NCBI RefSeq assembly: GCF_007004765.1
Contig: NZ_VIKR01000001.1
Location: forward strand, 1,178,001-1,242,000
Length of the DNA stretch: 64,000 nucleotides
From: Aliikangiella marina
GTDB lineage: Bacteria; Pseudomonadota; Gammaproteobacteria; Enterobacterales; Kangiellaceae
Direction: 5' to 3'
The notes beneath the pieces were generated by a model, which was given only the letters and a program-made list of their open reading frames with translations, did not search any database and had not been told where the DNA came from. Position 1 is the first letter of the stretch. The number at the start of each line of letters is the position of its first letter. A program made the translations under genes and the position numbers. Positions 1 to 64,000 of this stretch are shown here, one piece after another.

Positions 1-304
1 TCACTGCTGCCAGCCAAAAACATCTCTTAACCAATTTTTTAGGCAGCGGCTGACTACACAATTGATCTTCCTTACACTCTTTTTTAGGTTTAATGAAAAT
101 AAAGTAATAGCTTAATGCGAGGAGCGAGAAAGCGACTGCTGTAAACCAAGTGTGATAAGCAGCCATTGCCGTTAGGTTAGCAATCCAGGCACCTGAAATT
201 CCAACCCAGATAAAAATTAAAGGTAAAACACAACAGGCAGATGCAGCTATTCCACCGGCGATAGCTCCGCTCACTGCCGTCCATCGCTTTTGATTTGGGG
301 TCAT
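1..304 (-). CDS. merT: Mercuric ion transporter MerT (3' end cut by window edge)
   Basis: Inner-membrane protein that takes Hg(II) from periplasmic MerP and passes it to cytoplasmic MerA. The reading frame opens at an ATG at 302-304 and stays open to base 1, giving about 101 residues of a family usually near 116. The first helix carries the vicinal cysteine pair in the segment AASACCVLPL, followed by GISGAWIANLT, both typical of MerT. A later cytoplasmic-loop cysteine pair (KKECKEDQLC) and a third hydrophobic stretch follow. A GGGTGA sequence lies about nine bases before the ATG. It is divergent from merR and is read from the promoter at 422-452; merP and merA would be expected to the left, outside the window. 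The identification is firm; only the C-terminus is unseen. Confidence 0.9.
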   Translation of the reverse strand, partial: MTPNQKRWTAVSGAIAGGIAASACCVLPLIFIWVGISGAWIANLTAMAAYHTWFTAVAFSLLALSYYFIFIKPKKECKEDQLCSQPLPKKLVKRCFWLAAV

Positions 305-421
305 TATTTATCACCCGATAGATTTGGAGCGCGTAATACTACCGAAAATAGTATGTAACTAATTGTTTTAATTAGATTTAACATTCACTAACTACCTAAA
401 TGTGAAATAGTCATACCTTTA

Positions 422-452
422 ATGCTAATATCTGTAGTAACTACAGATGCAA
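422..452 (-). promoter_or_regulatory. MerR-type operator-promoter for the mer structural genes
   Basis: Read leftward, TTGCAT (452-447) and TAGCAT (427-422) are separated by 19 bases. This over-long spacer is the hallmark of promoters that MerR-family activators untwist. The spacer holds a 19-base dyad at 430-448, perfect apart from its central base (ATCTGTAGT-A-ACTACAGAT). It faces merT, with a leader of roughly 110 bases. Confidence 0.85.
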
Positions 453-470
453 GTTTTGTTGAAATTTACT

Positions 471-878
471 ATGACGAGTAGCTTAAAAACCATCGGTCGT
501 GTATCTAAGCAGACTGGTGTGAACATCGAAACCATTCGCTATTACGAAAAGATAGGTCTTGTTGATGCACCTTTAAGAAGCGAGGGTGGAAACAGGTTGT
601 TCGATGGAGAAAATATTCGGCGACTCAATTTTATTAAGCGTTCACGCGAATTAGGCTTTAGTCTTGAAGAAATTCGTGCTTTATTGCAATTATCATCGAG
701 TAATTCTAAAGACTGTCGAGCAGCCCAAAAAATCGCTAACGCTCATTTAGAAATAGTAAGGAGTAAAATAAGCGATCTACAACAGCTTGCCGAAGTTCTA
801 GACAATCTTTCCGCAAAATGTGACCCGTCAGCGCCCGATGAATGTCCAATATTGCATTCATTAAACGAACATAACTAA
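471..878 (+). CDS. merR: Mercury-responsive transcriptional regulator MerR
   Basis: Dimeric Hg(II)-sensing repressor/activator of the divergent mer operon. An N-terminal MerR helix-turn-helix with the TIRYYEKIGL signature (residues 21-30) is followed by a dimerisation helix and a metal-binding end. The ORF is also open from an ATG at 447, but that codon lies inside the operator dyad. Starting at 471 gives 135 residues and puts cysteines at 82 and 117, the numbers of the Hg ligands C82 and C117 in Tn501 MerR. The third is C125 (Tn501: C126), as the loop here is C-x7-C rather than C-x8-C. No strong ribosome-binding site is seen for either start. The CPIL end suits a Hg regulator better than ZntR or CueR, although a Cd/Pb/Zn relative is not excluded by sequence alone. 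The adjacent merT makes Hg by far the likeliest signal. Confidence 0.88.
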   Translation: MTSSLKTIGRVSKQTGVNIETIRYYEKIGLVDAPLRSEGGNRLFDGENIRRLNFIKRSRELGFSLEEIRALLQLSSSNSKDCRAAQKIANAHLEIVRSKISDLQQLAEVLDNLSAKCDPSAPDECPILHSLNEHN

Positions 879-907
879 GCGCTAGTCGAATAAGTGGTAA
901 ACATTTT

Positions 908-937
908 AGGTGCGTAAAAAAGACTTATGCACCTTTT
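908..937 (+). terminator. Probable rho-independent terminator of merR
   Basis: A ten-base-pair stem (908-917 with 925-934, AGGTGCGTAA against TTATGCACCT, one G:U pair) with a seven-base loop is followed by a short T run. It lies 30 bases after the merR stop. Confidence 0.6.
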
Positions 938-1075
938 CCATCCTAACAACACAATCTAGACTATCGAAACCGCATTCAGCGGGCCAGTGCATCTAAAAAA
1001 ATTAACTTTTAACTTAGCTGCGCCGCAGACTTCAAGTAGATCGAGGAAGACATTCATTTGAGTATTTTTAATGCT

Positions 1076-2041
1076 CTACATAAGCTCTATAAACTGGCTC
1101 TTTTGTATACTGTTGTCAATATATCTTAGTGCAGACTTTGGATCTTGCCATCCAACGTATTCCATCAGCGCTTTTAGGCTCCATCCATTTTCTGAGGCCC
1201 AAGACGCAAAACCTCTTCTTAATGAATGACTAGAGTATTGTTCAGGCATGGAAATTGATGCTTTCTTAAACAGAGAACGAAGCAAAGGAACAATACTATT
1301 GGGATTAAGTGCTTTATCACTGACTTGTCCCCAGCGATTAATCGCTCGAAACACTGGGCCTGCTTCTATTTTCGCTAGCCCTATCCAGTCTTGGTAAGCT
1401 TTGACAGGGCATAAATGTTTCAGCGCAGGCGCATAATAGGCACGTCCTACTGATTGTTTATCTCCCTTAGAGCGGGGGAGATACAGTTCTAATCCATTGT
1501 TTGGCGCCACGTTTATAAATTCAGTATTCAGCCGACATAACTCATCACTACGAAATCCTCGCCAAAACCCTAGTAAAACAAGCGCCTTATCGCGATAGCT
1601 TACCAATGAGAGGGGGTTGTCTGCGATTTCTTGTTCCAAATAATCAACAATTTGCGATAACGGCTCGAGTTGTAACGGCTTAGCTTGTTTAGGATTAACA
1701 GGGTGTAGCTCTCTGATCCCTTTTAAAACCTTTTTAACCAAGGAGGACTTAGTTGGATCAGGAAAGCCTTGATCGATATGCCATCGGGCAAGAGCAGCGG
1801 CTCGTTGCTTTAACGTAGTAAAGGCTAAAGTTTCAGCATGATCAGCTAAGTATTCAGCAATATTATTAGCCGTTGCCGGCAGGAAACCACCCCAGGTAAC
1901 TTCATAGTGTTCGATCGCGCTTTGATAACTACGGCGCGTATTGTCACGCGTTGCTGCCTGGATGTACTGGTTGATTTTTGATGATTGACTCAATTTTGCC
2001 GTCCGGAGTAATAAGCGCTTATCGTACTGATTTACGTCCAA
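1076..2041 (-). CDS. tnpS: Tyrosine recombinase, TnpS-like cointegrate resolvase
   Basis: Site-specific recombinase of 321 residues. The catalytic set is visible: first Arg in FRSDEL, Lys in SKGDKQ, H-x-x-R in HSLRRG, Trp in the GWQD box (replacing the second His) and nucleophile Tyr307 in RYID. An N-terminal SAM-like DNA-binding domain precedes it. Length, divergent pairing with a KfrA_N coiled-coil protein and a dyad-rich gap between them match TnpS of Tn4651-type transposons, which resolves cointegrates with its helper TnpT. This match is from memory of that family, not a search. The frame opens with TTG at 2041; a TATAAT lies immediately before it, so either that is not the promoter or translation begins further in, for example at the TTG for Leu17. 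Mercury genes next door fit a transposon cargo. The transposase gene is not in the window. Confidence 0.8.
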   Translation of the reverse strand: MDVNQYDKRLLLRTAKLSQSSKINQYIQAATRDNTRRSYQSAIEHYEVTWGGFLPATANNIAEYLADHAETLAFTTLKQRAAALARWHIDQGFPDPTKSSLVKKVLKGIRELHPVNPKQAKPLQLEPLSQIVDYLEQEIADNPLSLVSYRDKALVLLGFWRGFRSDELCRLNTEFINVAPNNGLELYLPRSKGDKQSVGRAYYAPALKHLCPVKAYQDWIGLAKIEAGPVFRAINRWGQVSDKALNPNSIVPLLRSLFKKASISMPEQYSSHSLRRGFASWASENGWSLKALMEYVGWQDPKSALRYIDNSIQKSQFIELM

Positions 2042-2045
2042 TTAT

Positions 2046-2146
2046 AACGATAAACCTCATTAACATGCGATAATTCTAGATTATCACATATTAATATCGT
2101 TTGATTTTGACGAAGTTTAAACACTGATATAGTATGTATATACATA
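2046..2146. other. Candidate recombination (rst/res-like) site between tnpS and tnpT
   Basis: The 143-base gap holds nested dyads. Ten-base arms ATGCGATAAT and ATTATCACAT (2065-2074 and 2080-2089, one mismatch) flank a five-base TCTAG centre. An outer pair AACGATA (2046-2052) and TATCGTT (2095-2101) encloses it. A perfect palindrome TATGTATATACATA lies at 2133-2146. In Tn4651 the resolution site lies between tnpS and tnpT, so the inner dyad is the best guess for the crossover core and the right-hand palindrome for an accessory-protein site. Confidence 0.55.
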
Positions 2147-2184
2147 TTACGTATTACAGTATGAAATAATCTAGGAAAGCGACA

Positions 2185-3177
2185 ATGGCACGTGCCGGTA
2201 TCACAAAGTATTCAGTTGAAAAAGCTCGTAATTTATTGATTTCAAAGGGAGTTAACCCATCGATTGACGCAATTCGCGTAGAGCTGGGAAATACTGGATC
2301 TAAAACCACTATTTCTCGATACCTAAAAGAGTTAGAGGCGGATGAAAGCGTTCAACTAGAAGACGAGGCATTACTGAGTGAAGGAATTAAAGACATTATT
2401 GCAAAGCTGGCAAGTAAGTTACACCAGGAAGCGAAAGAAGTAATAGCTAAGTCCGAATCTAGACTTCAAGAGACAATCAAGAGTTTAGAAACAAAAAATA
2501 GGGCATTGATTGTTCAGTTAGATGAACAAAAAGCACAGCTCGAAAAAAGTTTGTTTGAGAGTGAACAGATATCCGAGTCTAACCAGTCCCTGAAATCTGA
2601 TATAGAAACGTTGCGAACTCGTCTTATTGAATCAAACAGTCACAATAAAGAATTAGAAAGTATTCTCAAGGAAAAAGAAGAGCAGATCGACACTCTCAAG
2701 GAAAGCCACAAACACACCCGAGAAAGTTTAGAACATTACCGAGTGTCGGTAAAAGAACAACGTGAGCAGGGAGTTAGGCAGCACGAACAGCAACTTCAGC
2801 AATTACATGGTGAAATACGCCAGTTAAACCAAACATTAATCGTTAAACAAACGGATATTACTAGTCTCAATAAAGATAGTAGTCGGCTAGTTACAGAGCT
2901 CAAAGCTACTCAAAAAGAAAAACATAAGCTTGAAGACGCGACTAAAGTAATTACTCAAAAGTATGACAAGTTAGAACACGATCTATTCCAGGCTAAGTCG
3001 GCCGTTGAACGCCTAACAAACGAGAAAGAACGAAATACTAAGGAGATAACAGAATTAGTGCAGTACAACGACGCCCTAGCGAAAAGACTGCATGAATATG
3101 AGCTAATTAATGTCAAACTTGAAACAGAGCTGAGTATTCAAAAAGACTTTCTTAATCGGCAGGAGAGAAGTGGATAG
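2185..3177 (+). CDS. tnpT: KfrA_N DNA-binding coiled-coil protein, TnpT-like
   Basis: A 330-residue protein. The first 60 residues (ITKYSVEKARNLLISKG..., TTISRYLKELE) match the plasmid KfrA N-terminal DNA-binding domain. Residues about 80-320 are an almost uninterrupted Gln/Glu/Lys/Leu-rich coiled coil. The start at 2185 has AGGAAAG a few bases upstream. It is divergent from the tyrosine recombinase. In Tn4651 the equivalent protein TnpT stimulates TnpS-mediated resolution, and the shared arrangement and near-identical lengths support that role here. A plasmid KfrA-like nucleoid/partition factor is the main alternative, but no plasmid genes are present. No convincing terminator follows; the next 180 bases are AT-rich and hold a TATAAT at 3283-3288 that could serve the downstream operon. 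Confidence 0.75.
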   Translation: MARAGITKYSVEKARNLLISKGVNPSIDAIRVELGNTGSKTTISRYLKELEADESVQLEDEALLSEGIKDIIAKLASKLHQEAKEVIAKSESRLQETIKSLETKNRALIVQLDEQKAQLEKSLFESEQISESNQSLKSDIETLRTRLIESNSHNKELESILKEKEEQIDTLKESHKHTRESLEHYRVSVKEQREQGVRQHEQQLQQLHGEIRQLNQTLIVKQTDITSLNKDSSRLVTELKATQKEKHKLEDATKVITQKYDKLEHDLFQAKSAVERLTNEKERNTKEITELVQYNDALAKRLHEYELINVKLETELSIQKDFLNRQERSG

Positions 3178-3358
3178 AGTAAAGGAGTCTTTTTTGCATT
3201 TCTTGAAAAGGATTTGCTGTTTATGCCTACTTCTATAGCTTAGATATTTACTAATGAGATAAATAGGTTAATAGTCCAAATTTATAATATTGTGGATCGC
3301 TGTACATACAGGTACTATTTAACGTAATTAAAACAATAATTTAAGGAAGCTTCTTAAA

Positions 3359-4372
3359 ATGGATTTAAAATCGCTAATTTTCCATAAAATCGTCACTGTT
3401 CAATACGATCCAAAAGTTTCAATTGACGCTCGCGAAGAGACAATCCCGCTTCCAGACCCTAAAGCTGATAAGCTAGTGAGTGAAATCATTAAGAGTTACC
3501 GTGAAGAAAGTCATCTAGCTTATGCTGGATTTTCTGAAAATGAGTGGTTTCCTACAAAATTATTAGAATACGAGAATGACAATATTGATTTTTACAAATT
3601 ATCGGTAGATGGCCTAAAAAAACTAAGCGGATTAATGCGCCATACCCCAGCCTCTACTGGAGGTTACCTAACCTTCGCGCATTACAAAATTGATGGTAAC
3701 AACTTTTTTATGATCATCTTGATCAAAGACAAAGAGGGGATTGGAATTACTAACAACTTAGAATTAGAAGATGTTCATAGTCTTGACTTAGACAAATTAC
3801 ACTTTGCCGCAAGAATCAACGTAGACCGATGGTTAGCTACAAAAGATGACAAGACAATCAGACACATTTCATTTCTCAAAGGTAAAGGTAGAAATGATGA
3901 AGTTGTTGGCTATTTTAAGTTATTCCTTGGAATTGATGAAGAAGGGTACATAGACCCTGCGCGCCACACTAATGAACTTGTAAATTCGATCAAGAATTAC
4001 TGTAGTAAATTTGATAATGAAGAAGAGGCAATTAATGTAAGAAGACGAGCTCATGATTATACTCAATCACAGCTAGAAAAGGGCAAGGCAATAACACTTG
4101 CAGAAATCTCAAACTTACTTAACCCAGAAGATCCCAATGAGTTTATTAAATACATAGCAGACAATGAAATAGAAATACCAGGTGAATTTAAGCCTACAGA
4201 AAGAAATTTAAAGAAATTGGTTAAATATCGAATTAAAGGAGAGAATAGCGATTACACCTTGTCATTTGAACAAAGCGCAATAGAAGATCACAAAATATGG
4301 CTCACCGAAGATGATTGTATAATGATAAGTGATGTCCCAGCCTGGGTTAAAAAGGAAATTCCTCGAAGGTAG
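3359..4372 (+). CDS. Nucleoid-associated protein, NdpA/YejK family
   Basis: A 337-residue protein aligning by eye along its whole length with E. coli YejK (335 residues). Shared blocks include LVSEIIKSYREESHLAYAGFS, a GGYLTFAHYK strand, LDLDKLHFAARIN and the ISFLKGKGRNDEVVGYFKLFLG region, where YejK has a TFLKGR block. YejK-type proteins are cytoplasmic and bind the nucleoid and topoisomerases; their exact role is poorly known. Here it is the first gene of five same-strand genes with gaps of 5-50 bases, between transposon-resolution genes and a second recombinase, far from the usual chromosomal setting of yejK. That points to an accessory copy with a DNA-sensing, silencing or phage-related job (inference). 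A start at 3359 follows AAGGAAGC at a suitable distance. Confidence 0.8.
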   Translation: MDLKSLIFHKIVTVQYDPKVSIDAREETIPLPDPKADKLVSEIIKSYREESHLAYAGFSENEWFPTKLLEYENDNIDFYKLSVDGLKKLSGLMRHTPASTGGYLTFAHYKIDGNNFFMIILIKDKEGIGITNNLELEDVHSLDLDKLHFAARINVDRWLATKDDKTIRHISFLKGKGRNDEVVGYFKLFLGIDEEGYIDPARHTNELVNSIKNYCSKFDNEEEAINVRRRAHDYTQSQLEKGKAITLAEISNLLNPEDPNEFIKYIADNEIEIPGEFKPTERNLKKLVKYRIKGENSDYTLSFEQSAIEDHKIWLTEDDCIMISDVPAWVKKEIPRR

Positions 4373-4377
4373 CAGAA

Positions 4378-5628
4378 ATGGACGAGCTCGAATTTTCTCA
4401 ACAACTATTACAGTTTTCAAAAGAGTTTAACTTTTTGCCGAAAAATTGGAAGTTGGTTGCAAATGTTAAATCTGATGAAAGACTTCGAAGTAAGCTAATA
4501 TCACTCGATAACTATGATTCGTTCGAACTTGAGATAAAGGTCAATGAACAATATGTAAGTATTGAGAATTTTGAACTTGGCATTCAATTGGATATTGCCA
4601 TTGCTCCACCTCGGAATAATAGCGTTTTTTTTGCAAACGACTTAAATGATCTAATTGAACATACAAGCTTAATAAATCCACCCAAAAATATTGTACTCAT
4701 TAATGAAGGGTATGTTAGCTGGTTGAACGATAGTAAACCAAGTACCAAAGTTGAGGCCTTCTTTACCGCCCAGCGATTAATTCAAGATTTAATTGCAATC
4801 GAAGTCTTAGAGCTTGATCGTAAAGATGAACTTGTACTAACTTCATCTGGAAGCAAATTATCATTAGCTAAGAATTTGAGTGAAACTGTCTTTGTTCAAA
4901 ATGCCAATGAAATCATTTTAGGTTCCTCTAATATTATTAAGATATTCAAGGATAAGTTACATGAAAATGACAAAAAACGTGTATTGCGAGCAGTTCTAAA
5001 AAATAGTCTTACAGGCTGTGACAAAGAGAAGCGTTTATCACATTTTTTCGCACACTGCTCAGAAATAGCTACTGTTTTTTCAAATAACTATGAGCTATTT
5101 GTATCAGAGTTTTCTTTTGATAATGAACTTGAGAAACTGATGGAGCAGAAAAGAAATTATAGTGCGAAGCTAAACTCATTGTTAGCCAGTATACAAGGGA
5201 AAATTCTCGCCATTCCACTCTCACTTATACTTGCTTTTGGGCAAATGAAATCAAAGCCAGAAGATAGTCCTTTACTAGTTAATACTGGAATATGGATAGC
5301 GGCAATAATCTTCTCAATAATTATGTTTTTTCTTTTAAGAAGTCACAATACAGCCCTAGAAGCGATAAGTAAGGAAATCTTAACCAAATCTAAAAGGTTC
5401 AAGGTTGAGTTAGCAAATTTGTATAGTGAAGTTCAGTCTGTTTTTGAAAGCTTAGCGAAACAGAGTAAGATTAACTTTATCATGATTCGATTTTTAACCG
5501 CTCTAATATTTATCGGTATTCTCTCAACCACAATTACGTACGCATATATCACACCTGAAATTAATGAAATCTTTGCGTCTTTAAAAACAAAAATCGTATC
5601 GTTTGTACTGTTCTTAGTATCCTCTTAA
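4378..5628 (+). CDS. Unknown membrane protein paired with the NdpA-like gene
   Basis: Not recognised. The 416-residue protein has a long soluble N-terminal part (about 1-265) with no motif I can name. Three hydrophobic segments follow: near residues 272-290 and 300-320 (a hairpin, with FSIIMFFLLRSHN at the end of the second) and near 370-390, and the last dozen residues are also hydrophobic. Residues 320-365 between the second and third helices are predicted helical and charged, with a coiled-coil look. It starts six bases after the NdpA-like stop, so the two are almost certainly co-translated. A cytoplasmic sensor domain anchored by C-terminal helices is common in membrane effectors of anti-phage systems, but nothing in this sequence proves that role. 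Confidence 0.7.
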   Translation: MDELEFSQQLLQFSKEFNFLPKNWKLVANVKSDERLRSKLISLDNYDSFELEIKVNEQYVSIENFELGIQLDIAIAPPRNNSVFFANDLNDLIEHTSLINPPKNIVLINEGYVSWLNDSKPSTKVEAFFTAQRLIQDLIAIEVLELDRKDELVLTSSGSKLSLAKNLSETVFVQNANEIILGSSNIIKIFKDKLHENDKKRVLRAVLKNSLTGCDKEKRLSHFFAHCSEIATVFSNNYELFVSEFSFDNELEKLMEQKRNYSAKLNSLLASIQGKILAIPLSLILAFGQMKSKPEDSPLLVNTGIWIAAIIFSIIMFFLLRSHNTALEAISKEILTKSKRFKVELANLYSEVQSVFESLAKQSKINFIMIRFLTALIFIGILSTTITYAYITPEINEIFASLKTKIVSFVLFLVSS

Positions 5629-5644
5629 TAAAAGGAGTTAAGTT

Positions 5645-5956
5645 TTGACTAGCATAACAGAAGGTATAGTAATCGGCGGGGCAGGTGGTGCAATCGCCGG
5701 GTTAACGGTCTACTTGATACAATATTTACATTGCAAAGTAAACGAGCACACAGAATCAAAAAGAATCTATGAATGGTTATCAAAGAATACTCTCGATCAG
5801 GATGGTAAGAGATATAGAACAAGTAGGGCGATTGCGAGCTGGACGAACCTTACAATTGATCGAGTTCGTTTCTTATGCAGTAAACATTCGAAAATATATC
5901 TCTCTACAGGTGAGCGAGAAGATCTATGGAGTATTTACGAACTTACTAGATCCTAG
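5645..5956 (+). CDS. Small membrane-anchored protein with winged-helix-like tail
   Basis: A 103-residue protein with a TTG start at 5645, chosen because AAGGAG lies eight bases upstream and no in-frame ATG exists before the hydrophobic segment. Residues about 5-28 form one Gly-rich transmembrane helix (GGAGGAIAGLTVYLIQYL). Residues 40-103 look like a small winged helix: helices in YEWLSKNT and SRAIASWTNLTIDRVRFLCSKH, then a wing running to ELTRS. It lies 16 bases after the preceding gene. A membrane-tethered DNA-binding protein beside a nucleoid-type DNA-binding protein and a multi-helix membrane protein suggests that the operon links the membrane and DNA. No family name can be assigned. Confidence 0.7.
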   Translation: MTSITEGIVIGGAGGAIAGLTVYLIQYLHCKVNEHTESKRIYEWLSKNTLDQDGKRYRTSRAIASWTNLTIDRVRFLCSKHSKIYLSTGEREDLWSIYELTRS

Positions 5957-6006
5957 CTAATTGCTTGGACAAGATTCAACTAAACTATGAGTATATGGGA
6001 TAGAGA

Positions 6007-6456
6007 ATGTCTGAATACAAACTATCATCTGAGATCATAAAATTATCTGAAGCAGAGCTTTGGGACACAGCAAAACTTGAATGGAAACTTGAAGAAGTAT
6101 ATGAGTCAGAAACTCCGGACACTTGCCTATGTGGACATTTTCCAATAATTGAAATATGTGTATTATCAAATAAGTTTAATGGAAATACTGCCATAGTTGG
6201 AAACTGTTGTGTTAAAAAATTTTTGGGATTGCCATCAGATAAAATATTCCAAGCGATAAAACGTGTAAGAAAAGACAATGAAAAATCGCTTAACTCTGAA
6301 GCTATTAGTTATGCATTTGATAAAGGATGGTTGAATGATTGGGAAAAAAAATTCTATATCAATATTATGAGAAAGAGAAACCTAACCAGTAAACAAAAAA
6401 TCAAAAAGATTCAGATTAATACTTTAATAAAAGAAAGGATGAAAAGAAGAGGTTAG
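6007..6456 (+). CDS. Hypothetical protein with a Cys-rich putative zinc site
   Basis: A 149-residue soluble protein. Residues 40-70 hold C-x-CGH (TCLCGH), a single Cys in EICVLSN and NCCVKKFLG, giving C-x-C-G-H...C...C-C spacing that could bind one zinc ion. The C-terminal third is strongly basic (RKRNLTSKQKIKKIQIN...KERMKRRG), so nucleic-acid binding is plausible. I recognise similar small CxCG...VGNxCVKKF proteins as recurrent accessory genes but know no function. It sits 50 bases after the TTG-start gene and 21 bases before the Abi_C gene, all on one strand. Confidence 0.65.
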   Translation: MSEYKLSSEIIKLSEAELWDTAKLEWKLEEVYESETPDTCLCGHFPIIEICVLSNKFNGNTAIVGNCCVKKFLGLPSDKIFQAIKRVRKDNEKSLNSEAISYAFDKGWLNDWEKKFYINIMRKRNLTSKQKIKKIQINTLIKERMKRRG

Positions 6457-6477
6457 CACTCGACTAAAGAGCCTAAT

Positions 6478-7299
6478 ATGAATAATAAAATACCGAACTC
6501 AGTAATAGGTGCAGTGTCTTCAGTTATTGCGGCTCACTATTATAGTCATTCAAAACTAAATACTTTATTTATGGAATCAGGTGCGCCGGGAGAACCTCCC
6601 GAAGGTAATTGTGAAACTAAGTGCAGTAATTGGTTAAAACGATGCAATGAAGATCCTTTGATAAATGCGTTTGAAGTATTGGGACATGTTATTCAAGGTT
6701 TTATGGACCAAGAAGAAACATCCGCACTTTTCGGGAGCAGAGACAATGACTTTACAGAGAAAGGAAAGGCTCGTATTAAAAATGCTTTGGCCAAGAATCA
6801 GTTATCCTATAAGACAAATGGTTTTATTGTTCTCGCTGGCTCTAATCCGACAACTAAAACTCTTAAGGATTACTTAAGAACTGGGGACTTTTCTTCTATC
6901 GAGAAAGAGTTTGAGCGTGCGTTAAAAAATATAGATACGGATCCACACGCATCTATTACAGCGGCAAGTTCAATTATTGAATCTGTTTGCAAGACTTACA
7001 TCGAAACTTTTGGCTTAGAAATGCCCAACAAGAAAAATATTCTACCGCTTTGGAAGACAGTGCAAAAACACCTGGGCTTAAATATTGATCGTAACTTAGG
7101 AGAAGACGAGCAAAAGATTCTTTCTGGGTTATCTTCAATTGTAGACGGAATAGGCGCATTTCGAACTCATATCGGTTCAGCTCACGGGCGTGGTATTAAA
7201 CCTCCAAGAATTACTGTCGCTGAGGCGCGTTTAGCGGTAAACGCATCTCATACTTTGACAATTTTTATTATGGAACGATGGCACACAAGAATATCTTAA
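6478..7299 (+). CDS. Abortive-infection (Abi_C-like) protein
   Basis: A 273-residue protein whose C-terminal half resembles the Abi_C domain. It has a helical stretch with HASITAASSIIESVCKTYIE (residues about 155-175), ILPLWKTVQKHLGL, and near the end the FRTHIGSAHGRG signature with its conserved Arg and His-Gly. The N-terminal half has no named domain but holds cysteines in a CETKCSNWLKRC cluster (residues about 45-56). Abi_C proteins occur in many phage-exclusion loci and are thought to form HEPN-like helical bundles; RNase or sensor activity is not established for this one. It closes the five-gene operon. An antiphage role is inferred from the domain and the mobile setting. Confidence 0.7.
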   Translation: MNNKIPNSVIGAVSSVIAAHYYSHSKLNTLFMESGAPGEPPEGNCETKCSNWLKRCNEDPLINAFEVLGHVIQGFMDQEETSALFGSRDNDFTEKGKARIKNALAKNQLSYKTNGFIVLAGSNPTTKTLKDYLRTGDFSSIEKEFERALKNIDTDPHASITAASSIIESVCKTYIETFGLEMPNKKNILPLWKTVQKHLGLNIDRNLGEDEQKILSGLSSIVDGIGAFRTHIGSAHGRGIKPPRITVAEARLAVNASHTLTIFIMERWHTRIS

Positions 7300-7367
7300 T
7301 GCTTTAGTTAACTGAACCAAAAAGTGCAGAAACCGTATTTCGGCTTAATCACTTTAATCAATAATCG

Positions 7368-7399
7368 CTATGTCCGATACTGTTTAGTATTGGACATAG
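7368..7399. repeat. 13-6-13 inverted repeat upstream of the second recombinase
   Basis: Arms CTATGTCCGATAC (7368-7380) and GTATTGGACATAG (7387-7399) pair with one mismatch around a six-base TGTTTA centre. Arm and spacer sizes are those of a tyrosine-recombinase core site (Xer/dif-like geometry). It ends 52 bases before the recombinase start codon, and a TATAAT follows at 7402-7407. No T run follows either strand, so a terminator is unlikely. It is either a crossover/attachment core or an autoregulatory operator. Confidence 0.55.
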
Positions 7400-7451
7400 T
7401 GTATAATGCTGATATATACTAGGTTCATGTTTTATTAATAGAATCAATCAG

Positions 7452-8690
7452 ATGGCGACTCCTAAGCCGACACCACTATATCCAACATATAAAGAGCTGA
7501 AAGAGATTTCGCTATCGGATTATCCGCAGCTTAATAGTGTCTTTACTGATAATCCAGACTGGTGTGCTGTTCATTGGCAATGGGGAAAATCATTTTTAGA
7601 ATACACCGGCCGAAATAAATCAGAACACACTTATGTGCGCTTTAGAAATGAAATCGAGCGCTTCCTATTGTGGGCTTTTTTTATCAAGCAAGTTCCTGTT
7701 GACGATTTCCGAAAAGCCGACATTTTGGAATATGTAGATTTTTGCTGGAAACCACCGATAAGTTGGATTGGTAATTCAAACCTTGACCGATTTGTATTGG
7801 AAAACGGCTACTTTCATTCTAATAAGCAATGGCGCCCATATAAAATCCAAGCACCAAAGAGCCAGCAAAATAAAGATATAGATAAGAAAAAGTACAGACC
7901 ATCCCAGCAAACATTAACTTCAACATTTACAGCGATAATCGCTTTTTACAAATACTTAATGAACGAGGAGCTTTCCTATGGTAATCCGGCTCAAATTGCA
8001 AAGAAGGATTGCCGTCATTTCATAACTGACGCTCAAGTTAAAGAAGCTAAACGTCTAACTGAAATACAATGGCAGTTTTTACTTGATACTGCTGTAGAAA
8101 TGGCTGACGCGAACCCCATTTATGAACGAAACCTTTTTGTTATAGCTTCGCTTAAGACTCTTTTCCTAAGAATATCAGAACTATCTGAGCGTAAGAACTG
8201 GTCACCAGTTATGGGGCACTTTTGGCAAGATGAGAACGAAAATTGGTGGCTTAAAATTTTTGGTAAAGGAAGAAAGCTTAGAGATACAACCGTACCACTT
8301 GATTTCATCCCTTTTTTAGAACGTTATCGTTTGTCACGATGTTTATCTCGTCTACCTTCAACTAGCGAAAACAATGTTTTAGTTGAAAAGATCCGTGGGC
8401 AAGGTGGTATGAGCTCTAGGCATTTAAGGCGTCTTGTTCAAGATATTTTTGATAATGCTTATCGAAAAATGAAAGAAGCTGACGGAGAGCAAAAAGCACT
8501 TAAACTAAAAGAAGCATCGACTCATTGGCTTAGACATACGGGAGCCAGCATGGAAGTTGAAAGAGGTAGAGCACTAAAGGACCTTTCCGAGGATTTGGGG
8601 CATGCAAGCATGGCTACGACAGACACGGTATACGTACAAACCGAGAATAAGAAAAGAGCAGAAAGTGGTAAGAATCGTAAAGTTAACTAA
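7452..8690 (+). CDS. Second tyrosine recombinase/integrase
   Basis: A 412-residue recombinase unrelated in detail to the TnpS-like one. N-terminal half: SAM-like/Arm DNA-binding region (residues about 45-190). Catalytic half: Arg in LRISEL, Lys in GKGRKLRD, H-x-x-R in HWLRHTGAS, His in the LGHASMATT box, nucleophile Tyr394 in TVYVQ. All five active-site positions are present, so it should be functional. It follows the Abi_C gene by about 150 bases that contain a 13-6-13 inverted repeat. It may mobilise or mark the right boundary of the accessory segment; no tRNA or other obvious target lies beside it. Confidence 0.88.
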   Translation: MATPKPTPLYPTYKELKEISLSDYPQLNSVFTDNPDWCAVHWQWGKSFLEYTGRNKSEHTYVRFRNEIERFLLWAFFIKQVPVDDFRKADILEYVDFCWKPPISWIGNSNLDRFVLENGYFHSNKQWRPYKIQAPKSQQNKDIDKKKYRPSQQTLTSTFTAIIAFYKYLMNEELSYGNPAQIAKKDCRHFITDAQVKEAKRLTEIQWQFLLDTAVEMADANPIYERNLFVIASLKTLFLRISELSERKNWSPVMGHFWQDENENWWLKIFGKGRKLRDTTVPLDFIPFLERYRLSRCLSRLPSTSENNVLVEKIRGQGGMSSRHLRRLVQDIFDNAYRKMKEADGEQKALKLKEASTHWLRHTGASMEVERGRALKDLSEDLGHASMATTDTVYVQTENKKRAESGKNRKVN

Positions 8691-8698
8691 AAGATAAT

Positions 8699-8971
8699 TT
8701 ATTTAGGTACACCTTTTGCGCCGGCATTACGCAAGAAATGTTTCTCTTTATCAGTTAATGGTTTTGAATGCGGTTCTTGCTCAAATAGTCCGGCCTCTAA
8801 ACAACTAAATAGAAATTCTATAGATTCTAAATTTTCATTTGGCGAGTAGAGTATTTGGTGGGCTGTTTTACCCAAAAGTTTATCGATCGGATGATTAAAC
8901 CAACGATTTGCTGCTAGTCCTTCCTTTTCGAAAAACTCGCACAAGATTTCTTTTTTAGTAGGAATATTCAT
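8699..8971 (-). CDS. Small hypothetical protein
   Basis: A 90-residue protein, convergent with the recombinase (eight bases apart). Not recognised. The central part (WFNHPIDKLLGKTAHQILYSP...FLFSCLEAGLF) faintly recalls the Xre/MbcA/ParS toxin-binding domain, where a conserved Trp, a Pro, a G-K/R-T/S turn and a final Gly recur. No helix-turn-helix and no toxin partner (RES or GNAT) is adjacent, so an antitoxin call is not made. No clear ribosome-binding site is seen upstream of the ATG at 8971. Confidence 0.5.
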   Translation of the reverse strand: MNIPTKKEILCEFFEKEGLAANRWFNHPIDKLLGKTAHQILYSPNENLESIEFLFSCLEAGLFEQEPHSKPLTDKEKHFLRNAGAKGVPK

Positions 8972-9187
8972 TGGGTTAGGGCTATTACAGGAAAGAGGTT
9001 ATTGGACTTTAGGACCTACCATAGTTTGCTCCAGAACAAATATAATCAGCTGAATCAAGTTTACAGTAAAAACTCTCAAAATGCTCAATGCTTTTCATCG
9101 ACAGAACCGATTTCACCCCTAGAATGCAAATGATTATCAAGTGCTATTCGTAAAATCAAGGTTTTGTTTAGAATTACCCAGTAAACC

Positions 9188-9649
9188 ATGAGCCTTTTAT
9201 TAAACATCATTGAAACATTTGCGATCATCAGTTTCGCATTAATGGCCGGGCTATACTTCATTTTTTCAAATACAATTATGAAAGCCTTGTCGCAAATGCC
9301 CACTGAACAAGGTGCTCAGGCGATGACGAAAATTAACGACGTTATCATCAATCCGCTTTTTTTCACTTTTTTCTTTGGTTCCGCTTTAAGTGCCATCTAT
9401 TTAATCATTGAACCAATGTTATATGAATTTAATGGGTTAAAGCTAAGTGCGGGGCTTTTGTTTCTAGTGGGTTCTTTTATTTCTACCGTCGTATTTAATG
9501 TGCCACTCAATGAAAAGCTTAAAGCCGCGGTCATGAGTCCTGGAGACATTAGTCAGGTATGGTCTGAATATTTAAACCAGTGGACTAAATGGAATCATTC
9601 CAGAGCAATTTTCTCATTCGTCGCTGCTGTATTAACACTTTTAAGCTAA
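9188..9649 (+). CDS. DUF1772 integral membrane protein
   Basis: A 153-residue membrane protein with four hydrophobic segments (about 7-30, 57-77, 84-108 and 138-153). The FNVPLNEKL motif after the third helix and the W-x2-Y-x3-WTKWNHSRA stretch before the fourth are the signature of the DUF1772 (anthrone oxygenase-like) family. The bacterial function is generally unknown. It stands alone on its strand, follows about 200 bases of AT-rich DNA without a recognisable feature, and is trailed by a weak hairpin. It looks like ordinary chromosome and probably marks the end of the accessory region. Confidence 0.8.
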   Translation: MSLLLNIIETFAIISFALMAGLYFIFSNTIMKALSQMPTEQGAQAMTKINDVIINPLFFTFFFGSALSAIYLIIEPMLYEFNGLKLSAGLLFLVGSFISTVVFNVPLNEKLKAAVMSPGDISQVWSEYLNQWTKWNHSRAIFSFVAAVLTLLS

Positions 9650-9685
9650 GCATGATGCTCGCAAATATAACGTGGCATTCAACTA

Positions 9686-9712
9686 GGCGCCTTCATCAAA
9701 AGAAGGCGTCTT
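9686..9712 (+). terminator. Possible terminator after the DUF1772 gene
   Basis: Stem GGCGCCTTC (9686-9694) pairs with GAAGGCGTC (9702-9710) with one mismatch and a seven-base loop. The T run that follows is poor, so the call is weak. Confidence 0.4.
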
Positions 9713-9882
9713 GTGAATTTAAATAACTCATAAGCTTCAAGATAGTCGTAATCTAGAAGCATTTACTTGTAACGTGGCTGATCTGTTTTAACAGTTTTAC
9801 GAGTCGTAAATGAGTGAACTTAAGCATCTGCTTCAGAAACACCTAATAATTTAATGCTAACGAAATTTATTTCAAAAAGACT

Positions 9883-10899
9883 TTATAAGTGTACACCAAG
9901 CGCAGATTGATACGAGTCGATCACTTCAAGATAATTTGTTCTTTCAAGTGCAGATGGGTTGATCGCATTTTTACATGATAAACTGCCTTTCATCTGTTCA
10001 ATCGAATCGTATTCATTTTCGTCCAACCACTCATTCAGCTCTCTAATTAATCGTCCTAAATAGTAGGGACCATGTTGTAATAAAGCGCTACATAAATGGG
10101 TAACATCTGCGCCGGCAAGTAGCGCCTTAATAATATCTTCAGTCGTATGGAGCCCGCCGGTAGCCGCAATATCGATATCGACCTGACCTCGGGTAAAAGC
10201 GATCCAGCGAATACGTAAGAGACTTTCTGCAGAGGTTGACAAACTGATAGCGGGCTCAATTTTAAGCGACTCGAGGTTGATGTCAGGTACATAAAATCGA
10301 TTAAACATCGAAACACCCATGGCACCGAACGTTTTAAGTCGACAGATAAAGTTGACTGGTGCACTGTGCTGCGAAGATAGCTTCACGGTAATTGGTAATA
10401 AAACCTGTTCTTTTAAATTTGTTAATATCTTGAAGTATCTTTCTTCTACTTCTGATGCGGTTTCTTCTTTACTCGCAGCAATATGATAGACGTTTAGTTC
10501 TAGTGCATTTGCCCCGGCTTGCTCGAGCGCTTTGCCGTATTCAATCCAACCATCAATCGAGGTACCGTTTAAACTTGCGATTATCGGAATATCCAGAGCG
10601 GATTTTAATTGTTGTAAACATTCTAGATAGTTATCGCGAGCATCCGGTATGGCTTCCGACATTGGTAGAAACGAGCTTGCCTCTTGAAAACCGGTATTTT
10701 GTTGTTCAACAAAACGATGGAGTTGTTCATGTTGGTGTTTAATTTCTTCTTCAAATAACGAGTGCATGACTAACCCTGAAGCACCCGCATCTTCAAGTTG
10801 TTTTGCTATATCAATGTCACGAGACATTGGCGAAGAAGAGGGTACAAAGGGATTAGCCAGTTCCAAGCCAAGATATTGAGTCGCAAGTTTATTGGTCAT
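9883..10899 (-). CDS. Dihydroorotate dehydrogenase-like flavoprotein linked to NifJ
   Basis: A 338-residue TIM-barrel protein of the dihydroorotate dehydrogenase-like group: PFVPSSSPMSRD near the N-terminus, IIASLNGTS (strand 3), ALELNVYHIA with the substrate-site Asn, ITVKLSS with the catalytic-region Lys, and the FMN phosphate-binding ATGGLHTTEDIIKALLAGADVTHLCSALLQHG block. It lacks the membrane-anchor extension of PyrD. The ORF is open from 10935, but an ATG at 10899 with GGAGA just upstream is preferred. That start lies inside the last codons of nifJ (11-base overlap), so the two are translationally coupled. Such proteins commonly accompany pyruvate:ferredoxin oxidoreductases; the electron-transfer role is an inference from that pairing. 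Confidence 0.82.
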   Translation of the reverse strand: MTNKLATQYLGLELANPFVPSSSPMSRDIDIAKQLEDAGASGLVMHSLFEEEIKHQHEQLHRFVEQQNTGFQEASSFLPMSEAIPDARDNYLECLQQLKSALDIPIIASLNGTSIDGWIEYGKALEQAGANALELNVYHIAASKEETASEVEERYFKILTNLKEQVLLPITVKLSSQHSAPVNFICRLKTFGAMGVSMFNRFYVPDINLESLKIEPAISLSTSAESLLRIRWIAFTRGQVDIDIAATGGLHTTEDIIKALLAGADVTHLCSALLQHGPYYLGRLIRELNEWLDENEYDSIEQMKGSLSCKNAINPSALERTNYLEVIDSYQSALGVHL

Positions 10900-13800
10900 T
10901 TTTGTCTCCGGATTCACTCTTTTGAGAAGAAACATTCTCTTTATGTTCAGTCCAAGGAATATTGGCTAATTGATGATAATGCTCGTATTTGAGTAAAGCA
11001 TCTGCTTCGGCTTCATTGAGTAACTGTTTTGCTCTTTCTGGTTCGGAGTGCCATAGCATGCTAAACCGAGTCTCACCTTGAGCAAATGCTTTAAAGGGGA
11101 TCGACGGTGCTTTGCTATCGAGGTGTAAAGGATTTTCTAAGTTTTCAATTTTCCTCGGATCATAGCGAAGTAAAGACCAGTGACCTGAGTTGACTGCTTT
11201 TTGCTGTTGGAGATGATTGTTTGACAGGTCGACGCCGTGTGCAATGCAAGGTGAATAAGCAATAATAATCGAGGTCCCAGGATAGGATTCCGCTTCGATA
11301 AATGCACGGAGCGTTTGCATATCTTTAGCGCCATAGGCGACCTGCGCGACGTACACATTTTCATAACTCATAGCAAGCTTAGCAAGATCTTTTTTACGCG
11401 CGGGTTTTCCAGCCGCTGAAAATTTTGCTACTGCGCCTTTAGGCGTCGCTTTAGATGTTTGACCACCTGTATTGGAATAAACTTCAGTATCTAAAACCAA
11501 TATATTAACGTTTCGACCCGAAGCTAATACATGATCTAATCCACCATAACCAATATCATATGCCCAACCATCTCCACCAACAATCCAAACACTCTTATGA
11601 ACTAAATTGTCTGCAATACTAGCAAGATGTCGCGCTGCTTTGCTGTCGAGCTTTTCAAGAGCTGCTTGAAGGATCGCGATGCGCTCTCGTTGCTCAAAGA
11701 TTTCTGCCTCAGTTGTTTGTGTGGCATTATTGATAGTATCGACCAAGTTCTCATCGAGATCTTTTCTCAGTTTAAATAATAATTCTTTCGCAAACTGCTG
11801 TTGTGAATCAATCGCAATCCGCATACCAAGGCCAAACTCGGCATTGTCCTCAAACAAAGAGTTGTTCCAAGCAGGTCCTCGACCTTCGACGTTTTTAGCC
11901 CAAGGCGTCGTAGGGAGGTTTCCTCCATAAATGGAAGAACAGCCAGTTGCATTAGCCACTAGCATACGGTCACCAAACAGCTGACTGGCCAATCTTAAGT
12001 AACTTGTTTCACCACAGCCAACACATGCTCCAGAAAATTCAAAGAGAGGTTCCATTAACATTGCGCCTTTCATTGTTGTCGGCTTAATCTGAGTTCGGTC
12101 ATACTCAGGCAAACCAATGAAATACGACCAATTAATCGCTTCTTGTTTTACCGTAAGCTTTTTATCCTGCATATTAAGCGCTTTGCGATTGGCTTGTTTT
12201 TTGTCTCTGATTGGACAGATTTCGACACACAATCCACAACCGGTACAATCAAGCGGAGAGACTTGATAACTGATGTGGATATTGTCGGGATAATCTTTTC
12301 CTTTGATTTGAATATGTTTAAAAGATTCCGGTGCGCGTGTTAAATACTTTTTGTCAACGGCCTTACTGCGAATAACGCTATGTGGGCAAACGAAAACACA
12401 CTTACCACAGTGAGTGCATAAATCAGTTTCCCAAACCGGCATTTCTAAGGCAATATCACGCTTTTCGTAGGCGGCTGTACCAAGAGGGAAGCTGCCATCA
12501 TCCGGTAATAAGCTAACTGGAATTCTGTCACCGCGACCTGCAATGATTTCCTTTGTCACTTTTTCAACGAAATTCGATGCAGTTTTAGAGTCTGGACTAT
12601 GAGCTTGTTGCTTGGTACATTTAGTTGACGAATTGACTTCTACTTTAACAAGATTTTCTAATGCATTATCTATCGCAGTGAGGTTTGCTTTGAGAATCAT
12701 CTTGCTCTTACGCCCATAGGTTTTAGCGACCGCATCCTTGATTGCCTGTAACGCCACGCTGCGTTCCATCACATTTGAAATCGCAAAAAAACAGACTTGC
12801 ATAATGGTGTTGATGCGTTTATTAAGGCCTGCTCGCTTTGCGATTTTATAGGCGTCGATAACGTAGAGCTGAATTGATTTTTCGAGAATTACTTCTTGGG
12901 TTTCGCTAGGTAAAGTATCCCATACTTTATCCGACGCCATATCAGAATTAATAAGAAAAGTAGCGCCCGGTTTCACTTTATCAAGCATTGGAAACTTTGA
13001 TAAGAAAGTCGATTGATGACAAGCAATAAAATCCGCTTGACCATCTTCTATCAAATAAGCTGAGCGGATAGGTTGAGGTCCAAATCTCAAGTGAGAAACA
13101 GTAACGGCACCTGATTTTTTTGAATCATAAACAAAATACCCTTGTACATAGTTATCGCTCAATTCACCGATAATCTTTATCGAATTTTTATTCGCGCTAA
13201 CGGTGCCATCCGATCCTAAACCATAAAAAATCGCTTGGTAGTTTTGCTTTGACTGTTCAGTACGATAAGCTTCGTCCCAATCTAAACTGAGATGAGAAAC
13301 ATCGTCATGAATACCAATAGTAAACTCTTGCTTAGGTTGCTTTTGGTTGAGTTCGTCAAACAGTGACTTAACCATCGCTGGGGTAAATTCCTTTGATGAT
13401 AAACCATACCGGCCACCGATTATTTTTGGCATAGTGTTGAATTGAGGTTGGTTACTTTCATCACTCGAAGCTAAAGCTTGTGCAATAGTGGTAACCACAT
13501 CCTTATAGAGCGGTTCACCATCGCCACCTGGTTCTTTGGTTCGGTCGAGAACCGCTATCGCTTGAATACTATCCGGTATAAGCTTTATCAATGCTTCGGC
13601 AGAGAAGGGGCGAAAAACTCTCACTTTTATCACGGCAACTTTTTCACCTTTAGCGGTGAGGTCGTCAACAGTTTCCTGAAGCGTCTCACATGCCGAGCCC
13701 ATTGCGATAACAATTCGCTCAGCTTGCTCATCACCATAATACTCAAAAAGCTTATATTGTCTGCCGGTCAGTTTAGCAAACTCATTCATAACCGTTTGCG

Positions 13801-14530
13801 TAATGGTCGGAAATTGTTGGTAATAGCGATTGACCGTTTCTCGTGCTTGAAAGAACACATCAGGGTTTTGACTGGTACCTCGAATAACTGGCGTATTCGG
13901 ATTGAGAGCCCGCTTTCTAAAGTCATCTAATAGGTTCTCTGGCAGTAATTGATGAATGACCGAATCCGGTATTGCTTCGATTTTTGAAATTTCATGAGAG
14001 GTCCTAAAGCCATCAAAGAAATGCAAAATCGGAATTCGACTACGTAAACTGGCCACCTGACTAATCAATGCTAAGTCTTGGACCTCCTGAACGGAGTTAG
14101 CACTAATCATAGCAAAACCCGTGGTTCGTGCTGCCATAACATCACTGTGATCACAAAATATTGATAAAGCATGGGTCGCGACTGAACGAGCCGCAATATG
14201 GAATACGGTTGGCGTCAACTCTCCGGCAATCTTGAACATATTAGGGAGCATGAGCAACAATCCCTGAGACGCGGTGAAAGTGGTTGTGAATGAACCTGTT
14301 TGTAACGCACCGTGAACGGCGCCTGCTGCACCGGCCTCGCTTTGCATTTCTATAACTGTGGGAACGGTGCCAAAGAGATTGCTTTTTCCTTGAGCACTCC
14401 AACTATCAGATAGTTCGCCCATTGGAGAGGCTGGCGTAATCGGATAGATCGCAATGACTTCATTGACTGCATAAGCCATTGAAGCTGCGGCCTCGTTGCC
14501 ATCCACTAATACTGATTTACTGTTGTTCAT
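10889..14530 (-). CDS. nifJ: Pyruvate:ferredoxin (flavodoxin) oxidoreductase
   Basis: Single-chain PFOR of 1213 residues that converts pyruvate and CoA to acetyl-CoA and CO2, passing electrons to ferredoxin or flavodoxin. Domain order is standard. The N-terminal pyrimidine-binding domain has YPITPASPMGE; then come domain II, the gamma domain, and an 8Fe ferredoxin domain (CTHCGKCVFVCP and CTGCGLCVEICP, about residues 690-765). The TPP domain has CVGCGETSY, ATGCSSIYGG, GDGWAYDIGYGGLDHV and YSNTGGQTS. The proximal-cluster cysteines in ACVGCGE and a later PCIAHG are present. ATG at 14530 is preferred over an in-frame TTG at 14536. It is co-transcribed with the flavoprotein that overlaps its stop. 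It suggests a facultatively anaerobic or microaerobic lifestyle. Confidence 0.93.
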   Translation of the reverse strand: MNNSKSVLVDGNEAAASMAYAVNEVIAIYPITPASPMGELSDSWSAQGKSNLFGTVPTVIEMQSEAGAAGAVHGALQTGSFTTTFTASQGLLLMLPNMFKIAGELTPTVFHIAARSVATHALSIFCDHSDVMAARTTGFAMISANSVQEVQDLALISQVASLRSRIPILHFFDGFRTSHEISKIEAIPDSVIHQLLPENLLDDFRKRALNPNTPVIRGTSQNPDVFFQARETVNRYYQQFPTITQTVMNEFAKLTGRQYKLFEYYGDEQAERIVIAMGSACETLQETVDDLTAKGEKVAVIKVRVFRPFSAEALIKLIPDSIQAIAVLDRTKEPGGDGEPLYKDVVTTIAQALASSDESNQPQFNTMPKIIGGRYGLSSKEFTPAMVKSLFDELNQKQPKQEFTIGIHDDVSHLSLDWDEAYRTEQSKQNYQAIFYGLGSDGTVSANKNSIKIIGELSDNYVQGYFVYDSKKSGAVTVSHLRFGPQPIRSAYLIEDGQADFIACHQSTFLSKFPMLDKVKPGATFLINSDMASDKVWDTLPSETQEVILEKSIQLYVIDAYKIAKRAGLNKRINTIMQVCFFAISNVMERSVALQAIKDAVAKTYGRKSKMILKANLTAIDNALENLVKVEVNSSTKCTKQQAHSPDSKTASNFVEKVTKEIIAGRGDRIPVSLLPDDGSFPLGTAAYEKRDIALEMPVWETDLCTHCGKCVFVCPHSVIRSKAVDKKYLTRAPESFKHIQIKGKDYPDNIHISYQVSPLDCTGCGLCVEICPIRDKKQANRKALNMQDKKLTVKQEAINWSYFIGLPEYDRTQIKPTTMKGAMLMEPLFEFSGACVGCGETSYLRLASQLFGDRMLVANATGCSSIYGGNLPTTPWAKNVEGRGPAWNNSLFEDNAEFGLGMRIAIDSQQQFAKELLFKLRKDLDENLVDTINNATQTTEAEIFEQRERIAILQAALEKLDSKAARHLASIADNLVHKSVWIVGGDGWAYDIGYGGLDHVLASGRNVNILVLDTEVYSNTGGQTSKATPKGAVAKFSAAGKPARKKDLAKLAMSYENVYVAQVAYGAKDMQTLRAFIEAESYPGTSIIIAYSPCIAHGVDLSNNHLQQQKAVNSGHWSLLRYDPRKIENLENPLHLDSKAPSIPFKAFAQGETRFSMLWHSEPERAKQLLNEAEADALLKYEHYHQLANIPWTEHKENVSSQKSESGDKNDQ

Positions 14531-14768
14531 TCTCAATAGTACCGGCGCTAAGGATTACCATAGCCAAAGTTTACCGGTAGCTTGTTGAGATATTGTGGAG
14601 CTAGATCAATAAAAGATGACTCTTATGCCGGTTTTTAACGAGTTCTTATTGTTACAAAACCGTTCTCGTTTTTATTAAGTGTGATACTTAGAGCCTCAGG
14701 TCGAAAATAAATATGGTATTAATGAATCATTTTATTTCAGGATTTAAAAGCGCTTTTTTAATGGTCAC

Positions 14769-16676
14769 TTATTCCCATCGTGCTGACGCTTCATCAATTT
14801 CAAATCCAATGTTTTTACCGTCACTATTCAGATGGGTGACTTTCAAAAGCGATCCGTCGGGATTGAATTCGACTAAACCCATGCCAGAAGCATTGACTAA
14901 GCGTTCACCTCGACTCGAGGGGATTGGCTTGTGCGGAATAACTCTAAGTGATCGTCGTTTGGTAAACCAATTTAATGGTGATTTAGGTGAAAACAACCAA
15001 CGGTTCAATCGATCGAGTATATCCAAGAGCTTCTTTGGAAATTCGTTCTTAATGCCACTACTGGTAATCTGCCATATATTTGATGACTGTTTGCTACCAC
15101 GACATTCGATGTGATACACAAACGAGTAGTGAACATCACCGGATAAGATGACAAAATTTTTGGGGGTCTTAGAACTACGAAACATATTAATTAATGTGTT
15201 AGCAGTTCCAGGATGCGCCATCCAGTTTTCTGAATCAACCACTAAAGGTTTACCAAACCAGGTAAATATTCCTTGAATAACCTCGATGAGTTTTACCCCA
15301 AAAATCGGAGCAGGGGAGACAAGTATTACAGCCTCTTTATGCAGGAGTTTTTGCTGTAATTCGCTCAGCATTTCCCAATCCATTAAGCCTGACGGTTTGT
15401 TGAAATTGCGTTCAGATCGCCAGCGGTGCGTCCGTGTGTCGAGCACAAGGATCAGTGGTGATGTATTCCACTGATAATGCCAGTTAGGGAATTTTAATAA
15501 ATCGTCAATGAGGGCTTCATGGGGAGTATCACCGGGAGATTTTAATACTTGTTGAACCTCCTCGATGAGTTTCTTATCGAAGTTTTCTGGTGCGTTTGCC
15601 CAGCCTTGACATAAAAAATAACCAATTAGCGCATTACCAATGATTCTTTTTGAAAAAGGGTGGTTGTAGGCTGCTCGTTCCCAAGCTGCGTTTAAATTCC
15701 AGTCATCCGTTATTTCATGATCATCAAAAATCATCGCGCAGGGCAGATGCGCCATGAGTCTACGGACTCGTTTTAAACCCGCTCGAAAAGCAATTAATCT
15801 TTCTTTTTCTGGGTTAAATGCCGTTTCGTCATAATTCTGCGGCAGATTAATATCGAGTAATTCCCAACAGCTAGGTGACCAAACTAGCAAGTACATCGCT
15901 AAGACTTCTGCCAGTGAAACTAGGTGATTCTGTGCTGAAATCGAAGTAAATACCGGTTTTCTTGCACCTTTAAAAATTGCCTTTACCGCCCTTTCATCAT
16001 CATTTAAAACCGGGAGAACGGTCTCTCTTTGGTTATAATGTGGCGAAAATTTATGTAACTCAGACGAATCGAAGACTTTAGCGCTCATAAACGATTCTGA
16101 AGGAAAGTCGAGTTTTTCGATTAGCTCATGGATGGCAACTAGCATTGGCGTTGAGACATCGTCCGTATAGATCTGGTCACCACTCATAATCAAAGCAGAA
16201 GGCCAGCCATTAGGGTCATTCTCGGATAACCACTGATCCGCCCTAACCAAGCCATCTTCACTAGGATGATGTGGCTTACGACAAGATCCGTGCATAATCC
16301 TTTTGACGTTCGATGGTAAGAGAAAACCTGGCAGCTTCCTGCCTTCATAGACTAATTCCGGTGCCCAGTCTTTCCAAGTCAGTTTATCTCCTGAGTCGTT
16401 GGTAACAAGAACCAAGTCGTACCCAATCCATTGATTGCAGGGTAGAGGTTCACTAAGCTCAATCGTTATTAGATTAATAAAGAGCGAATCAGCAGATTGT
16501 AATGATTGATGACCTTTTATCATTTGCTCATTAGGTATTGTTATCGCTGATTCAGATTCTGGATAAAGTGATAACTCGGCAGAAATAGACTTGGAAGACG
16601 CAAGCCAAAAAGTCACCTGATTTGGGGTGGTCTTGCGTAGAATAGGTCCACTAAGGACCAAAGGCAGTTGACTCAT
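14769..16676 (-). CDS. PhoD-like metallophosphatase
   Basis: A 635-residue protein of the alkaline phosphatase D family. Metal-site motifs are readable: HGSCRKPHH, SGDQIYTDD, IFDDHEITDDWN and LSGDVHYSFVYH, with the phosphatase core between about residues 125 and 530. A beta-rich N-terminal domain (residues 1-115, starting PLVLSGPILRKTTPNQVTFWLA) precedes it, as in PhoD. No Tat or Sec signal is seen, so the protein is probably cytoplasmic, unlike secreted Bacillus PhoD. The insertion of about 100 residues between the second and third motifs (ARKPVFTSISAQNH...SCWELLDINLP) is typical of longer proteobacterial members. Substrate unknown. It is monocistronic, with a 230-base gap to nifJ. Confidence 0.85.
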   Translation of the reverse strand: MSQLPLVLSGPILRKTTPNQVTFWLASSKSISAELSLYPESESAITIPNEQMIKGHQSLQSADSLFINLITIELSEPLPCNQWIGYDLVLVTNDSGDKLTWKDWAPELVYEGRKLPGFLLPSNVKRIMHGSCRKPHHPSEDGLVRADQWLSENDPNGWPSALIMSGDQIYTDDVSTPMLVAIHELIEKLDFPSESFMSAKVFDSSELHKFSPHYNQRETVLPVLNDDERAVKAIFKGARKPVFTSISAQNHLVSLAEVLAMYLLVWSPSCWELLDINLPQNYDETAFNPEKERLIAFRAGLKRVRRLMAHLPCAMIFDDHEITDDWNLNAAWERAAYNHPFSKRIIGNALIGYFLCQGWANAPENFDKKLIEEVQQVLKSPGDTPHEALIDDLLKFPNWHYQWNTSPLILVLDTRTHRWRSERNFNKPSGLMDWEMLSELQQKLLHKEAVILVSPAPIFGVKLIEVIQGIFTWFGKPLVVDSENWMAHPGTANTLINMFRSSKTPKNFVILSGDVHYSFVYHIECRGSKQSSNIWQITSSGIKNEFPKKLLDILDRLNRWLFSPKSPLNWFTKRRSLRVIPHKPIPSSRGERLVNASGMGLVEFNPDGSLLKVTHLNSDGKNIGFEIDEASARWE

Positions 16677-16719
16677 TATTGTTTAGGGAAGCCTAGGTTA
16701 TGTAAATAGTCTGTGTGGG

Positions 16720-16749
16720 ATATTACCGTTAATTTATATTAATTATCAA
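16720..16749 (-). promoter_or_regulatory. Possible sigma-70 promoter of the PhoD-like gene
   Basis: Read leftward, TTGATA (16749-16744) and TAATAT (16725-16720) are 18 bases apart and about 45 bases before the ATG. The region is very AT-rich, so chance matches are expected. Confidence 0.35.
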
Positions 16750-17392
16750 TTTAACATAATATACATTATGCGCACATTGATACGTTGGAGAGAAGAATAG
16801 CAAGGTAAACAATCACATTAAGAAAAGCAGCTATCTTATTGAAATTGTTAACTTAATGTAAATATTTGCAAATCGTGCTTGTGCCTTTATTATTTTTAGC
16901 TTTCAATTTATTCCGATTATTTGGTTACATTATACCTGTTCAATTTGTACAGCAACTCTAACAAGTTATTTTTAGAGTTAATTAAATTATTTGAATGAAT
17001 GTATTAGGCGTATCACAATTTTATTAAAGGCTGATGAGAGCATTTGAACTGTTGGACTCGCTGCTATAGCATCGCGTAGATTAGCACGTCAGCAATGTAT
17101 ATTATGATTATCTAATATATGGTTGTTTAAATAACGCTCCTTAATTTTTCTATTACTACCAATATAGGACTCTTAGCTTTGCATGTGTTTAGTATGCCTA
17201 TGCATAACACGTGAAAAAGAAAGTCTGCTAATTGAGTACTTAAGTCTAACTAGATGCTACGCGATGTAACAGCGAGAAATAGGGAGCGGATACCTGTTAA
17301 ATAAGAACGCCATTCATTTTATTAACATTTCCTGAGAGGCTGAATTGAAGCCTAATTATCCGTTAAAATGTCATCATTACGTATTACTAAAA
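16750..17392. other. Long AT-rich intergenic stretch without recognisable genes
   Basis: About 640 bases between the PhoD-like gene and the biosynthetic operon. I see no credible ORF on either strand, no tRNA and no repeat array. It may hold regulatory RNA or decayed sequence, but nothing specific can be supported. Confidence 0.5.
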
Positions 17393-17428
17393 TCACCATT
17401 TTTTAGGCTTTTACCTAAAATCTGGTGA
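17393..17428. repeat. Long two-part hairpin downstream of the NRPS operon
   Basis: Inner stem TTTTAGG/CCTAAAA (17401-17407 and 17414-17420) is perfect. An outer stem TCACCA/TGGTGA (17393-17398 and 17423-17428) continues it after a symmetrical two-base bulge. The element spans 36 bases. It could be a second transcription barrier, an mRNA-stability structure or a small repeat element. Confidence 0.5.
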
Positions 17429-17509
17429 GGAAAGCTCTTATAAACTACTTTGAATTGAGGTTAGAAAAAGCTAAAACGTTAGACCCAGGCGATCCGTTGT
17501 CTATGACTC

Positions 17510-17532
17510 AAAAAGGGGAGCACTACTCCCCT
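17510..17532 (-). terminator. Rho-independent terminator ending the biosynthetic operon
   Basis: Read leftward, AGGGGAG (17532-17526) pairs perfectly with CTCCCCT (17520-17514) around a five-base loop, and a run of Ts follows (17513-17510). It lies about 120 bases after the phosphopantetheinyl transferase stop, on the same strand, and so defines the probable 3' end of the NRPS transcript. Confidence 0.75.
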
Positions 17533-17652
17533 ATTCTACTCAAGTATACTAAGCGATTAGCTTTTATGTTGAATAGTTAGGTGGTAATTTAACGATGCTG
17601 CTGGTATTGGTGTTTTTTGAAAACGATCTTAATCTGCAAATAAATTATGACT

Positions 17653-18363
17653 TTACTCAATGATATAAGTATAAACGCAATCATTGATAGTTCGAAAATA
17701 AGCTTTAAATTTTCGTCCTGCGCAAAGTTGAGGATGTAAGTCTTGCAATAGAACTAATTCCAGAAAACTGTCCTCTATTGAAAAATAGCAAACTTCAGCG
17801 GCAGAAAAGTCAAAAAAGTCCCCTACTGTTGAATATAAAGCCTTGAATAAACTTTCTTTCGCTGAGAAAGCTAAAGTAAATGCCTTTGGAAAATTAAGGT
17901 TGGCTTTACGTAAAGTAACTTCTTCTTTGGGACTGATTATAGTGCTTTTTATTTCCTCGACCATATTTGATTCAATCAAATTTTCAATATCTATTCCAAT
18001 ATATTTTAACTCGCTTTCTAAGCCTGCTAAGCATATCGCGGTATCATTATTATGAGTTATTGAGCCAATAAAACCATCGGGCCAAATAGGGTTTCGTTGT
18101 TTTCCAATTCCTACATGAGTTGAGGTTGAGTTTAAGTGTCTCAACACTTTTTGAGCCATCAAACGTCCTGCTAAAAACTCTGCCTTTCTTTTTTTAACGG
18201 AACTTAATATAGACTCAGGAATAGATTCATGTAACAACGTAAAGAGTTCATCAGAAAAATCTTCGATAGAATATTCACAAAGAAATGTTACCAATTTCCC
18301 TGAATAAAATGACGTTTCCTTTTTTAGGAATTCAGTTTTAGTATCTAAAACGGGTTTATTCAT
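17653..18363 (-). CDS. 4'-phosphopantetheinyl transferase (EntD/Sfp-type)
   Basis: A 236-residue enzyme that transfers phosphopantetheine from CoA to the carrier-domain serines of the neighbouring synthetases. Visible motifs: RKAEFLAGRLMA (CoA-binding Arg region, about 58-70), GSITHNND, YIGIDIENL with the Mg-binding Asp and Glu (about 116-124) and FSAKESLFKALY with catalytic Glu and Lys (about 165-177). EntD-like proteins are of similar length. It is the last gene before the operon terminator and is separated from the CPBP protease gene by 206 bases that contain a plausible promoter of its own. A dedicated transferase in the cluster suggests that the 13 carrier domains are served locally. Confidence 0.9.
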   Translation of the reverse strand: MNKPVLDTKTEFLKKETSFYSGKLVTFLCEYSIEDFSDELFTLLHESIPESILSSVKKRKAEFLAGRLMAQKVLRHLNSTSTHVGIGKQRNPIWPDGFIGSITHNNDTAICLAGLESELKYIGIDIENLIESNMVEEIKSTIISPKEEVTLRKANLNFPKAFTLAFSAKESLFKALYSTVGDFFDFSAAEVCYFSIEDSFLELVLLQDLHPQLCAGRKFKAYFRTINDCVYTYIIE

Positions 18364-18489
18364 TTGTTTTTATAGAGTGTCTACCAGAGACTTGATAAAA
18401 TTTTTTATAAGAAGTCATTTAGCGTGTTAAAAAGCGCACTTATTAATCAGTCTCACTGTTTACAGTCAGTCCGCTTAAAGCTGATGGCC

Positions 18490-18518
18490 ATTTAAGCTAA
18501 TAATATGCTCATGGTCAA
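18490..18518 (-). promoter_or_regulatory. Candidate internal promoter for the phosphopantetheinyl transferase
   Basis: Read leftward, TTGACC (18518-18513) and TTAAAT (18495-18490) are separated by exactly 17 bases, within the only long gap of the operon and about 125 bases before the coding region. Confidence 0.5.
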
Positions 18519-18569
18519 GTTTTTTAAGGTAAAGCCTGGCATCCAATTACAGCAACTTAATACCATCGT

Positions 18570-19301
18570 CTAAACTACCCTTCCAACCATAGAAACCGTA
18601 TTTAGAAAGCAATGTGCTATGATTAAAGGCCACAAATTTCTACCAAATAGAACATAGCCTAGCCCCATAGCAAGCCCAATAAGACCAACAGTAATAGAAC
18701 GTTCCGAAAAGTCATTAGAGTGTCTATAACCGAATATTATTGCTTGAAATAATACGGCAAGAATAGTCGCAAAAACTGTACTTGAAAATATTTTTTCAAA
18801 CCAAACAATCAAAAAACCACGATCTAACATTTCCTCTAACGCTGACTGTATCCAAACGAATGGAATAATAGTAAAAAATAGCAACCAATTACCGTATAGA
18901 TCACCGAATTTAGAAACCGCTGCTTCATTAGAGTTGTCTTCTTGCACTTCAAGCCCTAGAAGTCCTTGGAAGGCTTTAAAAGCTATTATAAAAGCAATTG
19001 AGGCAATAGGAATTAAAATAGTTGCCAAGGCGGCCATCTTATAATTTTTCGGTCGACACAAGCCTAAATCTTTCCAAGTGACACCTCGAACTTTCATCCG
19101 CCAAGTCGCAACTACTAATGTAATAGTCGACCAAAACAAACCATTCGCTAAAAAATGTAATTCAGCAAAGTAAATTTCCCTTATCGAAAACATCACCGCA
19201 ATATAGATAAGAATATCAAATAGAAACCGAGAGGGACTATCTGAGTTAAAGTTAACTGTTCGGTTCGGTTTTGCTTTTAGCAAGTTCATTACTAGTCCCA
19301 T
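18570..19301 (-). CDS. CPBP-family intramembrane metalloprotease (CAAX protease/Abi)
   Basis: A 243-residue polytopic membrane protein with six or so hydrophobic segments. The CPBP active-site motifs are present: EEMLDRGF (EExxxRG type, about residues 163-170), FGYRHS with the second His region, and a C-terminal AHCFLN. In bacteria this family includes self-immunity proteins of bacteriocin clusters and genuine proteases. The gene starts 13 bases after the kinase stop. ATG at 19301 is taken; an in-frame ATG at 19289 with GGGA before it is a real alternative. Being inside the NRPS operon, it could protect the producer, process a product precursor or help export (inference). Confidence 0.85.
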   Translation of the reverse strand: MGLVMNLLKAKPNRTVNFNSDSPSRFLFDILIYIAVMFSIREIYFAELHFLANGLFWSTITLVVATWRMKVRGVTWKDLGLCRPKNYKMAALATILIPIASIAFIIAFKAFQGLLGLEVQEDNSNEAAVSKFGDLYGNWLLFFTIIPFVWIQSALEEMLDRGFLIVWFEKIFSSTVFATILAVLFQAIIFGYRHSNDFSERSITVGLIGLAMGLGYVLFGRNLWPLIIAHCFLNTVSMVGRVV

Positions 19302-19314
19302 GAATAAAGTTATT

Positions 19315-20283
19315 TTACTTTTTTAAAGTTATATTTCTGATTAAATTATCAAATGTTTTTTCGGTTAAGTTCCAGAGCTGTGTATCAATCCTTTGATCAG
19401 CCATCATACTTGTTTCCCATAGATGCCTAATGCGTATGCAAAGATTCGTTAACTGCAGATCATCATCGCTTAACGTTCGAACAGCTTGATATCCCCCTAT
19501 AAATGGCAGCCACCACTCTTTTTGCCTTCGATTCGCAATTGCAAATCTCTTTAGCACAGCTAAGTCATAAGCCCGTGGCCCAAAACCACAAAGATCAAAA
19601 TCGAAAAATGTTAAGGCATTATCGCAATTGTGAGTATTAGCAAAATGTAAATCTCCATGGCAAAAACCAAAATCGATATTTTCGCCGATTAGTTGATCAA
19701 AACTATTAATTAGAACTTGAGCTTGCCGCTTAAAATACTGCCATTTATCGCTAAATTTTGAATATATGGGTTCTAGTCGATTAACAGACTGTTTAATTAA
19801 ATAGCCTGAATCGATCAACTGCCTTGAGTAGCTGGAGCTAAAGCCTAAAGAAGCTTGATGAAGCTGCGCCACTGCACTGCCAAACTGGTAACAGACATTA
19901 GAATCATCTAGGTCTAAGGATTCTCCTTCTGCATTTTCTGTAATTATCACATATCTCTCGCCTTCTGGCGCTGAAACAAGGTTTACAAGTTCTCCATTAT
20001 TATTTCTTAACGGCGCAGCGACTTTGATATTATTTTCTTGTAAGTACTTTAGCGCGTCTAACTCAAACTTCACTTCTTCTAAGGAACGTAGATTTGCACG
20101 ATAAACACGCAAATAAAATAAAGTCTCACTAGAAAAAACCTGATAGGTATCACTAAACCCTCTACAATAGAATTGACAACTTAAGGGCTCCGACAATGAG
20201 TATTGAGAGACAATTGAGTCCAATAATTTCTCTGCACTTAAAGTAGAGTAAATCGCGGGTATCTCAACAGTATCGCTAGTCAT
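19315..20283 (-). CDS. Aminoglycoside/choline-kinase-like phosphotransferase (APH family)
   Basis: A 322-residue kinase-fold protein. The catalytic loop FCHGDLHFANTH (H-x-D-x4-N, about residues 209-219) and the metal-binding LTFFDFDLCGFGPRAYDLA (about 225-243) are intact. An N-terminal nucleotide-binding lobe with FYLRVYRANLRS and FELDALKYLQEN precedes them. Closest in look to SrkA/homoserine-kinase-like APH proteins. Family members phosphorylate small hydroxylated molecules, including antibiotics. In this operon (27 bases after the hydroxylase, 13 before the CPBP gene) the likeliest jobs are reversible inactivation of the peptide as self-resistance, or a tailoring phosphorylation on Ser, Thr or a hydroxylated residue. 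The sequence does not decide between them. Confidence 0.85.
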   Translation of the reverse strand: MTSDTVEIPAIYSTLSAEKLLDSIVSQYSLSEPLSCQFYCRGFSDTYQVFSSETLFYLRVYRANLRSLEEVKFELDALKYLQENNIKVAAPLRNNNGELVNLVSAPEGERYVIITENAEGESLDLDDSNVCYQFGSAVAQLHQASLGFSSSYSRQLIDSGYLIKQSVNRLEPIYSKFSDKWQYFKRQAQVLINSFDQLIGENIDFGFCHGDLHFANTHNCDNALTFFDFDLCGFGPRAYDLAVLKRFAIANRRQKEWWLPFIGGYQAVRTLSDDDLQLTNLCIRIRHLWETSMMADQRIDTQLWNLTEKTFDNLIRNITLKK

Positions 20284-20310
20284 GTTTTATCCTTTATTAT
20301 GAAATATGTT

Positions 20311-21285
20311 TTAAGATTTCATTTCTGCTGTAGATATACTATTTGCCATGCCTACAAGTACCTTACGAGCGCCTTCAAAAGGGTCTCTACCATGAGCAAA
20401 AAGCATATTATCCAAAAGCAATAAGTCGCCATCTTCCCATTGAAAGCGAAATGCATGCTCCCGATATACTTGAGAAATAATCTGAATATATTCTTCAGGT
20501 ATCTCGCTGTCATCAGCAAAAAATACATTTTTAGGCAGGTTTTTATATCCTATTGAATCAACAAGCTGCTGCCTTTCAGCTAAAGGATAAGTAGAAAAAT
20601 GAAATAAATGTGCTTGGTTAAACCACGTTTTTTCTCCAGTCTTCGGATGAAAAAATGCAGGCCTTTGCGTATTTACCGTTCTTAAATTGTCATTTCCAGT
20701 CCATTCAAATTGTAAATTATGATGGCGGCAAAAACTCTCTACTTCTTTTCTTTTATTAGTTTGAAAGACATCCTTCCACGGTAGATCGATGTCGATAAAA
20801 TTGCGAACATATTTAAGATTCTTGGCTTCAAACTCTTCTCGAATTTCATTAGGGATCGCCTGGTAGATTAGTCTGCTATCAACAATTGGGGTCGCCCCTC
20901 CGTTTTTAGCTGCTTTGGCGCAATAAAAAGCAATATTCATTGGCCAACTCGTAAAGTATGAACTTTCGTTGTGGAGCGAGATATAGTTATCACTATGATA
21001 TTCTGTAGAACTATAAATATGCCCCCTTAAATTGGTTCTAGGAGAGGTTCTATAAAGATAATCCAATAGTGAATCTTCAAAAATAGTGGAAAGCAGCTTT
21101 TCAAGCTTTTTCATTCCTTGTATAGGTGCTCCTCTTACTAAGACTACACCATACTCCTCCAAACTCTTGCGAATATCACCGATGTTGCTCGCAAACCATT
21201 CAGACGTATCATCTAGATTCTGTGGTGCTAAAAATGATATGTTTTGTTCGAAACTTGGTAAATATTCTTTTTGTGCGCTTTTCAC
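20311..21285 (-). CDS. TauD/SyrP-like Fe(II)/2-oxoglutarate hydroxylase
   Basis: A 324-residue non-haem iron dioxygenase. The facial triad is H105-x-E107 (SLHNESSY) and His298 (FAHGRDPF); Arg307 in GARKVLVGM should bind 2-oxoglutarate. The H-x-E form is shared with the clavaminate synthase, VioC and AsnO type, which hydroxylate amino-acid beta-carbons, and stand-alone SyrP-like enzymes act on carrier-bound amino acids. It begins with GTG at 21285, preceded by AGGA, 31 bases after the last NRPS. With several Asp/Asn-like A domains and a tandem C-C-Thr module in the cluster, beta-hydroxylation of an Asp or Asn residue is the best guess; the target module cannot be read from sequence. Confidence 0.88.
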   Translation of the reverse strand: MKSAQKEYLPSFEQNISFLAPQNLDDTSEWFASNIGDIRKSLEEYGVVLVRGAPIQGMKKLEKLLSTIFEDSLLDYLYRTSPRTNLRGHIYSSTEYHSDNYISLHNESSYFTSWPMNIAFYCAKAAKNGGATPIVDSRLIYQAIPNEIREEFEAKNLKYVRNFIDIDLPWKDVFQTNKRKEVESFCRHHNLQFEWTGNDNLRTVNTQRPAFFHPKTGEKTWFNQAHLFHFSTYPLAERQQLVDSIGYKNLPKNVFFADDSEIPEEYIQIISQVYREHAFRFQWEDGDLLLLDNMLFAHGRDPFEGARKVLVGMANSISTAEMKS

Positions 21286-21316
21286 TGACCAATCCTATTC
21301 TTTAGTAATTAAATAT

Positions 21317-24300
21317 TTAAAACTCAAACTCTTCTATTAGTTCAGTTCTGTTTACCGGTTCGATACTTGGAATGATATTATTTGACCTTTTTTGAGCATC
21401 GACTATTCCAGCAAGTTCCGCAATGGTTGGTGAGTCAAACAATGACTTTAAGGCTATTTCAACTGACAAAGATTCTCTAATAGTATTAACCACTTTGGTA
21501 GCAACTAGAGAATGACCGCCCAATTCAAAAAAATTATCATGAACACAAATTTCATCAATCCCCAGCTTTTCTTGCCAGATCGCCGCGAGCTGTTTTTCAG
21601 TCCCATTTCTCGGCACAACTTTTGTTGTATTTTGATTTAAGGCATGCTCCACCAATTTCTTTCTATCGATACTTCCATCCGGATTAATAGGAAACCCCTC
21701 AACAACATAAACACTTTGTGGTAACACATGTGCTTTTCGTTGTTGTTTCACATATTTAATCAGAATAGCGCGAGCGTTTTCTTTGACTCCAGCGGCTAAC
21801 ATTTTATTTAACTTTACAAACAAACTGTTTTTCGCTGCTGCTCGAACATCCATATCATTTATAATTAATGCCTCTTCAACATCAGGATGTTTAGTTAGAG
21901 TATCTTGTAAACACAGGTTATTTACTTTTCTTTCATATTGTCTTACTGGGTCATCCTTATCCGAAAATTTCAATACACCCTGCGTAGACCATCTCGCTAT
22001 CACTCCTGCGCAATATAGAGTGATTTCTCCTATACCTTCCAACTTGGCAATTACAAACCTTGGATTTTTTCGTTTTTTTCTTATTTGTTCCTGACAAGAC
22101 TGGTCTACCACTTCCATAAATACCATACCACAAACACCAGCCGGGACTAATTCCAAAGATTCGTCTAACAAAAAAATCCGAGGGTTTGATTTTCTTAGCA
22201 ATTGCCTTATATCCAATGGTATACGGTTAGCTAAAAGTTCACTGTTGTTTCTAGAATACTGGTTTAAAATCACATCTTTTTGGGCACTGCTCATAATTGG
22301 GATTTGATTAATTTTTAAAGATGATAGCCGGGGTTGCACACAGACAGACTCAAGAAGTGTTAAAAAACCAATGGCAAAGTTTTCGATACTGTCTCTATTA
22401 AAAAGATCGCTGTTATAGTTCCACTTAATCATTAGCTCTGAAAGTGTTTCCTGAACTTGTACTTCTAAATCAAACCGAACAAATTTCTTAAGTACTCTTA
22501 TTTCTTGGCGACTATTTACAGAAATTTCACCTTTTTCCTCCATAATCAAATTATTCTCTCTATCATTATAATTATCTTGTGCGGTAAAAATAATTTGAAA
22601 TATAGGACTATAGTTAGAGCTTCTTGAAGGCGATAGAGTTTCTACCAATAAATCAAATGGCATTTGATGATTGCTAAATCCATCAATTATCGTCCTTTTA
22701 TTATTATCAAGTAATTCATCAAAACTAAGATCGCTTTTGCATTGCGTTCTGATAGCTAGCGAATTAGCAAACAATCCAATCATCGATTGTAATTGTTCAT
22801 TATCGCGTCCAGAAATCGGAGTACCTATGACGATATCTTCGACTAGGCTATAACGAGACATCAGTAAAGCAAAAACGGTTTGCATAAAGATAAACTTAGT
22901 AACTTTCTTATTCTTAGCTATATCTTGGAGCTTTTGAGCCAACTCAGCAGGGATTTCTTGGTAATGAGTAGCGCCATTATGACTACTATGTGATGTCCGG
23001 CTGTTATCAAGTGGTAAACTATGAACTAATGGGGCCCCCTGTAACTGTAAGCGCCAATAACTCGTCAAATTCGTTAATTTTTCTTTTTGAAGATCTTTAC
23101 GTTGCCAAGCCGCAAAGTCAGCGTATTGTAGGTTATCATTAGCTATTTTTATTCTGTGCTTTTTCGTCCTCGCTTTATAAAACCTTAGAATCTCCTTTTT
23201 AAGAAGGACATTTGACCATCCGTCCGTAGCTATGTGGTGAATAGTACCTATTATTAGAAAACTGTTCCGATCTAACATTAATAGTTTTACTTTCAACATA
23301 ACATCGTTCTTTAAGTCGAAAGGACTTTCGATCTCACTACAGATGATTTGTTCCGCTTGAGCAATGCGTTCTTCTACGGGAAGCATAGAAATATCGACTG
23401 TACTAAAAGGTATATCGTATTCAGATTGTATAATCTGTATAGGGCCGTCTTTTCCCTCCCGATATATGGTTCTTAAAATACTATGTCGTGCAATCAAGTC
23501 ACTAACCGCACCTTTAAGTGCAGGTATATCTAAATCTCCTTCTACCACATGACGTAATGAAACATTATATTGCTTACTGCCTTTATTTAATTGATCAATA
23601 AACCATAATCTTTGCTGAGCAAATGAAAGAGGTATCTCATCACCTCTAGATAACGGTACTATTTCTGTTGCTTCACTACACACCTTTTGAATTTCGATAT
23701 GCTTTGTTAATGACTCAACTGATGAATATTCAAAAAGCATTTTTAGCGGCAAGTCGATTTCTAATACTTGCTGCAATAAACTGACTAAACGTGTGGCCAG
23801 TATCGAGTGGCCACCCAGCTCGAAGAAATCATCATCAACACTTAAATCTTCTATTTTTAGTATCTTTAACCAGCAATCATATACTTTTTTCTCAAGTTCG
23901 CTTCTTGGCTGAATTACATCTTTTTGTATCAATTCGCTAATATTAGGTATTGGCAGTCTCTTTTTGGCTATTTTGCGGTTAGCTGTAATAGGAAATTCGT
24001 CAAGACAGACAAAATACTCAGGAACGAGGAAATCGGGTAACTTTTTCTTAAGTTCCAAACGACAGAGACTTTTTATCTCCGCGTCAGTTGTTTTATGTTT
24101 AGAATCGACCCTAGATTTAGTAACATAAGCAACAAGCTGTAACTCAGGCGAATTGACTTGCTTAGCCATTACTACCGCTTCTGAAATGCCCTTGATCTTT
24201 TTTAAATGACTCTCAACTTCTCCTAATTCTATACGATACCCTCTAATCTTAACTTGTTGATCTATCCGACCTAAAAACTCGATATTTCCGCAAGGTGAAA

Positions 24301-27100
24301 ATCTTGCTAAATCGCCAGTTTTATATAAACGTTTACCATCATTTGAGTAAGGGTTCGGACGAAATTTATCTGCTGTTAAACTCGCGCGATTCAAATAACC
24401 TCTCGCCTGCCCCACACCAGCAATACATAGCTCTCCTGGTGCCCCCTGAGCTGTTAAATGCTCGTACTCGTCTAAAATATATGCTTGAGTGTTGGCCATC
24501 GGCCGCCCAATAGATATGCCCTGTTTCGTAGAGGGTAAAGAATTGGTGACTTCTACAATAGTGCTGCCCACAACTGTTTCAGTCGGTCCATAATGATGAA
24601 AATAACGACTATTTGGAAAAAACGATTTTAAATTATTGAGTTTAGCTTGAGTCAATAATTCTCCACCAATAACAAAAGTATGATTGACCGAACTCAAACA
24701 GTTGCAATCAACTAAGCTTGCTAGCCCCGTAATGTGAGATGGTGTAATTTTTACTAAGAGATTATTCTTGGTTGTTAATAAATACCTCCAAAACTCTTCA
24801 AGATCATTACTTTCGGAAAACAGTTCAACAAAACCACCAGTAAACAAAGGAAAATATAGATTAGTAACGGTAGCGTCAAAACTTAAAACTGATACTACGA
24901 TAGAGCCATCGAGATTATCTGGATAATAATTATTGATGCCATAGTAGCAATAATCCACAACACCACGATGCGCTACTAAAACGCCTTTAGGCATCCCTGT
25001 AGAGCCCGAAGTATAGATAACGTAAGCAAGTTCTTTTGCTGATATTAATAAGTTTGGATTTACCTCGCTATAACTCGCTAGTAAGTCTTCGGTATGCTCT
25101 TCGTCCAAAACGAGCATAGATGTAGCGAGCGCAGCAACCTTTGATTTTGTTTGGCTTTCGGCGATAACTATTTCTGTTCCACTATCTTCAATTAAATATT
25201 GCAACCTATTAGATGGGTAGCTATGTTCTAACGGTAAATACGCCGAGCCAGCTTTCAAAATTGCAAGCACACTCACTAGCATATTGGTTGACCGTTGCAT
25301 ACAAATCCCAACTAAAGACTGATTTGAGTAGCCTTTTTCAACAAGTAATCGCGCTAATCTATTAGCCTTATGATTGAGTTGCAAATAGGTTAAAGACTGC
25401 TTTGAATCTTTAACGGCAATATTACTTGGTGTTAATTCTACTTGATTCTCAAACATTTGATGAAGTAGCCAATCTGGTGCTTTTGGGGCATTTGTTTGAC
25501 TTAAAGATTGAGTTATGTTTTGTTGTTGGTGAAAATCTAACAAGGGAATTTCCCAAACATTAATATTGTCAAATGGTTCCTTATGTTCATGACTAAAAAT
25601 TGAGTTAATGATATTGTTATAACACTTACTTAAAGTTTGCATACTCTTTCTTGCAAACAAATCTCTATCGAATATCCAATTTAAAGCGAACGCACCGTTG
25701 CTTTCATAGACGTGGAGATGTATGTCAAATCGTGTTGCTACTTGTTTTTCGCTTTTAGCACTATCAAACTTTGAGGCTATGCCTAAATGAGATTTAGGCA
25801 CTAAGCCTTTTTGACCTTGATATGCGAACATAATTTGAAAAATAGGATTGTGATTAATACTTCTCTTAGGAGACAAATGTTCTACTAGAACATCAAATGG
25901 AAGATTTTGGTATTGATATGCGTCTAAAATAACCTTTTTATTATGCTTAATGAGACCACTAAAAGAAAAATGTCGATCAATGTGACTTCGAATGACGAGA
26001 TTGTTAACAAAAAAACCCATAACTCCTTCGAGTTGATGACTATTACGGCCGGAAATAGGCGTACCTATAATAATATCTGTATCATTACTATACCGTGCTA
26101 GCAATATGGTCAACACAGTGTGAAAGAACATATTTTCCGTAATATTGTTTTCTTTACAATAACTTTTTACATCGGCAGAACATTGGGCATTAATGGTTGA
26201 CTCCAACCGAACACCTCGAAAGCTTTGTTTCTGCGGACGCTGATAATCTAATGGTAAATTATGAATGTTAGGAACACCTTGTAACTGAGATTTCCAATAA
26301 GATAGTTGTTGTTGTAGAAACTCACCGCTCAAATACTCATGTTGCCAGCGTGCGTAATCGAAATAGCTAACTTCTAATGAATTTAATGAAGGGGCTTTAT
26401 TGCGCTTTAAGTCTTGGTAAATTTTAAGAAAATCAGATTTAAATATATTGTTAGACCAAGCATCACTGATGATGTGATGCATAAAATAGACAACTAACGT
26501 AATATCTTGAGCGACATTGATACAACACACATGAAAAAGCGGACCTTCACTTAGGTTAAATGGTTTTTCAAGGTTATTCTTTACAAATGTCTCGATATAA
26601 TCTTGCTTTTTATATTGCTTTAAGTGGGTGATGTCCTTGTAGTCAATCGGCAGTTTAAAATCTTTCACTTGCGATTGCCAGATACCGCTTGAGTCTTCAA
26701 AAAAATGTGATTTTAGAACTTCGTGTCGATTTACTAAACTATGTAAGGTTTGCTCGATTAGGTCAGTATTTAATTTATCCTCAATGATTAGTTGCTCAAC
26801 CATGTTATATTGGCTACTACCTTCACCTAATTGGTCAAGAAACCAAAGTCTTTGTTGCGCATATGATAATGGTAACTTTCCCGAACGTTTTGCTGATTTT
26901 ATTGGCGGTAGGCTATGTTCGACCTGCTTTTCGTTCGATTGATGCAAATAGGCAATTATTTCATCCTTAAACTCAATTATTTGCGATTTTAACGCTTGAC
27001 TAAGGCCTTTCTTTTTCGCTTTATAGGCCAATCTACCGTCTTTTAGATAAAAGGTTACACCTGCTTGATGAGCTTCTAAAATTATGTCTTGTGCTTGCAT
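21317..27100 (-). CDS. NRPS 5: docking-C-A-PCP-C-A*-PCP, no thioesterase
   Basis: A 1927-residue non-ribosomal peptide synthetase, last of five. Approximate residues: TubC-type docking domain 1-60; C with HHIISDAWS near 210; A with YTSGSTGMPKG near 700; PCP serine (LGGHSILATRL) near 1096; second C with HHIATDGWS near 1290; adenylation remnant about 1640-1820; PCP (LGGHSLVATKV) near 1860. The first A domain reads DATKVGHVG by eye alignment to GrsA, resembling Asp codes (DLTKVGHIG). Its A10 is altered (TANRKIAKKRL) but keeps the Lys. The terminal module lacks A motifs A1-A5 and has Ser in place of the A10 Lys. No GxSxG thioesterase, reductase or terminal C domain follows; the protein ends RTELIEEFEF, an acidic-hydrophobic tail like those on the upstream synthetases. 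ATG overlaps the previous stop. Confidence 0.92.
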   Translation of the reverse strand: MQAQDIILEAHQAGVTFYLKDGRLAYKAKKKGLSQALKSQIIEFKDEIIAYLHQSNEKQVEHSLPPIKSAKRSGKLPLSYAQQRLWFLDQLGEGSSQYNMVEQLIIEDKLNTDLIEQTLHSLVNRHEVLKSHFFEDSSGIWQSQVKDFKLPIDYKDITHLKQYKKQDYIETFVKNNLEKPFNLSEGPLFHVCCINVAQDITLVVYFMHHIISDAWSNNIFKSDFLKIYQDLKRNKAPSLNSLEVSYFDYARWQHEYLSGEFLQQQLSYWKSQLQGVPNIHNLPLDYQRPQKQSFRGVRLESTINAQCSADVKSYCKENNITENMFFHTVLTILLARYSNDTDIIIGTPISGRNSHQLEGVMGFFVNNLVIRSHIDRHFSFSGLIKHNKKVILDAYQYQNLPFDVLVEHLSPKRSINHNPIFQIMFAYQGQKGLVPKSHLGIASKFDSAKSEKQVATRFDIHLHVYESNGAFALNWIFDRDLFARKSMQTLSKCYNNIINSIFSHEHKEPFDNINVWEIPLLDFHQQQNITQSLSQTNAPKAPDWLLHQMFENQVELTPSNIAVKDSKQSLTYLQLNHKANRLARLLVEKGYSNQSLVGICMQRSTNMLVSVLAILKAGSAYLPLEHSYPSNRLQYLIEDSGTEIVIAESQTKSKVAALATSMLVLDEEHTEDLLASYSEVNPNLLISAKELAYVIYTSGSTGMPKGVLVAHRGVVDYCYYGINNYYPDNLDGSIVVSVLSFDATVTNLYFPLFTGGFVELFSESNDLEEFWRYLLTTKNNLLVKITPSHITGLASLVDCNCLSSVNHTFVIGGELLTQAKLNNLKSFFPNSRYFHHYGPTETVVGSTIVEVTNSLPSTKQGISIGRPMANTQAYILDEYEHLTAQGAPGELCIAGVGQARGYLNRASLTADKFRPNPYSNDGKRLYKTGDLARFSPCGNIEFLGRIDQQVKIRGYRIELGEVESHLKKIKGISEAVVMAKQVNSPELQLVAYVTKSRVDSKHKTTDAEIKSLCRLELKKKLPDFLVPEYFVCLDEFPITANRKIAKKRLPIPNISELIQKDVIQPRSELEKKVYDCWLKILKIEDLSVDDDFFELGGHSILATRLVSLLQQVLEIDLPLKMLFEYSSVESLTKHIEIQKVCSEATEIVPLSRGDEIPLSFAQQRLWFIDQLNKGSKQYNVSLRHVVEGDLDIPALKGAVSDLIARHSILRTIYREGKDGPIQIIQSEYDIPFSTVDISMLPVEERIAQAEQIICSEIESPFDLKNDVMLKVKLLMLDRNSFLIIGTIHHIATDGWSNVLLKKEILRFYKARTKKHRIKIANDNLQYADFAAWQRKDLQKEKLTNLTSYWRLQLQGAPLVHSLPLDNSRTSHSSHNGATHYQEIPAELAQKLQDIAKNKKVTKFIFMQTVFALLMSRYSLVEDIVIGTPISGRDNEQLQSMIGLFANSLAIRTQCKSDLSFDELLDNNKRTIIDGFSNHQMPFDLLVETLSPSRSSNYSPIFQIIFTAQDNYNDRENNLIMEEKGEISVNSRQEIRVLKKFVRFDLEVQVQETLSELMIKWNYNSDLFNRDSIENFAIGFLTLLESVCVQPRLSSLKINQIPIMSSAQKDVILNQYSRNNSELLANRIPLDIRQLLRKSNPRIFLLDESLELVPAGVCGMVFMEVVDQSCQEQIRKKRKNPRFVIAKLEGIGEITLYCAGVIARWSTQGVLKFSDKDDPVRQYERKVNNLCLQDTLTKHPDVEEALIINDMDVRAAAKNSLFVKLNKMLAAGVKENARAILIKYVKQQRKAHVLPQSVYVVEGFPINPDGSIDRKKLVEHALNQNTTKVVPRNGTEKQLAAIWQEKLGIDEICVHDNFFELGGHSLVATKVVNTIRESLSVEIALKSLFDSPTIAELAGIVDAQKRSNNIIPSIEPVNRTELIEEFEF
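21640..22185 (-). other. Adenylation-domain remnant in the terminal module of NRPS 5
   Basis: After the C domain and a short linker the sequence resumes at IFLLDESLELVPAGVCG, equivalent to the A6-proximal part of an A domain, and runs to PDGSIDRKKL, equivalent to A10 with Ser replacing the catalytic Lys. Motifs A1-A5 (AMP and substrate binding) are absent, and the A7/A8 equivalents are degenerate. Confidence 0.8.
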
Positions 27101-30100
27101 TACAACACTACCTCATCAAGTTCTTCATCGTCCTCTTCAGCATTTATCGAATTAAGTCGCTTATTATTAAGAATGGCTATGGAAATTTCATTTGCAAGTT
27201 CTTCCACCGTAGGAACTTCGAAAATGGTCCGAAGTGGTAAATCAACATTCAATTCTTTTCTTATGCTAGTTAGCAATCTCGTAGCCAATAGGGAGTGTCC
27301 GCCTACGGCGAAAAAATCGTCTTTAATACCGACTTTCTCGAGCCCCAATAACTGTTGCCAAATATCACACAATTGCTGCTCAAGATTTGACCTAGGCTTG
27401 CAATAAGTTACTCTGTTCAAATCGTTATCATCAGGTAAAGGTAATGCATAGTTATCGAGTTTACCGTTTCGAGTTAACGGAATATTTTCTAAGGTAATAT
27501 ATAATTGAGGAATCATATAATTAGGCAGTTTTTGTTTTAACTCTATGTCTAATTCACTAGCCAAAATTTGTCCGAGACTAGGTAACTGCGGATAATTCAT
27601 TAAATGCTCTATCAAGTAACTATTGCGTGCTTTAATCTCTGGTCTTTCATCTTTGTAAAAATAGACATCTAAGCAAGCGAGATCTTTTTGAGACCATGTT
27701 GCTACACATTGATAATGATAACGGCTTGCTAATGAAATGATATTATTGAGATTGACTGAGTTTTTAAGATTAACGTCTTTATCCGGTTCCTCGTTGGGAT
27801 GAACTAATTTATTTGCGGACCACTCAGGCAAACCTTCACTGATAGCTAAGTTAGATTGAACCCTAACATTCGGTACCTCTGATAATCCAAACTGTTGGTA
27901 TTTTTTCGATTTAAGTAGGGCTTCCATGCTTGCCTTACTGCCATACTTAAACCAAGGTAACTCGGTGGCAGGCGTATTTATTGTATTAAGTTGTTCACGT
28001 GTGATAACGACATCATAACGATAATTAGACATCTCATTATTATATCGAGAATTTTTTACTAGTATATCCGTTTGAGCAACCGACGATTTTAATGAACTTA
28101 ATTGCCCGAAGTAGCTAGGACTTATTAAGAGCTCAGGTTCTTGTTGCATACGCCGATGTATGTCATTACTAAATTGGCTCACACGAACGGGCTGTACCAA
28201 TTGACTTTTCTCTATTGCAACCAAATGCGACTTATGAAGATCTAGATTCCGAATATCGCCAAGAAATAGTTTACCGCCAGGTTTTAAGCATTTTAAAGCG
28301 GCATCTAGAAACTGTTCAAAATAGAGTTGATTTGGAAAGTACTGTGCAACGGAATTGATAACAATTGTATCAAAAGACTCGTCTTTATAGTTAAGTATAC
28401 CTAACGCGTCTGCTTGCTCCAGCTTAACATGCTCCCACTGCCTGCGAACTAACTCACTCTTAATAGAACCTAGTGCGACACTCGATATATCTGTAGCGTG
28501 AATGCTTTGACAGTGTTCGGCATATTGAAACAACAACAACCCTCCACCAACACCAACTTCAAGTAACTTTTTTGGCTTTAAGGATATAATCCGTTCAACA
28601 ACTTCATCACGCCAAGTCTGCATTTCTTTTAACGGAATAGGCTTTCCTGTATAGCTGGAATTCCAACCAAAAAAGTTATCTTCTACGAAACTGTCTCGAT
28701 TCGCCTTATTCCCATATTTATCGTCATATATTTCCGTCCATTGATTGACATGCTCTGCATTGTGCTTTTCAGACGCTGATAACAAATAAGATTTTGATGG
28801 ACACACATAGGCTACCAACCGATTAGTGTCATTATTGTCTATTAAATTGACAATACTACTTTTAATCGATTTACTTCTATTTATTGCTGACTCAATTTCT
28901 TCTAACTCAATCCTAAACCCTCTGAATTTAATTTGTTTATCCCTACGACAAACAAATTCTAATTGACCGCCACTTAAATACCTAACCAAATCTCCAGTTC
29001 GATACAATCGTTCTCCAGGCGTTTTGCTAAATTTATTTGGAATAAAAGATTTGGCCGTTAAAATTGGGTGGTTTATATACCCGTTAGCTAAACCATCGCC
29101 AGATATATAAAGCTCACCTACCTGTCCTAAAGGTAGTAGATTTAATTCATTGTCTAAAACATAAAATTGACAATTATTAATCGGCGCACCAATTGAAAGG
29201 TTATTTTGACAACCATAAGCTGCCATTTTATCTTTTGAGAATAAATAAATGCTACTACCGATTGTCGCTTCACTAGGACCATACTGATTGATAATCTCAG
29301 CGTTGGGCAATATCTTTGTGACTTTGTTAACAGTTTCTTTAGTCAGCTGTTCTCCACCGACTAGTAGTAAATGTTTTGAGCGTTTATTGATTGAATATTC
29401 AGAAGTATCAATTGCTTTTATATGGGAAGGCGTTAACTTAAATAAATAGTTATCGCTATCATCCATTAAGTAATCGGTCAATATTTCTAGCATTGAGTTA
29501 GAGTCCGCAATAATTTCTATTTCTAGCCCGCTAATTAAGGGTAGAAATACAGCACTTGCTGTAGCGTCAAAAACTAGATTCGAACTCAAAATTGCGCCAC
29601 TAAGGTGATTGTTTAACCTAGGTTTTAATGAACTTAAATAGTTACTTAAATTTTTATGCGTTACAACGACACCTTTTGGCTTTCCTGTCGTACCTGAGGT
29701 ATAGATTAAATAAGCTATATCTAACAATGAAATTGATTTACCATGTTTTAAAGGGAGACTGTCTAGTTGAGTATCAATGAGCTCAGAAACGATTTCGTCA
29801 TTAAGATCGATATGTCTAACTTCAATATTTTCGGCTAAGTCATTCACTCCTATAACAAAACTAGCATTGCTATCCTTGACGATAAATGAATTTCTTTCTT
29901 GAGGATGGCTTGAATCTAATGGAACATAACACGCGCCAGACTTCAAGATACCAAGAATAGAAACTATCAGTTCGATAGAGCGACTAAGATTTAGCGCTAC
30001 AACAGTTCCCAACCCTATTCCTTGAGCCATAAAGTAGCGTGCATATTGATTTGATAATCTATCTAATTTATCAAAACTTAGTTCTCTCCCATTGAAAGAC

Positions 30101-33100
30101 AATGCAACTTGATTAGGCGATTTTGATACTTGTTCAGAGATAAGGTCTAATACTGATTTTTCTGTTTTAGATCTACCTTTACTATTATCAAGCTGCCACT
30201 TAACCTGTTCATCACTTACAAAATTTAGTTGGTGATAATTTTGCCTTAAGTCTGATTTTTGATACTTCTCAAGAATGTCACTTAAAACTGTCTCATAACA
30301 GGCCGAGAGTCGCTTAATCGAATTGTCGTCAAGAATAGAATGATTGTATAACCAGCGAAACTCCAACCCCTCTGATAGCTCGTTTGCATGAAGTGCTAAG
30401 TCGTACCTTACGCTAGTTGCAACAGCTTGAGTATCATTATCGTCAAACAACTCGATACGTTGAGCACTTTCAGAAAACTCGCCTTTTTCATTGTTCTGCA
30501 TTGCAAAGACAATTTGATATATTGGATTAAAATTCAAATTTCTCTCAGGCCTAATCTTCTCAACTAACATCTCAAAAGGGACATCTTGGTTCTCAAATGC
30601 TTCTAAAATTACAGACTTGTTCACCTCGAAAATCTCCAAAAGAGACTGTTCTTTTTTAAATCGAGTACGTATTACCAAGGAATTAACAAAAAAACCAATT
30701 AATCCTTCTATGTCTCGATGATTTCGACCGGCAATTGGAGAACCTATAACTACGTCAGTTCTCCCACTATATTGGGCAATCACCAAGGCATAGATTGTTT
30801 GTAAAAACATGAATAAAGTAAGACCTTTTTCATGGCAAAGTTTTTTTATGGCCTCCAGCTGGATGTTACTTACTCTACTGATCCAAACTCTACCGTGATG
30901 CGTTTTATGGTTTGGTCTAGGTCGGTCTAAAGGAAAGTTATGCTGTGCTGGAATTCCGTCTAGTTGTTGATTCCAATAACTTAATTGAGAATCGAGTAAA
31001 TCGCTACTTAACCAATCTCTCTGCCACATTGAATAGTCCGCATAGGAGTATTTTAACGCTGAAAGCGGATTAGGAAGGTCTTGTCGATATGCATCATATA
31101 GCGCATGAAGTTCATTTTCGAATATGCCTCTTGACCAACCATCAGCAGCGATATGGTGCAAAGTATATAAGACTAGATGCAGTTCATCATTTAATTTAAG
31201 AACTCGGACTCTAACCATCAAATCACTACTTAAATCAAATGCTGTACTGGCCTCTTGACTAGCATGATGTTTTATTTGATTTAATTGTGAATCTTTATCA
31301 ATATGACTTATATCATAATATTCTAGTGGCAATTCAAAGTCGTGTTTAACTACCTGAATGGTTGAATCTCGACGTCCTTCATAGTTTGTACATAAAATAT
31401 TATGTCGGTATATGATGTCATTCAGTGCTTTCTTAAAGGCCTCAAGTTTAAATTCTGCTTTGAAGTAAGCATAGCCTTGCATATTATATTCTAAGCTACC
31501 TTCTCCAAGCTTATCTAAGAACCACAATCTCTGTTGAGAATATGATAGTAAAACAGCCTTCTTAGCATCAAAGTGACGCATGGGAGGCATAATGACCCTA
31601 CACTCAGAATTTTGAATTAGGGACGAAATTGCATGAATGGTTGAGCTAGCAAAAAGTTCACGAAGACTAATTTCTACTTTAAACTCATCTCTAATATAAC
31701 TTATTAGCCGTGTTGCAAGTAATGAATGTCCGCCAAGATTAAAGAAATTAGCTTGAACACTTATCTCTTCAGGCGCAATATTTAATAAGCCAGACCAGGC
31801 TTTTACAAGTTTTTCCTCTATACTATTTACTGGTGCGACATAATCTTTCTCACCAAAATCTATGGCTTTAGGTTTAGGTAACTTTTTCTTATCGATTTTT
31901 CCACTGGTAGTCAATGGAACCTCTTCCAATTGAATAATAGCGCTTGGTATCATATATTCTGGCAACTGGCGTGCTAAATATTTTTGTATCGAAATCGAAA
32001 AATCATCGTCCGCGATTTTATTTTTAGACGGTACGACATATGCTATAAGCTGATGCTCATAATCTGATGTCTTTTGTAATAAAACCACACTCGATTTAAC
32101 TAATTGATGCTTTTCAATGATTGACTTTATTTCAGTCAGCTCGATCCTTAAGCCACGTAATTTTACTTGATCATCATTTCTGCCAATATACTCAACCGAG
32201 CCATCAGCCTTCCATCTCGCTAAATCTCCAGTTTTATATAAACGCTTATGCCCTTCTACTGCGAACGGGTTGCTTATAAATTTTTCTTGCGTCAATCCTT
32301 CGTTATTAACGTAGCCTCGTGCGAGACCTACGCCACTAATAAACAACTCGCCCACTGCACCAGGGGGGAGCATATTTAAGTCGCTATCTAAAATATACAG
32401 CTTAATATTTTGGATAGGTTTACCAATAGGAATACTTTTACTAATTGTCTCAAATTTACACTCAAAAGCACTAACATCAACTGCAGCTTCTGTAGGTCCG
32501 TACAAGTTATGAAGTTCTGCATTGTTCAAGTTAAAATGCGTCTTAGTCAAGTCAGGCGGTAGCTCTTCACCACTACAAAAAACCTTTTTCAAGCTATGGC
32601 AACCTCTCCACAATTTCTCTGAGAGTATTTCGCGGAACATCGAGGGTACAAAGTGTATATGAGTAACACAGCGTGTTTGAATTAATTTAGATATGTATTC
32701 GGGATCTTTATGGCTGTCATGCGGTGCAATTTCCATTCTAGCACCCTGGAAAATTGGCCAAGTTAATTCCCACATTGAAACATCAAAGTTAAAGGGTGTT
32801 TTTTGTAGAACGATATCATTTGATACTAATTGATAACGCTCTTGCATCCAGTTAATTCTATTTACTATTGCTTTGTGTTCTACCATGACTCCTTTTGGTT
32901 CGCCGGTCGAACCAGAAGTATAAATGATATAGGCTAGATCTTCCGCCATCACAGTCTCCAGACTTATCCTGCTTATCCCTTTCTCTTTAAAGCTAATTTT
33001 GTCAACAAGTATAGTTTTTTGGATGAATTGATCATTTGCATACTTAGAATGAGCCAGAATATGTTCGACTTTCGCATCGCTTAATATATAATCAATCCGA

Positions 33101-34989
33101 TTGTTAGGAAGATTCGGATCGATTGGCAAATAAACTCCCCCAGCTTTCATCACTGCATACATCGCAATAACTAAATCAATACTGCGATCAAGCATAACGG
33201 CGACAACCGACTCTCGTTTTATGCCGAGATTTACCAGTCGCTTTGCTAAGTATTCGGTTCTTCGATTCAATTCATAATAACTTATTTGTTCGCAAAGGCA
33301 TGACAGAGCAATGCTTTCTGGGTTAAGTGCAGAACAGTTACTAAACGACTCATGTAAACAAGCAGCACCTGAAAGCTCTTTGTTTGTCGAATTCCATTGA
33401 CTTACAATTAATTTTTCTTCTGCTGTAGTTACTTTCTTTATTCGACTTATAGGTGTGACATGAATCTTGTCTTCTTCAGCAAGATCAACTATCTGAGTTA
33501 TTAGCTCATCAAAGTGTAAAACCAAGTTGGAACAAGATTCAGTATCAAATATCTGACTATCAAAAACCCAATCTAATCTAATACCATCTTTAGAATTAAT
33601 GACATGTAGCTCAATATCTAACTGAGAATTAGTTTCTTCAAGTTTTATCGACTCAGCATTGTTTTCAGACAGCGAGCGTTGGCTAGATAGCGAAACATTA
33701 TCGCTATTCTGCATACTAAACTGTATCTGATATAATGGATTATAGTTGGTATTTCTTTTTGGATTTAACTCTTCAACTAGTCTTTCATATGGGAGATCAC
33801 TGTTATCAAATGCGTCTAAAATTATATTTTTATTATTTGTTAATAAGTCGATAAAAGTAAAGTTGTTTAATTTTTCGGGCAATTGACAACGCAAAACAAC
33901 AAGATTAATAAAAAAGCCAATAATTTCTTGGAGTTTGTCATGGTTTCTTGCGCTCGTCGGAGTGCCTATCATGATATCTCTATCTCCGCTAAAGCGGTTT
34001 ACGAGCAAGCAAAACAGGCTATACATGAGCATATACATCGTCACGTTATGCTTTTCGCATAACCTTGAGAGTTTAGCAACTGTATTCGAAGGTAAAGTTA
34101 AAGTGCATCCAAGTCCGTGATAGCTGAGTTTTAACGGTCTGCTTTGGTCAAGTGGAATCGCATGCGTCTCGGGAGCATCAGCAAGCTGATGCTTCCAGTA
34201 ATCTAATTGTGCATTAAATTTTCTATTGCTAAAAAAATCCCTTTGCACCTTAGAAAAATCTTTATAATGAACTGCACTATTGCCCAACGGACTTATACTG
34301 CCTTGCTTAAAACCTATTCTAAGTTCTGTTTCTAGGATTTCTTTTGAACGAGCATCAGACGCGATATGATGGATATTATAAATTATTAAGCTCTTATCGC
34401 CAGAGGTTCTTATAAGATAAAATCGCACCATTAGATCATGACTTAAATCAAATATTCTTTGACGCTCATTTGCCACGTGCTTTTTAACTTCTAAGTCAAT
34501 TTCACTTTGCTTCAGGTTACTATAATCGTAATAACTATAGTTTACATTAAAATCCTTTCTTACTACTTGGCGTGGTACGCCATCAACTTGAATAATGTTA
34601 GTTCTTAAAACCTGATGTTTATTAATTAACTGCTTTATAATTTTACTAAACTCGACTTCGCTTATAGTGTCATCTATATAAAAGGTACTTATTGAATTAA
34701 ACTGATTACTTTTTGAATCCAATTCATCAATAAACCATAACCTTTGCTGAGCATATGACAGCGGATAATTTTCTTGTTCAGCTTGTGGTTCCAATTGACT
34801 ATACCACTGGCTTGCATACCCGCTTGACGCTTCTAAATGCTCAATAATACGCAACTTATTTTGTTTCAACTGCTCCAGAATATCTTTAGAGACTTTATCT
34901 TTTATTGAAGAGATTTTTAATTTTCCATCAACGACCGACAAACGAATGCCAGCCTGAGCACATTGGCCTAGTAGTGATGCTATACTCAT
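27100..34989 (-). CDS. NRPS 4: docking-C-A(Ser)-PCP-C-A-N-methyltransferase-PCP
   Basis: A 2629-residue synthetase with two modules. Approximate residues: TubC-type docking 1-58; C with HHIASDARS near 206; A with YTSGSTGEPKG near 690; PCP (LGGHSLLATRL) near 1086; C with HHIAADGWS near 1280; A with YTSGTTGKPKG near 1763; methyltransferase inserted between A8 and A9, SAM motif LLEVGVGGGLLL near 2146 and the GWNSSYTGKPIP block before it; PCP (VGGHSLLATRL) near 2565. The first A domain reads DVWHFSLVD, the standard Ser code. The second reads DASKLGQIG, an unusual Asn-like string, and its residue should be N-methylated. Both A10 lysines are present. The end (EEDDEELDEVVL) is an acidic docking tail. 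Start ATG overlaps the previous stop by four bases. Confidence 0.93.
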   Translation of the reverse strand: MSIASLLGQCAQAGIRLSVVDGKLKISSIKDKVSKDILEQLKQNKLRIIEHLEASSGYASQWYSQLEPQAEQENYPLSYAQQRLWFIDELDSKSNQFNSISTFYIDDTISEVEFSKIIKQLINKHQVLRTNIIQVDGVPRQVVRKDFNVNYSYYDYSNLKQSEIDLEVKKHVANERQRIFDLSHDLMVRFYLIRTSGDKSLIIYNIHHIASDARSKEILETELRIGFKQGSISPLGNSAVHYKDFSKVQRDFFSNRKFNAQLDYWKHQLADAPETHAIPLDQSRPLKLSYHGLGCTLTLPSNTVAKLSRLCEKHNVTMYMLMYSLFCLLVNRFSGDRDIMIGTPTSARNHDKLQEIIGFFINLVVLRCQLPEKLNNFTFIDLLTNNKNIILDAFDNSDLPYERLVEELNPKRNTNYNPLYQIQFSMQNSDNVSLSSQRSLSENNAESIKLEETNSQLDIELHVINSKDGIRLDWVFDSQIFDTESCSNLVLHFDELITQIVDLAEEDKIHVTPISRIKKVTTAEEKLIVSQWNSTNKELSGAACLHESFSNCSALNPESIALSCLCEQISYYELNRRTEYLAKRLVNLGIKRESVVAVMLDRSIDLVIAMYAVMKAGGVYLPIDPNLPNNRIDYILSDAKVEHILAHSKYANDQFIQKTILVDKISFKEKGISRISLETVMAEDLAYIIYTSGSTGEPKGVMVEHKAIVNRINWMQERYQLVSNDIVLQKTPFNFDVSMWELTWPIFQGARMEIAPHDSHKDPEYISKLIQTRCVTHIHFVPSMFREILSEKLWRGCHSLKKVFCSGEELPPDLTKTHFNLNNAELHNLYGPTEAAVDVSAFECKFETISKSIPIGKPIQNIKLYILDSDLNMLPPGAVGELFISGVGLARGYVNNEGLTQEKFISNPFAVEGHKRLYKTGDLARWKADGSVEYIGRNDDQVKLRGLRIELTEIKSIIEKHQLVKSSVVLLQKTSDYEHQLIAYVVPSKNKIADDDFSISIQKYLARQLPEYMIPSAIIQLEEVPLTTSGKIDKKKLPKPKAIDFGEKDYVAPVNSIEEKLVKAWSGLLNIAPEEISVQANFFNLGGHSLLATRLISYIRDEFKVEISLRELFASSTIHAISSLIQNSECRVIMPPMRHFDAKKAVLLSYSQQRLWFLDKLGEGSLEYNMQGYAYFKAEFKLEAFKKALNDIIYRHNILCTNYEGRRDSTIQVVKHDFELPLEYYDISHIDKDSQLNQIKHHASQEASTAFDLSSDLMVRVRVLKLNDELHLVLYTLHHIAADGWSRGIFENELHALYDAYRQDLPNPLSALKYSYADYSMWQRDWLSSDLLDSQLSYWNQQLDGIPAQHNFPLDRPRPNHKTHHGRVWISRVSNIQLEAIKKLCHEKGLTLFMFLQTIYALVIAQYSGRTDVVIGSPIAGRNHRDIEGLIGFFVNSLVIRTRFKKEQSLLEIFEVNKSVILEAFENQDVPFEMLVEKIRPERNLNFNPIYQIVFAMQNNEKGEFSESAQRIELFDDNDTQAVATSVRYDLALHANELSEGLEFRWLYNHSILDDNSIKRLSACYETVLSDILEKYQKSDLRQNYHQLNFVSDEQVKWQLDNSKGRSKTEKSVLDLISEQVSKSPNQVALSFNGRELSFDKLDRLSNQYARYFMAQGIGLGTVVALNLSRSIELIVSILGILKSGACYVPLDSSHPQERNSFIVKDSNASFVIGVNDLAENIEVRHIDLNDEIVSELIDTQLDSLPLKHGKSISLLDIAYLIYTSGTTGKPKGVVVTHKNLSNYLSSLKPRLNNHLSGAILSSNLVFDATASAVFLPLISGLEIEIIADSNSMLEILTDYLMDDSDNYLFKLTPSHIKAIDTSEYSINKRSKHLLLVGGEQLTKETVNKVTKILPNAEIINQYGPSEATIGSSIYLFSKDKMAAYGCQNNLSIGAPINNCQFYVLDNELNLLPLGQVGELYISGDGLANGYINHPILTAKSFIPNKFSKTPGERLYRTGDLVRYLSGGQLEFVCRRDKQIKFRGFRIELEEIESAINRSKSIKSSIVNLIDNNDTNRLVAYVCPSKSYLLSASEKHNAEHVNQWTEIYDDKYGNKANRDSFVEDNFFGWNSSYTGKPIPLKEMQTWRDEVVERIISLKPKKLLEVGVGGGLLLFQYAEHCQSIHATDISSVALGSIKSELVRRQWEHVKLEQADALGILNYKDESFDTIVINSVAQYFPNQLYFEQFLDAALKCLKPGGKLFLGDIRNLDLHKSHLVAIEKSQLVQPVRVSQFSNDIHRRMQQEPELLISPSYFGQLSSLKSSVAQTDILVKNSRYNNEMSNYRYDVVITREQLNTINTPATELPWFKYGSKASMEALLKSKKYQQFGLSEVPNVRVQSNLAISEGLPEWSANKLVHPNEEPDKDVNLKNSVNLNNIISLASRYHYQCVATWSQKDLACLDVYFYKDERPEIKARNSYLIEHLMNYPQLPSLGQILASELDIELKQKLPNYMIPQLYITLENIPLTRNGKLDNYALPLPDDNDLNRVTYCKPRSNLEQQLCDIWQQLLGLEKVGIKDDFFAVGGHSLLATRLLTSIRKELNVDLPLRTIFEVPTVEELANEISIAILNNKRLNSINAEEDDEELDEVVL
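27111..27117 (-). promoter_or_regulatory. Ribosome-binding site of NRPS 5 inside the NRPS 4 tail codons
   Basis: GATGAGG, ten bases before the ATG at 27100, encodes the Asp-Glu of the DEVVL tail. Stop and start share one base (TAATG). Confidence 0.7.
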
Positions 34990-37900
34990 AGAACAAACTC
35001 CTCGACTGGCTCTATGTCTACGTCATTTTCTTGAAATATGAATGAGTCAATAATATTGGATAATTCATCGACAGTGGGATACTCAAAAATTGATTTCAGA
35101 GGTATGTCAACCAAGAATGACTCGTAAATTTCGTTAACAAGCTTAGTAGCCAGTAAAGAGTGACCTCCTAGCGAAAAGAAATTGTCTTTAATCCCGACTC
35201 GCTCTAGGCCTAAAACCTTCTGCCATAACTCTGCTAATTTTACTTGAGTTTCCGAAATTGGAGCGACATATTCTTCTAACTGTAGATCTTCTTGCTCAGG
35301 CACTGGTAGATTTTTCTTATCTATTTTCCCACTATTTGTTACAGGAAAATCATCCATAAAAACAAAAACATTAGGAATCATATACTCTGGAAGATATACC
35401 GCAAGTTGTTGCCGAGCCTCTTTAATATACTTACCTTTTAACTGCCTAAGCTCCAATTCATCAACTGCACTAAATGCTCTGTCTATTTTCAGGTAAGCTA
35501 CTAAGTATAGATTTCCGCTATTTGACTCGCTAAGGTTCAAACAACTCATAACAACGCCATTTAGCCTATCTAGGTATGCTTCTACTTCATTACTATCAAT
35601 TCTGAAACCATGAAACTTAATTTGTTCATCTAACCTTCCAATAAACTCAAGATTTCCATCATTTAACCACCTAGCATAATCTCCCGTTAAATAAAGTCTT
35701 CGATTAGAGCCATCTGTAAACTGATTTTCAATAAAACGCTTATTATTAAGTTCAGGATTATTAACATAACCGTCTGACAAACTTTCACCACCGATCGCTA
35801 TTTCACCTATTCCTCCTGGTATCTGCAATTGATAATTAGAATTCAGAATATAGACTTCGGTATTATCCGTAGGTTTGCCAATTGATATAGTTGTCGTGTC
35901 AGAGTCAAGCGGAAGCTCTATATGACTAATCGTCGATCCTACAACCGCTTCTGTTGGTCCATAGTGATTAAAAAACGAAGAGTTTGGAAAGCTTTTGGCT
36001 AAAACCGTGATCAAATCAGTTCTTAATGACTCACCACCAATTACAAAAGCGTGCTGTTGCTCGTGAATTTGAGTGTTTTGAACAATGCTTGACAAATGCG
36101 TTGGTGTTACTCGAACAAGATAATTTTTAGACGCATCAGTTAACAACTTTGAAGCACTCACTAAGTCGCTAATATTACTACTAAGTCGCACAAAATCACC
36201 TTTTAGTAAAGGTAAAAACATGCCGGGAACTGACATATCAACATGATAACTAGTCAACAACAATGAACCACTTAGATGTTCTTGATAGTAGCTTTCGGAC
36301 GCGAAATTTAAATACGCCATTACTGCAGCATGTGATACCTTCACTCCTTTTGGAGCTCCCGTAGTACCCGAAGTGTATATCACATATGCGAGTCGAGCCT
36401 CGTTATTATCTAACTCGAAGATATCGTTACTATCTTCAATGTTTCTAAGGAATATATTTCGATAAGATTCATCTAAAGGAATTGCTTTAACTTTATCAAG
36501 CGTTAAAAATGAAATTAGTTCTTGATTACTAAGCAAAACATTGACGCAGCTATCTTTAAGAATCCAATTGATTCGATTCTCAGGTAACTTAGTATCAATA
36601 GGTAAATAAGCGGCTCCTAACTTCAAAATTGCGAGCATGCCAATAAACATTTCAATAGAATTCTCAAAATAAAGAGCAACAGTTTCACCGCTAGATACGC
36701 CTTTTTGTAATAAGTATCTCGCTAACTGATTAGATTGTTTATTTAATTCAGCATAACTCAGCGTATCACAGTCACTTACAATTGCTGGTAAATCCGGCGT
36801 TTTAGTTGTCTGTAACTCAAAGAGCTCATGTAATTTTTTGCTATCCTGTATAGTGGCCTTTTTTCCTTTTCGATTTAATAGCAGTTTCCTTTGACGTCGA
36901 CTCAAATCATTAATTTGACTAATATTTAGACTTTTATCACTGTCTATCTTAGATTCAAGCGTTAATAGATCTATGATGGACTCTACTAAACAATGATAGC
37001 TTTCAGCCAGTTCCACAATCGTTTCGGGTTTGAATAGCGCTTTGTTAAAATTCCACATTATATTGAAACTATCTCCAAAATCATTAACATGAACTTGAAG
37101 GTCTGTGCGTATCGTGGAATTAGAAAGCTCAGTAGACGGTTTCTTATCGGTGTCAACTAACCCTATCGCCGCTAGCGGGTCTATGTCTACCGAATTATTT
37201 TCATGTACTGCAAACATAATTTGGAATAGAGGGTTGTGACTTAAGTTTCTATTCGGACTGAGCTGTTCAACCAACATTTCAAAAGGAATGTTTTGATTTT
37301 CAAATGCATTTATGATATTTCCTTTATTTACTTTAAGTAAGTCAATAAAGCTTGGGTCACCAGCAAAGTTTGTACGAATAATTATAGTGTTAATAAACAA
37401 ACCAACTACTTCTTCGAGTGATGTATGACTTCTTCCACTTGTTGCTATACCAACAGCGATATCTTCCTGATTGGAATACTTAGATAAGAGTAACGCGAAT
37501 ATAGTTTGCATAAAAATAAACAGAGTCACATCTTGCTCGCGACACACTGAACGAATCTTATGAATTAGATTACCGTCGAGCTTAGCGCTAACGCAACCGC
37601 CTGAAAATTGTTGCTGTATGGGTCTCGGAAAATCCAGAGGTAAACTATGTACTGTAGGCAAGTTGTCAAGCTGATTTAGCCAATAATCCAGCTGAGTTTG
37701 CAGCTCAATTCCGTTTAACCATTGGCCATGCCAGGCTGCGTAATCAACGTATTGAATTTCAAGAGTTTTATTTAAAACTTTTTTTGCATTTTTTATATTC
37801 TCATAATGATCGATTAGGTCTCTTTTTATGATTTGCTGTGAGATCCCATCACTAGCAATGTGATGAGTTATCACTTGCACAATTTGCCAAGATTCATCAG

Positions 37901-40900
37901 TTGTGTATACGGTAACTCGTAACAAGTGTTCACTCGACAAAGTAAATGGAACGTTAATCTGAGTTTCTAGGTCTTTATCAAGTTTTTCTAAAATTGTTGT
38001 TTTATTAAGACCTCCCAAATTAACAACTTTTAGACTGACATTTATTTCTGGGTCAATTACCGCGAGTGGCTCTCCTGAGTTTGAGATATATCTTGTTCGA
38101 AGCACCTCATGCTTCGCCCCTAAAAGTTTTATGCCTTCTTCAAACGCACTCTGATTAAATTTGCCTTTTAAAACAATTCTTTCTGGAATATTGTAATGAG
38201 CGCTCCCTTCACTTAGCCTATCTAAAAACCAAAGGCGTTTTTGAGCAAAAGATAAAGCTAATGGGCCACTCCTATCTATTTGAACTATTGGTGGGCAATA
38301 CCTATCAGTAGATTGTTCTTTTATAGCTATAACAAGCTTCTCAATTGTCGGCGCGTTAAAAAGCTCAGATAACTGGAGTTCAACATTATAATGATTTCTA
38401 ATTTTACTAATTAGTCGTGTCGCTAGTATCGAGTGCCCTCCAACATTAAAAAAGTTGTCAAAAATGCCAAAATTATTATGACTTAAAAGTTCTGACCATA
38501 TTTCATAGAGTATTTCTTCTTCGGGATTACGGGGCGTACTCGATTGGTCGATTTTGTCGATAGTTACTATTTTAACCAGTTTTTTATAATCAACTTTGCC
38601 GTGCGAAGTTAATGGGATACTTTTTACAAAATAGTATTGAGACGGTAGCATATAATTAGGTATTTTTTGACTTAATGCTTTACCAATGATTCTCGAAAAT
38701 TCGAGATTAGAATAAGAGTTAGAAGAATAAACAGTCCCGCCTATTTCTTGCCCATTAAGCTGAATAAATGCTTGTAAAACTGGCTCTTTAGAATCACTTA
38801 AGCAAACTCTTGCGTCTTCAACATATTCTAATGTTGTTAAGTTAGACTCTATGTCGCTTATCTCTAATCTATACCCTCTTAGTTTGATTTGCGAATCCAT
38901 TCGCTTCAAGAATTCTAATAACTCATTATTTAGCCGCTTAACTAAGTCTCCACTCTGATACATTCTAGAACCAGGAATTTGGGTAAACGGGTCAGGACGG
39001 AATTTCTCAGCCGTTAAGCGAGGATTATCTAAATAACCGAGTGAAACGCCGCTACCAGAAATGTAGAGTTCACCAACTAAACCTTCATCCTGAATATTAT
39101 CGTTTTCATCCAGAACATATAGATTAGTATTTTTGATTGGCAAACCTATCGGTAAAGTCGGCCTTTTTAACGCCTCAATCTCATTCAAGTTGATAGAAAA
39201 GGTACTACAACCTACTGTGGCTTCCGTTGGACCGTATTCATTGACTAAACAAGCATTTGGAAAATAGTTTAAAAACTCTTTGCTAACTTTTAGCGACAGC
39301 GATTCGCCGCCTACAACAAACACATGCTTAGCTGCAATATCATCAGCAATCCTTCCACTCGCAATTAATAGCTTTAGATGTGCCGGTGTAATTTTAAATA
39401 AATAATTTTCATCCTCATCCATTATAAAATCGAGTAGGTGTTCAACAAGGTCATCATTTAACGGCAATAACTCAACCCTAACTCCATGCAAAATTGGAAC
39501 TAACAAAGAACATATAGTTGCATCAAAGGTAATCGGACTACTAACCACTGCTGCATTGATATTCTGTTTGAGATAGCTTCTTCCATGAGCAATATAATTT
39601 GAAAGGTTCTCGTGGGAAACAACGACACCTTTAGGTTGCCCCGTTGAACCAGAAGTATAAATAATATAGGCTGGCAACTTTTCGAAGTTAATAGTTTCGC
39701 TTACTGAAAAGTTAGTCGTTGAGAGCTCACTTAATTCTTTTTGAATATTTGGTTCATCAATCGATACTTTAGCTTTATGTTTAACCATTGAACGATACTG
39801 ATGATTTAAAATCACCATTTCCGCGCTGCAATCATTTAAAATTGAATCAATTCGACCTATCGAAAAGCCAATATCCAAAGGTACAAATGAGGCCCCAACT
39901 TTTGATAGAGCCAATATGCTAACTAACAATTCACTAGAATTGTTAACCAATAGCGCAACTCTTGAATAGACTCCAATACCTTTTTGGTCCAACCAATGCG
40001 CCATTTGGTTTACTTTATTATTTAACTGCTTAAATGTCATTTCACCGCTATTACCAACTAGTGCAGTGACATTTGGTATTTCTGAAGCTTTATTCTCAAA
40101 TAGCTTATGCATCAAAGCAATCGACTTATCGGCTAGCGCAGTATTTTTCTCTATTATTTTTTTTGGTCTTCTGGATTTCTTGTTGGATAAAGATATTTCA
40201 CTAACTTTTACATTAGATAGTGAATTATTACTTGTTCCATCAATCAATAATAACGCTTGTATTAGCTGGTTAAAGTAACTCGACATTTTTGAAATTGTTG
40301 ATAGATCAAACAACGAATTATTAAACATCCAATTTAGATACACGTAATTATCGTCATAAATCACTTGAACTTCTAAGTCAACTCTAGTGGTAATTGATTT
40401 GCTATCGGGAGTTTCACTCTTACTGCTTAAATATGTATCAACTACTTGCTCTAGACTGTCTTTTTTCTGAACAGAAAATACGATTTGAAATATAGGACTA
40501 TAACTTAAATCTCTTTGCGGGCTAAGTTCATCGACAACCATTTCAAATGGGAGATATTGATTAGCAAAACCATCTAAAATCATTTGTTTGTTATTCTGCA
40601 ACAAGTCAGAAACGCTTAAATCATCTGAAAGGTTATTTCTCAATGCGACAGAATTAATAAAAAAACCAATAAGATCTTCTAATTGACTATGGTGCCTGCC
40701 TGAGACCGGTGTGCCAATAACAACATCTTTCTCCGCACTATATTTACTAATAAGAATCGCTAATACCGTTTGCAAAAACATGAAAACCGTAACACCTTCG
40801 TTTTGACACAAACGCAATATTTGATGAGTGGTTTTTTGTTCGAGCAAGCTCTCAAATACGTTGCCTTTGAAGCTCTGAACATTAGGCCTAGATTTGTCGA

Positions 40901-41756
40901 GCGGTATGCCGTGTAACTGAGGAATTCCACTAAGCTGTTTCTGCCAATACTGTAGCTGCTTTGACAACCTTGGACCTTGCAACCACTCACGTTGCCATTG
41001 TGCATAATCGAGATACTGTATAGTTAAGGGCATTAACGAGTTTTCTAGTCCTTGACTAAATAATGCATAAAGCTGCTCTAATTCACTGCGAAAAATCTCT
41101 AAAGACCAGCCATCGCTTGCAATATGATGGATCGTATAAAGTACTAAATTCTCTTCTTCGGTAATTTTGACTAGAGAAACACGCAGAGGTAAATCATTGC
41201 TTAAATCAAAGGGAATAATCGCTTCATTAGCGATAATCTCTTCTAATTTGTTGTCTCTCAATTGGATTTCATAGTGCGACAGGTCAATTAAGGATAGCGG
41301 TAATTGAAAATCATCTTGTACTGATTGAAAGGCTTCGCCATCCTTTTCGCAATAGCAACTTTTAAGTATTTGATGGCGATTAATTAACCCCTCTAGTGCT
41401 TTCTTAAATGCCGTTGTATTGACTCTTTGGTTAATATAATAATGGCCAGGAATGTTGAATTGGATACTCCCTCCACCAAGCTTGTCAACAAACCAAATGC
41501 CCTGCTGAGCGTATGATAACCTTACATGATGCTTTTTAGGATAAACCCTAAGCCTAGGTGTATTTTGATTTTCTTCGTCAGCTTCAACACCAACTTCTGA
41601 TAAGTAGTTAATAATCTCTTGTTTATTGCTTTTGACCAATTCCTTAATTTCGGGCGTAACTCTTCCAACCTCAGCCCTGTATTTTAATTGACCATTTTCG
41701 AGATATACAAATATCTCATTGTCGACCAATGTATTGATCACGTCTACAGCAGTCAT
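34986..41756 (-). CDS. NRPS 3: docking-C-A-PCP-C-A-PCP, Asn/Asp-like modules
   Basis: A 2256-residue, two-module synthetase. Approximate residues: TubC-type docking 1-56 (VINTLVDNEIFVYLENGQLKY); C with HHIASDGWS near 212; A with YTSGSTGQPKG near 703; PCP (VGGHSILATRL) near 1105; C with HHIASDGIS near 1300; A with YTSGTTGAPKG near 1795; PCP (LGGHSLLATKL) near 2199. Eye-aligned codes are DACKVGEVG (compare Asn DLTKLGEVG) and DMPRVGHVG (compare Asp DLTKVGHIG). In the second, Arg replaces the Lys278-equivalent that normally pairs with the acidic side chain, and the A4 motif is VDMSVPG rather than the usual FDxS. Both domains are complete with A10 Lys. The C-terminus is NDVDIEPVEEFVL. It starts one base inside the stop of the preceding gene. 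Confidence 0.93.
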   Translation of the reverse strand: MTAVDVINTLVDNEIFVYLENGQLKYRAEVGRVTPEIKELVKSNKQEIINYLSEVGVEADEENQNTPRLRVYPKKHHVRLSYAQQGIWFVDKLGGGSIQFNIPGHYYINQRVNTTAFKKALEGLINRHQILKSCYCEKDGEAFQSVQDDFQLPLSLIDLSHYEIQLRDNKLEEIIANEAIIPFDLSNDLPLRVSLVKITEEENLVLYTIHHIASDGWSLEIFRSELEQLYALFSQGLENSLMPLTIQYLDYAQWQREWLQGPRLSKQLQYWQKQLSGIPQLHGIPLDKSRPNVQSFKGNVFESLLEQKTTHQILRLCQNEGVTVFMFLQTVLAILISKYSAEKDVVIGTPVSGRHHSQLEDLIGFFINSVALRNNLSDDLSVSDLLQNNKQMILDGFANQYLPFEMVVDELSPQRDLSYSPIFQIVFSVQKKDSLEQVVDTYLSSKSETPDSKSITTRVDLEVQVIYDDNYVYLNWMFNNSLFDLSTISKMSSYFNQLIQALLLIDGTSNNSLSNVKVSEISLSNKKSRRPKKIIEKNTALADKSIALMHKLFENKASEIPNVTALVGNSGEMTFKQLNNKVNQMAHWLDQKGIGVYSRVALLVNNSSELLVSILALSKVGASFVPLDIGFSIGRIDSILNDCSAEMVILNHQYRSMVKHKAKVSIDEPNIQKELSELSTTNFSVSETINFEKLPAYIIYTSGSTGQPKGVVVSHENLSNYIAHGRSYLKQNINAAVVSSPITFDATICSLLVPILHGVRVELLPLNDDLVEHLLDFIMDEDENYLFKITPAHLKLLIASGRIADDIAAKHVFVVGGESLSLKVSKEFLNYFPNACLVNEYGPTEATVGCSTFSINLNEIEALKRPTLPIGLPIKNTNLYVLDENDNIQDEGLVGELYISGSGVSLGYLDNPRLTAEKFRPDPFTQIPGSRMYQSGDLVKRLNNELLEFLKRMDSQIKLRGYRLEISDIESNLTTLEYVEDARVCLSDSKEPVLQAFIQLNGQEIGGTVYSSNSYSNLEFSRIIGKALSQKIPNYMLPSQYYFVKSIPLTSHGKVDYKKLVKIVTIDKIDQSSTPRNPEEEILYEIWSELLSHNNFGIFDNFFNVGGHSILATRLISKIRNHYNVELQLSELFNAPTIEKLVIAIKEQSTDRYCPPIVQIDRSGPLALSFAQKRLWFLDRLSEGSAHYNIPERIVLKGKFNQSAFEEGIKLLGAKHEVLRTRYISNSGEPLAVIDPEINVSLKVVNLGGLNKTTILEKLDKDLETQINVPFTLSSEHLLRVTVYTTDESWQIVQVITHHIASDGISQQIIKRDLIDHYENIKNAKKVLNKTLEIQYVDYAAWHGQWLNGIELQTQLDYWLNQLDNLPTVHSLPLDFPRPIQQQFSGGCVSAKLDGNLIHKIRSVCREQDVTLFIFMQTIFALLLSKYSNQEDIAVGIATSGRSHTSLEEVVGLFINTIIIRTNFAGDPSFIDLLKVNKGNIINAFENQNIPFEMLVEQLSPNRNLSHNPLFQIMFAVHENNSVDIDPLAAIGLVDTDKKPSTELSNSTIRTDLQVHVNDFGDSFNIMWNFNKALFKPETIVELAESYHCLVESIIDLLTLESKIDSDKSLNISQINDLSRRQRKLLLNRKGKKATIQDSKKLHELFELQTTKTPDLPAIVSDCDTLSYAELNKQSNQLARYLLQKGVSSGETVALYFENSIEMFIGMLAILKLGAAYLPIDTKLPENRINWILKDSCVNVLLSNQELISFLTLDKVKAIPLDESYRNIFLRNIEDSNDIFELDNNEARLAYVIYTSGTTGAPKGVKVSHAAVMAYLNFASESYYQEHLSGSLLLTSYHVDMSVPGMFLPLLKGDFVRLSSNISDLVSASKLLTDASKNYLVRVTPTHLSSIVQNTQIHEQQHAFVIGGESLRTDLITVLAKSFPNSSFFNHYGPTEAVVGSTISHIELPLDSDTTTISIGKPTDNTEVYILNSNYQLQIPGGIGEIAIGGESLSDGYVNNPELNNKRFIENQFTDGSNRRLYLTGDYARWLNDGNLEFIGRLDEQIKFHGFRIDSNEVEAYLDRLNGVVMSCLNLSESNSGNLYLVAYLKIDRAFSAVDELELRQLKGKYIKEARQQLAVYLPEYMIPNVFVFMDDFPVTNSGKIDKKNLPVPEQEDLQLEEYVAPISETQVKLAELWQKVLGLERVGIKDNFFSLGGHSLLATKLVNEIYESFLVDIPLKSIFEYPTVDELSNIIDSFIFQENDVDIEPVEEFVL
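34998..35003 (-). promoter_or_regulatory. Ribosome-binding site of NRPS 4 inside the NRPS 3 tail codons
   Basis: GAGGAG, eight bases before the ATG at 34989, encodes Glu-Glu of the EEFVL tail. Stop and start overlap as ATGA. Confidence 0.8.
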
Positions 41757-44700
41757 TAAAAGACTCCTTCCTCTAATTGATTTTGATTGGCAAGATTATT
41801 GTCACTTTCTTCTTGTTTCTGTTTTAGTTGCAATTTATTTTGTTCAAGCTCAATAATTGTTGCTATCTTCTTTATTGTTGGGTTTTGGAATATGTTCTGC
41901 ACTGAAAGTTCCAAACCAAAAAGCTCTCTAAGCTGACTGATAAGACGTGTCGTCAGCAAAGAATGTCCACCCAAAGAAAAGAAGTCCGCAGTAATGCTTA
42001 CCTGAGACTCCTCAAGCTTTAGTAGTTTTGACCAGACTTTTAATATTTCTCGTTCAAGCTCATTTTTTGGCCTTTCAAAGATATAACTTTTATTCGCAGT
42101 AATATCAGGTTGAGGTAGGTTTTTTAGATCGATTTTTCCATTATGATTAACGGGCAAACGTTCTAGCAATACAAAATAAGCCGGGATCATGTATTGAGGT
42201 AATTTATGAGAGAGATAGTCGTTAAGAACATCTTGAATCTTGTCATTACTAAACTCCGCATATTCACTGCTTGTTATATAACTGATAATCACATTTTCAT
42301 TAAGGTTTGACTTGCGACACACTGTTACACACTGTTCAATCGAATTATGGCATAGAAGGTTATAAGTAATTTCTGACAATTCAACTCTAAATCCTCTTAC
42401 CTTAATCTGATTATCGATCCGTCCAATAAAATCGAGCTTTCCATCTCCCCCAAGTCTAACTAAGTCGCCAGTCGCATACATTCTTTCACCAGCTTTCTGC
42501 GAGTAAGGGCAAGGTAGAAATTTTGAAGAAGTTAGAGCACTTTTTTCGTAGTAGCCTCTTGCTAATTGATATCCACTTAAATACAACTGCCCGATCACGC
42601 CAATAGGTAGCGGATTTAAATTTTCGTCAAGCACATAAGCAGACAAGCTTTCAATTGTTTCTCCTATAGACAAGCTTCCCTTAGAGTCATTTAATTCGAC
42701 TGCTCGATAAACACTACTCCAGACGCTGGCTTCCGTAGGTCCGTATTCGTTAAAAAAGTCTGCTTCGGGAAACAGTTTTTTACTTTTTGCTGGTAAATTC
42801 TTATCACAAGTGTCGCCAGCGACAATAAGCCTTTTGGCTTTTAAGTTTTTATGAGTGTGCTTGTTAATTAAAAGTAATTCTTCGAGTAAATTAGGCAGCA
42901 ATAATGACTCAACAACGAAGTTACTGCGCATATACTCAGTTAACTTATCAAGTCTTAACTTAGTATCTTGAGTTACCGTCAGTAATGTCCCCCCCGTGGT
43001 TAGGGTCCAAAATAAACCGGCAATCGAGCTGTCGAATGCAAAGGATGATAGAAGTAAGAATCGATCAGCGTTCTTATAATAATCTATTCGAGTCAATGTG
43101 GACTCAACAATACTCCTATGTTCTATTGTTACTCCCTTTGGCTTTCCTGTACTACCTGAGGTGTAGATCGCGTAGGCTAACTGGCCATTTGATTGCTTTG
43201 AATTACTATCAGCCAGACAAGCTTTGTTAATGTTACCCAAACTCCTAAATTTCTCATTTAGACTGTGCAAGTTCAAGCAAACTATCTCGGCACTTAGAGA
43301 TTCCTGACATTCTTTGACACTTTCTTCAGCTAACAACAAGCGAACATTAGAGTCTTTGATAATAGCCCTAACTCTGTCAATGGGGTAAGTAGGGTCCAGT
43401 GGAAGATAGGCCGCGCCAGCTTTCAACACTCCTAATATTGCAACTACTGCACTGATAGAACACTCATAGCGAACGCCAATTAGTTCTTCATTTCTTACTT
43501 TTAATCGACTCAAGTACTTCGCGACAAAATTTGCTCTCGCGTTAAGCTCTTGATAGCTTAACTGTAGATTATAATTTTGACAGATCGCAATAGCATCAGG
43601 AGTCTTACGAGCTTGATTCTCTACTAATTCGTGTAAGAGATAAGACTTACTGATATTCTTAGCTCTGGACTTTGTCAAGTTTAGTATTGCAACTTTGTTC
43701 TTTTCGTCTAGTAAGGAAAAGTCCCTAATCGGTTTAGACAGCTGATCACATTCATGCAAGTTTAATATTTCGTCAATTAATTCATTAAAATATTTAGACA
43801 AGCTTATTACGAAATAATCCTCAAACAAAGACTCGTTAATTATCCATGATATATTTATAGAATCAATTAACTCCCTTACGACCAACTCTAGATCTGTTCG
43901 TATCGTTATATTGGATAATGCTTGTTTTTTAAACTCAGTGTTTTTCTCGCTAGATATGTCGTTACCCACATCATTTTCTTTAAAAAAACCATGATAACTA
44001 AACATAATTTGAAATACGGCATTGTAACTCAAATCTCGTTGCGGACTAATTTCATCGACTAGCTTCTCAAAAGGTAAATGCTGGTAAGAAAATGCTTCTA
44101 AAATCATTTTCTTATTATTATCTAAAAACTCGGCAAAACTACTATCATTTGAAAGCCGGCTCCTTAACACAACTGAGTTGACAAAATAACCAATAAGCGG
44201 TTCCAGGTCTTTATGAAACCTTCCTGATACAGGTGTGCCTATAACTACGTCGGACTCATTACTAAATTTACTTATTAGTAATGCGAAAACTGATTGAAAG
44301 AATATAAATAATGTAATACCTTTCTGATTACATAAACTCTTGACTCTTGATAATGTTCGAGAATCTAGCCTACTATTTAGCAGCTTTCCTTGATACGTCT
44401 GCACGCTTGGCCTTTCAAAATCCAACGGCAAGCTGTGAACAGAAGGAAGCCCTTTAAGTTTAAGACGCCAATAATCTAATTGTTTGTCTAATATATCGCC
44501 CTGTAGCCAATTTTTTTGCCACATAGCGTAGTCTGAATACTGTAGATGTAAGGGCTCTAACTCATCATCTTTACTTGTAATATTAATTAAATATAAAGCC
44601 TTTAATTCGTTATGGAATATCTCTAGAGACCAACCATCGCATGCGATATGGTGAATTGTATAAACAACTGCAAAACGAGCAGATGAAATCTTAACCGCCA

Positions 44701-47542
44701 TAACTCGAATAGGTATTTCTTTTGTTAAATCAAATTTTTTACTCGCTTCGTCATCTATCAGTGAATCAATATGTTTTGGAATATTTTCTAGATTCGAATA
44801 ATCTAATACAGCTAGCGGTACATTTTGTTTTTTAACGACAGTCTGATATGGCTCGCCTTCTATTTCTGAAAAAATACTTTTAAGCACTCTATGTCTATCA
44901 ATAATCTGTGATAACGTTGCTTGAAAAGCATCAACGTTTAGTTCTTTTTCAATATAAATATGCCCCGGCATATTGTACTGACTACTACCATTACCTAAGC
45001 GATCGATAAACCAAATGCGTTGCTGTGCATATGAAAGCTTTGTATTATTCCTTTTAGTTACAGGTATAGTGACAGGCAAACTGCTAGATGTTTTACTATC
45101 GTCTATGGCTTTGGCTATCCCAGCTATAGTAGGATTTTCAAAAATCTCCGACAAAGACAACTCTATCTGAAGTTCTTTACTTACCAGATTATTTAATTGA
45201 GTCGCATTAAGAGAATGACCTCCGATATTGAAAAAATTATCATTAACACAGATTGACTCTTTATTAAGTAAGTCACACCATATTTTATGAATGATTTGTT
45301 CCAGACGATTTCGAGGAGAAACCTTATCAACAGAAAAATCCAGCTGTTTAATAACTGGTAACGCCTTAATATCTGGTTTTTGGTCATTATTACTTTTGAT
45401 TGCTTCACAGAAAACAAATTGATTCGGCAGATAGCTAAGCTCAGATTTATTCAATAAATGTTTTAGCAAAGCACGCCTTAATTTTAATCTATCGCTAGAG
45501 TTAGCTTTGCCTACTATATATGCGACCAATAATGAGTTATACCTACCAGCTTTGTGAACATAAACAAAAGAATCTTGAATATCACCGTATTCCTGTAAAC
45601 GAGCATTAATTAGTTCACATTGCTGTTGAATAGAATATCGACTTACAACCTTATCATTTTTTAATAACTTAATTACGCCGCCTACATTCCGAGCATAAAT
45701 CCCTGTCTTCAAGAGCGTCTTTTGTAAATCACCTTCTACTCCATCAATAACAACGGCTTTACCTATAGTATTAAACTCGTTATTCCCTGATGCTTCAATA
45801 TACAGTTCACCGGCAGCACACACTGGCTGCAACTGTAAACTGCGACTCAGTATATAATATTTTACTTGCTTATGAGCATCAAAACATTTTTCCGAAGTGG
45901 TTCCTAAAACATCACCTATAAATTGATTGGAAATCGAACTTTGAGTTAAACTTTCCCTCTGTGCACCATTAAGCACCGGCAGCTCCGCCAATTTCAGCTG
46001 ACTTAAACTTTTAACGTTCTTTCCACTTACAACAAAATTGATTATACAAAGGAACGAGTCGGCCAAGCTTTTAATGTATTCGCTTTCAAACGAGCGTTCA
46101 TTATAAACCCATTCGACTTGAGTCTTATTAGACTTGACCGTAACATGCAAACTCAAATCAAACTCAGAAAAGGTTGTGGTTACTCTTTCTAAACTTTTTA
46201 ATTCATCGCTTAGCTGTAACTGTTTATCAGCATTAAAGATTTGTTCGTCGAGATTCTCTTGTACCGCAAACATAATCTGAAAGAAAGGATGCGAGTTTAG
46301 TCTCCTATCGGGCGCTAGCTCTTGAACTAGTTTATCGAAGGGCAAATCTTGGTTATCAAAAGCTTCTAAAATAGTTTTCGTGTTGACATTCATTAGCTCC
46401 AGAAAACTCGAATTTAAATCTATCTCCGAGCGCAAAACTAAGGAATTAACGAAAACCCCCATAAGATCTTGAGTACCCTCCCTATGTCTACCACTTACTG
46501 GAGTCCCTACGAGTAGATCTGTTTCATTGGTATAACGAGCAAGCAAAACGACCAAAACAGTATGTAAAAAGATAAATACCGTAACACCTTTAGCCTCGCA
46601 AAAATTCTTCAACTCTTTACTGACTTCCCCACTAACACAATTTCTATAAACTAAACAGCGGTTAACTTCTTGAGTTGCCGTATGTTCCATTATAGAAAGA
46701 GAATGATATAAAGGTGCATTAGAGAGCTGGCACCTCCAATAGTCGAGCTGTTGAACTGCCGAGTCTGAATCGACAAACTTTCTTTGCCATTCTGCATAGT
46801 CTACATACTGATTGATACTTGTTGCAGTAGACAAATCGCTCACCTCGTCAAAACCATAGAAACGCCTAAAATCACGGTAAAAGATACCTAGCGAATAGCC
46901 ATCACTGGCAATATGATGAAACGTATAATGAAATATAAAATGATTCTTATTTAGTTGAATAAGTAAAAAACGTACAGGAAACTCTACCTTCAAGTCGAAT
47001 GCTTTTGTTCTTTCTTTGTTTAACAAGCTTGATATTCGACACCAGTCTATTTCATCAGTTTTGGAGTTAAGACGTTCAATCGTCAGTGGAATCTCAATAT
47101 TGCTAAATACCTTTTGATACGGGACTCCTTCTAACTCAACGTATTTAGTTCTAAGGACTTCATGTTTTGTAAACAGTTTTCTTAAAACATCTTCAAGTTC
47201 CATCAAATCAACTTTTGACCTAATTTCTTGAAACCCCGGTATATTTAACTCATTTTTAGTTTTCGATAGTTTATGTGCCAACCAGAATCGATGTTGCGTA
47301 AATGACAAGGGAAATATATCGATATCCTTTTCTCGATTAATAGGCACGACTTTTGTTATTCTAGTTTTAGATAGTTCATATTCCCTTAAGTATTCTATGA
47401 TTTCAGACTTGTTGTTTTTAATAAGCTCCCTTTGGTCAGTCTCAAGTGCACCCATAGTACATTTAAACTTTAAGTTAACTCCGTCTAAAAACAAGAACAC
47501 ACCGTTTTTTGATAAGAGCTTTAGTATTTCATGAACTTGCAT
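41756..47542 (-). CDS. NRPS 2: docking-C-A*-PCP-C-A-PCP
   Basis: Synthetase of 1928 residues from the ATG at 47542, which lies directly after the NRPS 1 stop and has GAGGAGGGGG upstream; an in-frame start at 47566 would lie inside the preceding gene and is rejected. Approximate residues: TubC-type docking 1-58; C with HHIASDGYS near 212; adenylation remnant about 555-730; PCP (IGGHSLNATQL) near 776; C with HHIACDGWS near 967; A with YTSGSTGKPKG near 1460; PCP (LGGHSLLTTRL) near 1858. The only intact A domain reads DSALIAEVW, which I cannot assign firmly; it shares six of nine positions with the His code DSELTAEVC. The first module cannot activate its own amino acid. The protein ends LANQNQLEEGVF. 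Confidence 0.9.
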   Translation of the reverse strand: MQVHEILKLLSKNGVFLFLDGVNLKFKCTMGALETDQRELIKNNKSEIIEYLREYELSKTRITKVVPINREKDIDIFPLSFTQHRFWLAHKLSKTKNELNIPGFQEIRSKVDLMELEDVLRKLFTKHEVLRTKYVELEGVPYQKVFSNIEIPLTIERLNSKTDEIDWCRISSLLNKERTKAFDLKVEFPVRFLLIQLNKNHFIFHYTFHHIASDGYSLGIFYRDFRRFYGFDEVSDLSTATSINQYVDYAEWQRKFVDSDSAVQQLDYWRCQLSNAPLYHSLSIMEHTATQEVNRCLVYRNCVSGEVSKELKNFCEAKGVTVFIFLHTVLVVLLARYTNETDLLVGTPVSGRHREGTQDLMGVFVNSLVLRSEIDLNSSFLELMNVNTKTILEAFDNQDLPFDKLVQELAPDRRLNSHPFFQIMFAVQENLDEQIFNADKQLQLSDELKSLERVTTTFSEFDLSLHVTVKSNKTQVEWVYNERSFESEYIKSLADSFLCIINFVVSGKNVKSLSQLKLAELPVLNGAQRESLTQSSISNQFIGDVLGTTSEKCFDAHKQVKYYILSRSLQLQPVCAAGELYIEASGNNEFNTIGKAVVIDGVEGDLQKTLLKTGIYARNVGGVIKLLKNDKVVSRYSIQQQCELINARLQEYGDIQDSFVYVHKAGRYNSLLVAYIVGKANSSDRLKLRRALLKHLLNKSELSYLPNQFVFCEAIKSNNDQKPDIKALPVIKQLDFSVDKVSPRNRLEQIIHKIWCDLLNKESICVNDNFFNIGGHSLNATQLNNLVSKELQIELSLSEIFENPTIAGIAKAIDDSKTSSSLPVTIPVTKRNNTKLSYAQQRIWFIDRLGNGSSQYNMPGHIYIEKELNVDAFQATLSQIIDRHRVLKSIFSEIEGEPYQTVVKKQNVPLAVLDYSNLENIPKHIDSLIDDEASKKFDLTKEIPIRVMAVKISSARFAVVYTIHHIACDGWSLEIFHNELKALYLINITSKDDELEPLHLQYSDYAMWQKNWLQGDILDKQLDYWRLKLKGLPSVHSLPLDFERPSVQTYQGKLLNSRLDSRTLSRVKSLCNQKGITLFIFFQSVFALLISKFSNESDVVIGTPVSGRFHKDLEPLIGYFVNSVVLRSRLSNDSSFAEFLDNNKKMILEAFSYQHLPFEKLVDEISPQRDLSYNAVFQIMFSYHGFFKENDVGNDISSEKNTEFKKQALSNITIRTDLELVVRELIDSINISWIINESLFEDYFVISLSKYFNELIDEILNLHECDQLSKPIRDFSLLDEKNKVAILNLTKSRAKNISKSYLLHELVENQARKTPDAIAICQNYNLQLSYQELNARANFVAKYLSRLKVRNEELIGVRYECSISAVVAILGVLKAGAAYLPLDPTYPIDRVRAIIKDSNVRLLLAEESVKECQESLSAEIVCLNLHSLNEKFRSLGNINKACLADSNSKQSNGQLAYAIYTSGSTGKPKGVTIEHRSIVESTLTRIDYYKNADRFLLLSSFAFDSSIAGLFWTLTTGGTLLTVTQDTKLRLDKLTEYMRSNFVVESLLLPNLLEELLLINKHTHKNLKAKRLIVAGDTCDKNLPAKSKKLFPEADFFNEYGPTEASVWSSVYRAVELNDSKGSLSIGETIESLSAYVLDENLNPLPIGVIGQLYLSGYQLARGYYEKSALTSSKFLPCPYSQKAGERMYATGDLVRLGGDGKLDFIGRIDNQIKVRGFRVELSEITYNLLCHNSIEQCVTVCRKSNLNENVIISYITSSEYAEFSNDKIQDVLNDYLSHKLPQYMIPAYFVLLERLPVNHNGKIDLKNLPQPDITANKSYIFERPKNELEREILKVWSKLLKLEESQVSITADFFSLGGHSLLTTRLISQLRELFGLELSVQNIFQNPTIKKIATIIELEQNKLQLKQKQEESDNNLANQNQLEEGVF
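41764..41773 (-). promoter_or_regulatory. Ribosome-binding site of NRPS 3 inside the NRPS 2 tail codons
   Basis: GAGGAAGGAG, seven bases before the ATG at 41756, encodes Glu-Glu-Gly of the EEGVF tail. The stop and start share one base (TAATG). Confidence 0.8.
45350..45870 (-). other. Adenylation-domain remnant in NRPS 2 module 1
   Basis: Resumes at YYILSRSLQLQPVCAAGELYIE (A6-proximal) and ends around NDQKPDIKALPV where A10 should be, with no NGK. Motifs A1-A5 are absent. About 175 residues replace the usual 500. Confidence 0.8.
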
Positions 47543-47543
47543 G

Positions 47544-50500
47544 CTATATAACCCCCTCCTCGACACACTCTTTATTATCGTTTTTAAAGGAGCTTAATAG
47601 TTCTTCCGCATTTCTTAGCTCCAACTGAGCGATTATAAACTCTGACAACTCTTGAATCGTTGGTTTACTAAAGAATAGCCTTATTGAGACATCAACCTTA
47701 AAGATTGATTCTATTTTAGAAGTCATATTTGAAACCATCAGCGAGTTCCCGCCTAAACTGAAAAAATTCGAAGTAACACTGATATTTTTCATATTAAAAT
47801 ATTCTTGCCATATCTCTTGCATCTTGATTTCAACTTCATTAGTCGGTGCTTTATATTTCTTTAATTCATTGCTTTTAACACTTGACTTTAGCTTCACTAA
47901 ATCAATATAGCCATTTGGAAAAGAAGGAATGTTTTTTACTAAGAACCATTTTGTTGGTAAAAACATTAGATGGTCCGCATTTCTTATAGCGTGACTGATT
48001 AGCTTCGTCTGCTCGTCTTTATTTAAATCACAGCTATCATCATTAACAAAGTAACATTCAGAAGCAACTTGAGAGCTTACCAAGCTCGAAGTGATAAACA
48101 AGTCCGTAATGAAACGAACCTCTCGTAGAAGAAAGGATTTCAATGCCTTCACATGAAACTGTATCTGAGCGCGCAATACTGATTGATTTTGGTTTGCAAA
48201 GGTCAAGTCACCGTTTCCGCAGACCTTTGCGATAACTCCAGTGCGAAGATATTTGCTTTTATGACTCTCAGTCAAAAAACACTTAATAACTTCTCCAATA
48301 TCATCCCGCTCGCTATAGCAAATTTCACCGATACCACCAAAAGGGACTATTTGATTATTCGCTCCGAGCACCATCGCTTTATCGAGTCCACTTGGCCGGC
48401 TTATTAATTGTTGATGATTTGCGTTATTTGTAAGTGCGAATTTGCCAACAGTTGAGCTTACAATACGTTCTTTTTCTTTTTCTCCGAAGATCGCTAAATG
48501 TGAAGCTTTAATATTAGCCAGCTTATTTTTCTGATCAGCCTTAATGACACTATTAATCAAATAAATATAACTCTTTTGAAGCCTCAGAATACTGTCTGCG
48601 TTAAATATGTCTTTACAGTATATCCAATCGATATTTAATCTAGAACCTTCCTCTTTTGCGTGAACTTCTAAATCAAATCGAGCGGTTATCTCATCATTTG
48701 GCAGATAGCCATCTACATTATCACTTAAATTAAGACCATCAAAATAAACGTCTCGCTCGATGTTATTTTGTACCACAAACATTATTTGGAATAATGGGTT
48801 AGAATTTAAATTACGATTTACACCGAGTTCGTCAACAAGCATATCAAAGGGTACATTTTGGTTTGTGTAAGCATCAATAATCGTTTTTTTATTCTTTTCC
48901 AAGATATCTTCAAAATTCGAATCTAAATCAAGCTGATTCCTAATAACTAAAGTATTAACAAATAACCCTACTATCGAATTGCTATCTCCATGCTCTCGAC
49001 CGGCGATAGGCGTACCAACCATAATGTCCCGTTCATTTGAATAGCGAGAGATCAATACTGCCAAAATAGTTTCTAAAAACATAAACAGTGTGATTTTTCT
49101 CTGCTCACAAAAATCTTTAACTGCCTTCGATAATCCACTATCAAGTTCACTATGTAAGTAATTACCTAAATACGAAGCATCCGCTACTCGCTTCTTATCC
49201 AAGGCCAATCCATGTTCGATCGGGCAATCCGCTAATTGCGCTCTCCAATATTTAATTTGCTCTCGAACTTTGTCTTTTAATAGAAACTTTTCTTGCCATG
49301 CTACGAAATCTGAGTATTGCAGGCAGCTACCATCTTCTGATGTTTTAATATCTGTCAAGAATTCATTGTAGTAAGCTGCTAACTGTTGCTTAATTAAATT
49401 ATCTGACCATCCATCACTTGCAATATGATGTGTAAGATATTGCAATAGATAAACATCACTTTCTAACTTAATAAGTAGAGCTTTAATCATTAGTTCATTT
49501 GATAAGTCAAATTTTTCTCGAGCATGTTCCTGAACCCGACTTTCAAGCACTTGTTGCTTTTGACCAGTTTCCAGACTGCTCAGGTCGACAAATGGAATCT
49601 CAACCTGGAAGTCATTTAGCATGACCTGATAAGGGTTACCTTCACGCTCGAGATATACAGTCCTAAGAATCTTGTTGCGAGCGACCAAATTATTGAATGC
49701 ATAAAGCAAAGCGTCTTGCTGTACTTCTCCTTTAAACAGTAGCCGCGTAGGCATATTGTATTCAATACGCGAGTTGCTGAATTTATGCAAAAACCACATT
49801 CTTTTTTGCTCTACAGATAAAGCCGCATAGTCACTTGGAGCTGTTTTAATAATTTTCTCTTGTTGAGTAGTCTTTTCTAAGCTGGACTCGATTTTGTTAA
49901 CGACAGATGATAAAAAAGGATCTTCGAATAACACTTTTAACGGTATATCAACTTCAAACTCGTTTCTTATTGAACTTATCAGCTGAGTCGCGACTAAAGA
50001 ATGTCCACCAAGTGCAAAGAAGTTTGCATTTAAACTTAATCTTTCGATTGGATAATTGAGGTGTTTTGACCACAAGGCAACCATCTTCTTTTCATTTTCA
50101 CTATTAGGTGGTAAATAGCCTGTTTCTGAATAACTGCTTAGTTCGGCTATCGGCAATGCGTCTTTATTGACTTTACCATTAGCTGTCACGGGTAAGTTAT
50201 CAATGTTGATGAATGCATCTGGTATCATATATTGTGGGATATGAGCATGCAGATACTTTCTTAATCTAGTCGCATAATCAAACTCTTGACCGTCATTTAA
50301 CACTACGTAGGCTATTAGGCTTTTTTCGCCGATATTAGAGTCTGAAACGATAACTACCGATTCTACTACGTCAGAATGAGAATTAATCTTAGCTTCAATC
50401 TCACCTAGCTCTATCCTATAACCTCGAATTTTAACTTGCTCATCAGCCCTACCCACAAACTCCAGATTACCATCAGACAATCTTCGAGCGAGGTCTCCGG

Positions 50501-53500
50501 TTTTATATAATCTCTCCGTTTTCACGTAGGGATTATGAATAAATCTTTCTTTTGTTAATTCTGGTTGATTGAGATAGCAGCGTGCAAGCCCCTCACCAGC
50601 AACATATATCTCGGCGACAACGCCATCAGGAACCAAGCTTAAATTTTTATCTAGTAAGTATATCCTTAGATGCGGCAACTGTTTTCCAATTGCACTATTA
50701 GAACGAGTGTTGACATCGCTTTTTTGCAAATCCTTGTAGGTAACATGTACGGTCGTCTCTGTTATTCCATACATATTAACTAACGAAGGTTTCTTATCGC
50801 CATGACGTTTAAACCATGGCACTAGCTTTTGAGTATCCAGGGCTTCTCCACCAAATATGATTTTTCGTAAGGATAACTTACTTTTTTTAATAGCATCCAC
50901 CTCTATAATACGATGGAATACACTTGGTGTTTGATTGAGTATGGTAATATTGCGAGAAGCCAATAAATCATAAAACAATTCAGGGTTTTGAGCGCTATCT
51001 TTAGAGATAATATGAACCGTTCCACCGTGAAATAATGCCCCCCAAATCTCCCAAACAGAAAAATCAAAGGCAATAGAGTGAAATAATGTCCATTGATCAT
51101 CTTCGGAAAATTTAAACATTGAGCGTGTTGATTCAAATAACGCTATAACATTACGGTGTTCAATTAAAACCCCTTTTGGATTACCTGTAGAACCTGAAGT
51201 ATAAATAACGTAAGCCAGATCACCTGACTCTAAGCCAATACTGCTTCTTAAGATATTTTTGCAAGAAAACTCAGCGTCAAAAACTTCGCCAGCTGATCTA
51301 GACATTAGTTCATCAACATAAACTGGTTCTAAGTCTTCAGTATCTTCAAACTTAGGTAAACTCGATTGAGTCAACATTAATTTCACTTTTGAATCTATTA
51401 ATATATAACTAACTCGTTTTTCGGGATAACTAGTATCTATAGGGAGGTACGCGGCACCAGCTTTGAGGATAGCTAAAACTGAGATCATCATCTCTATAGA
51501 GCGTTCAAGGTAAATACCAACTAATTCACCGGGCTTCAAATTTTTTGCTAAGATAAAATGAGCCAACCTATTGGCACGTTCGTTTAACTCGTTATATGTT
51601 AGTATTTCGTTGTCTAAAACTAGCGCTACGGAGTCTGGTCTTTTCAACACTTGTTGTTCAAACAACTCATGAATACATAAATCGCTAGTTTCTTGCAGGT
51701 AAGGTGGATTAAAAACGTTTAATTGTTGATCGATATCTCGTTGATCAAGCAATTGAAGTTCTTCAATTCTTTTTTCAGGCTGAGCTAAAATCTCTTTAAC
51801 TAAATTTTGACAGTGAGTAAACATACGAGCTATAGTGCTCGCCTTAAACAAATCCTTATTAAAAACCACCACAAAGTGGTATCCGCCGAGCTTTTCCTGC
51901 ACTAAAAAATTTATATCGTATTTCCCATAACCAAGATTTGTCTCTTCCAACGTTATGGTCAAGTCCGTATTCTGGTGAGTGCTAAAGTAATCACCTATGC
52001 TTTCGTAGTGAAACAAGACATCAAATAATGCTGTTCGGCTCATATCAACTGAGGGAGAAAGCTTTTTGACAAGAAGATCAAACGGAATGTCCTGGTAACA
52101 CTTGGCTTCCAACACAGTTCTTTCAATGTCTTTTAATATATCTACAAATTTTTTATCTGCTTTTATAAAATCTCTAGTTACAAGCAAATTAGAGAAAGGT
52201 CCGACTAAGCCAGGATTGACTTCATACTCCTGCAGTCCATTTATACCTACTACGATTTCTTCATGTTGTGCGTAACGGAATAGCAATACTTTAAATACAG
52301 CAAGAAAGAAGTCAAACTTATTGGATTTTTTTCGCATCAAGAACTCGTCGAGCATGAGATTCAAGTTGTCGTTTATATATCCAGTAAAGCGTCCTTCAAT
52401 ATATTCGTGTACAGCTTTTCTTTCAAAGTCAAGGGGTACCTCTAATTTTTTCAGACTATTGGTAAGCTTCGAGCGCCAATAAGCAAAGTGCTTTTGATAC
52501 AGCTTCTTTTTCTCAAAAACCTGCTTTTGCTGAATAGCAAGTTTTTGGTAACTCTCTTCGAGTCCCACTTCAACATCAAGCGAAGAATCACTTTCATAGA
52601 CCGAAACAAGCTTTCGTGCAAGTGTCGCAACTGAAGTTCGGTCTGCTAACATATGATGTATAACTAGCAGCAAATAACTTGTTTTGTTGTCCAGTCTGAA
52701 TAAATTTGCACGATAGAGTGGCCCGCCATTAATCTCAAAACTCTGTTTTGATAAATTAACTAAATATTCAAGGTCTACCTTATGCGAACTCAGTGCCAAT
52801 TGGTCTAATACAATCTTGTCATGTGGAACAGTATTTATAATTGGTTTATCTAACCCTTCATGTATTCTTGTGCTAAATATATCGTGACTCTCCAGCAGGG
52901 ATTTAAATGCTCGCCGAAGCTTTTTAGTATCTAGTTCACCATTTAGTTTAAGAATCAATGGTATGTTATGATAGTTTGGCCCACCTTTATATAAGACGTC
53001 TCTTTCGAAACTATCAATAAACCATAATCTTTCTTGATGATAAGATAGCTCTGGACTATCAACTTGAAATCCCTGAGACTGCCACTGACAGCGAAGATCA
53101 GTTGCTTTATCAAGCATAAGTTCATTTAAAGTGACACCAGGATTAATTAGAATATTTTCAATTAGTTGTACATATTGATCTGCAATATTAGCTATCGTTG
53201 TTTTTTCGAATAAATAATGATTATAGACAAACTCTAAAACAACTTCATTGTCTCCTGGCATTACGTAAAGATCCAAATCGCTTCTCAGTGAATACTTGGT
53301 CTGTTCTGAATCTTTTAATTGATGCCAACTGGAACCTTGAGTATTTATATTCGACTGCTGATTTGCTACATGAACTATCATCAACTGAAATAATGCGTTA
53401 CTCCCAGGTTTTCGTTCTGGGTTGATTTTTTCTACAAGCATCTCAAATGGTATATATTGATGAGCATAAGCTTCAACGATAGTCTCTCGATTTTTTGCTA

Positions 53501-56500
53501 AGACACTATCAAAACTATCTTCTTGATTAATATCGCTCCTGAGCACTAAAGAATTTACGAAGAAGCCTATCATTTTTTCTAAATCTTTATGAGGTCTACC
53601 GGCAATTGCTAACCCCATAACAACATCACTTTTACCGGTATATTTAGCCAGTAATGTTGCGTACACAGTTTGCAAAAAGATAAACGGTGTTACAGAATAT
53701 TTTTTACAAACGATGTCAATCTTGTCATTTAATGACGCTTTAATTTTTGTGGTAATTAAGCGACCAAAAAAGCTTTGCTTTTTCGGTCTTTCATTATCAA
53801 ATGGTATACTGAAGTCAGTTGGCGCCGATTTTAATTGTTTTTTCCAATACTCTACTTGTGACGATAACACATCTCCTTTAAGCCATTCTCTTTGCCACAC
53901 AGCATAATCTGCATAATGGACGTCTAATGCGCCTAACTTGCATTCAGTGTTATTAACATATGCGTTATAAAATAACTCTAGTTCTCTATTAAAGATAGCC
54001 ATAGACCAATCGTCATGAGCAATATGATGTAACGTATATAAAACAACATGTTCTTTAATACCTAACTTTACTACGACTACCCTAATCATTAAGTCCGTTT
54101 CAAAGTCAAAAGGCGTGTTTTCTTCGTTTTTAGCGAGACTCTCAATTTTGATCTTTTTTATTTTGTCGTCTAATTTCGAATGATCGTAAATGCTAATTGG
54201 TGTATCAAAGTCTTTAACCACTTTTTGATAGGGAGCTCCGTTTTCTTCATAAATTTTAGTACGCAGTACTCTATGCCTAATTATTAAACTTCTGATAGCA
54301 CTTTCAAATGCAGCCAAATCAAAGTCTCCTACTACTTTAAATTTGCCCGGCACATTGTATTGAGTTTTCGTTTCTTCAACTTGATGGATGAACCAAAGTC
54401 GCTGTTGAGCAAAAGAAAGGGGGATTCTAATATTTTTCTTATGCGGTAATAATTGCGGTAACAATGCTCCTTTTTCGCTTGAACTTATCACTTCACATAA
54501 ACTCACTATAGTTGGAGCTTCAAATAGACTTCTAATCGGCAATTCTATTTCAAACGCTTCTCTAATTAGGCTTACAAGCCTAGTTGCTAACAGCGAATGG
54601 CCACCTAGCGCAAAGAAATTATCGTACACACCAACTTTTTCAATACCAAGAGAGCTCTGCCAGATCTCGCATAGCTTTTTTTCCATTTTGTTTTTGGGCG
54701 CAACATATTTATGTTTAGTTAGAGTAGACTCTGGTGGATATGGCAACAAATTAGTGCTTGTTAAATTGCGTTCACTATTATTTGACTCAGGCATGGCTAT
54801 ATATAAGTCAGGTAAATCAGATGCCGGATATACTTGCTTTAAGTAACTATCCATTTCATTTGATAATTCATTTTCAAGACGACTTATCTGTGGAAAATTC
54901 GCATTACATAACTTAGCTATACCAGCTGGTAGCTTAAGCCCATCAATAGATTGAAGACTGAAAACTAAGTCAATAAACTCTACTCCTAGTTCAGAGTATA
55001 TCGCCACAGCATTATAATTATGCTTTTCAGCGTATTGAAACAATTTTTCTATATCTTCGTTTTCGGTATTTTTTTCCTTGCTCAAATGCCCAGGCGAGGA
55101 GCTTGGAAGCACGTCAATTTGATCGCCTCGATCGAGCTGTTCTTTCAAGTTTATATTTTCGTCAACCCTTGGGTTAACAACGCCCTTAACTATAAACGTA
55201 TTATATTCGTTTGCAGAAATGATGTTCTCAATCTGTTTCCTAGACAGGTTAGAAAAGCTTTTAATATTATTTGATTGGTTGTCACTTAGAATTTCTGGCC
55301 TAATCGAGATTATTGCATCATACCGAAAACGTATCATCTCATTGTCACCACTCCCTCTTTTTAAGAAAATTGACACATTGTCGACATCGTGGTGGCGTAA
55401 TTTTAATTCTGAAAAATAACTTGGCGATACAAGCAGCTCTTGTTCTTGTTGAACTCGCCACTTCACCCGTCTATTAAAATCTCTGAGAGATATTTTTTGC
55501 TTTAACTGGCTTCTTTCTATCTCAATTACATGCTCAGTATGTAAGTCTAAATTCCTTACATCGCCGATAAATATTTTACCACCAGGCATCACATATTTAA
55601 TCAACTTTTCTATTAGCATCTCGAGATAATGTAGACTAGGCAAATAGGGAACAACCGAATTTATAACAATAGTGTCAAACTGATTATGCTCGAATTCGAC
55701 ACTCAAAGCGTCACCATGGTGTAAATTAACGTGACCCCATGATTTCTTATCAAGTTCCTCTTGAATTTCTTCTAGTGCTACTTTGGAAATATCGATAGCA
55801 TCAACAGAGTCACAAAAAGCTGCATAGCGGTAAAGAAGTAATCCAGTACCGCAGCCGACTTCAAGTAAAGAGATAGGTTTTAGTGAAGCAATTGTTGTAA
55901 CCGTATTATCTATCCACTCTTTCATTTGATTATCTGGAATTGCTTTACCGGTATAACTACTGTTCCAACCACTTATATTTAGGGTTGCCTCTAACTCTCG
56001 GTCCTTTTTAGAATAAGTATCGTCGTAAAAGTTTGTCCAGTGTTGCAAGTGTTCTTTTATGGCCTGAGTAGAAATCCTTTCAATATATTGAGTGGTAGGT
56101 TGAATGTGAGCTATCAAATATTTATTATTCTTACCATAGTTAGTAAGACTCACACTTTGTATGTCCTTATGAGAAGACATAAAACGCTTGATATAGCTCA
56201 ACCTTGCCTCTGAGTTCTTAGAAACAATTTGAGTAACTTCATCTATGCCAACGCCAGTTTCAGTGTTGCCTAAATCAACTGCTGGCAAAGGAATCACTAC
56301 ATGTGGTAGCGGTCTAAGTTCTGATTGTCCCTTACAATAACTTAATATGTTCTTGCTAAACTTAGCCAACTGTTGGTTTTCTAAAACTGGAGAACCCTTA
56401 ATTTCTAAATAACATTCTAGACGATTAACTTCGTCGGAGTTGACATGCAGTATGCCGACATTCTTAACAGGTGAATAAGACTTAATCATTTTAGCAATTT

Positions 56501-59500
56501 GCAGATTTCTTGAATGTATCTTTGCAATTCGTAACTGTTCACTATGAGCAATGATTATTCGTCCGTTAGCATCCCATTGAGCAATACATTTTGCATCCCA
56601 AATATAGCTATACAAGTCATTAGAAAATGGATTTCTACAATGACTGACCCCTAGATTTTTAAATTCTTGAATGATACTGTTGTTTTTAACATTAACTTCA
56701 AAGTAAAGATCACCAAACCCTCCATACGGCGCTAAATTAAGATTACTATCAAGAATATGCGCCTTTAAATCCAATGATTTACTTTGTTCATAAAGTGAGC
56801 TTGAAATTCGCTTTAAGACTTTATCTAAATATTGTTCGCCCTCAATTAGGCTGTAGTTAACTGAGTTATTTTGCAACAGATATTTTTTGTCTGAGTCTGT
56901 TAACATATCCAGTAAGCTTACAGATTTTTGTTCGCTTGCCGGCTTCCTTACATCTAAAGCGATGTTTTTCAAGAGTATAGAAAAGCTTCCAATAAGCTTG
57001 CTGATAGTTTTTTGATTGAATAAATTGGTACTGTATATCCAATGTATTTCCAAGTTACTTTTGTCGTGGCAAACGTGCAACTCTAAATCAAATCTAGTGC
57101 TTAAGTTTTTTAAAACCGAAAAGTTACTATCATATTCTTGCTGATACCTATTTCTTACATCATATTTGTGGCCATCAAGTTCAAGTGGTACACGTTTATT
57201 GTTTTGAACTGCAAAGACTATTTGCATTAGCGGGTTGTAGGCAAGATCACGCTGAGGCTTTAACTCTTCGACCAACATATCAAACGGAATACTTTGATTG
57301 TTAAAGGCATCGACAATCATTTTTTTATTTTCGCGCAACAACTCGCTAAATGTAGATTTTTCAGTGATTTTATTTCGCAAAACAAGCGAGTTAACAAAAA
57401 AGCCAATTAAACCTTCAAGCTCTTGTAATTCACGGCCTGCAACTGGAGAACCAATAACAATATCAGACTGGTTGCTATACCTCGCTATTAACAAGGCAAA
57501 CGCAGTCTCTAAAAACATGAACAAAGTTACATTATAATTCTTGCATAATGCTTCAATATCTTGAAACAACCGCTGATCTATATGTTGTATTTCTAAACAA
57601 GCATCAAACATTTGTCTTTCTGGTCGTTTTTTATCGAGAGGTAGTAAATGAAAATCAGGTATACCTAGTAATTTTTGTTTCCAGAAATTGAGTTTCTCCT
57701 CTGCCACTCTACTGTCTAGTTGTTTTTTTTGCCAAAAGGCGAAGTCACAATACTGTATGGTCAACGGTTTTAATGGGATTTCTTGGTTGTTTTTGAGTGC
57801 TTTATAAATGATGCTTAGTTCTTGGTTTATAACATCAACCGACCATGCGTCACAAATAATATGGTGAATTCCATAAACAATTAAAAAATCGTCTTCACTA
57901 AAACTTAGTAGTTTAACTCTTAACAACAACTCATTAGATAAATCAAACGCTGTAAATATTTCTTTGTGAATTACATGTTGAGTCAGCTTTTGTTGACTGC
58001 TAAATGATTGTTTAGAGAGATCAATGTATTCAAATGGTGTTTTGAAATGCTCTAGTGTAGATTGATAAGGAATCCCTTTCTCAGATTTAAATATCGTTCT
58101 AAGAATTTCGTGTCTTTGTATAAGCTTAAAGATAGCTAACTCAAACAGCTTTATGTCAAGAGGACCATTGTGTATGTACAATTCGGTCATGTTGTATTGC
58201 ACACTTCCCTGCTCTACTTGATCAATAAACCATAGCCTTTGCTGAGAATAAGACAAAGGAAGATTACTTGTTAAATGTGCCGGCTTAATCACAGTTCGGC
58301 TGTTAGTACTTTCACTTTTTTCTAAAAATGAGCTTAAAGATTCGATATCTGGATAATTAAATATTGACTTTAGATTCAACTCATATCCTAAAACCTCTCT
58401 TATTCGATTTACTAGTTGCATTGCAAGCAAAGAATGACCACCAATTGTAAAGTAGTCGTCTTTAATGCTAATTTTGTTTCTAGGAATTTCTAATAATTTT
58501 GACCATATAATAACCAGGCCTTTTTGTAGCTCATTTTTAGGTTCAATAAATTCTCGATGTTGAATATCAATATCTAAATTTAAGCTTAGCGAGTTTTTAT
58601 CAACTTTCCCATTTGCGGTCTTTGGCAATTGTGTTAAAACAACAAATCGAGAGGGTAACATATAGTTTGGCAACTTCTGGACAATATACTGTTTGATATC
58701 TTTGACGAGCTCACTCTTAGATTTCTTATCTGTGAGCACGACAAACGCAATCAAAGAATTATCTTGTTTAATCTTACGGACGCAAACCGCAACATCAGAA
58801 ACTAGGTCATGTGAATTAATTACGGATTCAATTTCGCCAAGTTCTATCCGAAACCCTCTAACCTTAACTTGCTCATCCCCTCTACCTAAAAACTCTAGTT
58901 CACCATTTTCCATATATCGAACATAGTCACCGGTACGATAGAGTCGACGTGAAGTTTCTGCAGAGAATGGATTGGTAACAAACTTTTCTGACGTAAGTTG
59001 CGACTTTTTCCAATAGCCTCTCGCCAAACCAATACCGCCAATATACAACTCCCCTGCTACTTTATCCGCCACTAATTGTTGTTTACTATCCAGCACATAA
59101 AATTCAGTATTACCAATTGGACGGCCGATTCTTACCGCCTCGCCTGCTTGCATTTGATTTACCGCTGACCAAACGCAAGTTTCTGTTGGGCCATACATGT
59201 TCCAACAATCTGCACCACTCGCTAGTATTTGTTCCTTCAACTGATAACTGAGTGCTTCACCACCACACAAAGCTTTAAACGCACCTTGAGGTTTCCATGT
59301 GCAATCTATCAACATTCGCCAAGTCGCTGGCGTTGCTTGCATCATATCTACCTGATAGCGACTGATACTACTCGCTATGGCCTCACCAGAAACTACCGTT
59401 TCATCGCTCGCCAAAATAAGACGAGCCCCTGAAATCAACGGTAAATACAACTCTAAAGTGTGAATATCAAAAGATATTGATGTTACCGCTAACAAACAAT

Positions 59501-62500
59501 TGTTTTCATCGATACCCGGTCGACTGACCATTGCGTTCAAAAAATTAGTCAAACTTCGGTGGGTTAACATTACGCCTTTGGGATGACCAGTAGAGCCTGA
59601 AGTATAGATCACATAGGCTAACGCTTCCGCTGAACAATCTGAATAACAAGGGTTAGTGACAGGGTAATCATAAAATAATTGAGTCTCTCCTAAAAAGATT
59701 ACTTGCTGCTGTGTAAATGGGAGTGTTTTGCTGAGCTGTTTTTGTGTCAAAATTAAGCTTATACCCGAGTCTTCGAGCATATATGTTAAGCGGGTTGTTG
59801 GGTAAGTCGGATCTAAAGGAACATATGCCGCGCCTGCCTTTAAAATTGCCAACAAACCGAGCATCATATCAATATTGCGTTCTACGCATAATCCGACTAA
59901 TTGTCCCGCCTGAACGCCCTGTGATCGCAGGTAGTGAGCTAATTGATTAGCGATTTGATTAAGCTTTTGATAGGTTAGTTGATGCCCTTCAAACACTAAG
60001 GCGACGGAGTCGGGTGTCTGTTTGACTTGCGCCTCAAACAACTCATGGAAACCAACGCTGTCTATTTCTGGAATGCGAGTTGAGTTGCGGCTCATTAACT
60101 GTTGCTTATCGCTCACGGTTAGATATTGGGCTTCCATTAAACTTTGCTGTGGTTCATTGCAAAGGCTTTGCAACAAGTTAATATAATGAATTAGAAATTG
60201 ATGTATCGTAGAGTCGTCATAGAGGTCACTATTGTACTCCACTACGCCATACAAACCGTCAGTGGCTGGCTCTAAGAAAAATGATAAATCATAGAGAGAA
60301 ACCGTGTGCGCTAAAGGTCCTTCCAACTCAGCTTGCAAAGCATTCACATCCAATTGCTCGAGCGATAAGTTAGTTAGCGAACTTCCTTGCAAAGCAAACA
60401 ATACTTGAAACAACGGGGAGTAACTTAAACTTCGCTCTGGATTGAGTGCCTCGACTAACAGCTCAAATGGCATATCTTGATGTTCATAGGCTCGCAAAGC
60501 CATAGTCTTTGTCGTTGCTAGAAATTCACTAAAGGTTGGATTGTCACTTAGGTCACTTCGCATCACAAGCGTGTTAGCAAACACACCGACCAAATCCTCA
60601 CATTCTGGTTGCCGGCGATTAGCAATAGGTGTGCCGATTGCGATATCGTTCTGCCCCGCATAACGACCAAGCAACAATGAAAATGCCGCTAACAAAGTCA
60701 TAAAAGGCGTAACTTGCTGGTCCCGACTTAAAACTTCCACGCTTTGAAGTAATTCTGCGGACAAATGAAAAGGTTGGGTGCGCCCTTTAAAAGTTTGCTC
60801 AACAGGTCTCACTCGATCAGTGGGTAAGGTTGATAAAGGCGCTAAGTCGGCAAGTTGTTGGCGCCAGTAATTGAGGTGTGGCGTTAATTTCTCTTTGCTT
60901 AGGTATTCTCTTTGCCATTGTGCATAATCAGCATATTGAAAACTGAGTGGCTTGAGCGGATTAGTTTGATTATTTTTAAACGCTGAATACAATGTCGATA
61001 ATTCTTTCAACAGTACCGCCTGTGACCAACCATCGGCGATGCTATGATGAAGTGTGATAATTAACACATGGCTATCGGTCCAGGCTTCTGCAAGTAAACG
61101 AAATCGACAAAGTTGCTCTTGAGTTAAATTAAAAGGATAGTTGCGCTCTTGGTTGCATATCTTGGCCAACTCAGCTGGGGAGTCAAGTGTCTCACGAGTG
61201 AGATCAAAAGTATTGTTCGAAACGACTTGGAATACTTCATCCTCAATTGGCTTGAACAACGTTCTTAGTGCATCGTGCCTTTCGACTATATGCTTTATCG
61301 CTCTGGAAAGCGCTGTGACATCAAGTTCTCCGTTTAGGCGAAACGCCATAAATAGGTTGTATATTCCGCTGGTACCGGCATATTGACTCAAAAACCACTG
61401 TCTTTGTTGTGCATAAGACAACTTTAAATTGGCATTCTTTGATTTTTTTATGAGTCGTGTTGTGACACGCTTATTCGAATTCTCGATTAATTTTGCTTGC
61501 TCTGCTAGAACTTGCTGTTGGAATAAATTCGATAACGGAATGTCTAAGTTGAATTGTTGCTTTATAAGCGACGACAACTGAAGGGTTAAAAGCGAATGGC
61601 CGCCGAGCATAAAGAAACTATCATTGGCGCCAACTGATTTGATTGCAAGTAATTGTTGCCAAATCTTAGCGAGAGTCTTTTCAGTATCCGTTCTAGGCTC
61701 AATATAATTAACTGCAGCTAACTCAATTGACGGCAGTTTAGAATAATTAACTTTACCCGTAGAAGTTAGTGGAATGCTTTCAACGATCTGAATCTTAGTC
61801 GGCACCATATAATCAGGTAAACTTTTTAAGCAAAAATCTTGAACTTTCTTTTGCCAATCAATATCATTAATTTTGATTTGGCTATTATCTAGTACAACAT
61901 ACGCAACTAACTGTTCCTCTTGATTAGAAGCCTTCGCACTTATCACTACACTATTGGATACAGCTTTTAATTGATTAATACTACTTTCTATTTCAGACGG
62001 CTCAATTCTAAACCCTCTAATATTTAATTGCTTGTCAGTTCGTCCTATAAACTCTAATTGACCATTCTCTAAGAGGCGCACCCTATCCCCTGTCTTATAA
62101 AGTGGGTCAATCGCATTTTTATCAAAAGGATTTTTAATGTAAGCCTCAGAATTTAATGTTTGATCTACATATCCAATCGCCACTCCAACTCCACCGACTA
62201 ACAATTCACCTGGACTTCCTTGAGGCACCATTTGCATATTTTTATCGACTAAATACAGCTCAAAGTTTTTAATTGGTTTACCTATTGGGATAAGTTCGTC
62301 GTTGATAAAAGCGTTTAGCTTTACTGTCGTAGCAACATGCGTCTCAGTTGGGCCATAATGGTTCCAAAGGTTACATTTTGGGTTTCGCTTTAACAGGAGT
62401 TTAAGCGAAGGCGTAACTTTTACAGCCTCGCCAGCTAAAAATATTTCTTTTAGTGTTCCAAATTTATCGAAAGATTTAAGATGATTGTTAGTTATAAATG

Positions 62501-64000
62501 TAAATACTGATGGTGGTATAAATAACCTTTCGATCGATTGCTTTTTAACAAGGTCTCCAAAGTTAAGTAAGTTTTCCTTATCTCGTTGAGAAATTAGAAT
62601 TAAAGAACCACCAGTAAACCATGCCGTTGCTAGTTCCTGAATAGATACATCAAAAGAGACTGACGTAAACTGCAGGGTTCTTAATGGCCTAATGATTCCA
62701 TCTAGCTCTGAACAAGAGCTAACTAAGTTGCTAATCGTGTTGTGATGTTGTTTTACCCCTTTTGGGTTTCCGGTTGAACCAGACGTATATATTACATAGG
62801 CTAAATGTTTTTCAAAATTATCTTCTGCAACATCGACTTGTGAGCTTTCAATCGTCCACTGCTCACAGTTGTTAGTTAAAACTTTCTGTATAGAATGAAT
62901 CTTGGATTGGTAACTAGCTAACTGCGGAATAGTTTGTTCTTCAGCGAAGATCACATCGACCTTACTATCGCCTAAGATAAAATCTATTCTTTCTATGGGG
63001 TAGCTAAGATCTATCGGTAGATATGCGCAATCAGCCTTTAAAATCCCTAAAATAGCTGCGATTAATTCAAAGGAACGCGTCGCACAAATTCCGATAATTG
63101 TTCCTTTGCTAACCTTAGCCTTGCGCAGATATTGAGCAATTTTCTCAGCTAATAAGTTTAATTGTCCATAACTAATGTGATGATTGTTTATTTGTAACGC
63201 AACTAGATTGTTGTGCTTCCTCGCAGTTTCCTCAAATATTTGATGAATTCTTTTAAAACTCTCTGGTTTTCTTCGATTTTGCCTGTTGCTTAACGTGTAG
63301 CTAATATCATTTTCGGAAATAAACCTTACTTGACTTACTTTCGATGCGGGAGCTTTAATTAAGTTAATTAATAGATTTTGGTAGTTTTCTAAAACATTCT
63401 TAGCAGTTGAATAGCTAAACAAATCTTTATTATACTCTATCGATACTCTTAAACCATTGACACCTGGCTCTATGAGAATAGTTAAGTCGTATCTAGCCCC
63501 CGTGTCATTACTAAAAGTTAAGTTTTCCTTATTGATTGGATCAAGACCGATCTCCCCTAGCTGACGTTGAAAAAGGTTTGCATTCTCCATTACAAATAAA
63601 ATTTGAAAAAGAGGCGAATGCGATAAGCTACGCTGAGGATTTACTGACTCCACTAACATTTCAAATGGAATATCTTGATATTCTAACGCTTCTAAAATGT
63701 TAGCTTTCGTTGATTCCAAAAGCTCGACAAATGACTCTTCATCATCTATTGAGCTTCTAATAGCTAGTGTATTAACAAAAAAGCCTATTAAACCTTCAAG
63801 GTCTGGCAAGGTTCTATTGGCTACAGGTGTTCCCACTACGATATCTTGCTCGCCGGAATATCTATATAGTAGTAGATTAAATGCAGCGAACAACGTCATA
63901 AATAGCGTCGCGCCCTGCTCTCTGCTTAAATCATTAAGCCTTTCATGAAGATCTTTATTAAGTTCAAGTGAAATAGTATCGCCCTTGTAACTCTGCTTCG
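47544..64000 (-). CDS. NRPS 1: five-module synthetase (N-terminus beyond window)
   Basis: At least 5484 residues; the frame is open through the right edge inside a C domain. Domains by coordinate: C (partial, to about 63300); A with YTSGSTGNPKG near 62780, code DVQFFAHVA, Pro-like; PCP 61600; C 61440-60120; A near 59600, code DILQLGMVW, Gly; PCP 58440; C 58270-56930; adenylation remnant with N-methyltransferase (LLEVGCGTGLLL near 55860); PCP 54600; two consecutive C domains 54430-53110 and 53060-51740; A near 51190, code DFWNIGMVH, the standard Thr code; PCP 50010; C 49830-48500; adenylation remnant; PCP 47750 with GGNSL instead of GGHSL. The end is NKECVEEGVI. No epimerase or starter features are seen; loading must lie upstream of the window. 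Confidence 0.93.
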   Translation of the reverse strand, partial: KQSYKGDTISLELNKDLHERLNDLSREQGATLFMTLFAAFNLLLYRYSGEQDIVVGTPVANRTLPDLEGLIGFFVNTLAIRSSIDDEESFVELLESTKANILEALEYQDIPFEMLVESVNPQRSLSHSPLFQILFVMENANLFQRQLGEIGLDPINKENLTFSNDTGARYDLTILIEPGVNGLRVSIEYNKDLFSYSTAKNVLENYQNLLINLIKAPASKVSQVRFISENDISYTLSNRQNRRKPESFKRIHQIFEETARKHNNLVALQINNHHISYGQLNLLAEKIAQYLRKAKVSKGTIIGICATRSFELIAAILGILKADCAYLPIDLSYPIERIDFILGDSKVDVIFAEEQTIPQLASYQSKIHSIQKVLTNNCEQWTIESSQVDVAEDNFEKHLAYVIYTSGSTGNPKGVKQHHNTISNLVSSCSELDGIIRPLRTLQFTSVSFDVSIQELATAWFTGGSLILISQRDKENLLNFGDLVKKQSIERLFIPPSVFTFITNNHLKSFDKFGTLKEIFLAGEAVKVTPSLKLLLKRNPKCNLWNHYGPTETHVATTVKLNAFINDELIPIGKPIKNFELYLVDKNMQMVPQGSPGELLVGGVGVAIGYVDQTLNSEAYIKNPFDKNAIDPLYKTGDRVRLLENGQLEFIGRTDKQLNIRGFRIEPSEIESSINQLKAVSNSVVISAKASNQEEQLVAYVVLDNSQIKINDIDWQKKVQDFCLKSLPDYMVPTKIQIVESIPLTSTGKVNYSKLPSIELAAVNYIEPRTDTEKTLAKIWQQLLAIKSVGANDSFFMLGGHSLLTLQLSSLIKQQFNLDIPLSNLFQQQVLAEQAKLIENSNKRVTTRLIKKSKNANLKLSYAQQRQWFLSQYAGTSGIYNLFMAFRLNGELDVTALSRAIKHIVERHDALRTLFKPIEDEVFQVVSNNTFDLTRETLDSPAELAKICNQERNYPFNLTQEQLCRFRLLAEAWTDSHVLIITLHHSIADGWSQAVLLKELSTLYSAFKNNQTNPLKPLSFQYADYAQWQREYLSKEKLTPHLNYWRQQLADLAPLSTLPTDRVRPVEQTFKGRTQPFHLSAELLQSVEVLSRDQQVTPFMTLLAAFSLLLGRYAGQNDIAIGTPIANRRQPECEDLVGVFANTLVMRSDLSDNPTFSEFLATTKTMALRAYEHQDMPFELLVEALNPERSLSYSPLFQVLFALQGSSLTNLSLEQLDVNALQAELEGPLAHTVSLYDLSFFLEPATDGLYGVVEYNSDLYDDSTIHQFLIHYINLLQSLCNEPQQSLMEAQYLTVSDKQQLMSRNSTRIPEIDSVGFHELFEAQVKQTPDSVALVFEGHQLTYQKLNQIANQLAHYLRSQGVQAGQLVGLCVERNIDMMLGLLAILKAGAAYVPLDPTYPTTRLTYMLEDSGISLILTQKQLSKTLPFTQQQVIFLGETQLFYDYPVTNPCYSDCSAEALAYVIYTSGSTGHPKGVMLTHRSLTNFLNAMVSRPGIDENNCLLAVTSISFDIHTLELYLPLISGARLILASDETVVSGEAIASSISRYQVDMMQATPATWRMLIDCTWKPQGAFKALCGGEALSYQLKEQILASGADCWNMYGPTETCVWSAVNQMQAGEAVRIGRPIGNTEFYVLDSKQQLVADKVAGELYIGGIGLARGYWKKSQLTSEKFVTNPFSAETSRRLYRTGDYVRYMENGELEFLGRGDEQVKVRGFRIELGEIESVINSHDLVSDVAVCVRKIKQDNSLIAFVVLTDKKSKSELVKDIKQYIVQKLPNYMLPSRFVVLTQLPKTANGKVDKNSLSLNLDIDIQHREFIEPKNELQKGLVIIWSKLLEIPRNKISIKDDYFTIGGHSLLAMQLVNRIREVLGYELNLKSIFNYPDIESLSSFLEKSESTNSRTVIKPAHLTSNLPLSYSQQRLWFIDQVEQGSVQYNMTELYIHNGPLDIKLFELAIFKLIQRHEILRTIFKSEKGIPYQSTLEHFKTPFEYIDLSKQSFSSQQKLTQHVIHKEIFTAFDLSNELLLRVKLLSFSEDDFLIVYGIHHIICDAWSVDVINQELSIIYKALKNNQEIPLKPLTIQYCDFAFWQKKQLDSRVAEEKLNFWKQKLLGIPDFHLLPLDKKRPERQMFDACLEIQHIDQRLFQDIEALCKNYNVTLFMFLETAFALLIARYSNQSDIVIGSPVAGRELQELEGLIGFFVNSLVLRNKITEKSTFSELLRENKKMIVDAFNNQSIPFDMLVEELKPQRDLAYNPLMQIVFAVQNNKRVPLELDGHKYDVRNRYQQEYDSNFSVLKNLSTRFDLELHVCHDKSNLEIHWIYSTNLFNQKTISKLIGSFSILLKNIALDVRKPASEQKSVSLLDMLTDSDKKYLLQNNSVNYSLIEGEQYLDKVLKRISSSLYEQSKSLDLKAHILDSNLNLAPYGGFGDLYFEVNVKNNSIIQEFKNLGVSHCRNPFSNDLYSYIWDAKCIAQWDANGRIIIAHSEQLRIAKIHSRNLQIAKMIKSYSPVKNVGILHVNSDEVNRLECYLEIKGSPVLENQQLAKFSKNILSYCKGQSELRPLPHVVIPLPAVDLGNTETGVGIDEVTQIVSKNSEARLSYIKRFMSSHKDIQSVSLTNYGKNNKYLIAHIQPTTQYIERISTQAIKEHLQHWTNFYDDTYSKKDRELEATLNISGWNSSYTGKAIPDNQMKEWIDNTVTTIASLKPISLLEVGCGTGLLLYRYAAFCDSVDAIDISKVALEEIQEELDKKSWGHVNLHHGDALSVEFEHNQFDTIVINSVVPYLPSLHYLEMLIEKLIKYVMPGGKIFIGDVRNLDLHTEHVIEIERSQLKQKISLRDFNRRVKWRVQQEQELLVSPSYFSELKLRHHDVDNVSIFLKRGSGDNEMIRFRYDAIISIRPEILSDNQSNNIKSFSNLSRKQIENIISANEYNTFIVKGVVNPRVDENINLKEQLDRGDQIDVLPSSSPGHLSKEKNTENEDIEKLFQYAEKHNYNAVAIYSELGVEFIDLVFSLQSIDGLKLPAGIAKLCNANFPQISRLENELSNEMDSYLKQVYPASDLPDLYIAMPESNNSERNLTSTNLLPYPPESTLTKHKYVAPKNKMEKKLCEIWQSSLGIEKVGVYDNFFALGGHSLLATRLVSLIREAFEIELPIRSLFEAPTIVSLCEVISSSEKGALLPQLLPHKKNIRIPLSFAQQRLWFIHQVEETKTQYNVPGKFKVVGDFDLAAFESAIRSLIIRHRVLRTKIYEENGAPYQKVVKDFDTPISIYDHSKLDDKIKKIKIESLAKNEENTPFDFETDLMIRVVVVKLGIKEHVVLYTLHHIAHDDWSMAIFNRELELFYNAYVNNTECKLGALDVHYADYAVWQREWLKGDVLSSQVEYWKKQLKSAPTDFSIPFDNERPKKQSFFGRLITTKIKASLNDKIDIVCKKYSVTPFIFLQTVYATLLAKYTGKSDVVMGLAIAGRPHKDLEKMIGFFVNSLVLRSDINQEDSFDSVLAKNRETIVEAYAHQYIPFEMLVEKINPERKPGSNALFQLMIVHVANQQSNINTQGSSWHQLKDSEQTKYSLRSDLDLYVMPGDNEVVLEFVYNHYLFEKTTIANIADQYVQLIENILINPGVTLNELMLDKATDLRCQWQSQGFQVDSPELSYHQERLWFIDSFERDVLYKGGPNYHNIPLILKLNGELDTKKLRRAFKSLLESHDIFSTRIHEGLDKPIINTVPHDKIVLDQLALSSHKVDLEYLVNLSKQSFEINGGPLYRANLFRLDNKTSYLLLVIHHMLADRTSVATLARKLVSVYESDSSLDVEVGLEESYQKLAIQQKQVFEKKKLYQKHFAYWRSKLTNSLKKLEVPLDFERKAVHEYIEGRFTGYINDNLNLMLDEFLMRKKSNKFDFFLAVFKVLLFRYAQHEEIVVGINGLQEYEVNPGLVGPFSNLLVTRDFIKADKKFVDILKDIERTVLEAKCYQDIPFDLLVKKLSPSVDMSRTALFDVLFHYESIGDYFSTHQNTDLTITLEETNLGYGKYDINFLVQEKLGGYHFVVVFNKDLFKASTIARMFTHCQNLVKEILAQPEKRIEELQLLDQRDIDQQLNVFNPPYLQETSDLCIHELFEQQVLKRPDSVALVLDNEILTYNELNERANRLAHFILAKNLKPGELVGIYLERSIEMMISVLAILKAGAAYLPIDTSYPEKRVSYILIDSKVKLMLTQSSLPKFEDTEDLEPVYVDELMSRSAGEVFDAEFSCKNILRSSIGLESGDLAYVIYTSGSTGNPKGVLIEHRNVIALFESTRSMFKFSEDDQWTLFHSIAFDFSVWEIWGALFHGGTVHIISKDSAQNPELFYDLLASRNITILNQTPSVFHRIIEVDAIKKSKLSLRKIIFGGEALDTQKLVPWFKRHGDKKPSLVNMYGITETTVHVTYKDLQKSDVNTRSNSAIGKQLPHLRIYLLDKNLSLVPDGVVAEIYVAGEGLARCYLNQPELTKERFIHNPYVKTERLYKTGDLARRLSDGNLEFVGRADEQVKIRGYRIELGEIEAKINSHSDVVESVVIVSDSNIGEKSLIAYVVLNDGQEFDYATRLRKYLHAHIPQYMIPDAFINIDNLPVTANGKVNKDALPIAELSSYSETGYLPPNSENEKKMVALWSKHLNYPIERLSLNANFFALGGHSLVATQLISSIRNEFEVDIPLKVLFEDPFLSSVVNKIESSLEKTTQQEKIIKTAPSDYAALSVEQKRMWFLHKFSNSRIEYNMPTRLLFKGEVQQDALLYAFNNLVARNKILRTVYLEREGNPYQVMLNDFQVEIPFVDLSSLETGQKQQVLESRVQEHAREKFDLSNELMIKALLIKLESDVYLLQYLTHHIASDGWSDNLIKQQLAAYYNEFLTDIKTSEDGSCLQYSDFVAWQEKFLLKDKVREQIKYWRAQLADCPIEHGLALDKKRVADASYLGNYLHSELDSGLSKAVKDFCEQRKITLFMFLETILAVLISRYSNERDIMVGTPIAGREHGDSNSIVGLFVNTLVIRNQLDLDSNFEDILEKNKKTIIDAYTNQNVPFDMLVDELGVNRNLNSNPLFQIMFVVQNNIERDVYFDGLNLSDNVDGYLPNDEITARFDLEVHAKEEGSRLNIDWIYCKDIFNADSILRLQKSYIYLINSVIKADQKNKLANIKASHLAIFGEKEKERIVSSTVGKFALTNNANHQQLISRPSGLDKAMVLGANNQIVPFGGIGEICYSERDDIGEVIKCFLTESHKSKYLRTGVIAKVCGNGDLTFANQNQSVLRAQIQFHVKALKSFLLREVRFITDLFITSSLVSSQVASECYFVNDDSCDLNKDEQTKLISHAIRNADHLMFLPTKWFLVKNIPSFPNGYIDLVKLKSSVKSNELKKYKAPTNEVEIKMQEIWQEYFNMKNISVTSNFFSLGGNSLMVSNMTSKIESIFKVDVSIRLFFSKPTIQELSEFIIAQLELRNAEELLSSFKNDNKECVEEGVI
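47552..47561 (-). promoter_or_regulatory. Ribosome-binding site of NRPS 2 inside the NRPS 1 tail codons
   Basis: GAGGAGGGGG, nine bases before the ATG at 47542, is also the codons for Glu-Glu-Gly of the EEGVI docking tail. It decides the NRPS 2 start. Confidence 0.8.
47880..48385 (-). other. Adenylation-domain remnant in NRPS 1 module 5
   Basis: Resumes at MVLGANNQIVPFGGIGEICY (A6-proximal) and ends at FPNGYIDLVKLK, where Tyr replaces the A10 Lys. Motifs A1-A5 are absent. This module and the first module of NRPS 2 are consecutive A-less modules across a protein boundary. Confidence 0.8.
51740..53060 (-). other. Second of two tandem condensation-family domains before A(Thr)
   Basis: A complete C-fold domain of about 440 residues, opening LSYHQERLWFIDSF and carrying HHMLADRTS in place of HHxxxDGWS. 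It follows directly on another full C domain and precedes the Thr A domain. Its later motifs are divergent (INGLQEYEVNPGLVGPFSN instead of the usual GTPxAGR...GxFVN). It may be a modified-residue C domain, or an interface domain that recruits the trans-acting hydroxylase. Confidence 0.75.
54720..56765 (-). other. Adenylation remnant plus N-methyltransferase in NRPS 1 module 3
   Basis: The sequence resumes at AHILDSNLNLAPYGGFGDLY (A6-proximal), runs through a degenerate A7/A8, then a full methyltransferase (about 56050-55290) with HLQHWTNFYDDTY, GWNSSYTGKAIP and LLEVGCGTGLLLYRYA. A degenerate A9/A10 tail follows, in which the NGK is lost (NNSERNLTST). The methyltransferase looks intact although the A core is gone. 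Confidence 0.8.

What the first reader, a model, noticed from the sequence alone, without database searches (positions are those of the whole stretch)
21317..64000. Four NRPS modules have lost the adenylation core at the same boundary
Modules at about 56765-54720, 48385-47880, 45870-45350 and 22185-21640 each go from a full C domain through a 30-60 residue linker straight into the A6-proximal strand (pattern xILDxxLxLxPxGxxGELY) and on to a PCP. Motifs A1-A5 are missing and the A10 Lys is lost in all four (Tyr, Ser or no NGK), yet the C motifs and carrier serines are kept. One A-less module is known in several pathways; four of thirteen with the same join suggests one ancestral deletion spread by module duplication. 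These carriers must be loaded in trans by another A domain, skipped, or used as spacers. This is the most unusual architecture in the window.
Basis: partly seen in the sequence, partly recalled or inferred. Interest (0 to 1): 0.85.

Follow-up and report, generated by a model that had tools for sequence, protein, structure and literature searches.

The report
Peptide-factory modules fed by shared loader
In a marine bacterium, a quarter of the units of a giant peptide-making gene array have lost the part that picks their own building block, and the genes next to the array suggest that one shared loading-and-chlorinating kit feeds them instead.

Summary
Four of the 13 modules visible in the window lack the adenylation (A) core but keep C and carrier domains. 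They belong to a larger same-strand array (C1:1199317-1382637) in which 12 of 47 modules are A-dead. Remnants range from near full length to tail only; all 12 lack recognisable A3 and A5, and eight resume just before A6. "One ancestral deletion" is only partly right: three window modules group by their C domain, the fourth belongs elsewhere, and other genomes carry similar remnants that look independently made.

A likely partner was found. Directly upstream of the array is a four-gene cassette: an alpha/beta hydrolase with a Cys nucleophile, a stand-alone A protein with a valine-type code, a stand-alone carrier, and a SyrB2/CytC3-family halogenase. It resembles syringomycin SyrB1/SyrB2/SyrC, which feed the A-less last module of SyrE. 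The cassette recurs in gamma- and betaproteobacteria. Of 13 cassette genomes whose NRPS modules I read in part, 10 have modules with A remnants, against 1 of 10 genomes without it (any A-less module: 11 of 13 against 2 of 10). Best reading: one trans kit loads (chloro)valine onto up to 12 carriers. A new variant of a known kind; loading was not tested.

The parts
56928..58265 (-).
   Evidence: own C profile 591 bits; motif HHIICDA
56169..56792 (-). A remnant of m37: strand before A6 plus a decayed C-terminal subdomain
   Evidence: hmmsearch piece from A-profile column 357 of 544, only 4.6 bits; no PF00501 reported
54723..56168 (-). second partial A-tail (by reading), methyltransferase domain and decayed A9-A10 end, m37
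   Evidence: Methyltransf_25 53 bits; second tail read
54474..54722 (-). carrier (PCP) of m37
   Evidence: own PCP profile 114 bits; LGGHSL
48525..49826 (-). C domain of A-dead module m39
   Evidence: 544 bits; HHIASDG
47871..48524 (-). A remnant of m39, 218 residues from C to PCP
   Evidence: weak tail match, 6.8 bits, columns 329-390; PNGYID in place of NGK
47628..47870 (-). carrier of m39
   Evidence: PF00550 50 bits; LGGNSL
46013..47314 (-). C domain of A-dead module m40
   Evidence: 510 bits; HHIASDG
45332..46012 (-). A remnant of m40, 227 residues from C to PCP; still has a Lys at the A10 place
   Evidence: columns 355-541, 34 bits; DQKPD
45092..45331 (-). carrier of m40
   Evidence: own PCP profile 98 bits; IGGHSL
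22322..23638 (-). C domain of A-dead module m47
   Evidence: 562 bits; HHIATDG
21638..22321 (-). A remnant of m47, 228 residues from C to PCP
   Evidence: columns 356-539, 39.5 bits; remnant plus PCP modelled at mean pLDDT 75.5, best Foldseek matches are NRPS A/PCP structures
21389..21637 (-). carrier of m47, last domain of the gene; 23 residues follow, so no thioesterase
   Evidence: PF00550 57.7 bits; LGGHSL
17653..18363 (-). phosphopantetheinyl transferase, likely primes the carriers
   Evidence: 4PPT_N 72 bits and ACPS 52 bits

Best explanation
The four segments are modules whose A domain has died and been pared down to its last subdomains, while C and carrier domains are kept. Their carriers are loaded in trans. 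A stand-alone A protein (C1:1387415-1388926) activates valine or a close relative and passes it to a stand-alone carrier (C1:1387138-1387410). A SyrB2/CytC3-type halogenase (C1:1386165-1387085) chlorinates it there. An alpha/beta-hydrolase aminoacyltransferase with a Cys nucleophile (C1:1388901-1389743) shuttles it to the carriers of the A-dead modules, four in the window and twelve in the array, and C domains build it into the peptide. Because the modules no longer need their own A domain, it erodes, repeatedly towards the same small scaffold. Shown here: gene anatomy, family membership, active-site motifs, conserved linkage and an association across genomes. Inferred: that this cassette serves these modules, that the substrate is valine (code read by a recalled key), that chlorine is kept, and that one cassette serves all twelve.
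For: 12 of 47 modules are A-dead with C and carrier kept; C and PCP profile scores do not differ from intact modules (C median 553, n 12, vs 525, n 32, p 0.38; PCP 93, n 12, vs 92, n 35, p 0.69). Cassette genes sit upstream of the array's first NRPS gene on the same strand. Halogenase: TIGR01762 438 bits over a cut-off of 226; SyrB2 405 and CytC3 376 bits in the PDB, with the same DWHQADTF stretch as SyrB2. Stand-alone A code DAFWLGGTF, carried by none of the 35 in-line A domains and identical in G003 and G006 and G327. Hydrolase nucleophile GYCSG or GVCSG in all four. Cassette in the same order in Aliikangiella coralliicola (G003), G006 and G327, the last from another family. G003's two A-dead modules were seen before the cassette was known; afterwards I looked in G006, G327 and nine further cassette genomes and found modules with A remnants in 8 of these 11. 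TIGR01762 above cut-off occurs in 4 of 19 genomes tested, exactly those four. Precedent: SyrE module 9 (PMC8949500 section 4.1, read).
Against: No loading, transfer or product data. Three cassette genomes show no A remnant in the modules I read: G764 (33 modules, one C-T module without any A piece), G765 (5), G766 (3). Two of ten genomes without the cassette have A-less modules: G058 (one with a remnant, one bare) and G019 (bare). Some cassettes stand without NRPS: G772 gave no C domain, and G675 has halogenase, carrier and a distant A but no NRPS module in the 80 kb read. Carriers of A-dead modules show no significant shared signature (family-wise p 0.16). Three of twelve remnants (m03, m24, m40) still have a Lys at the A10 place. 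Twelve chlorinated residues in one peptide would be extreme. The hydrolase is only 23-25% identical to hydrolases at the SyrC place of L143-L145. A second stand-alone A-like protein exists on another contig (C4:547460-549013).
Confidence: 0.7

Rival explanations
1. The A-dead carriers are loaded in trans by in-line A domains of neighbouring modules (as one A domain of yersiniabactin loads three carriers), for example the many Asp/Asn-type or Ser-type A domains of the array; the cassette supplies only one site or another pathway.
For: 14 of 35 in-line codes are Asp/Asn-like and 5 Ser-like by a recalled key, so redundancy exists; yersiniabactin precedent (passage in PMC7539972). G058 and G019 have A-less modules without the cassette.
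Against: Does not explain the co-occurrence of cassette and A-dead modules across genera, nor a stand-alone A with a code that no in-line domain carries.
Confidence: 0.13
2. The modules are dead: skipped during synthesis or used as spacers, and A domains are decaying on the way to module loss.
For: Gradient from near-full-length dead A domains to a 152-residue remnant; saturated tails.
Against: C motifs HHxxxD[GA] and carrier serines intact in 12 of 12 and C/PCP scores equal to intact modules; the frames of all 12 modules are open.
Confidence: 0.1
3. The common join is one ancestral deletion copied by module duplication.
For: m39, m40, m47 group by C domain. In 10 of 12 focal tails the A9 stretch has Leu four residues before the Pro, 0 of 35 intact (octamers anchored by hand; two intact rows were first matched at a wrong place by the script but have no Leu at the right one). 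One clade of 12 tails is not rejected, p-AU 0.94.
Against: m37 and m09/m12 group elsewhere; six of twelve still keep N-terminal A pieces; dead but full-length A domains in G327, G769 and G771 cannot come from such a deletion, and 19 of 19 foreign tails score higher against an intact tail than against any focal remnant, one narrowly.
Confidence: 0.15
4. Assembly or annotation artefact (collapsed repeats of A domains).
For: Array is highly repetitive.
Against: Remnants are divergent and in frame, near-identical repeats are kept apart, and the state recurs in other assemblies.
Confidence: 0.01

Closest known systems
Syringomycin SyrB1/SyrB2/SyrC feeding the A-less ninth module of SyrE
   Same: Stand-alone A, carrier, SyrB2-family halogenase and shuttle protein serve a module without a working A domain (PMC8949500 section 4.1; a passage of PMC7539972, instead suggests that SyrE's first A domain may serve module nine)
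   Different: There one A-less module, Thr, A-T fused; here A and carrier are separate genes, code is Val-type, up to 12 modules, and A remnants are kept
CytC1/CytC2/CytC3 (stand-alone A, carrier, halogenase)
   Same: Halogenase matches CytC3 at 376 bits, stand-alone A matches CytC1 at 225 bits; separate A, carrier and halogenase (gene set recalled)
   Different: The CytC set is recalled as making a free chlorinated amino acid; here the set stands at the head of an NRPS array and has a hydrolase partner
Coronamic acid CmaA/CmaB/CmaD/CmaE
   Same: CmaE shuttles an aminoacyl group between carriers; homologues in syringomycin and zorbamycin pathways (passages of PMC8748450)
   Different: Product is a free amino acid; no multimodular line is fed
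Dead or missing A complemented by stand-alone A(-T): ramoplanin, enduracidin, albicidin, cystobactamid, WS9326A
   Same: In-line A absent or inactive, replaced in trans (PMC8949500 section 4.1; passages of PMC7539972)
   Different: What I read describes one such module per line and no halogenase
Yersiniabactin (one A domain loads three carriers)
   Same: One A domain for several modules (passage of PMC7539972)
   Different: One of the three carriers is loaded in cis; no halogenase or shuttle mentioned there

Membership tests
SyrE-type A-less module fed by a halogenating trans cassette | Module has C and carrier with catalytic residues but no working A | tested here: met
   12 of 47 modules
SyrE-type A-less module fed by a halogenating trans cassette | Stand-alone amino-acid-activating A protein linked to the line | tested here: met
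   C1:1387415-1388926: TIGR01733 371 bits over 317; activity not tested
SyrE-type A-less module fed by a halogenating trans cassette | Separate carrier on which halogenation happens | tested here: met
   Carrier gene C1:1387138-1387410, PF00550 39.6 bits over 20.8; FDLGVSSLT; that halogenation happens on it is inferred
SyrE-type A-less module fed by a halogenating trans cassette | SyrB2-family halogenase (Ala in place of the Asp iron ligand; ligand role recalled) | tested here: met
   DWHQADTF aligned to the same letters in SyrB2
SyrE-type A-less module fed by a halogenating trans cassette | SyrC/CmaE-type aminoacyltransferase with Cys nucleophile (Cys role recalled) | tested here: inconclusive
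   GYCSG motif; 23-25% identity to the hydrolases next to the halogenases of L143-L145, which carry GICGG; no solved relative named as transferase
SyrE-type A-less module fed by a halogenating trans cassette | Transfer of the halogenated residue to the A-less carrier | not testable with these tools
   needs protein assay
Yersiniabactin-type loading by an in-line A domain | No stand-alone A needed; in-line A of the right specificity | tested here: inconclusive
   many in-line A domains exist; a stand-alone A also exists
Skipped or decayed module | Loss of catalytic residues in C or carrier as well | tested here: not met

The most novel reading that the evidence does not exclude
A class of 'trans-A' peptide assembly lines, the counterpart of trans-AT polyketide synthases: one halogenating loading cassette feeds many modules of one line (12 of 47 here), and where it is present the in-line A domains erode along a predictable path (dead but full length, loss of the A4-A5 segment, tail only) to the same minimal scaffold, reached independently in several genera.
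Probability: 0.5. Interest if true: 0.85.

Novelty: new variant of a known kind. Interest (0 to 1): 0.72.

Why it matters
If true, A-less or A-dead modules need not be treated as gaps when a product is predicted: the cassette names the residue (valine-derived, probably chlorinated) and the remnants mark the positions. The eroded series shows which part of an A domain a module still keeps when loading is done elsewhere, which is what engineers of trans-fed assembly lines want to know. It also points to unknown peptides with several chlorinated aliphatic residues in gamma- and betaproteobacteria.

Tried and rejected
Single-deletion origin as the full explanation: weakened by the C tree, by retained N-terminal pieces and by foreign remnants. 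Orthologous cluster with intact A domains: in a search with m47 over 61 genomes, among the listed matches only own modules m39 and m40 align end to end (the list is cut and about 17 matches per genome were scored). A named-genome scan with the same module confirmed nothing. PCP signature for trans loading: best column p 0.002 alone, 0.16 after correction. Tail tree: saturated, long branches meet; no inference beyond 'not rejected' (31 of 35 intact tails were in it). A GGNS-type carrier motif stood in five of the twelve A-dead modules but also in intact ones. G675, the only other genome with the halogenase family among 369 drawn from the class, has no NRPS module in the 80 kb read around it. 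G058 and G019 A-less modules: not explained.

Counting: the score rule misses the two G003 modules (their two pieces sum above the threshold); they were counted by motif loss and the 91-column deletion. Rows dropped from the remnant counts: one G769 row (an insert that reads as FkbH-like, 622 residues), one G768 row (A cut off after A3, possibly an assembly break; the rule also leaves it out), and one G764 row (C-T with no A piece); the same kind of bare C-T module was left out for G019, G058 and G003 when only remnants are counted, and all of them are counted in the 11 of 13 against 2 of 10. Fisher p: remnants 10 of 13 vs 1 of 10, 0.003; any A-less module 11 of 13 vs 2 of 10, 0.003. Stretches were chosen from hit lists, and those of G773 after its C spacing was seen. 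Of the 13 genomes stretches were taken from nine; G772 had no C domain; G774-G776 were not read. Of the 80 loci I read 26.

Papers: ten searches; 'chlorovaline' gave 0 papers, and no title or abstract start in the listings described several A-less modules fed by one halogenase cassette; most subscription papers are not in that library. Read: PMC8949500 (passages, and section 14), PMC7539972 (passages), PMC8748450 (passages); all others were listings only.

Full report
What is there. The window is C1:1178001-1242000 of a 5.34-Mb genome. Its genus is very probably Aliikangiella: relative G003, given as same genus, has a 122,976-bp contig that matches Aliikangiella coralliicola M105 NZ_ML660173.1 in length and cassette. 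Five NRPS genes on the minus strand occupy window-frame 21317-69218, running past the window. They are called m37, m39, m40 and m47 below.

It is larger than seen. I took the chromosome to C1:1401000 and annotated the NRPS genes with profiles built from these modules. Between C1:1199317 and 1382637 there are 47 modules: 35 with intact A domains and 12 without. A-dead modules outside the window are m03, m05, m08, m09, m12, m21, m24 and m25. From C to PCP, 29 of 35 intact modules measure 521-567 residues; the rest are m02 and m27 (678, 775; C end poorly placed) and four of 923-957 with a long insert. A-dead spacings are 516, 499, 460, 454, 438, 411, 228, 227, 218 and 152, plus m37 and m03 at 735 each. 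m37's insert is a methyltransferase by Pfam; m03's reads alike.

What is lost. On a full-length A profile of 544 columns (A3 at 181, A4 at 226, A5 at 323, A6 at 375, A10 at 528), no piece of any of the 12 covers columns 245-328, and none has an A3 or A5 motif. In eight (m03, m05, m09, m21, m25, m37, m40, m47) the tail piece resumes at column 344-359; m39 gives a weak piece from 329, and m24, m08 and m12 are recognised only from 406, 478 and 484. Six still have an N-terminal piece. The A10 place has Lys in 35 of 35 intact modules and in 3 of 12 A-dead ones (m03, m24, m40). m37 and m03 have an extra partial tail before the methyltransferase (read), which looks like a recombined join. A model of the m47 remnant plus carrier (mean pLDDT 75.5, pTM 0.49) aligns to A/PCP parts of solved NRPSs; among the 50 rows shown the highest TM on the query is 0.51, holo-EntF 5t3d.

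C and carrier are kept. C active-site motifs and carrier serines are intact in 12 of 12. Profile scores of C (12 vs 32) and PCP (12 vs 35) do not differ from intact modules. This argues against simple decay.

Origin. On a tree of 45 C domains (52 C-like domains were listed; X-type ones and one fragment were left out), m39/m40/m47 form one group (97/69), m37/m03 another (97/81), m09/m12 a third (98/85). The A-dead label needs 8 changes against 10.6 on shuffling (12 of 500 shuffles as low), and starred branches force at least 3. In 10 of 12 tails the A9 region carries Leu four before the Pro, in none of 35 intact ones (anchored by hand). One clade for all 12 tails is not rejected, but the tree is saturated. 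Three window modules may share an origin; the four do not.

The loader. Upstream of the first NRPS gene, same strand, are a CmlA-type hydroxylase, two other genes, then a halogenase (C1:1386165-1387085), a stand-alone carrier (1387138-1387410), a stand-alone A protein (1387415-1388926) and an alpha/beta hydrolase (1388901-1389743). The halogenase passes TIGR01762 (438 over 226 bits) and matches SyrB2 and CytC3 along its length. The A protein has code DAFWLGGTF; by the key I recall, this is a valine code. None of the 35 in-line A domains has it. The hydrolase has GYCSG, a Cys in the nucleophile place. Loci L143-L145 (two Pseudomonas, one Pseudoduganella), with a Thr-code A-T protein next to the halogenase, have a hydrolase with GICGG, 23-25% identical. 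This is the SyrB1/SyrB2/SyrC type of set, whose known job is to feed the A-less ninth module of SyrE (PMC8949500, section 4.1; CmaE/SyrC shuttling: passages of PMC8748450).

Does the cassette go with A-dead modules? G003 had two such modules (deletion of columns 252-342; A3, A8 and A10 gone), seen before I knew of the cassette. The search for the A protein then found it in G003 on the same contig, and in G006. Over the family it is in 3 of 40 genomes at E up to 1e-110, over a draw of the order in 4 of 394 at 1e-115, the fourth being G327 from another family. TIGR01762 over a draw of the class is in 2 of 369 at 1e-60, the own genome and G675. G006 has one module of five read in which A3, A5, A8 and the A9-A10 part are gone. 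G327 has one full-length dead A among 11 modules, in the NRPS gene that ends 2.6 kb before the cassette. A halogenase scan of named genomes kept 80 loci; the best 18 (L098-L115, 65-82% identity; L099 and L102 are G003 and G006) have A protein, carrier and halogenase in 18 of 18, the hydrolase in 15 of 18, and the exact code in 14 of 18. I read NRPS stretches of nine further genomes behind them. Modules with dead A or A remnants: G767 3 of 15, G768 3 of 20, G769 3 of 16, G770 5 of 33, G771 1 of 7, G773 2 of 8; none in G764 (33), G765 (5), G766 (3). So 10 of 13 cassette genomes with modules read have them. Of ten genomes without the halogenase family above cut-off, one does (G058, 1 of 14); bare C-T modules add one more in G058 and one of five in G019, and on the cassette side one each in G764 and G003; the other eight controls have 0 of 76. 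Fisher p is 0.003 for remnants (10 of 13 vs 1 of 10) and 0.003 for any A-less module (11 of 13 vs 2 of 10). Caveats: partial reading, unequal depth, shared ancestry, and G773 stretches picked after its C spacing was seen.

Convergence. Remnants in G767 and G773 resume at columns 353-361; in G768 and G770, where a piece is found there, at 358-366, mostly weakly. Of 19 foreign tails (one doubtful G768 row left out, G006 not in the query), all score higher against some intact A tail than against any focal remnant; for one G770 tail the margin is 41.2 to 38.1 bits and its own genome's intact tails score below the focal remnant. Fast-evolving focal remnants would score low anyway, so this is support, not proof. 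G769, G771 and G327 show a first stage, full length with motifs gone, which no earlier core deletion could yield. The order 'dead, then core lost, then tail only' is inferred from these states.

Mechanism proposed. The A protein activates Val and loads the free carrier, the halogenase chlorinates, the hydrolase transfers to carriers of A-dead modules, C domains condense. Steps shown: genes, motifs, linkage, association. Steps inferred: substrate, chlorination outcome (cryptic chlorination is possible), transfer, and that all twelve sites are served.

Limits. Counts rest on profiles made from this array. Specificity codes use a recalled key, not a trained predictor. No product is known. Whether the 15 NRPS genes form one line is open: most begin with a TubC-like stretch and end in an acidic tail by eye, and one thioesterase end was found (C1:1258626-1259300; other gene ends were not searched), but order is not established.

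Noticed in passing
C1:1378288-1382637 (N-terminus of the first NRPS gene; L008/L009): AprA-like loading region (AprA_N, WH_AprA, AprA MT2-like 361 bits) followed by another methyltransferase and four tandem carriers; suggests an apratoxin-like branched acyl starter.
   Followed up: partly
window 51723-53051: Second condensation-like domain between C and A of module m38, with HHMLADR motif; the same C-X-A order stands in m19, and both have a Thr-type code. Possibly a modifying C domain.
   Followed up: partly
C1:1199317-1382637: 47 NRPS modules in 15 same-strand genes; could be one exceptionally long assembly line or several.
   Followed up: no
C1:1252957-1258586, 1299579-1301594, 1382732-1384327; window 20311-21285: Tailoring genes among the NRPS genes: three TauD-type oxygenases, Asp/Glu racemase, PLP enzyme of the cysteine-synthase kind, carbamoyltransferase, CmlA-type hydroxylase. 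Fits an Asp/Asn-rich hydroxylated peptide.
   Followed up: partly
L108, L111, L112, L114, L115 (Burkholderia, Ramlibacter): Same A-carrier-halogenase cassette with a second carrier next to the halogenase; the genome of L108 (G772) gave no C domain, so the cassette may also work outside NRPS lines.
   Followed up: partly
L100:11022-15707, L104:10916-15727: A domains split by about 530 residues at A-profile column 340-344, close to where the eroded A domains resume; perhaps a site tolerant of insertion and deletion.
   Followed up: no
G058:C4:202922-215176 and 225674-246217; G019:C2:810-7232; G003:C8:328921-337578; G764:C67:62831-70000: A-less modules in lines without the cassette or away from it; loader unknown.
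   Followed up: no
C4:547460-549013 (L074): Second stand-alone A-like protein (TIGR01733 356 bits, code DNFFIAMVD) on another contig; neighbours look unrelated by eye.
   Followed up: partly
window 1076-3177: Putative integrase-like and KfrA-like proteins at the far end of the window, possibly a mobile-element edge; read by eye only.
   Followed up: no
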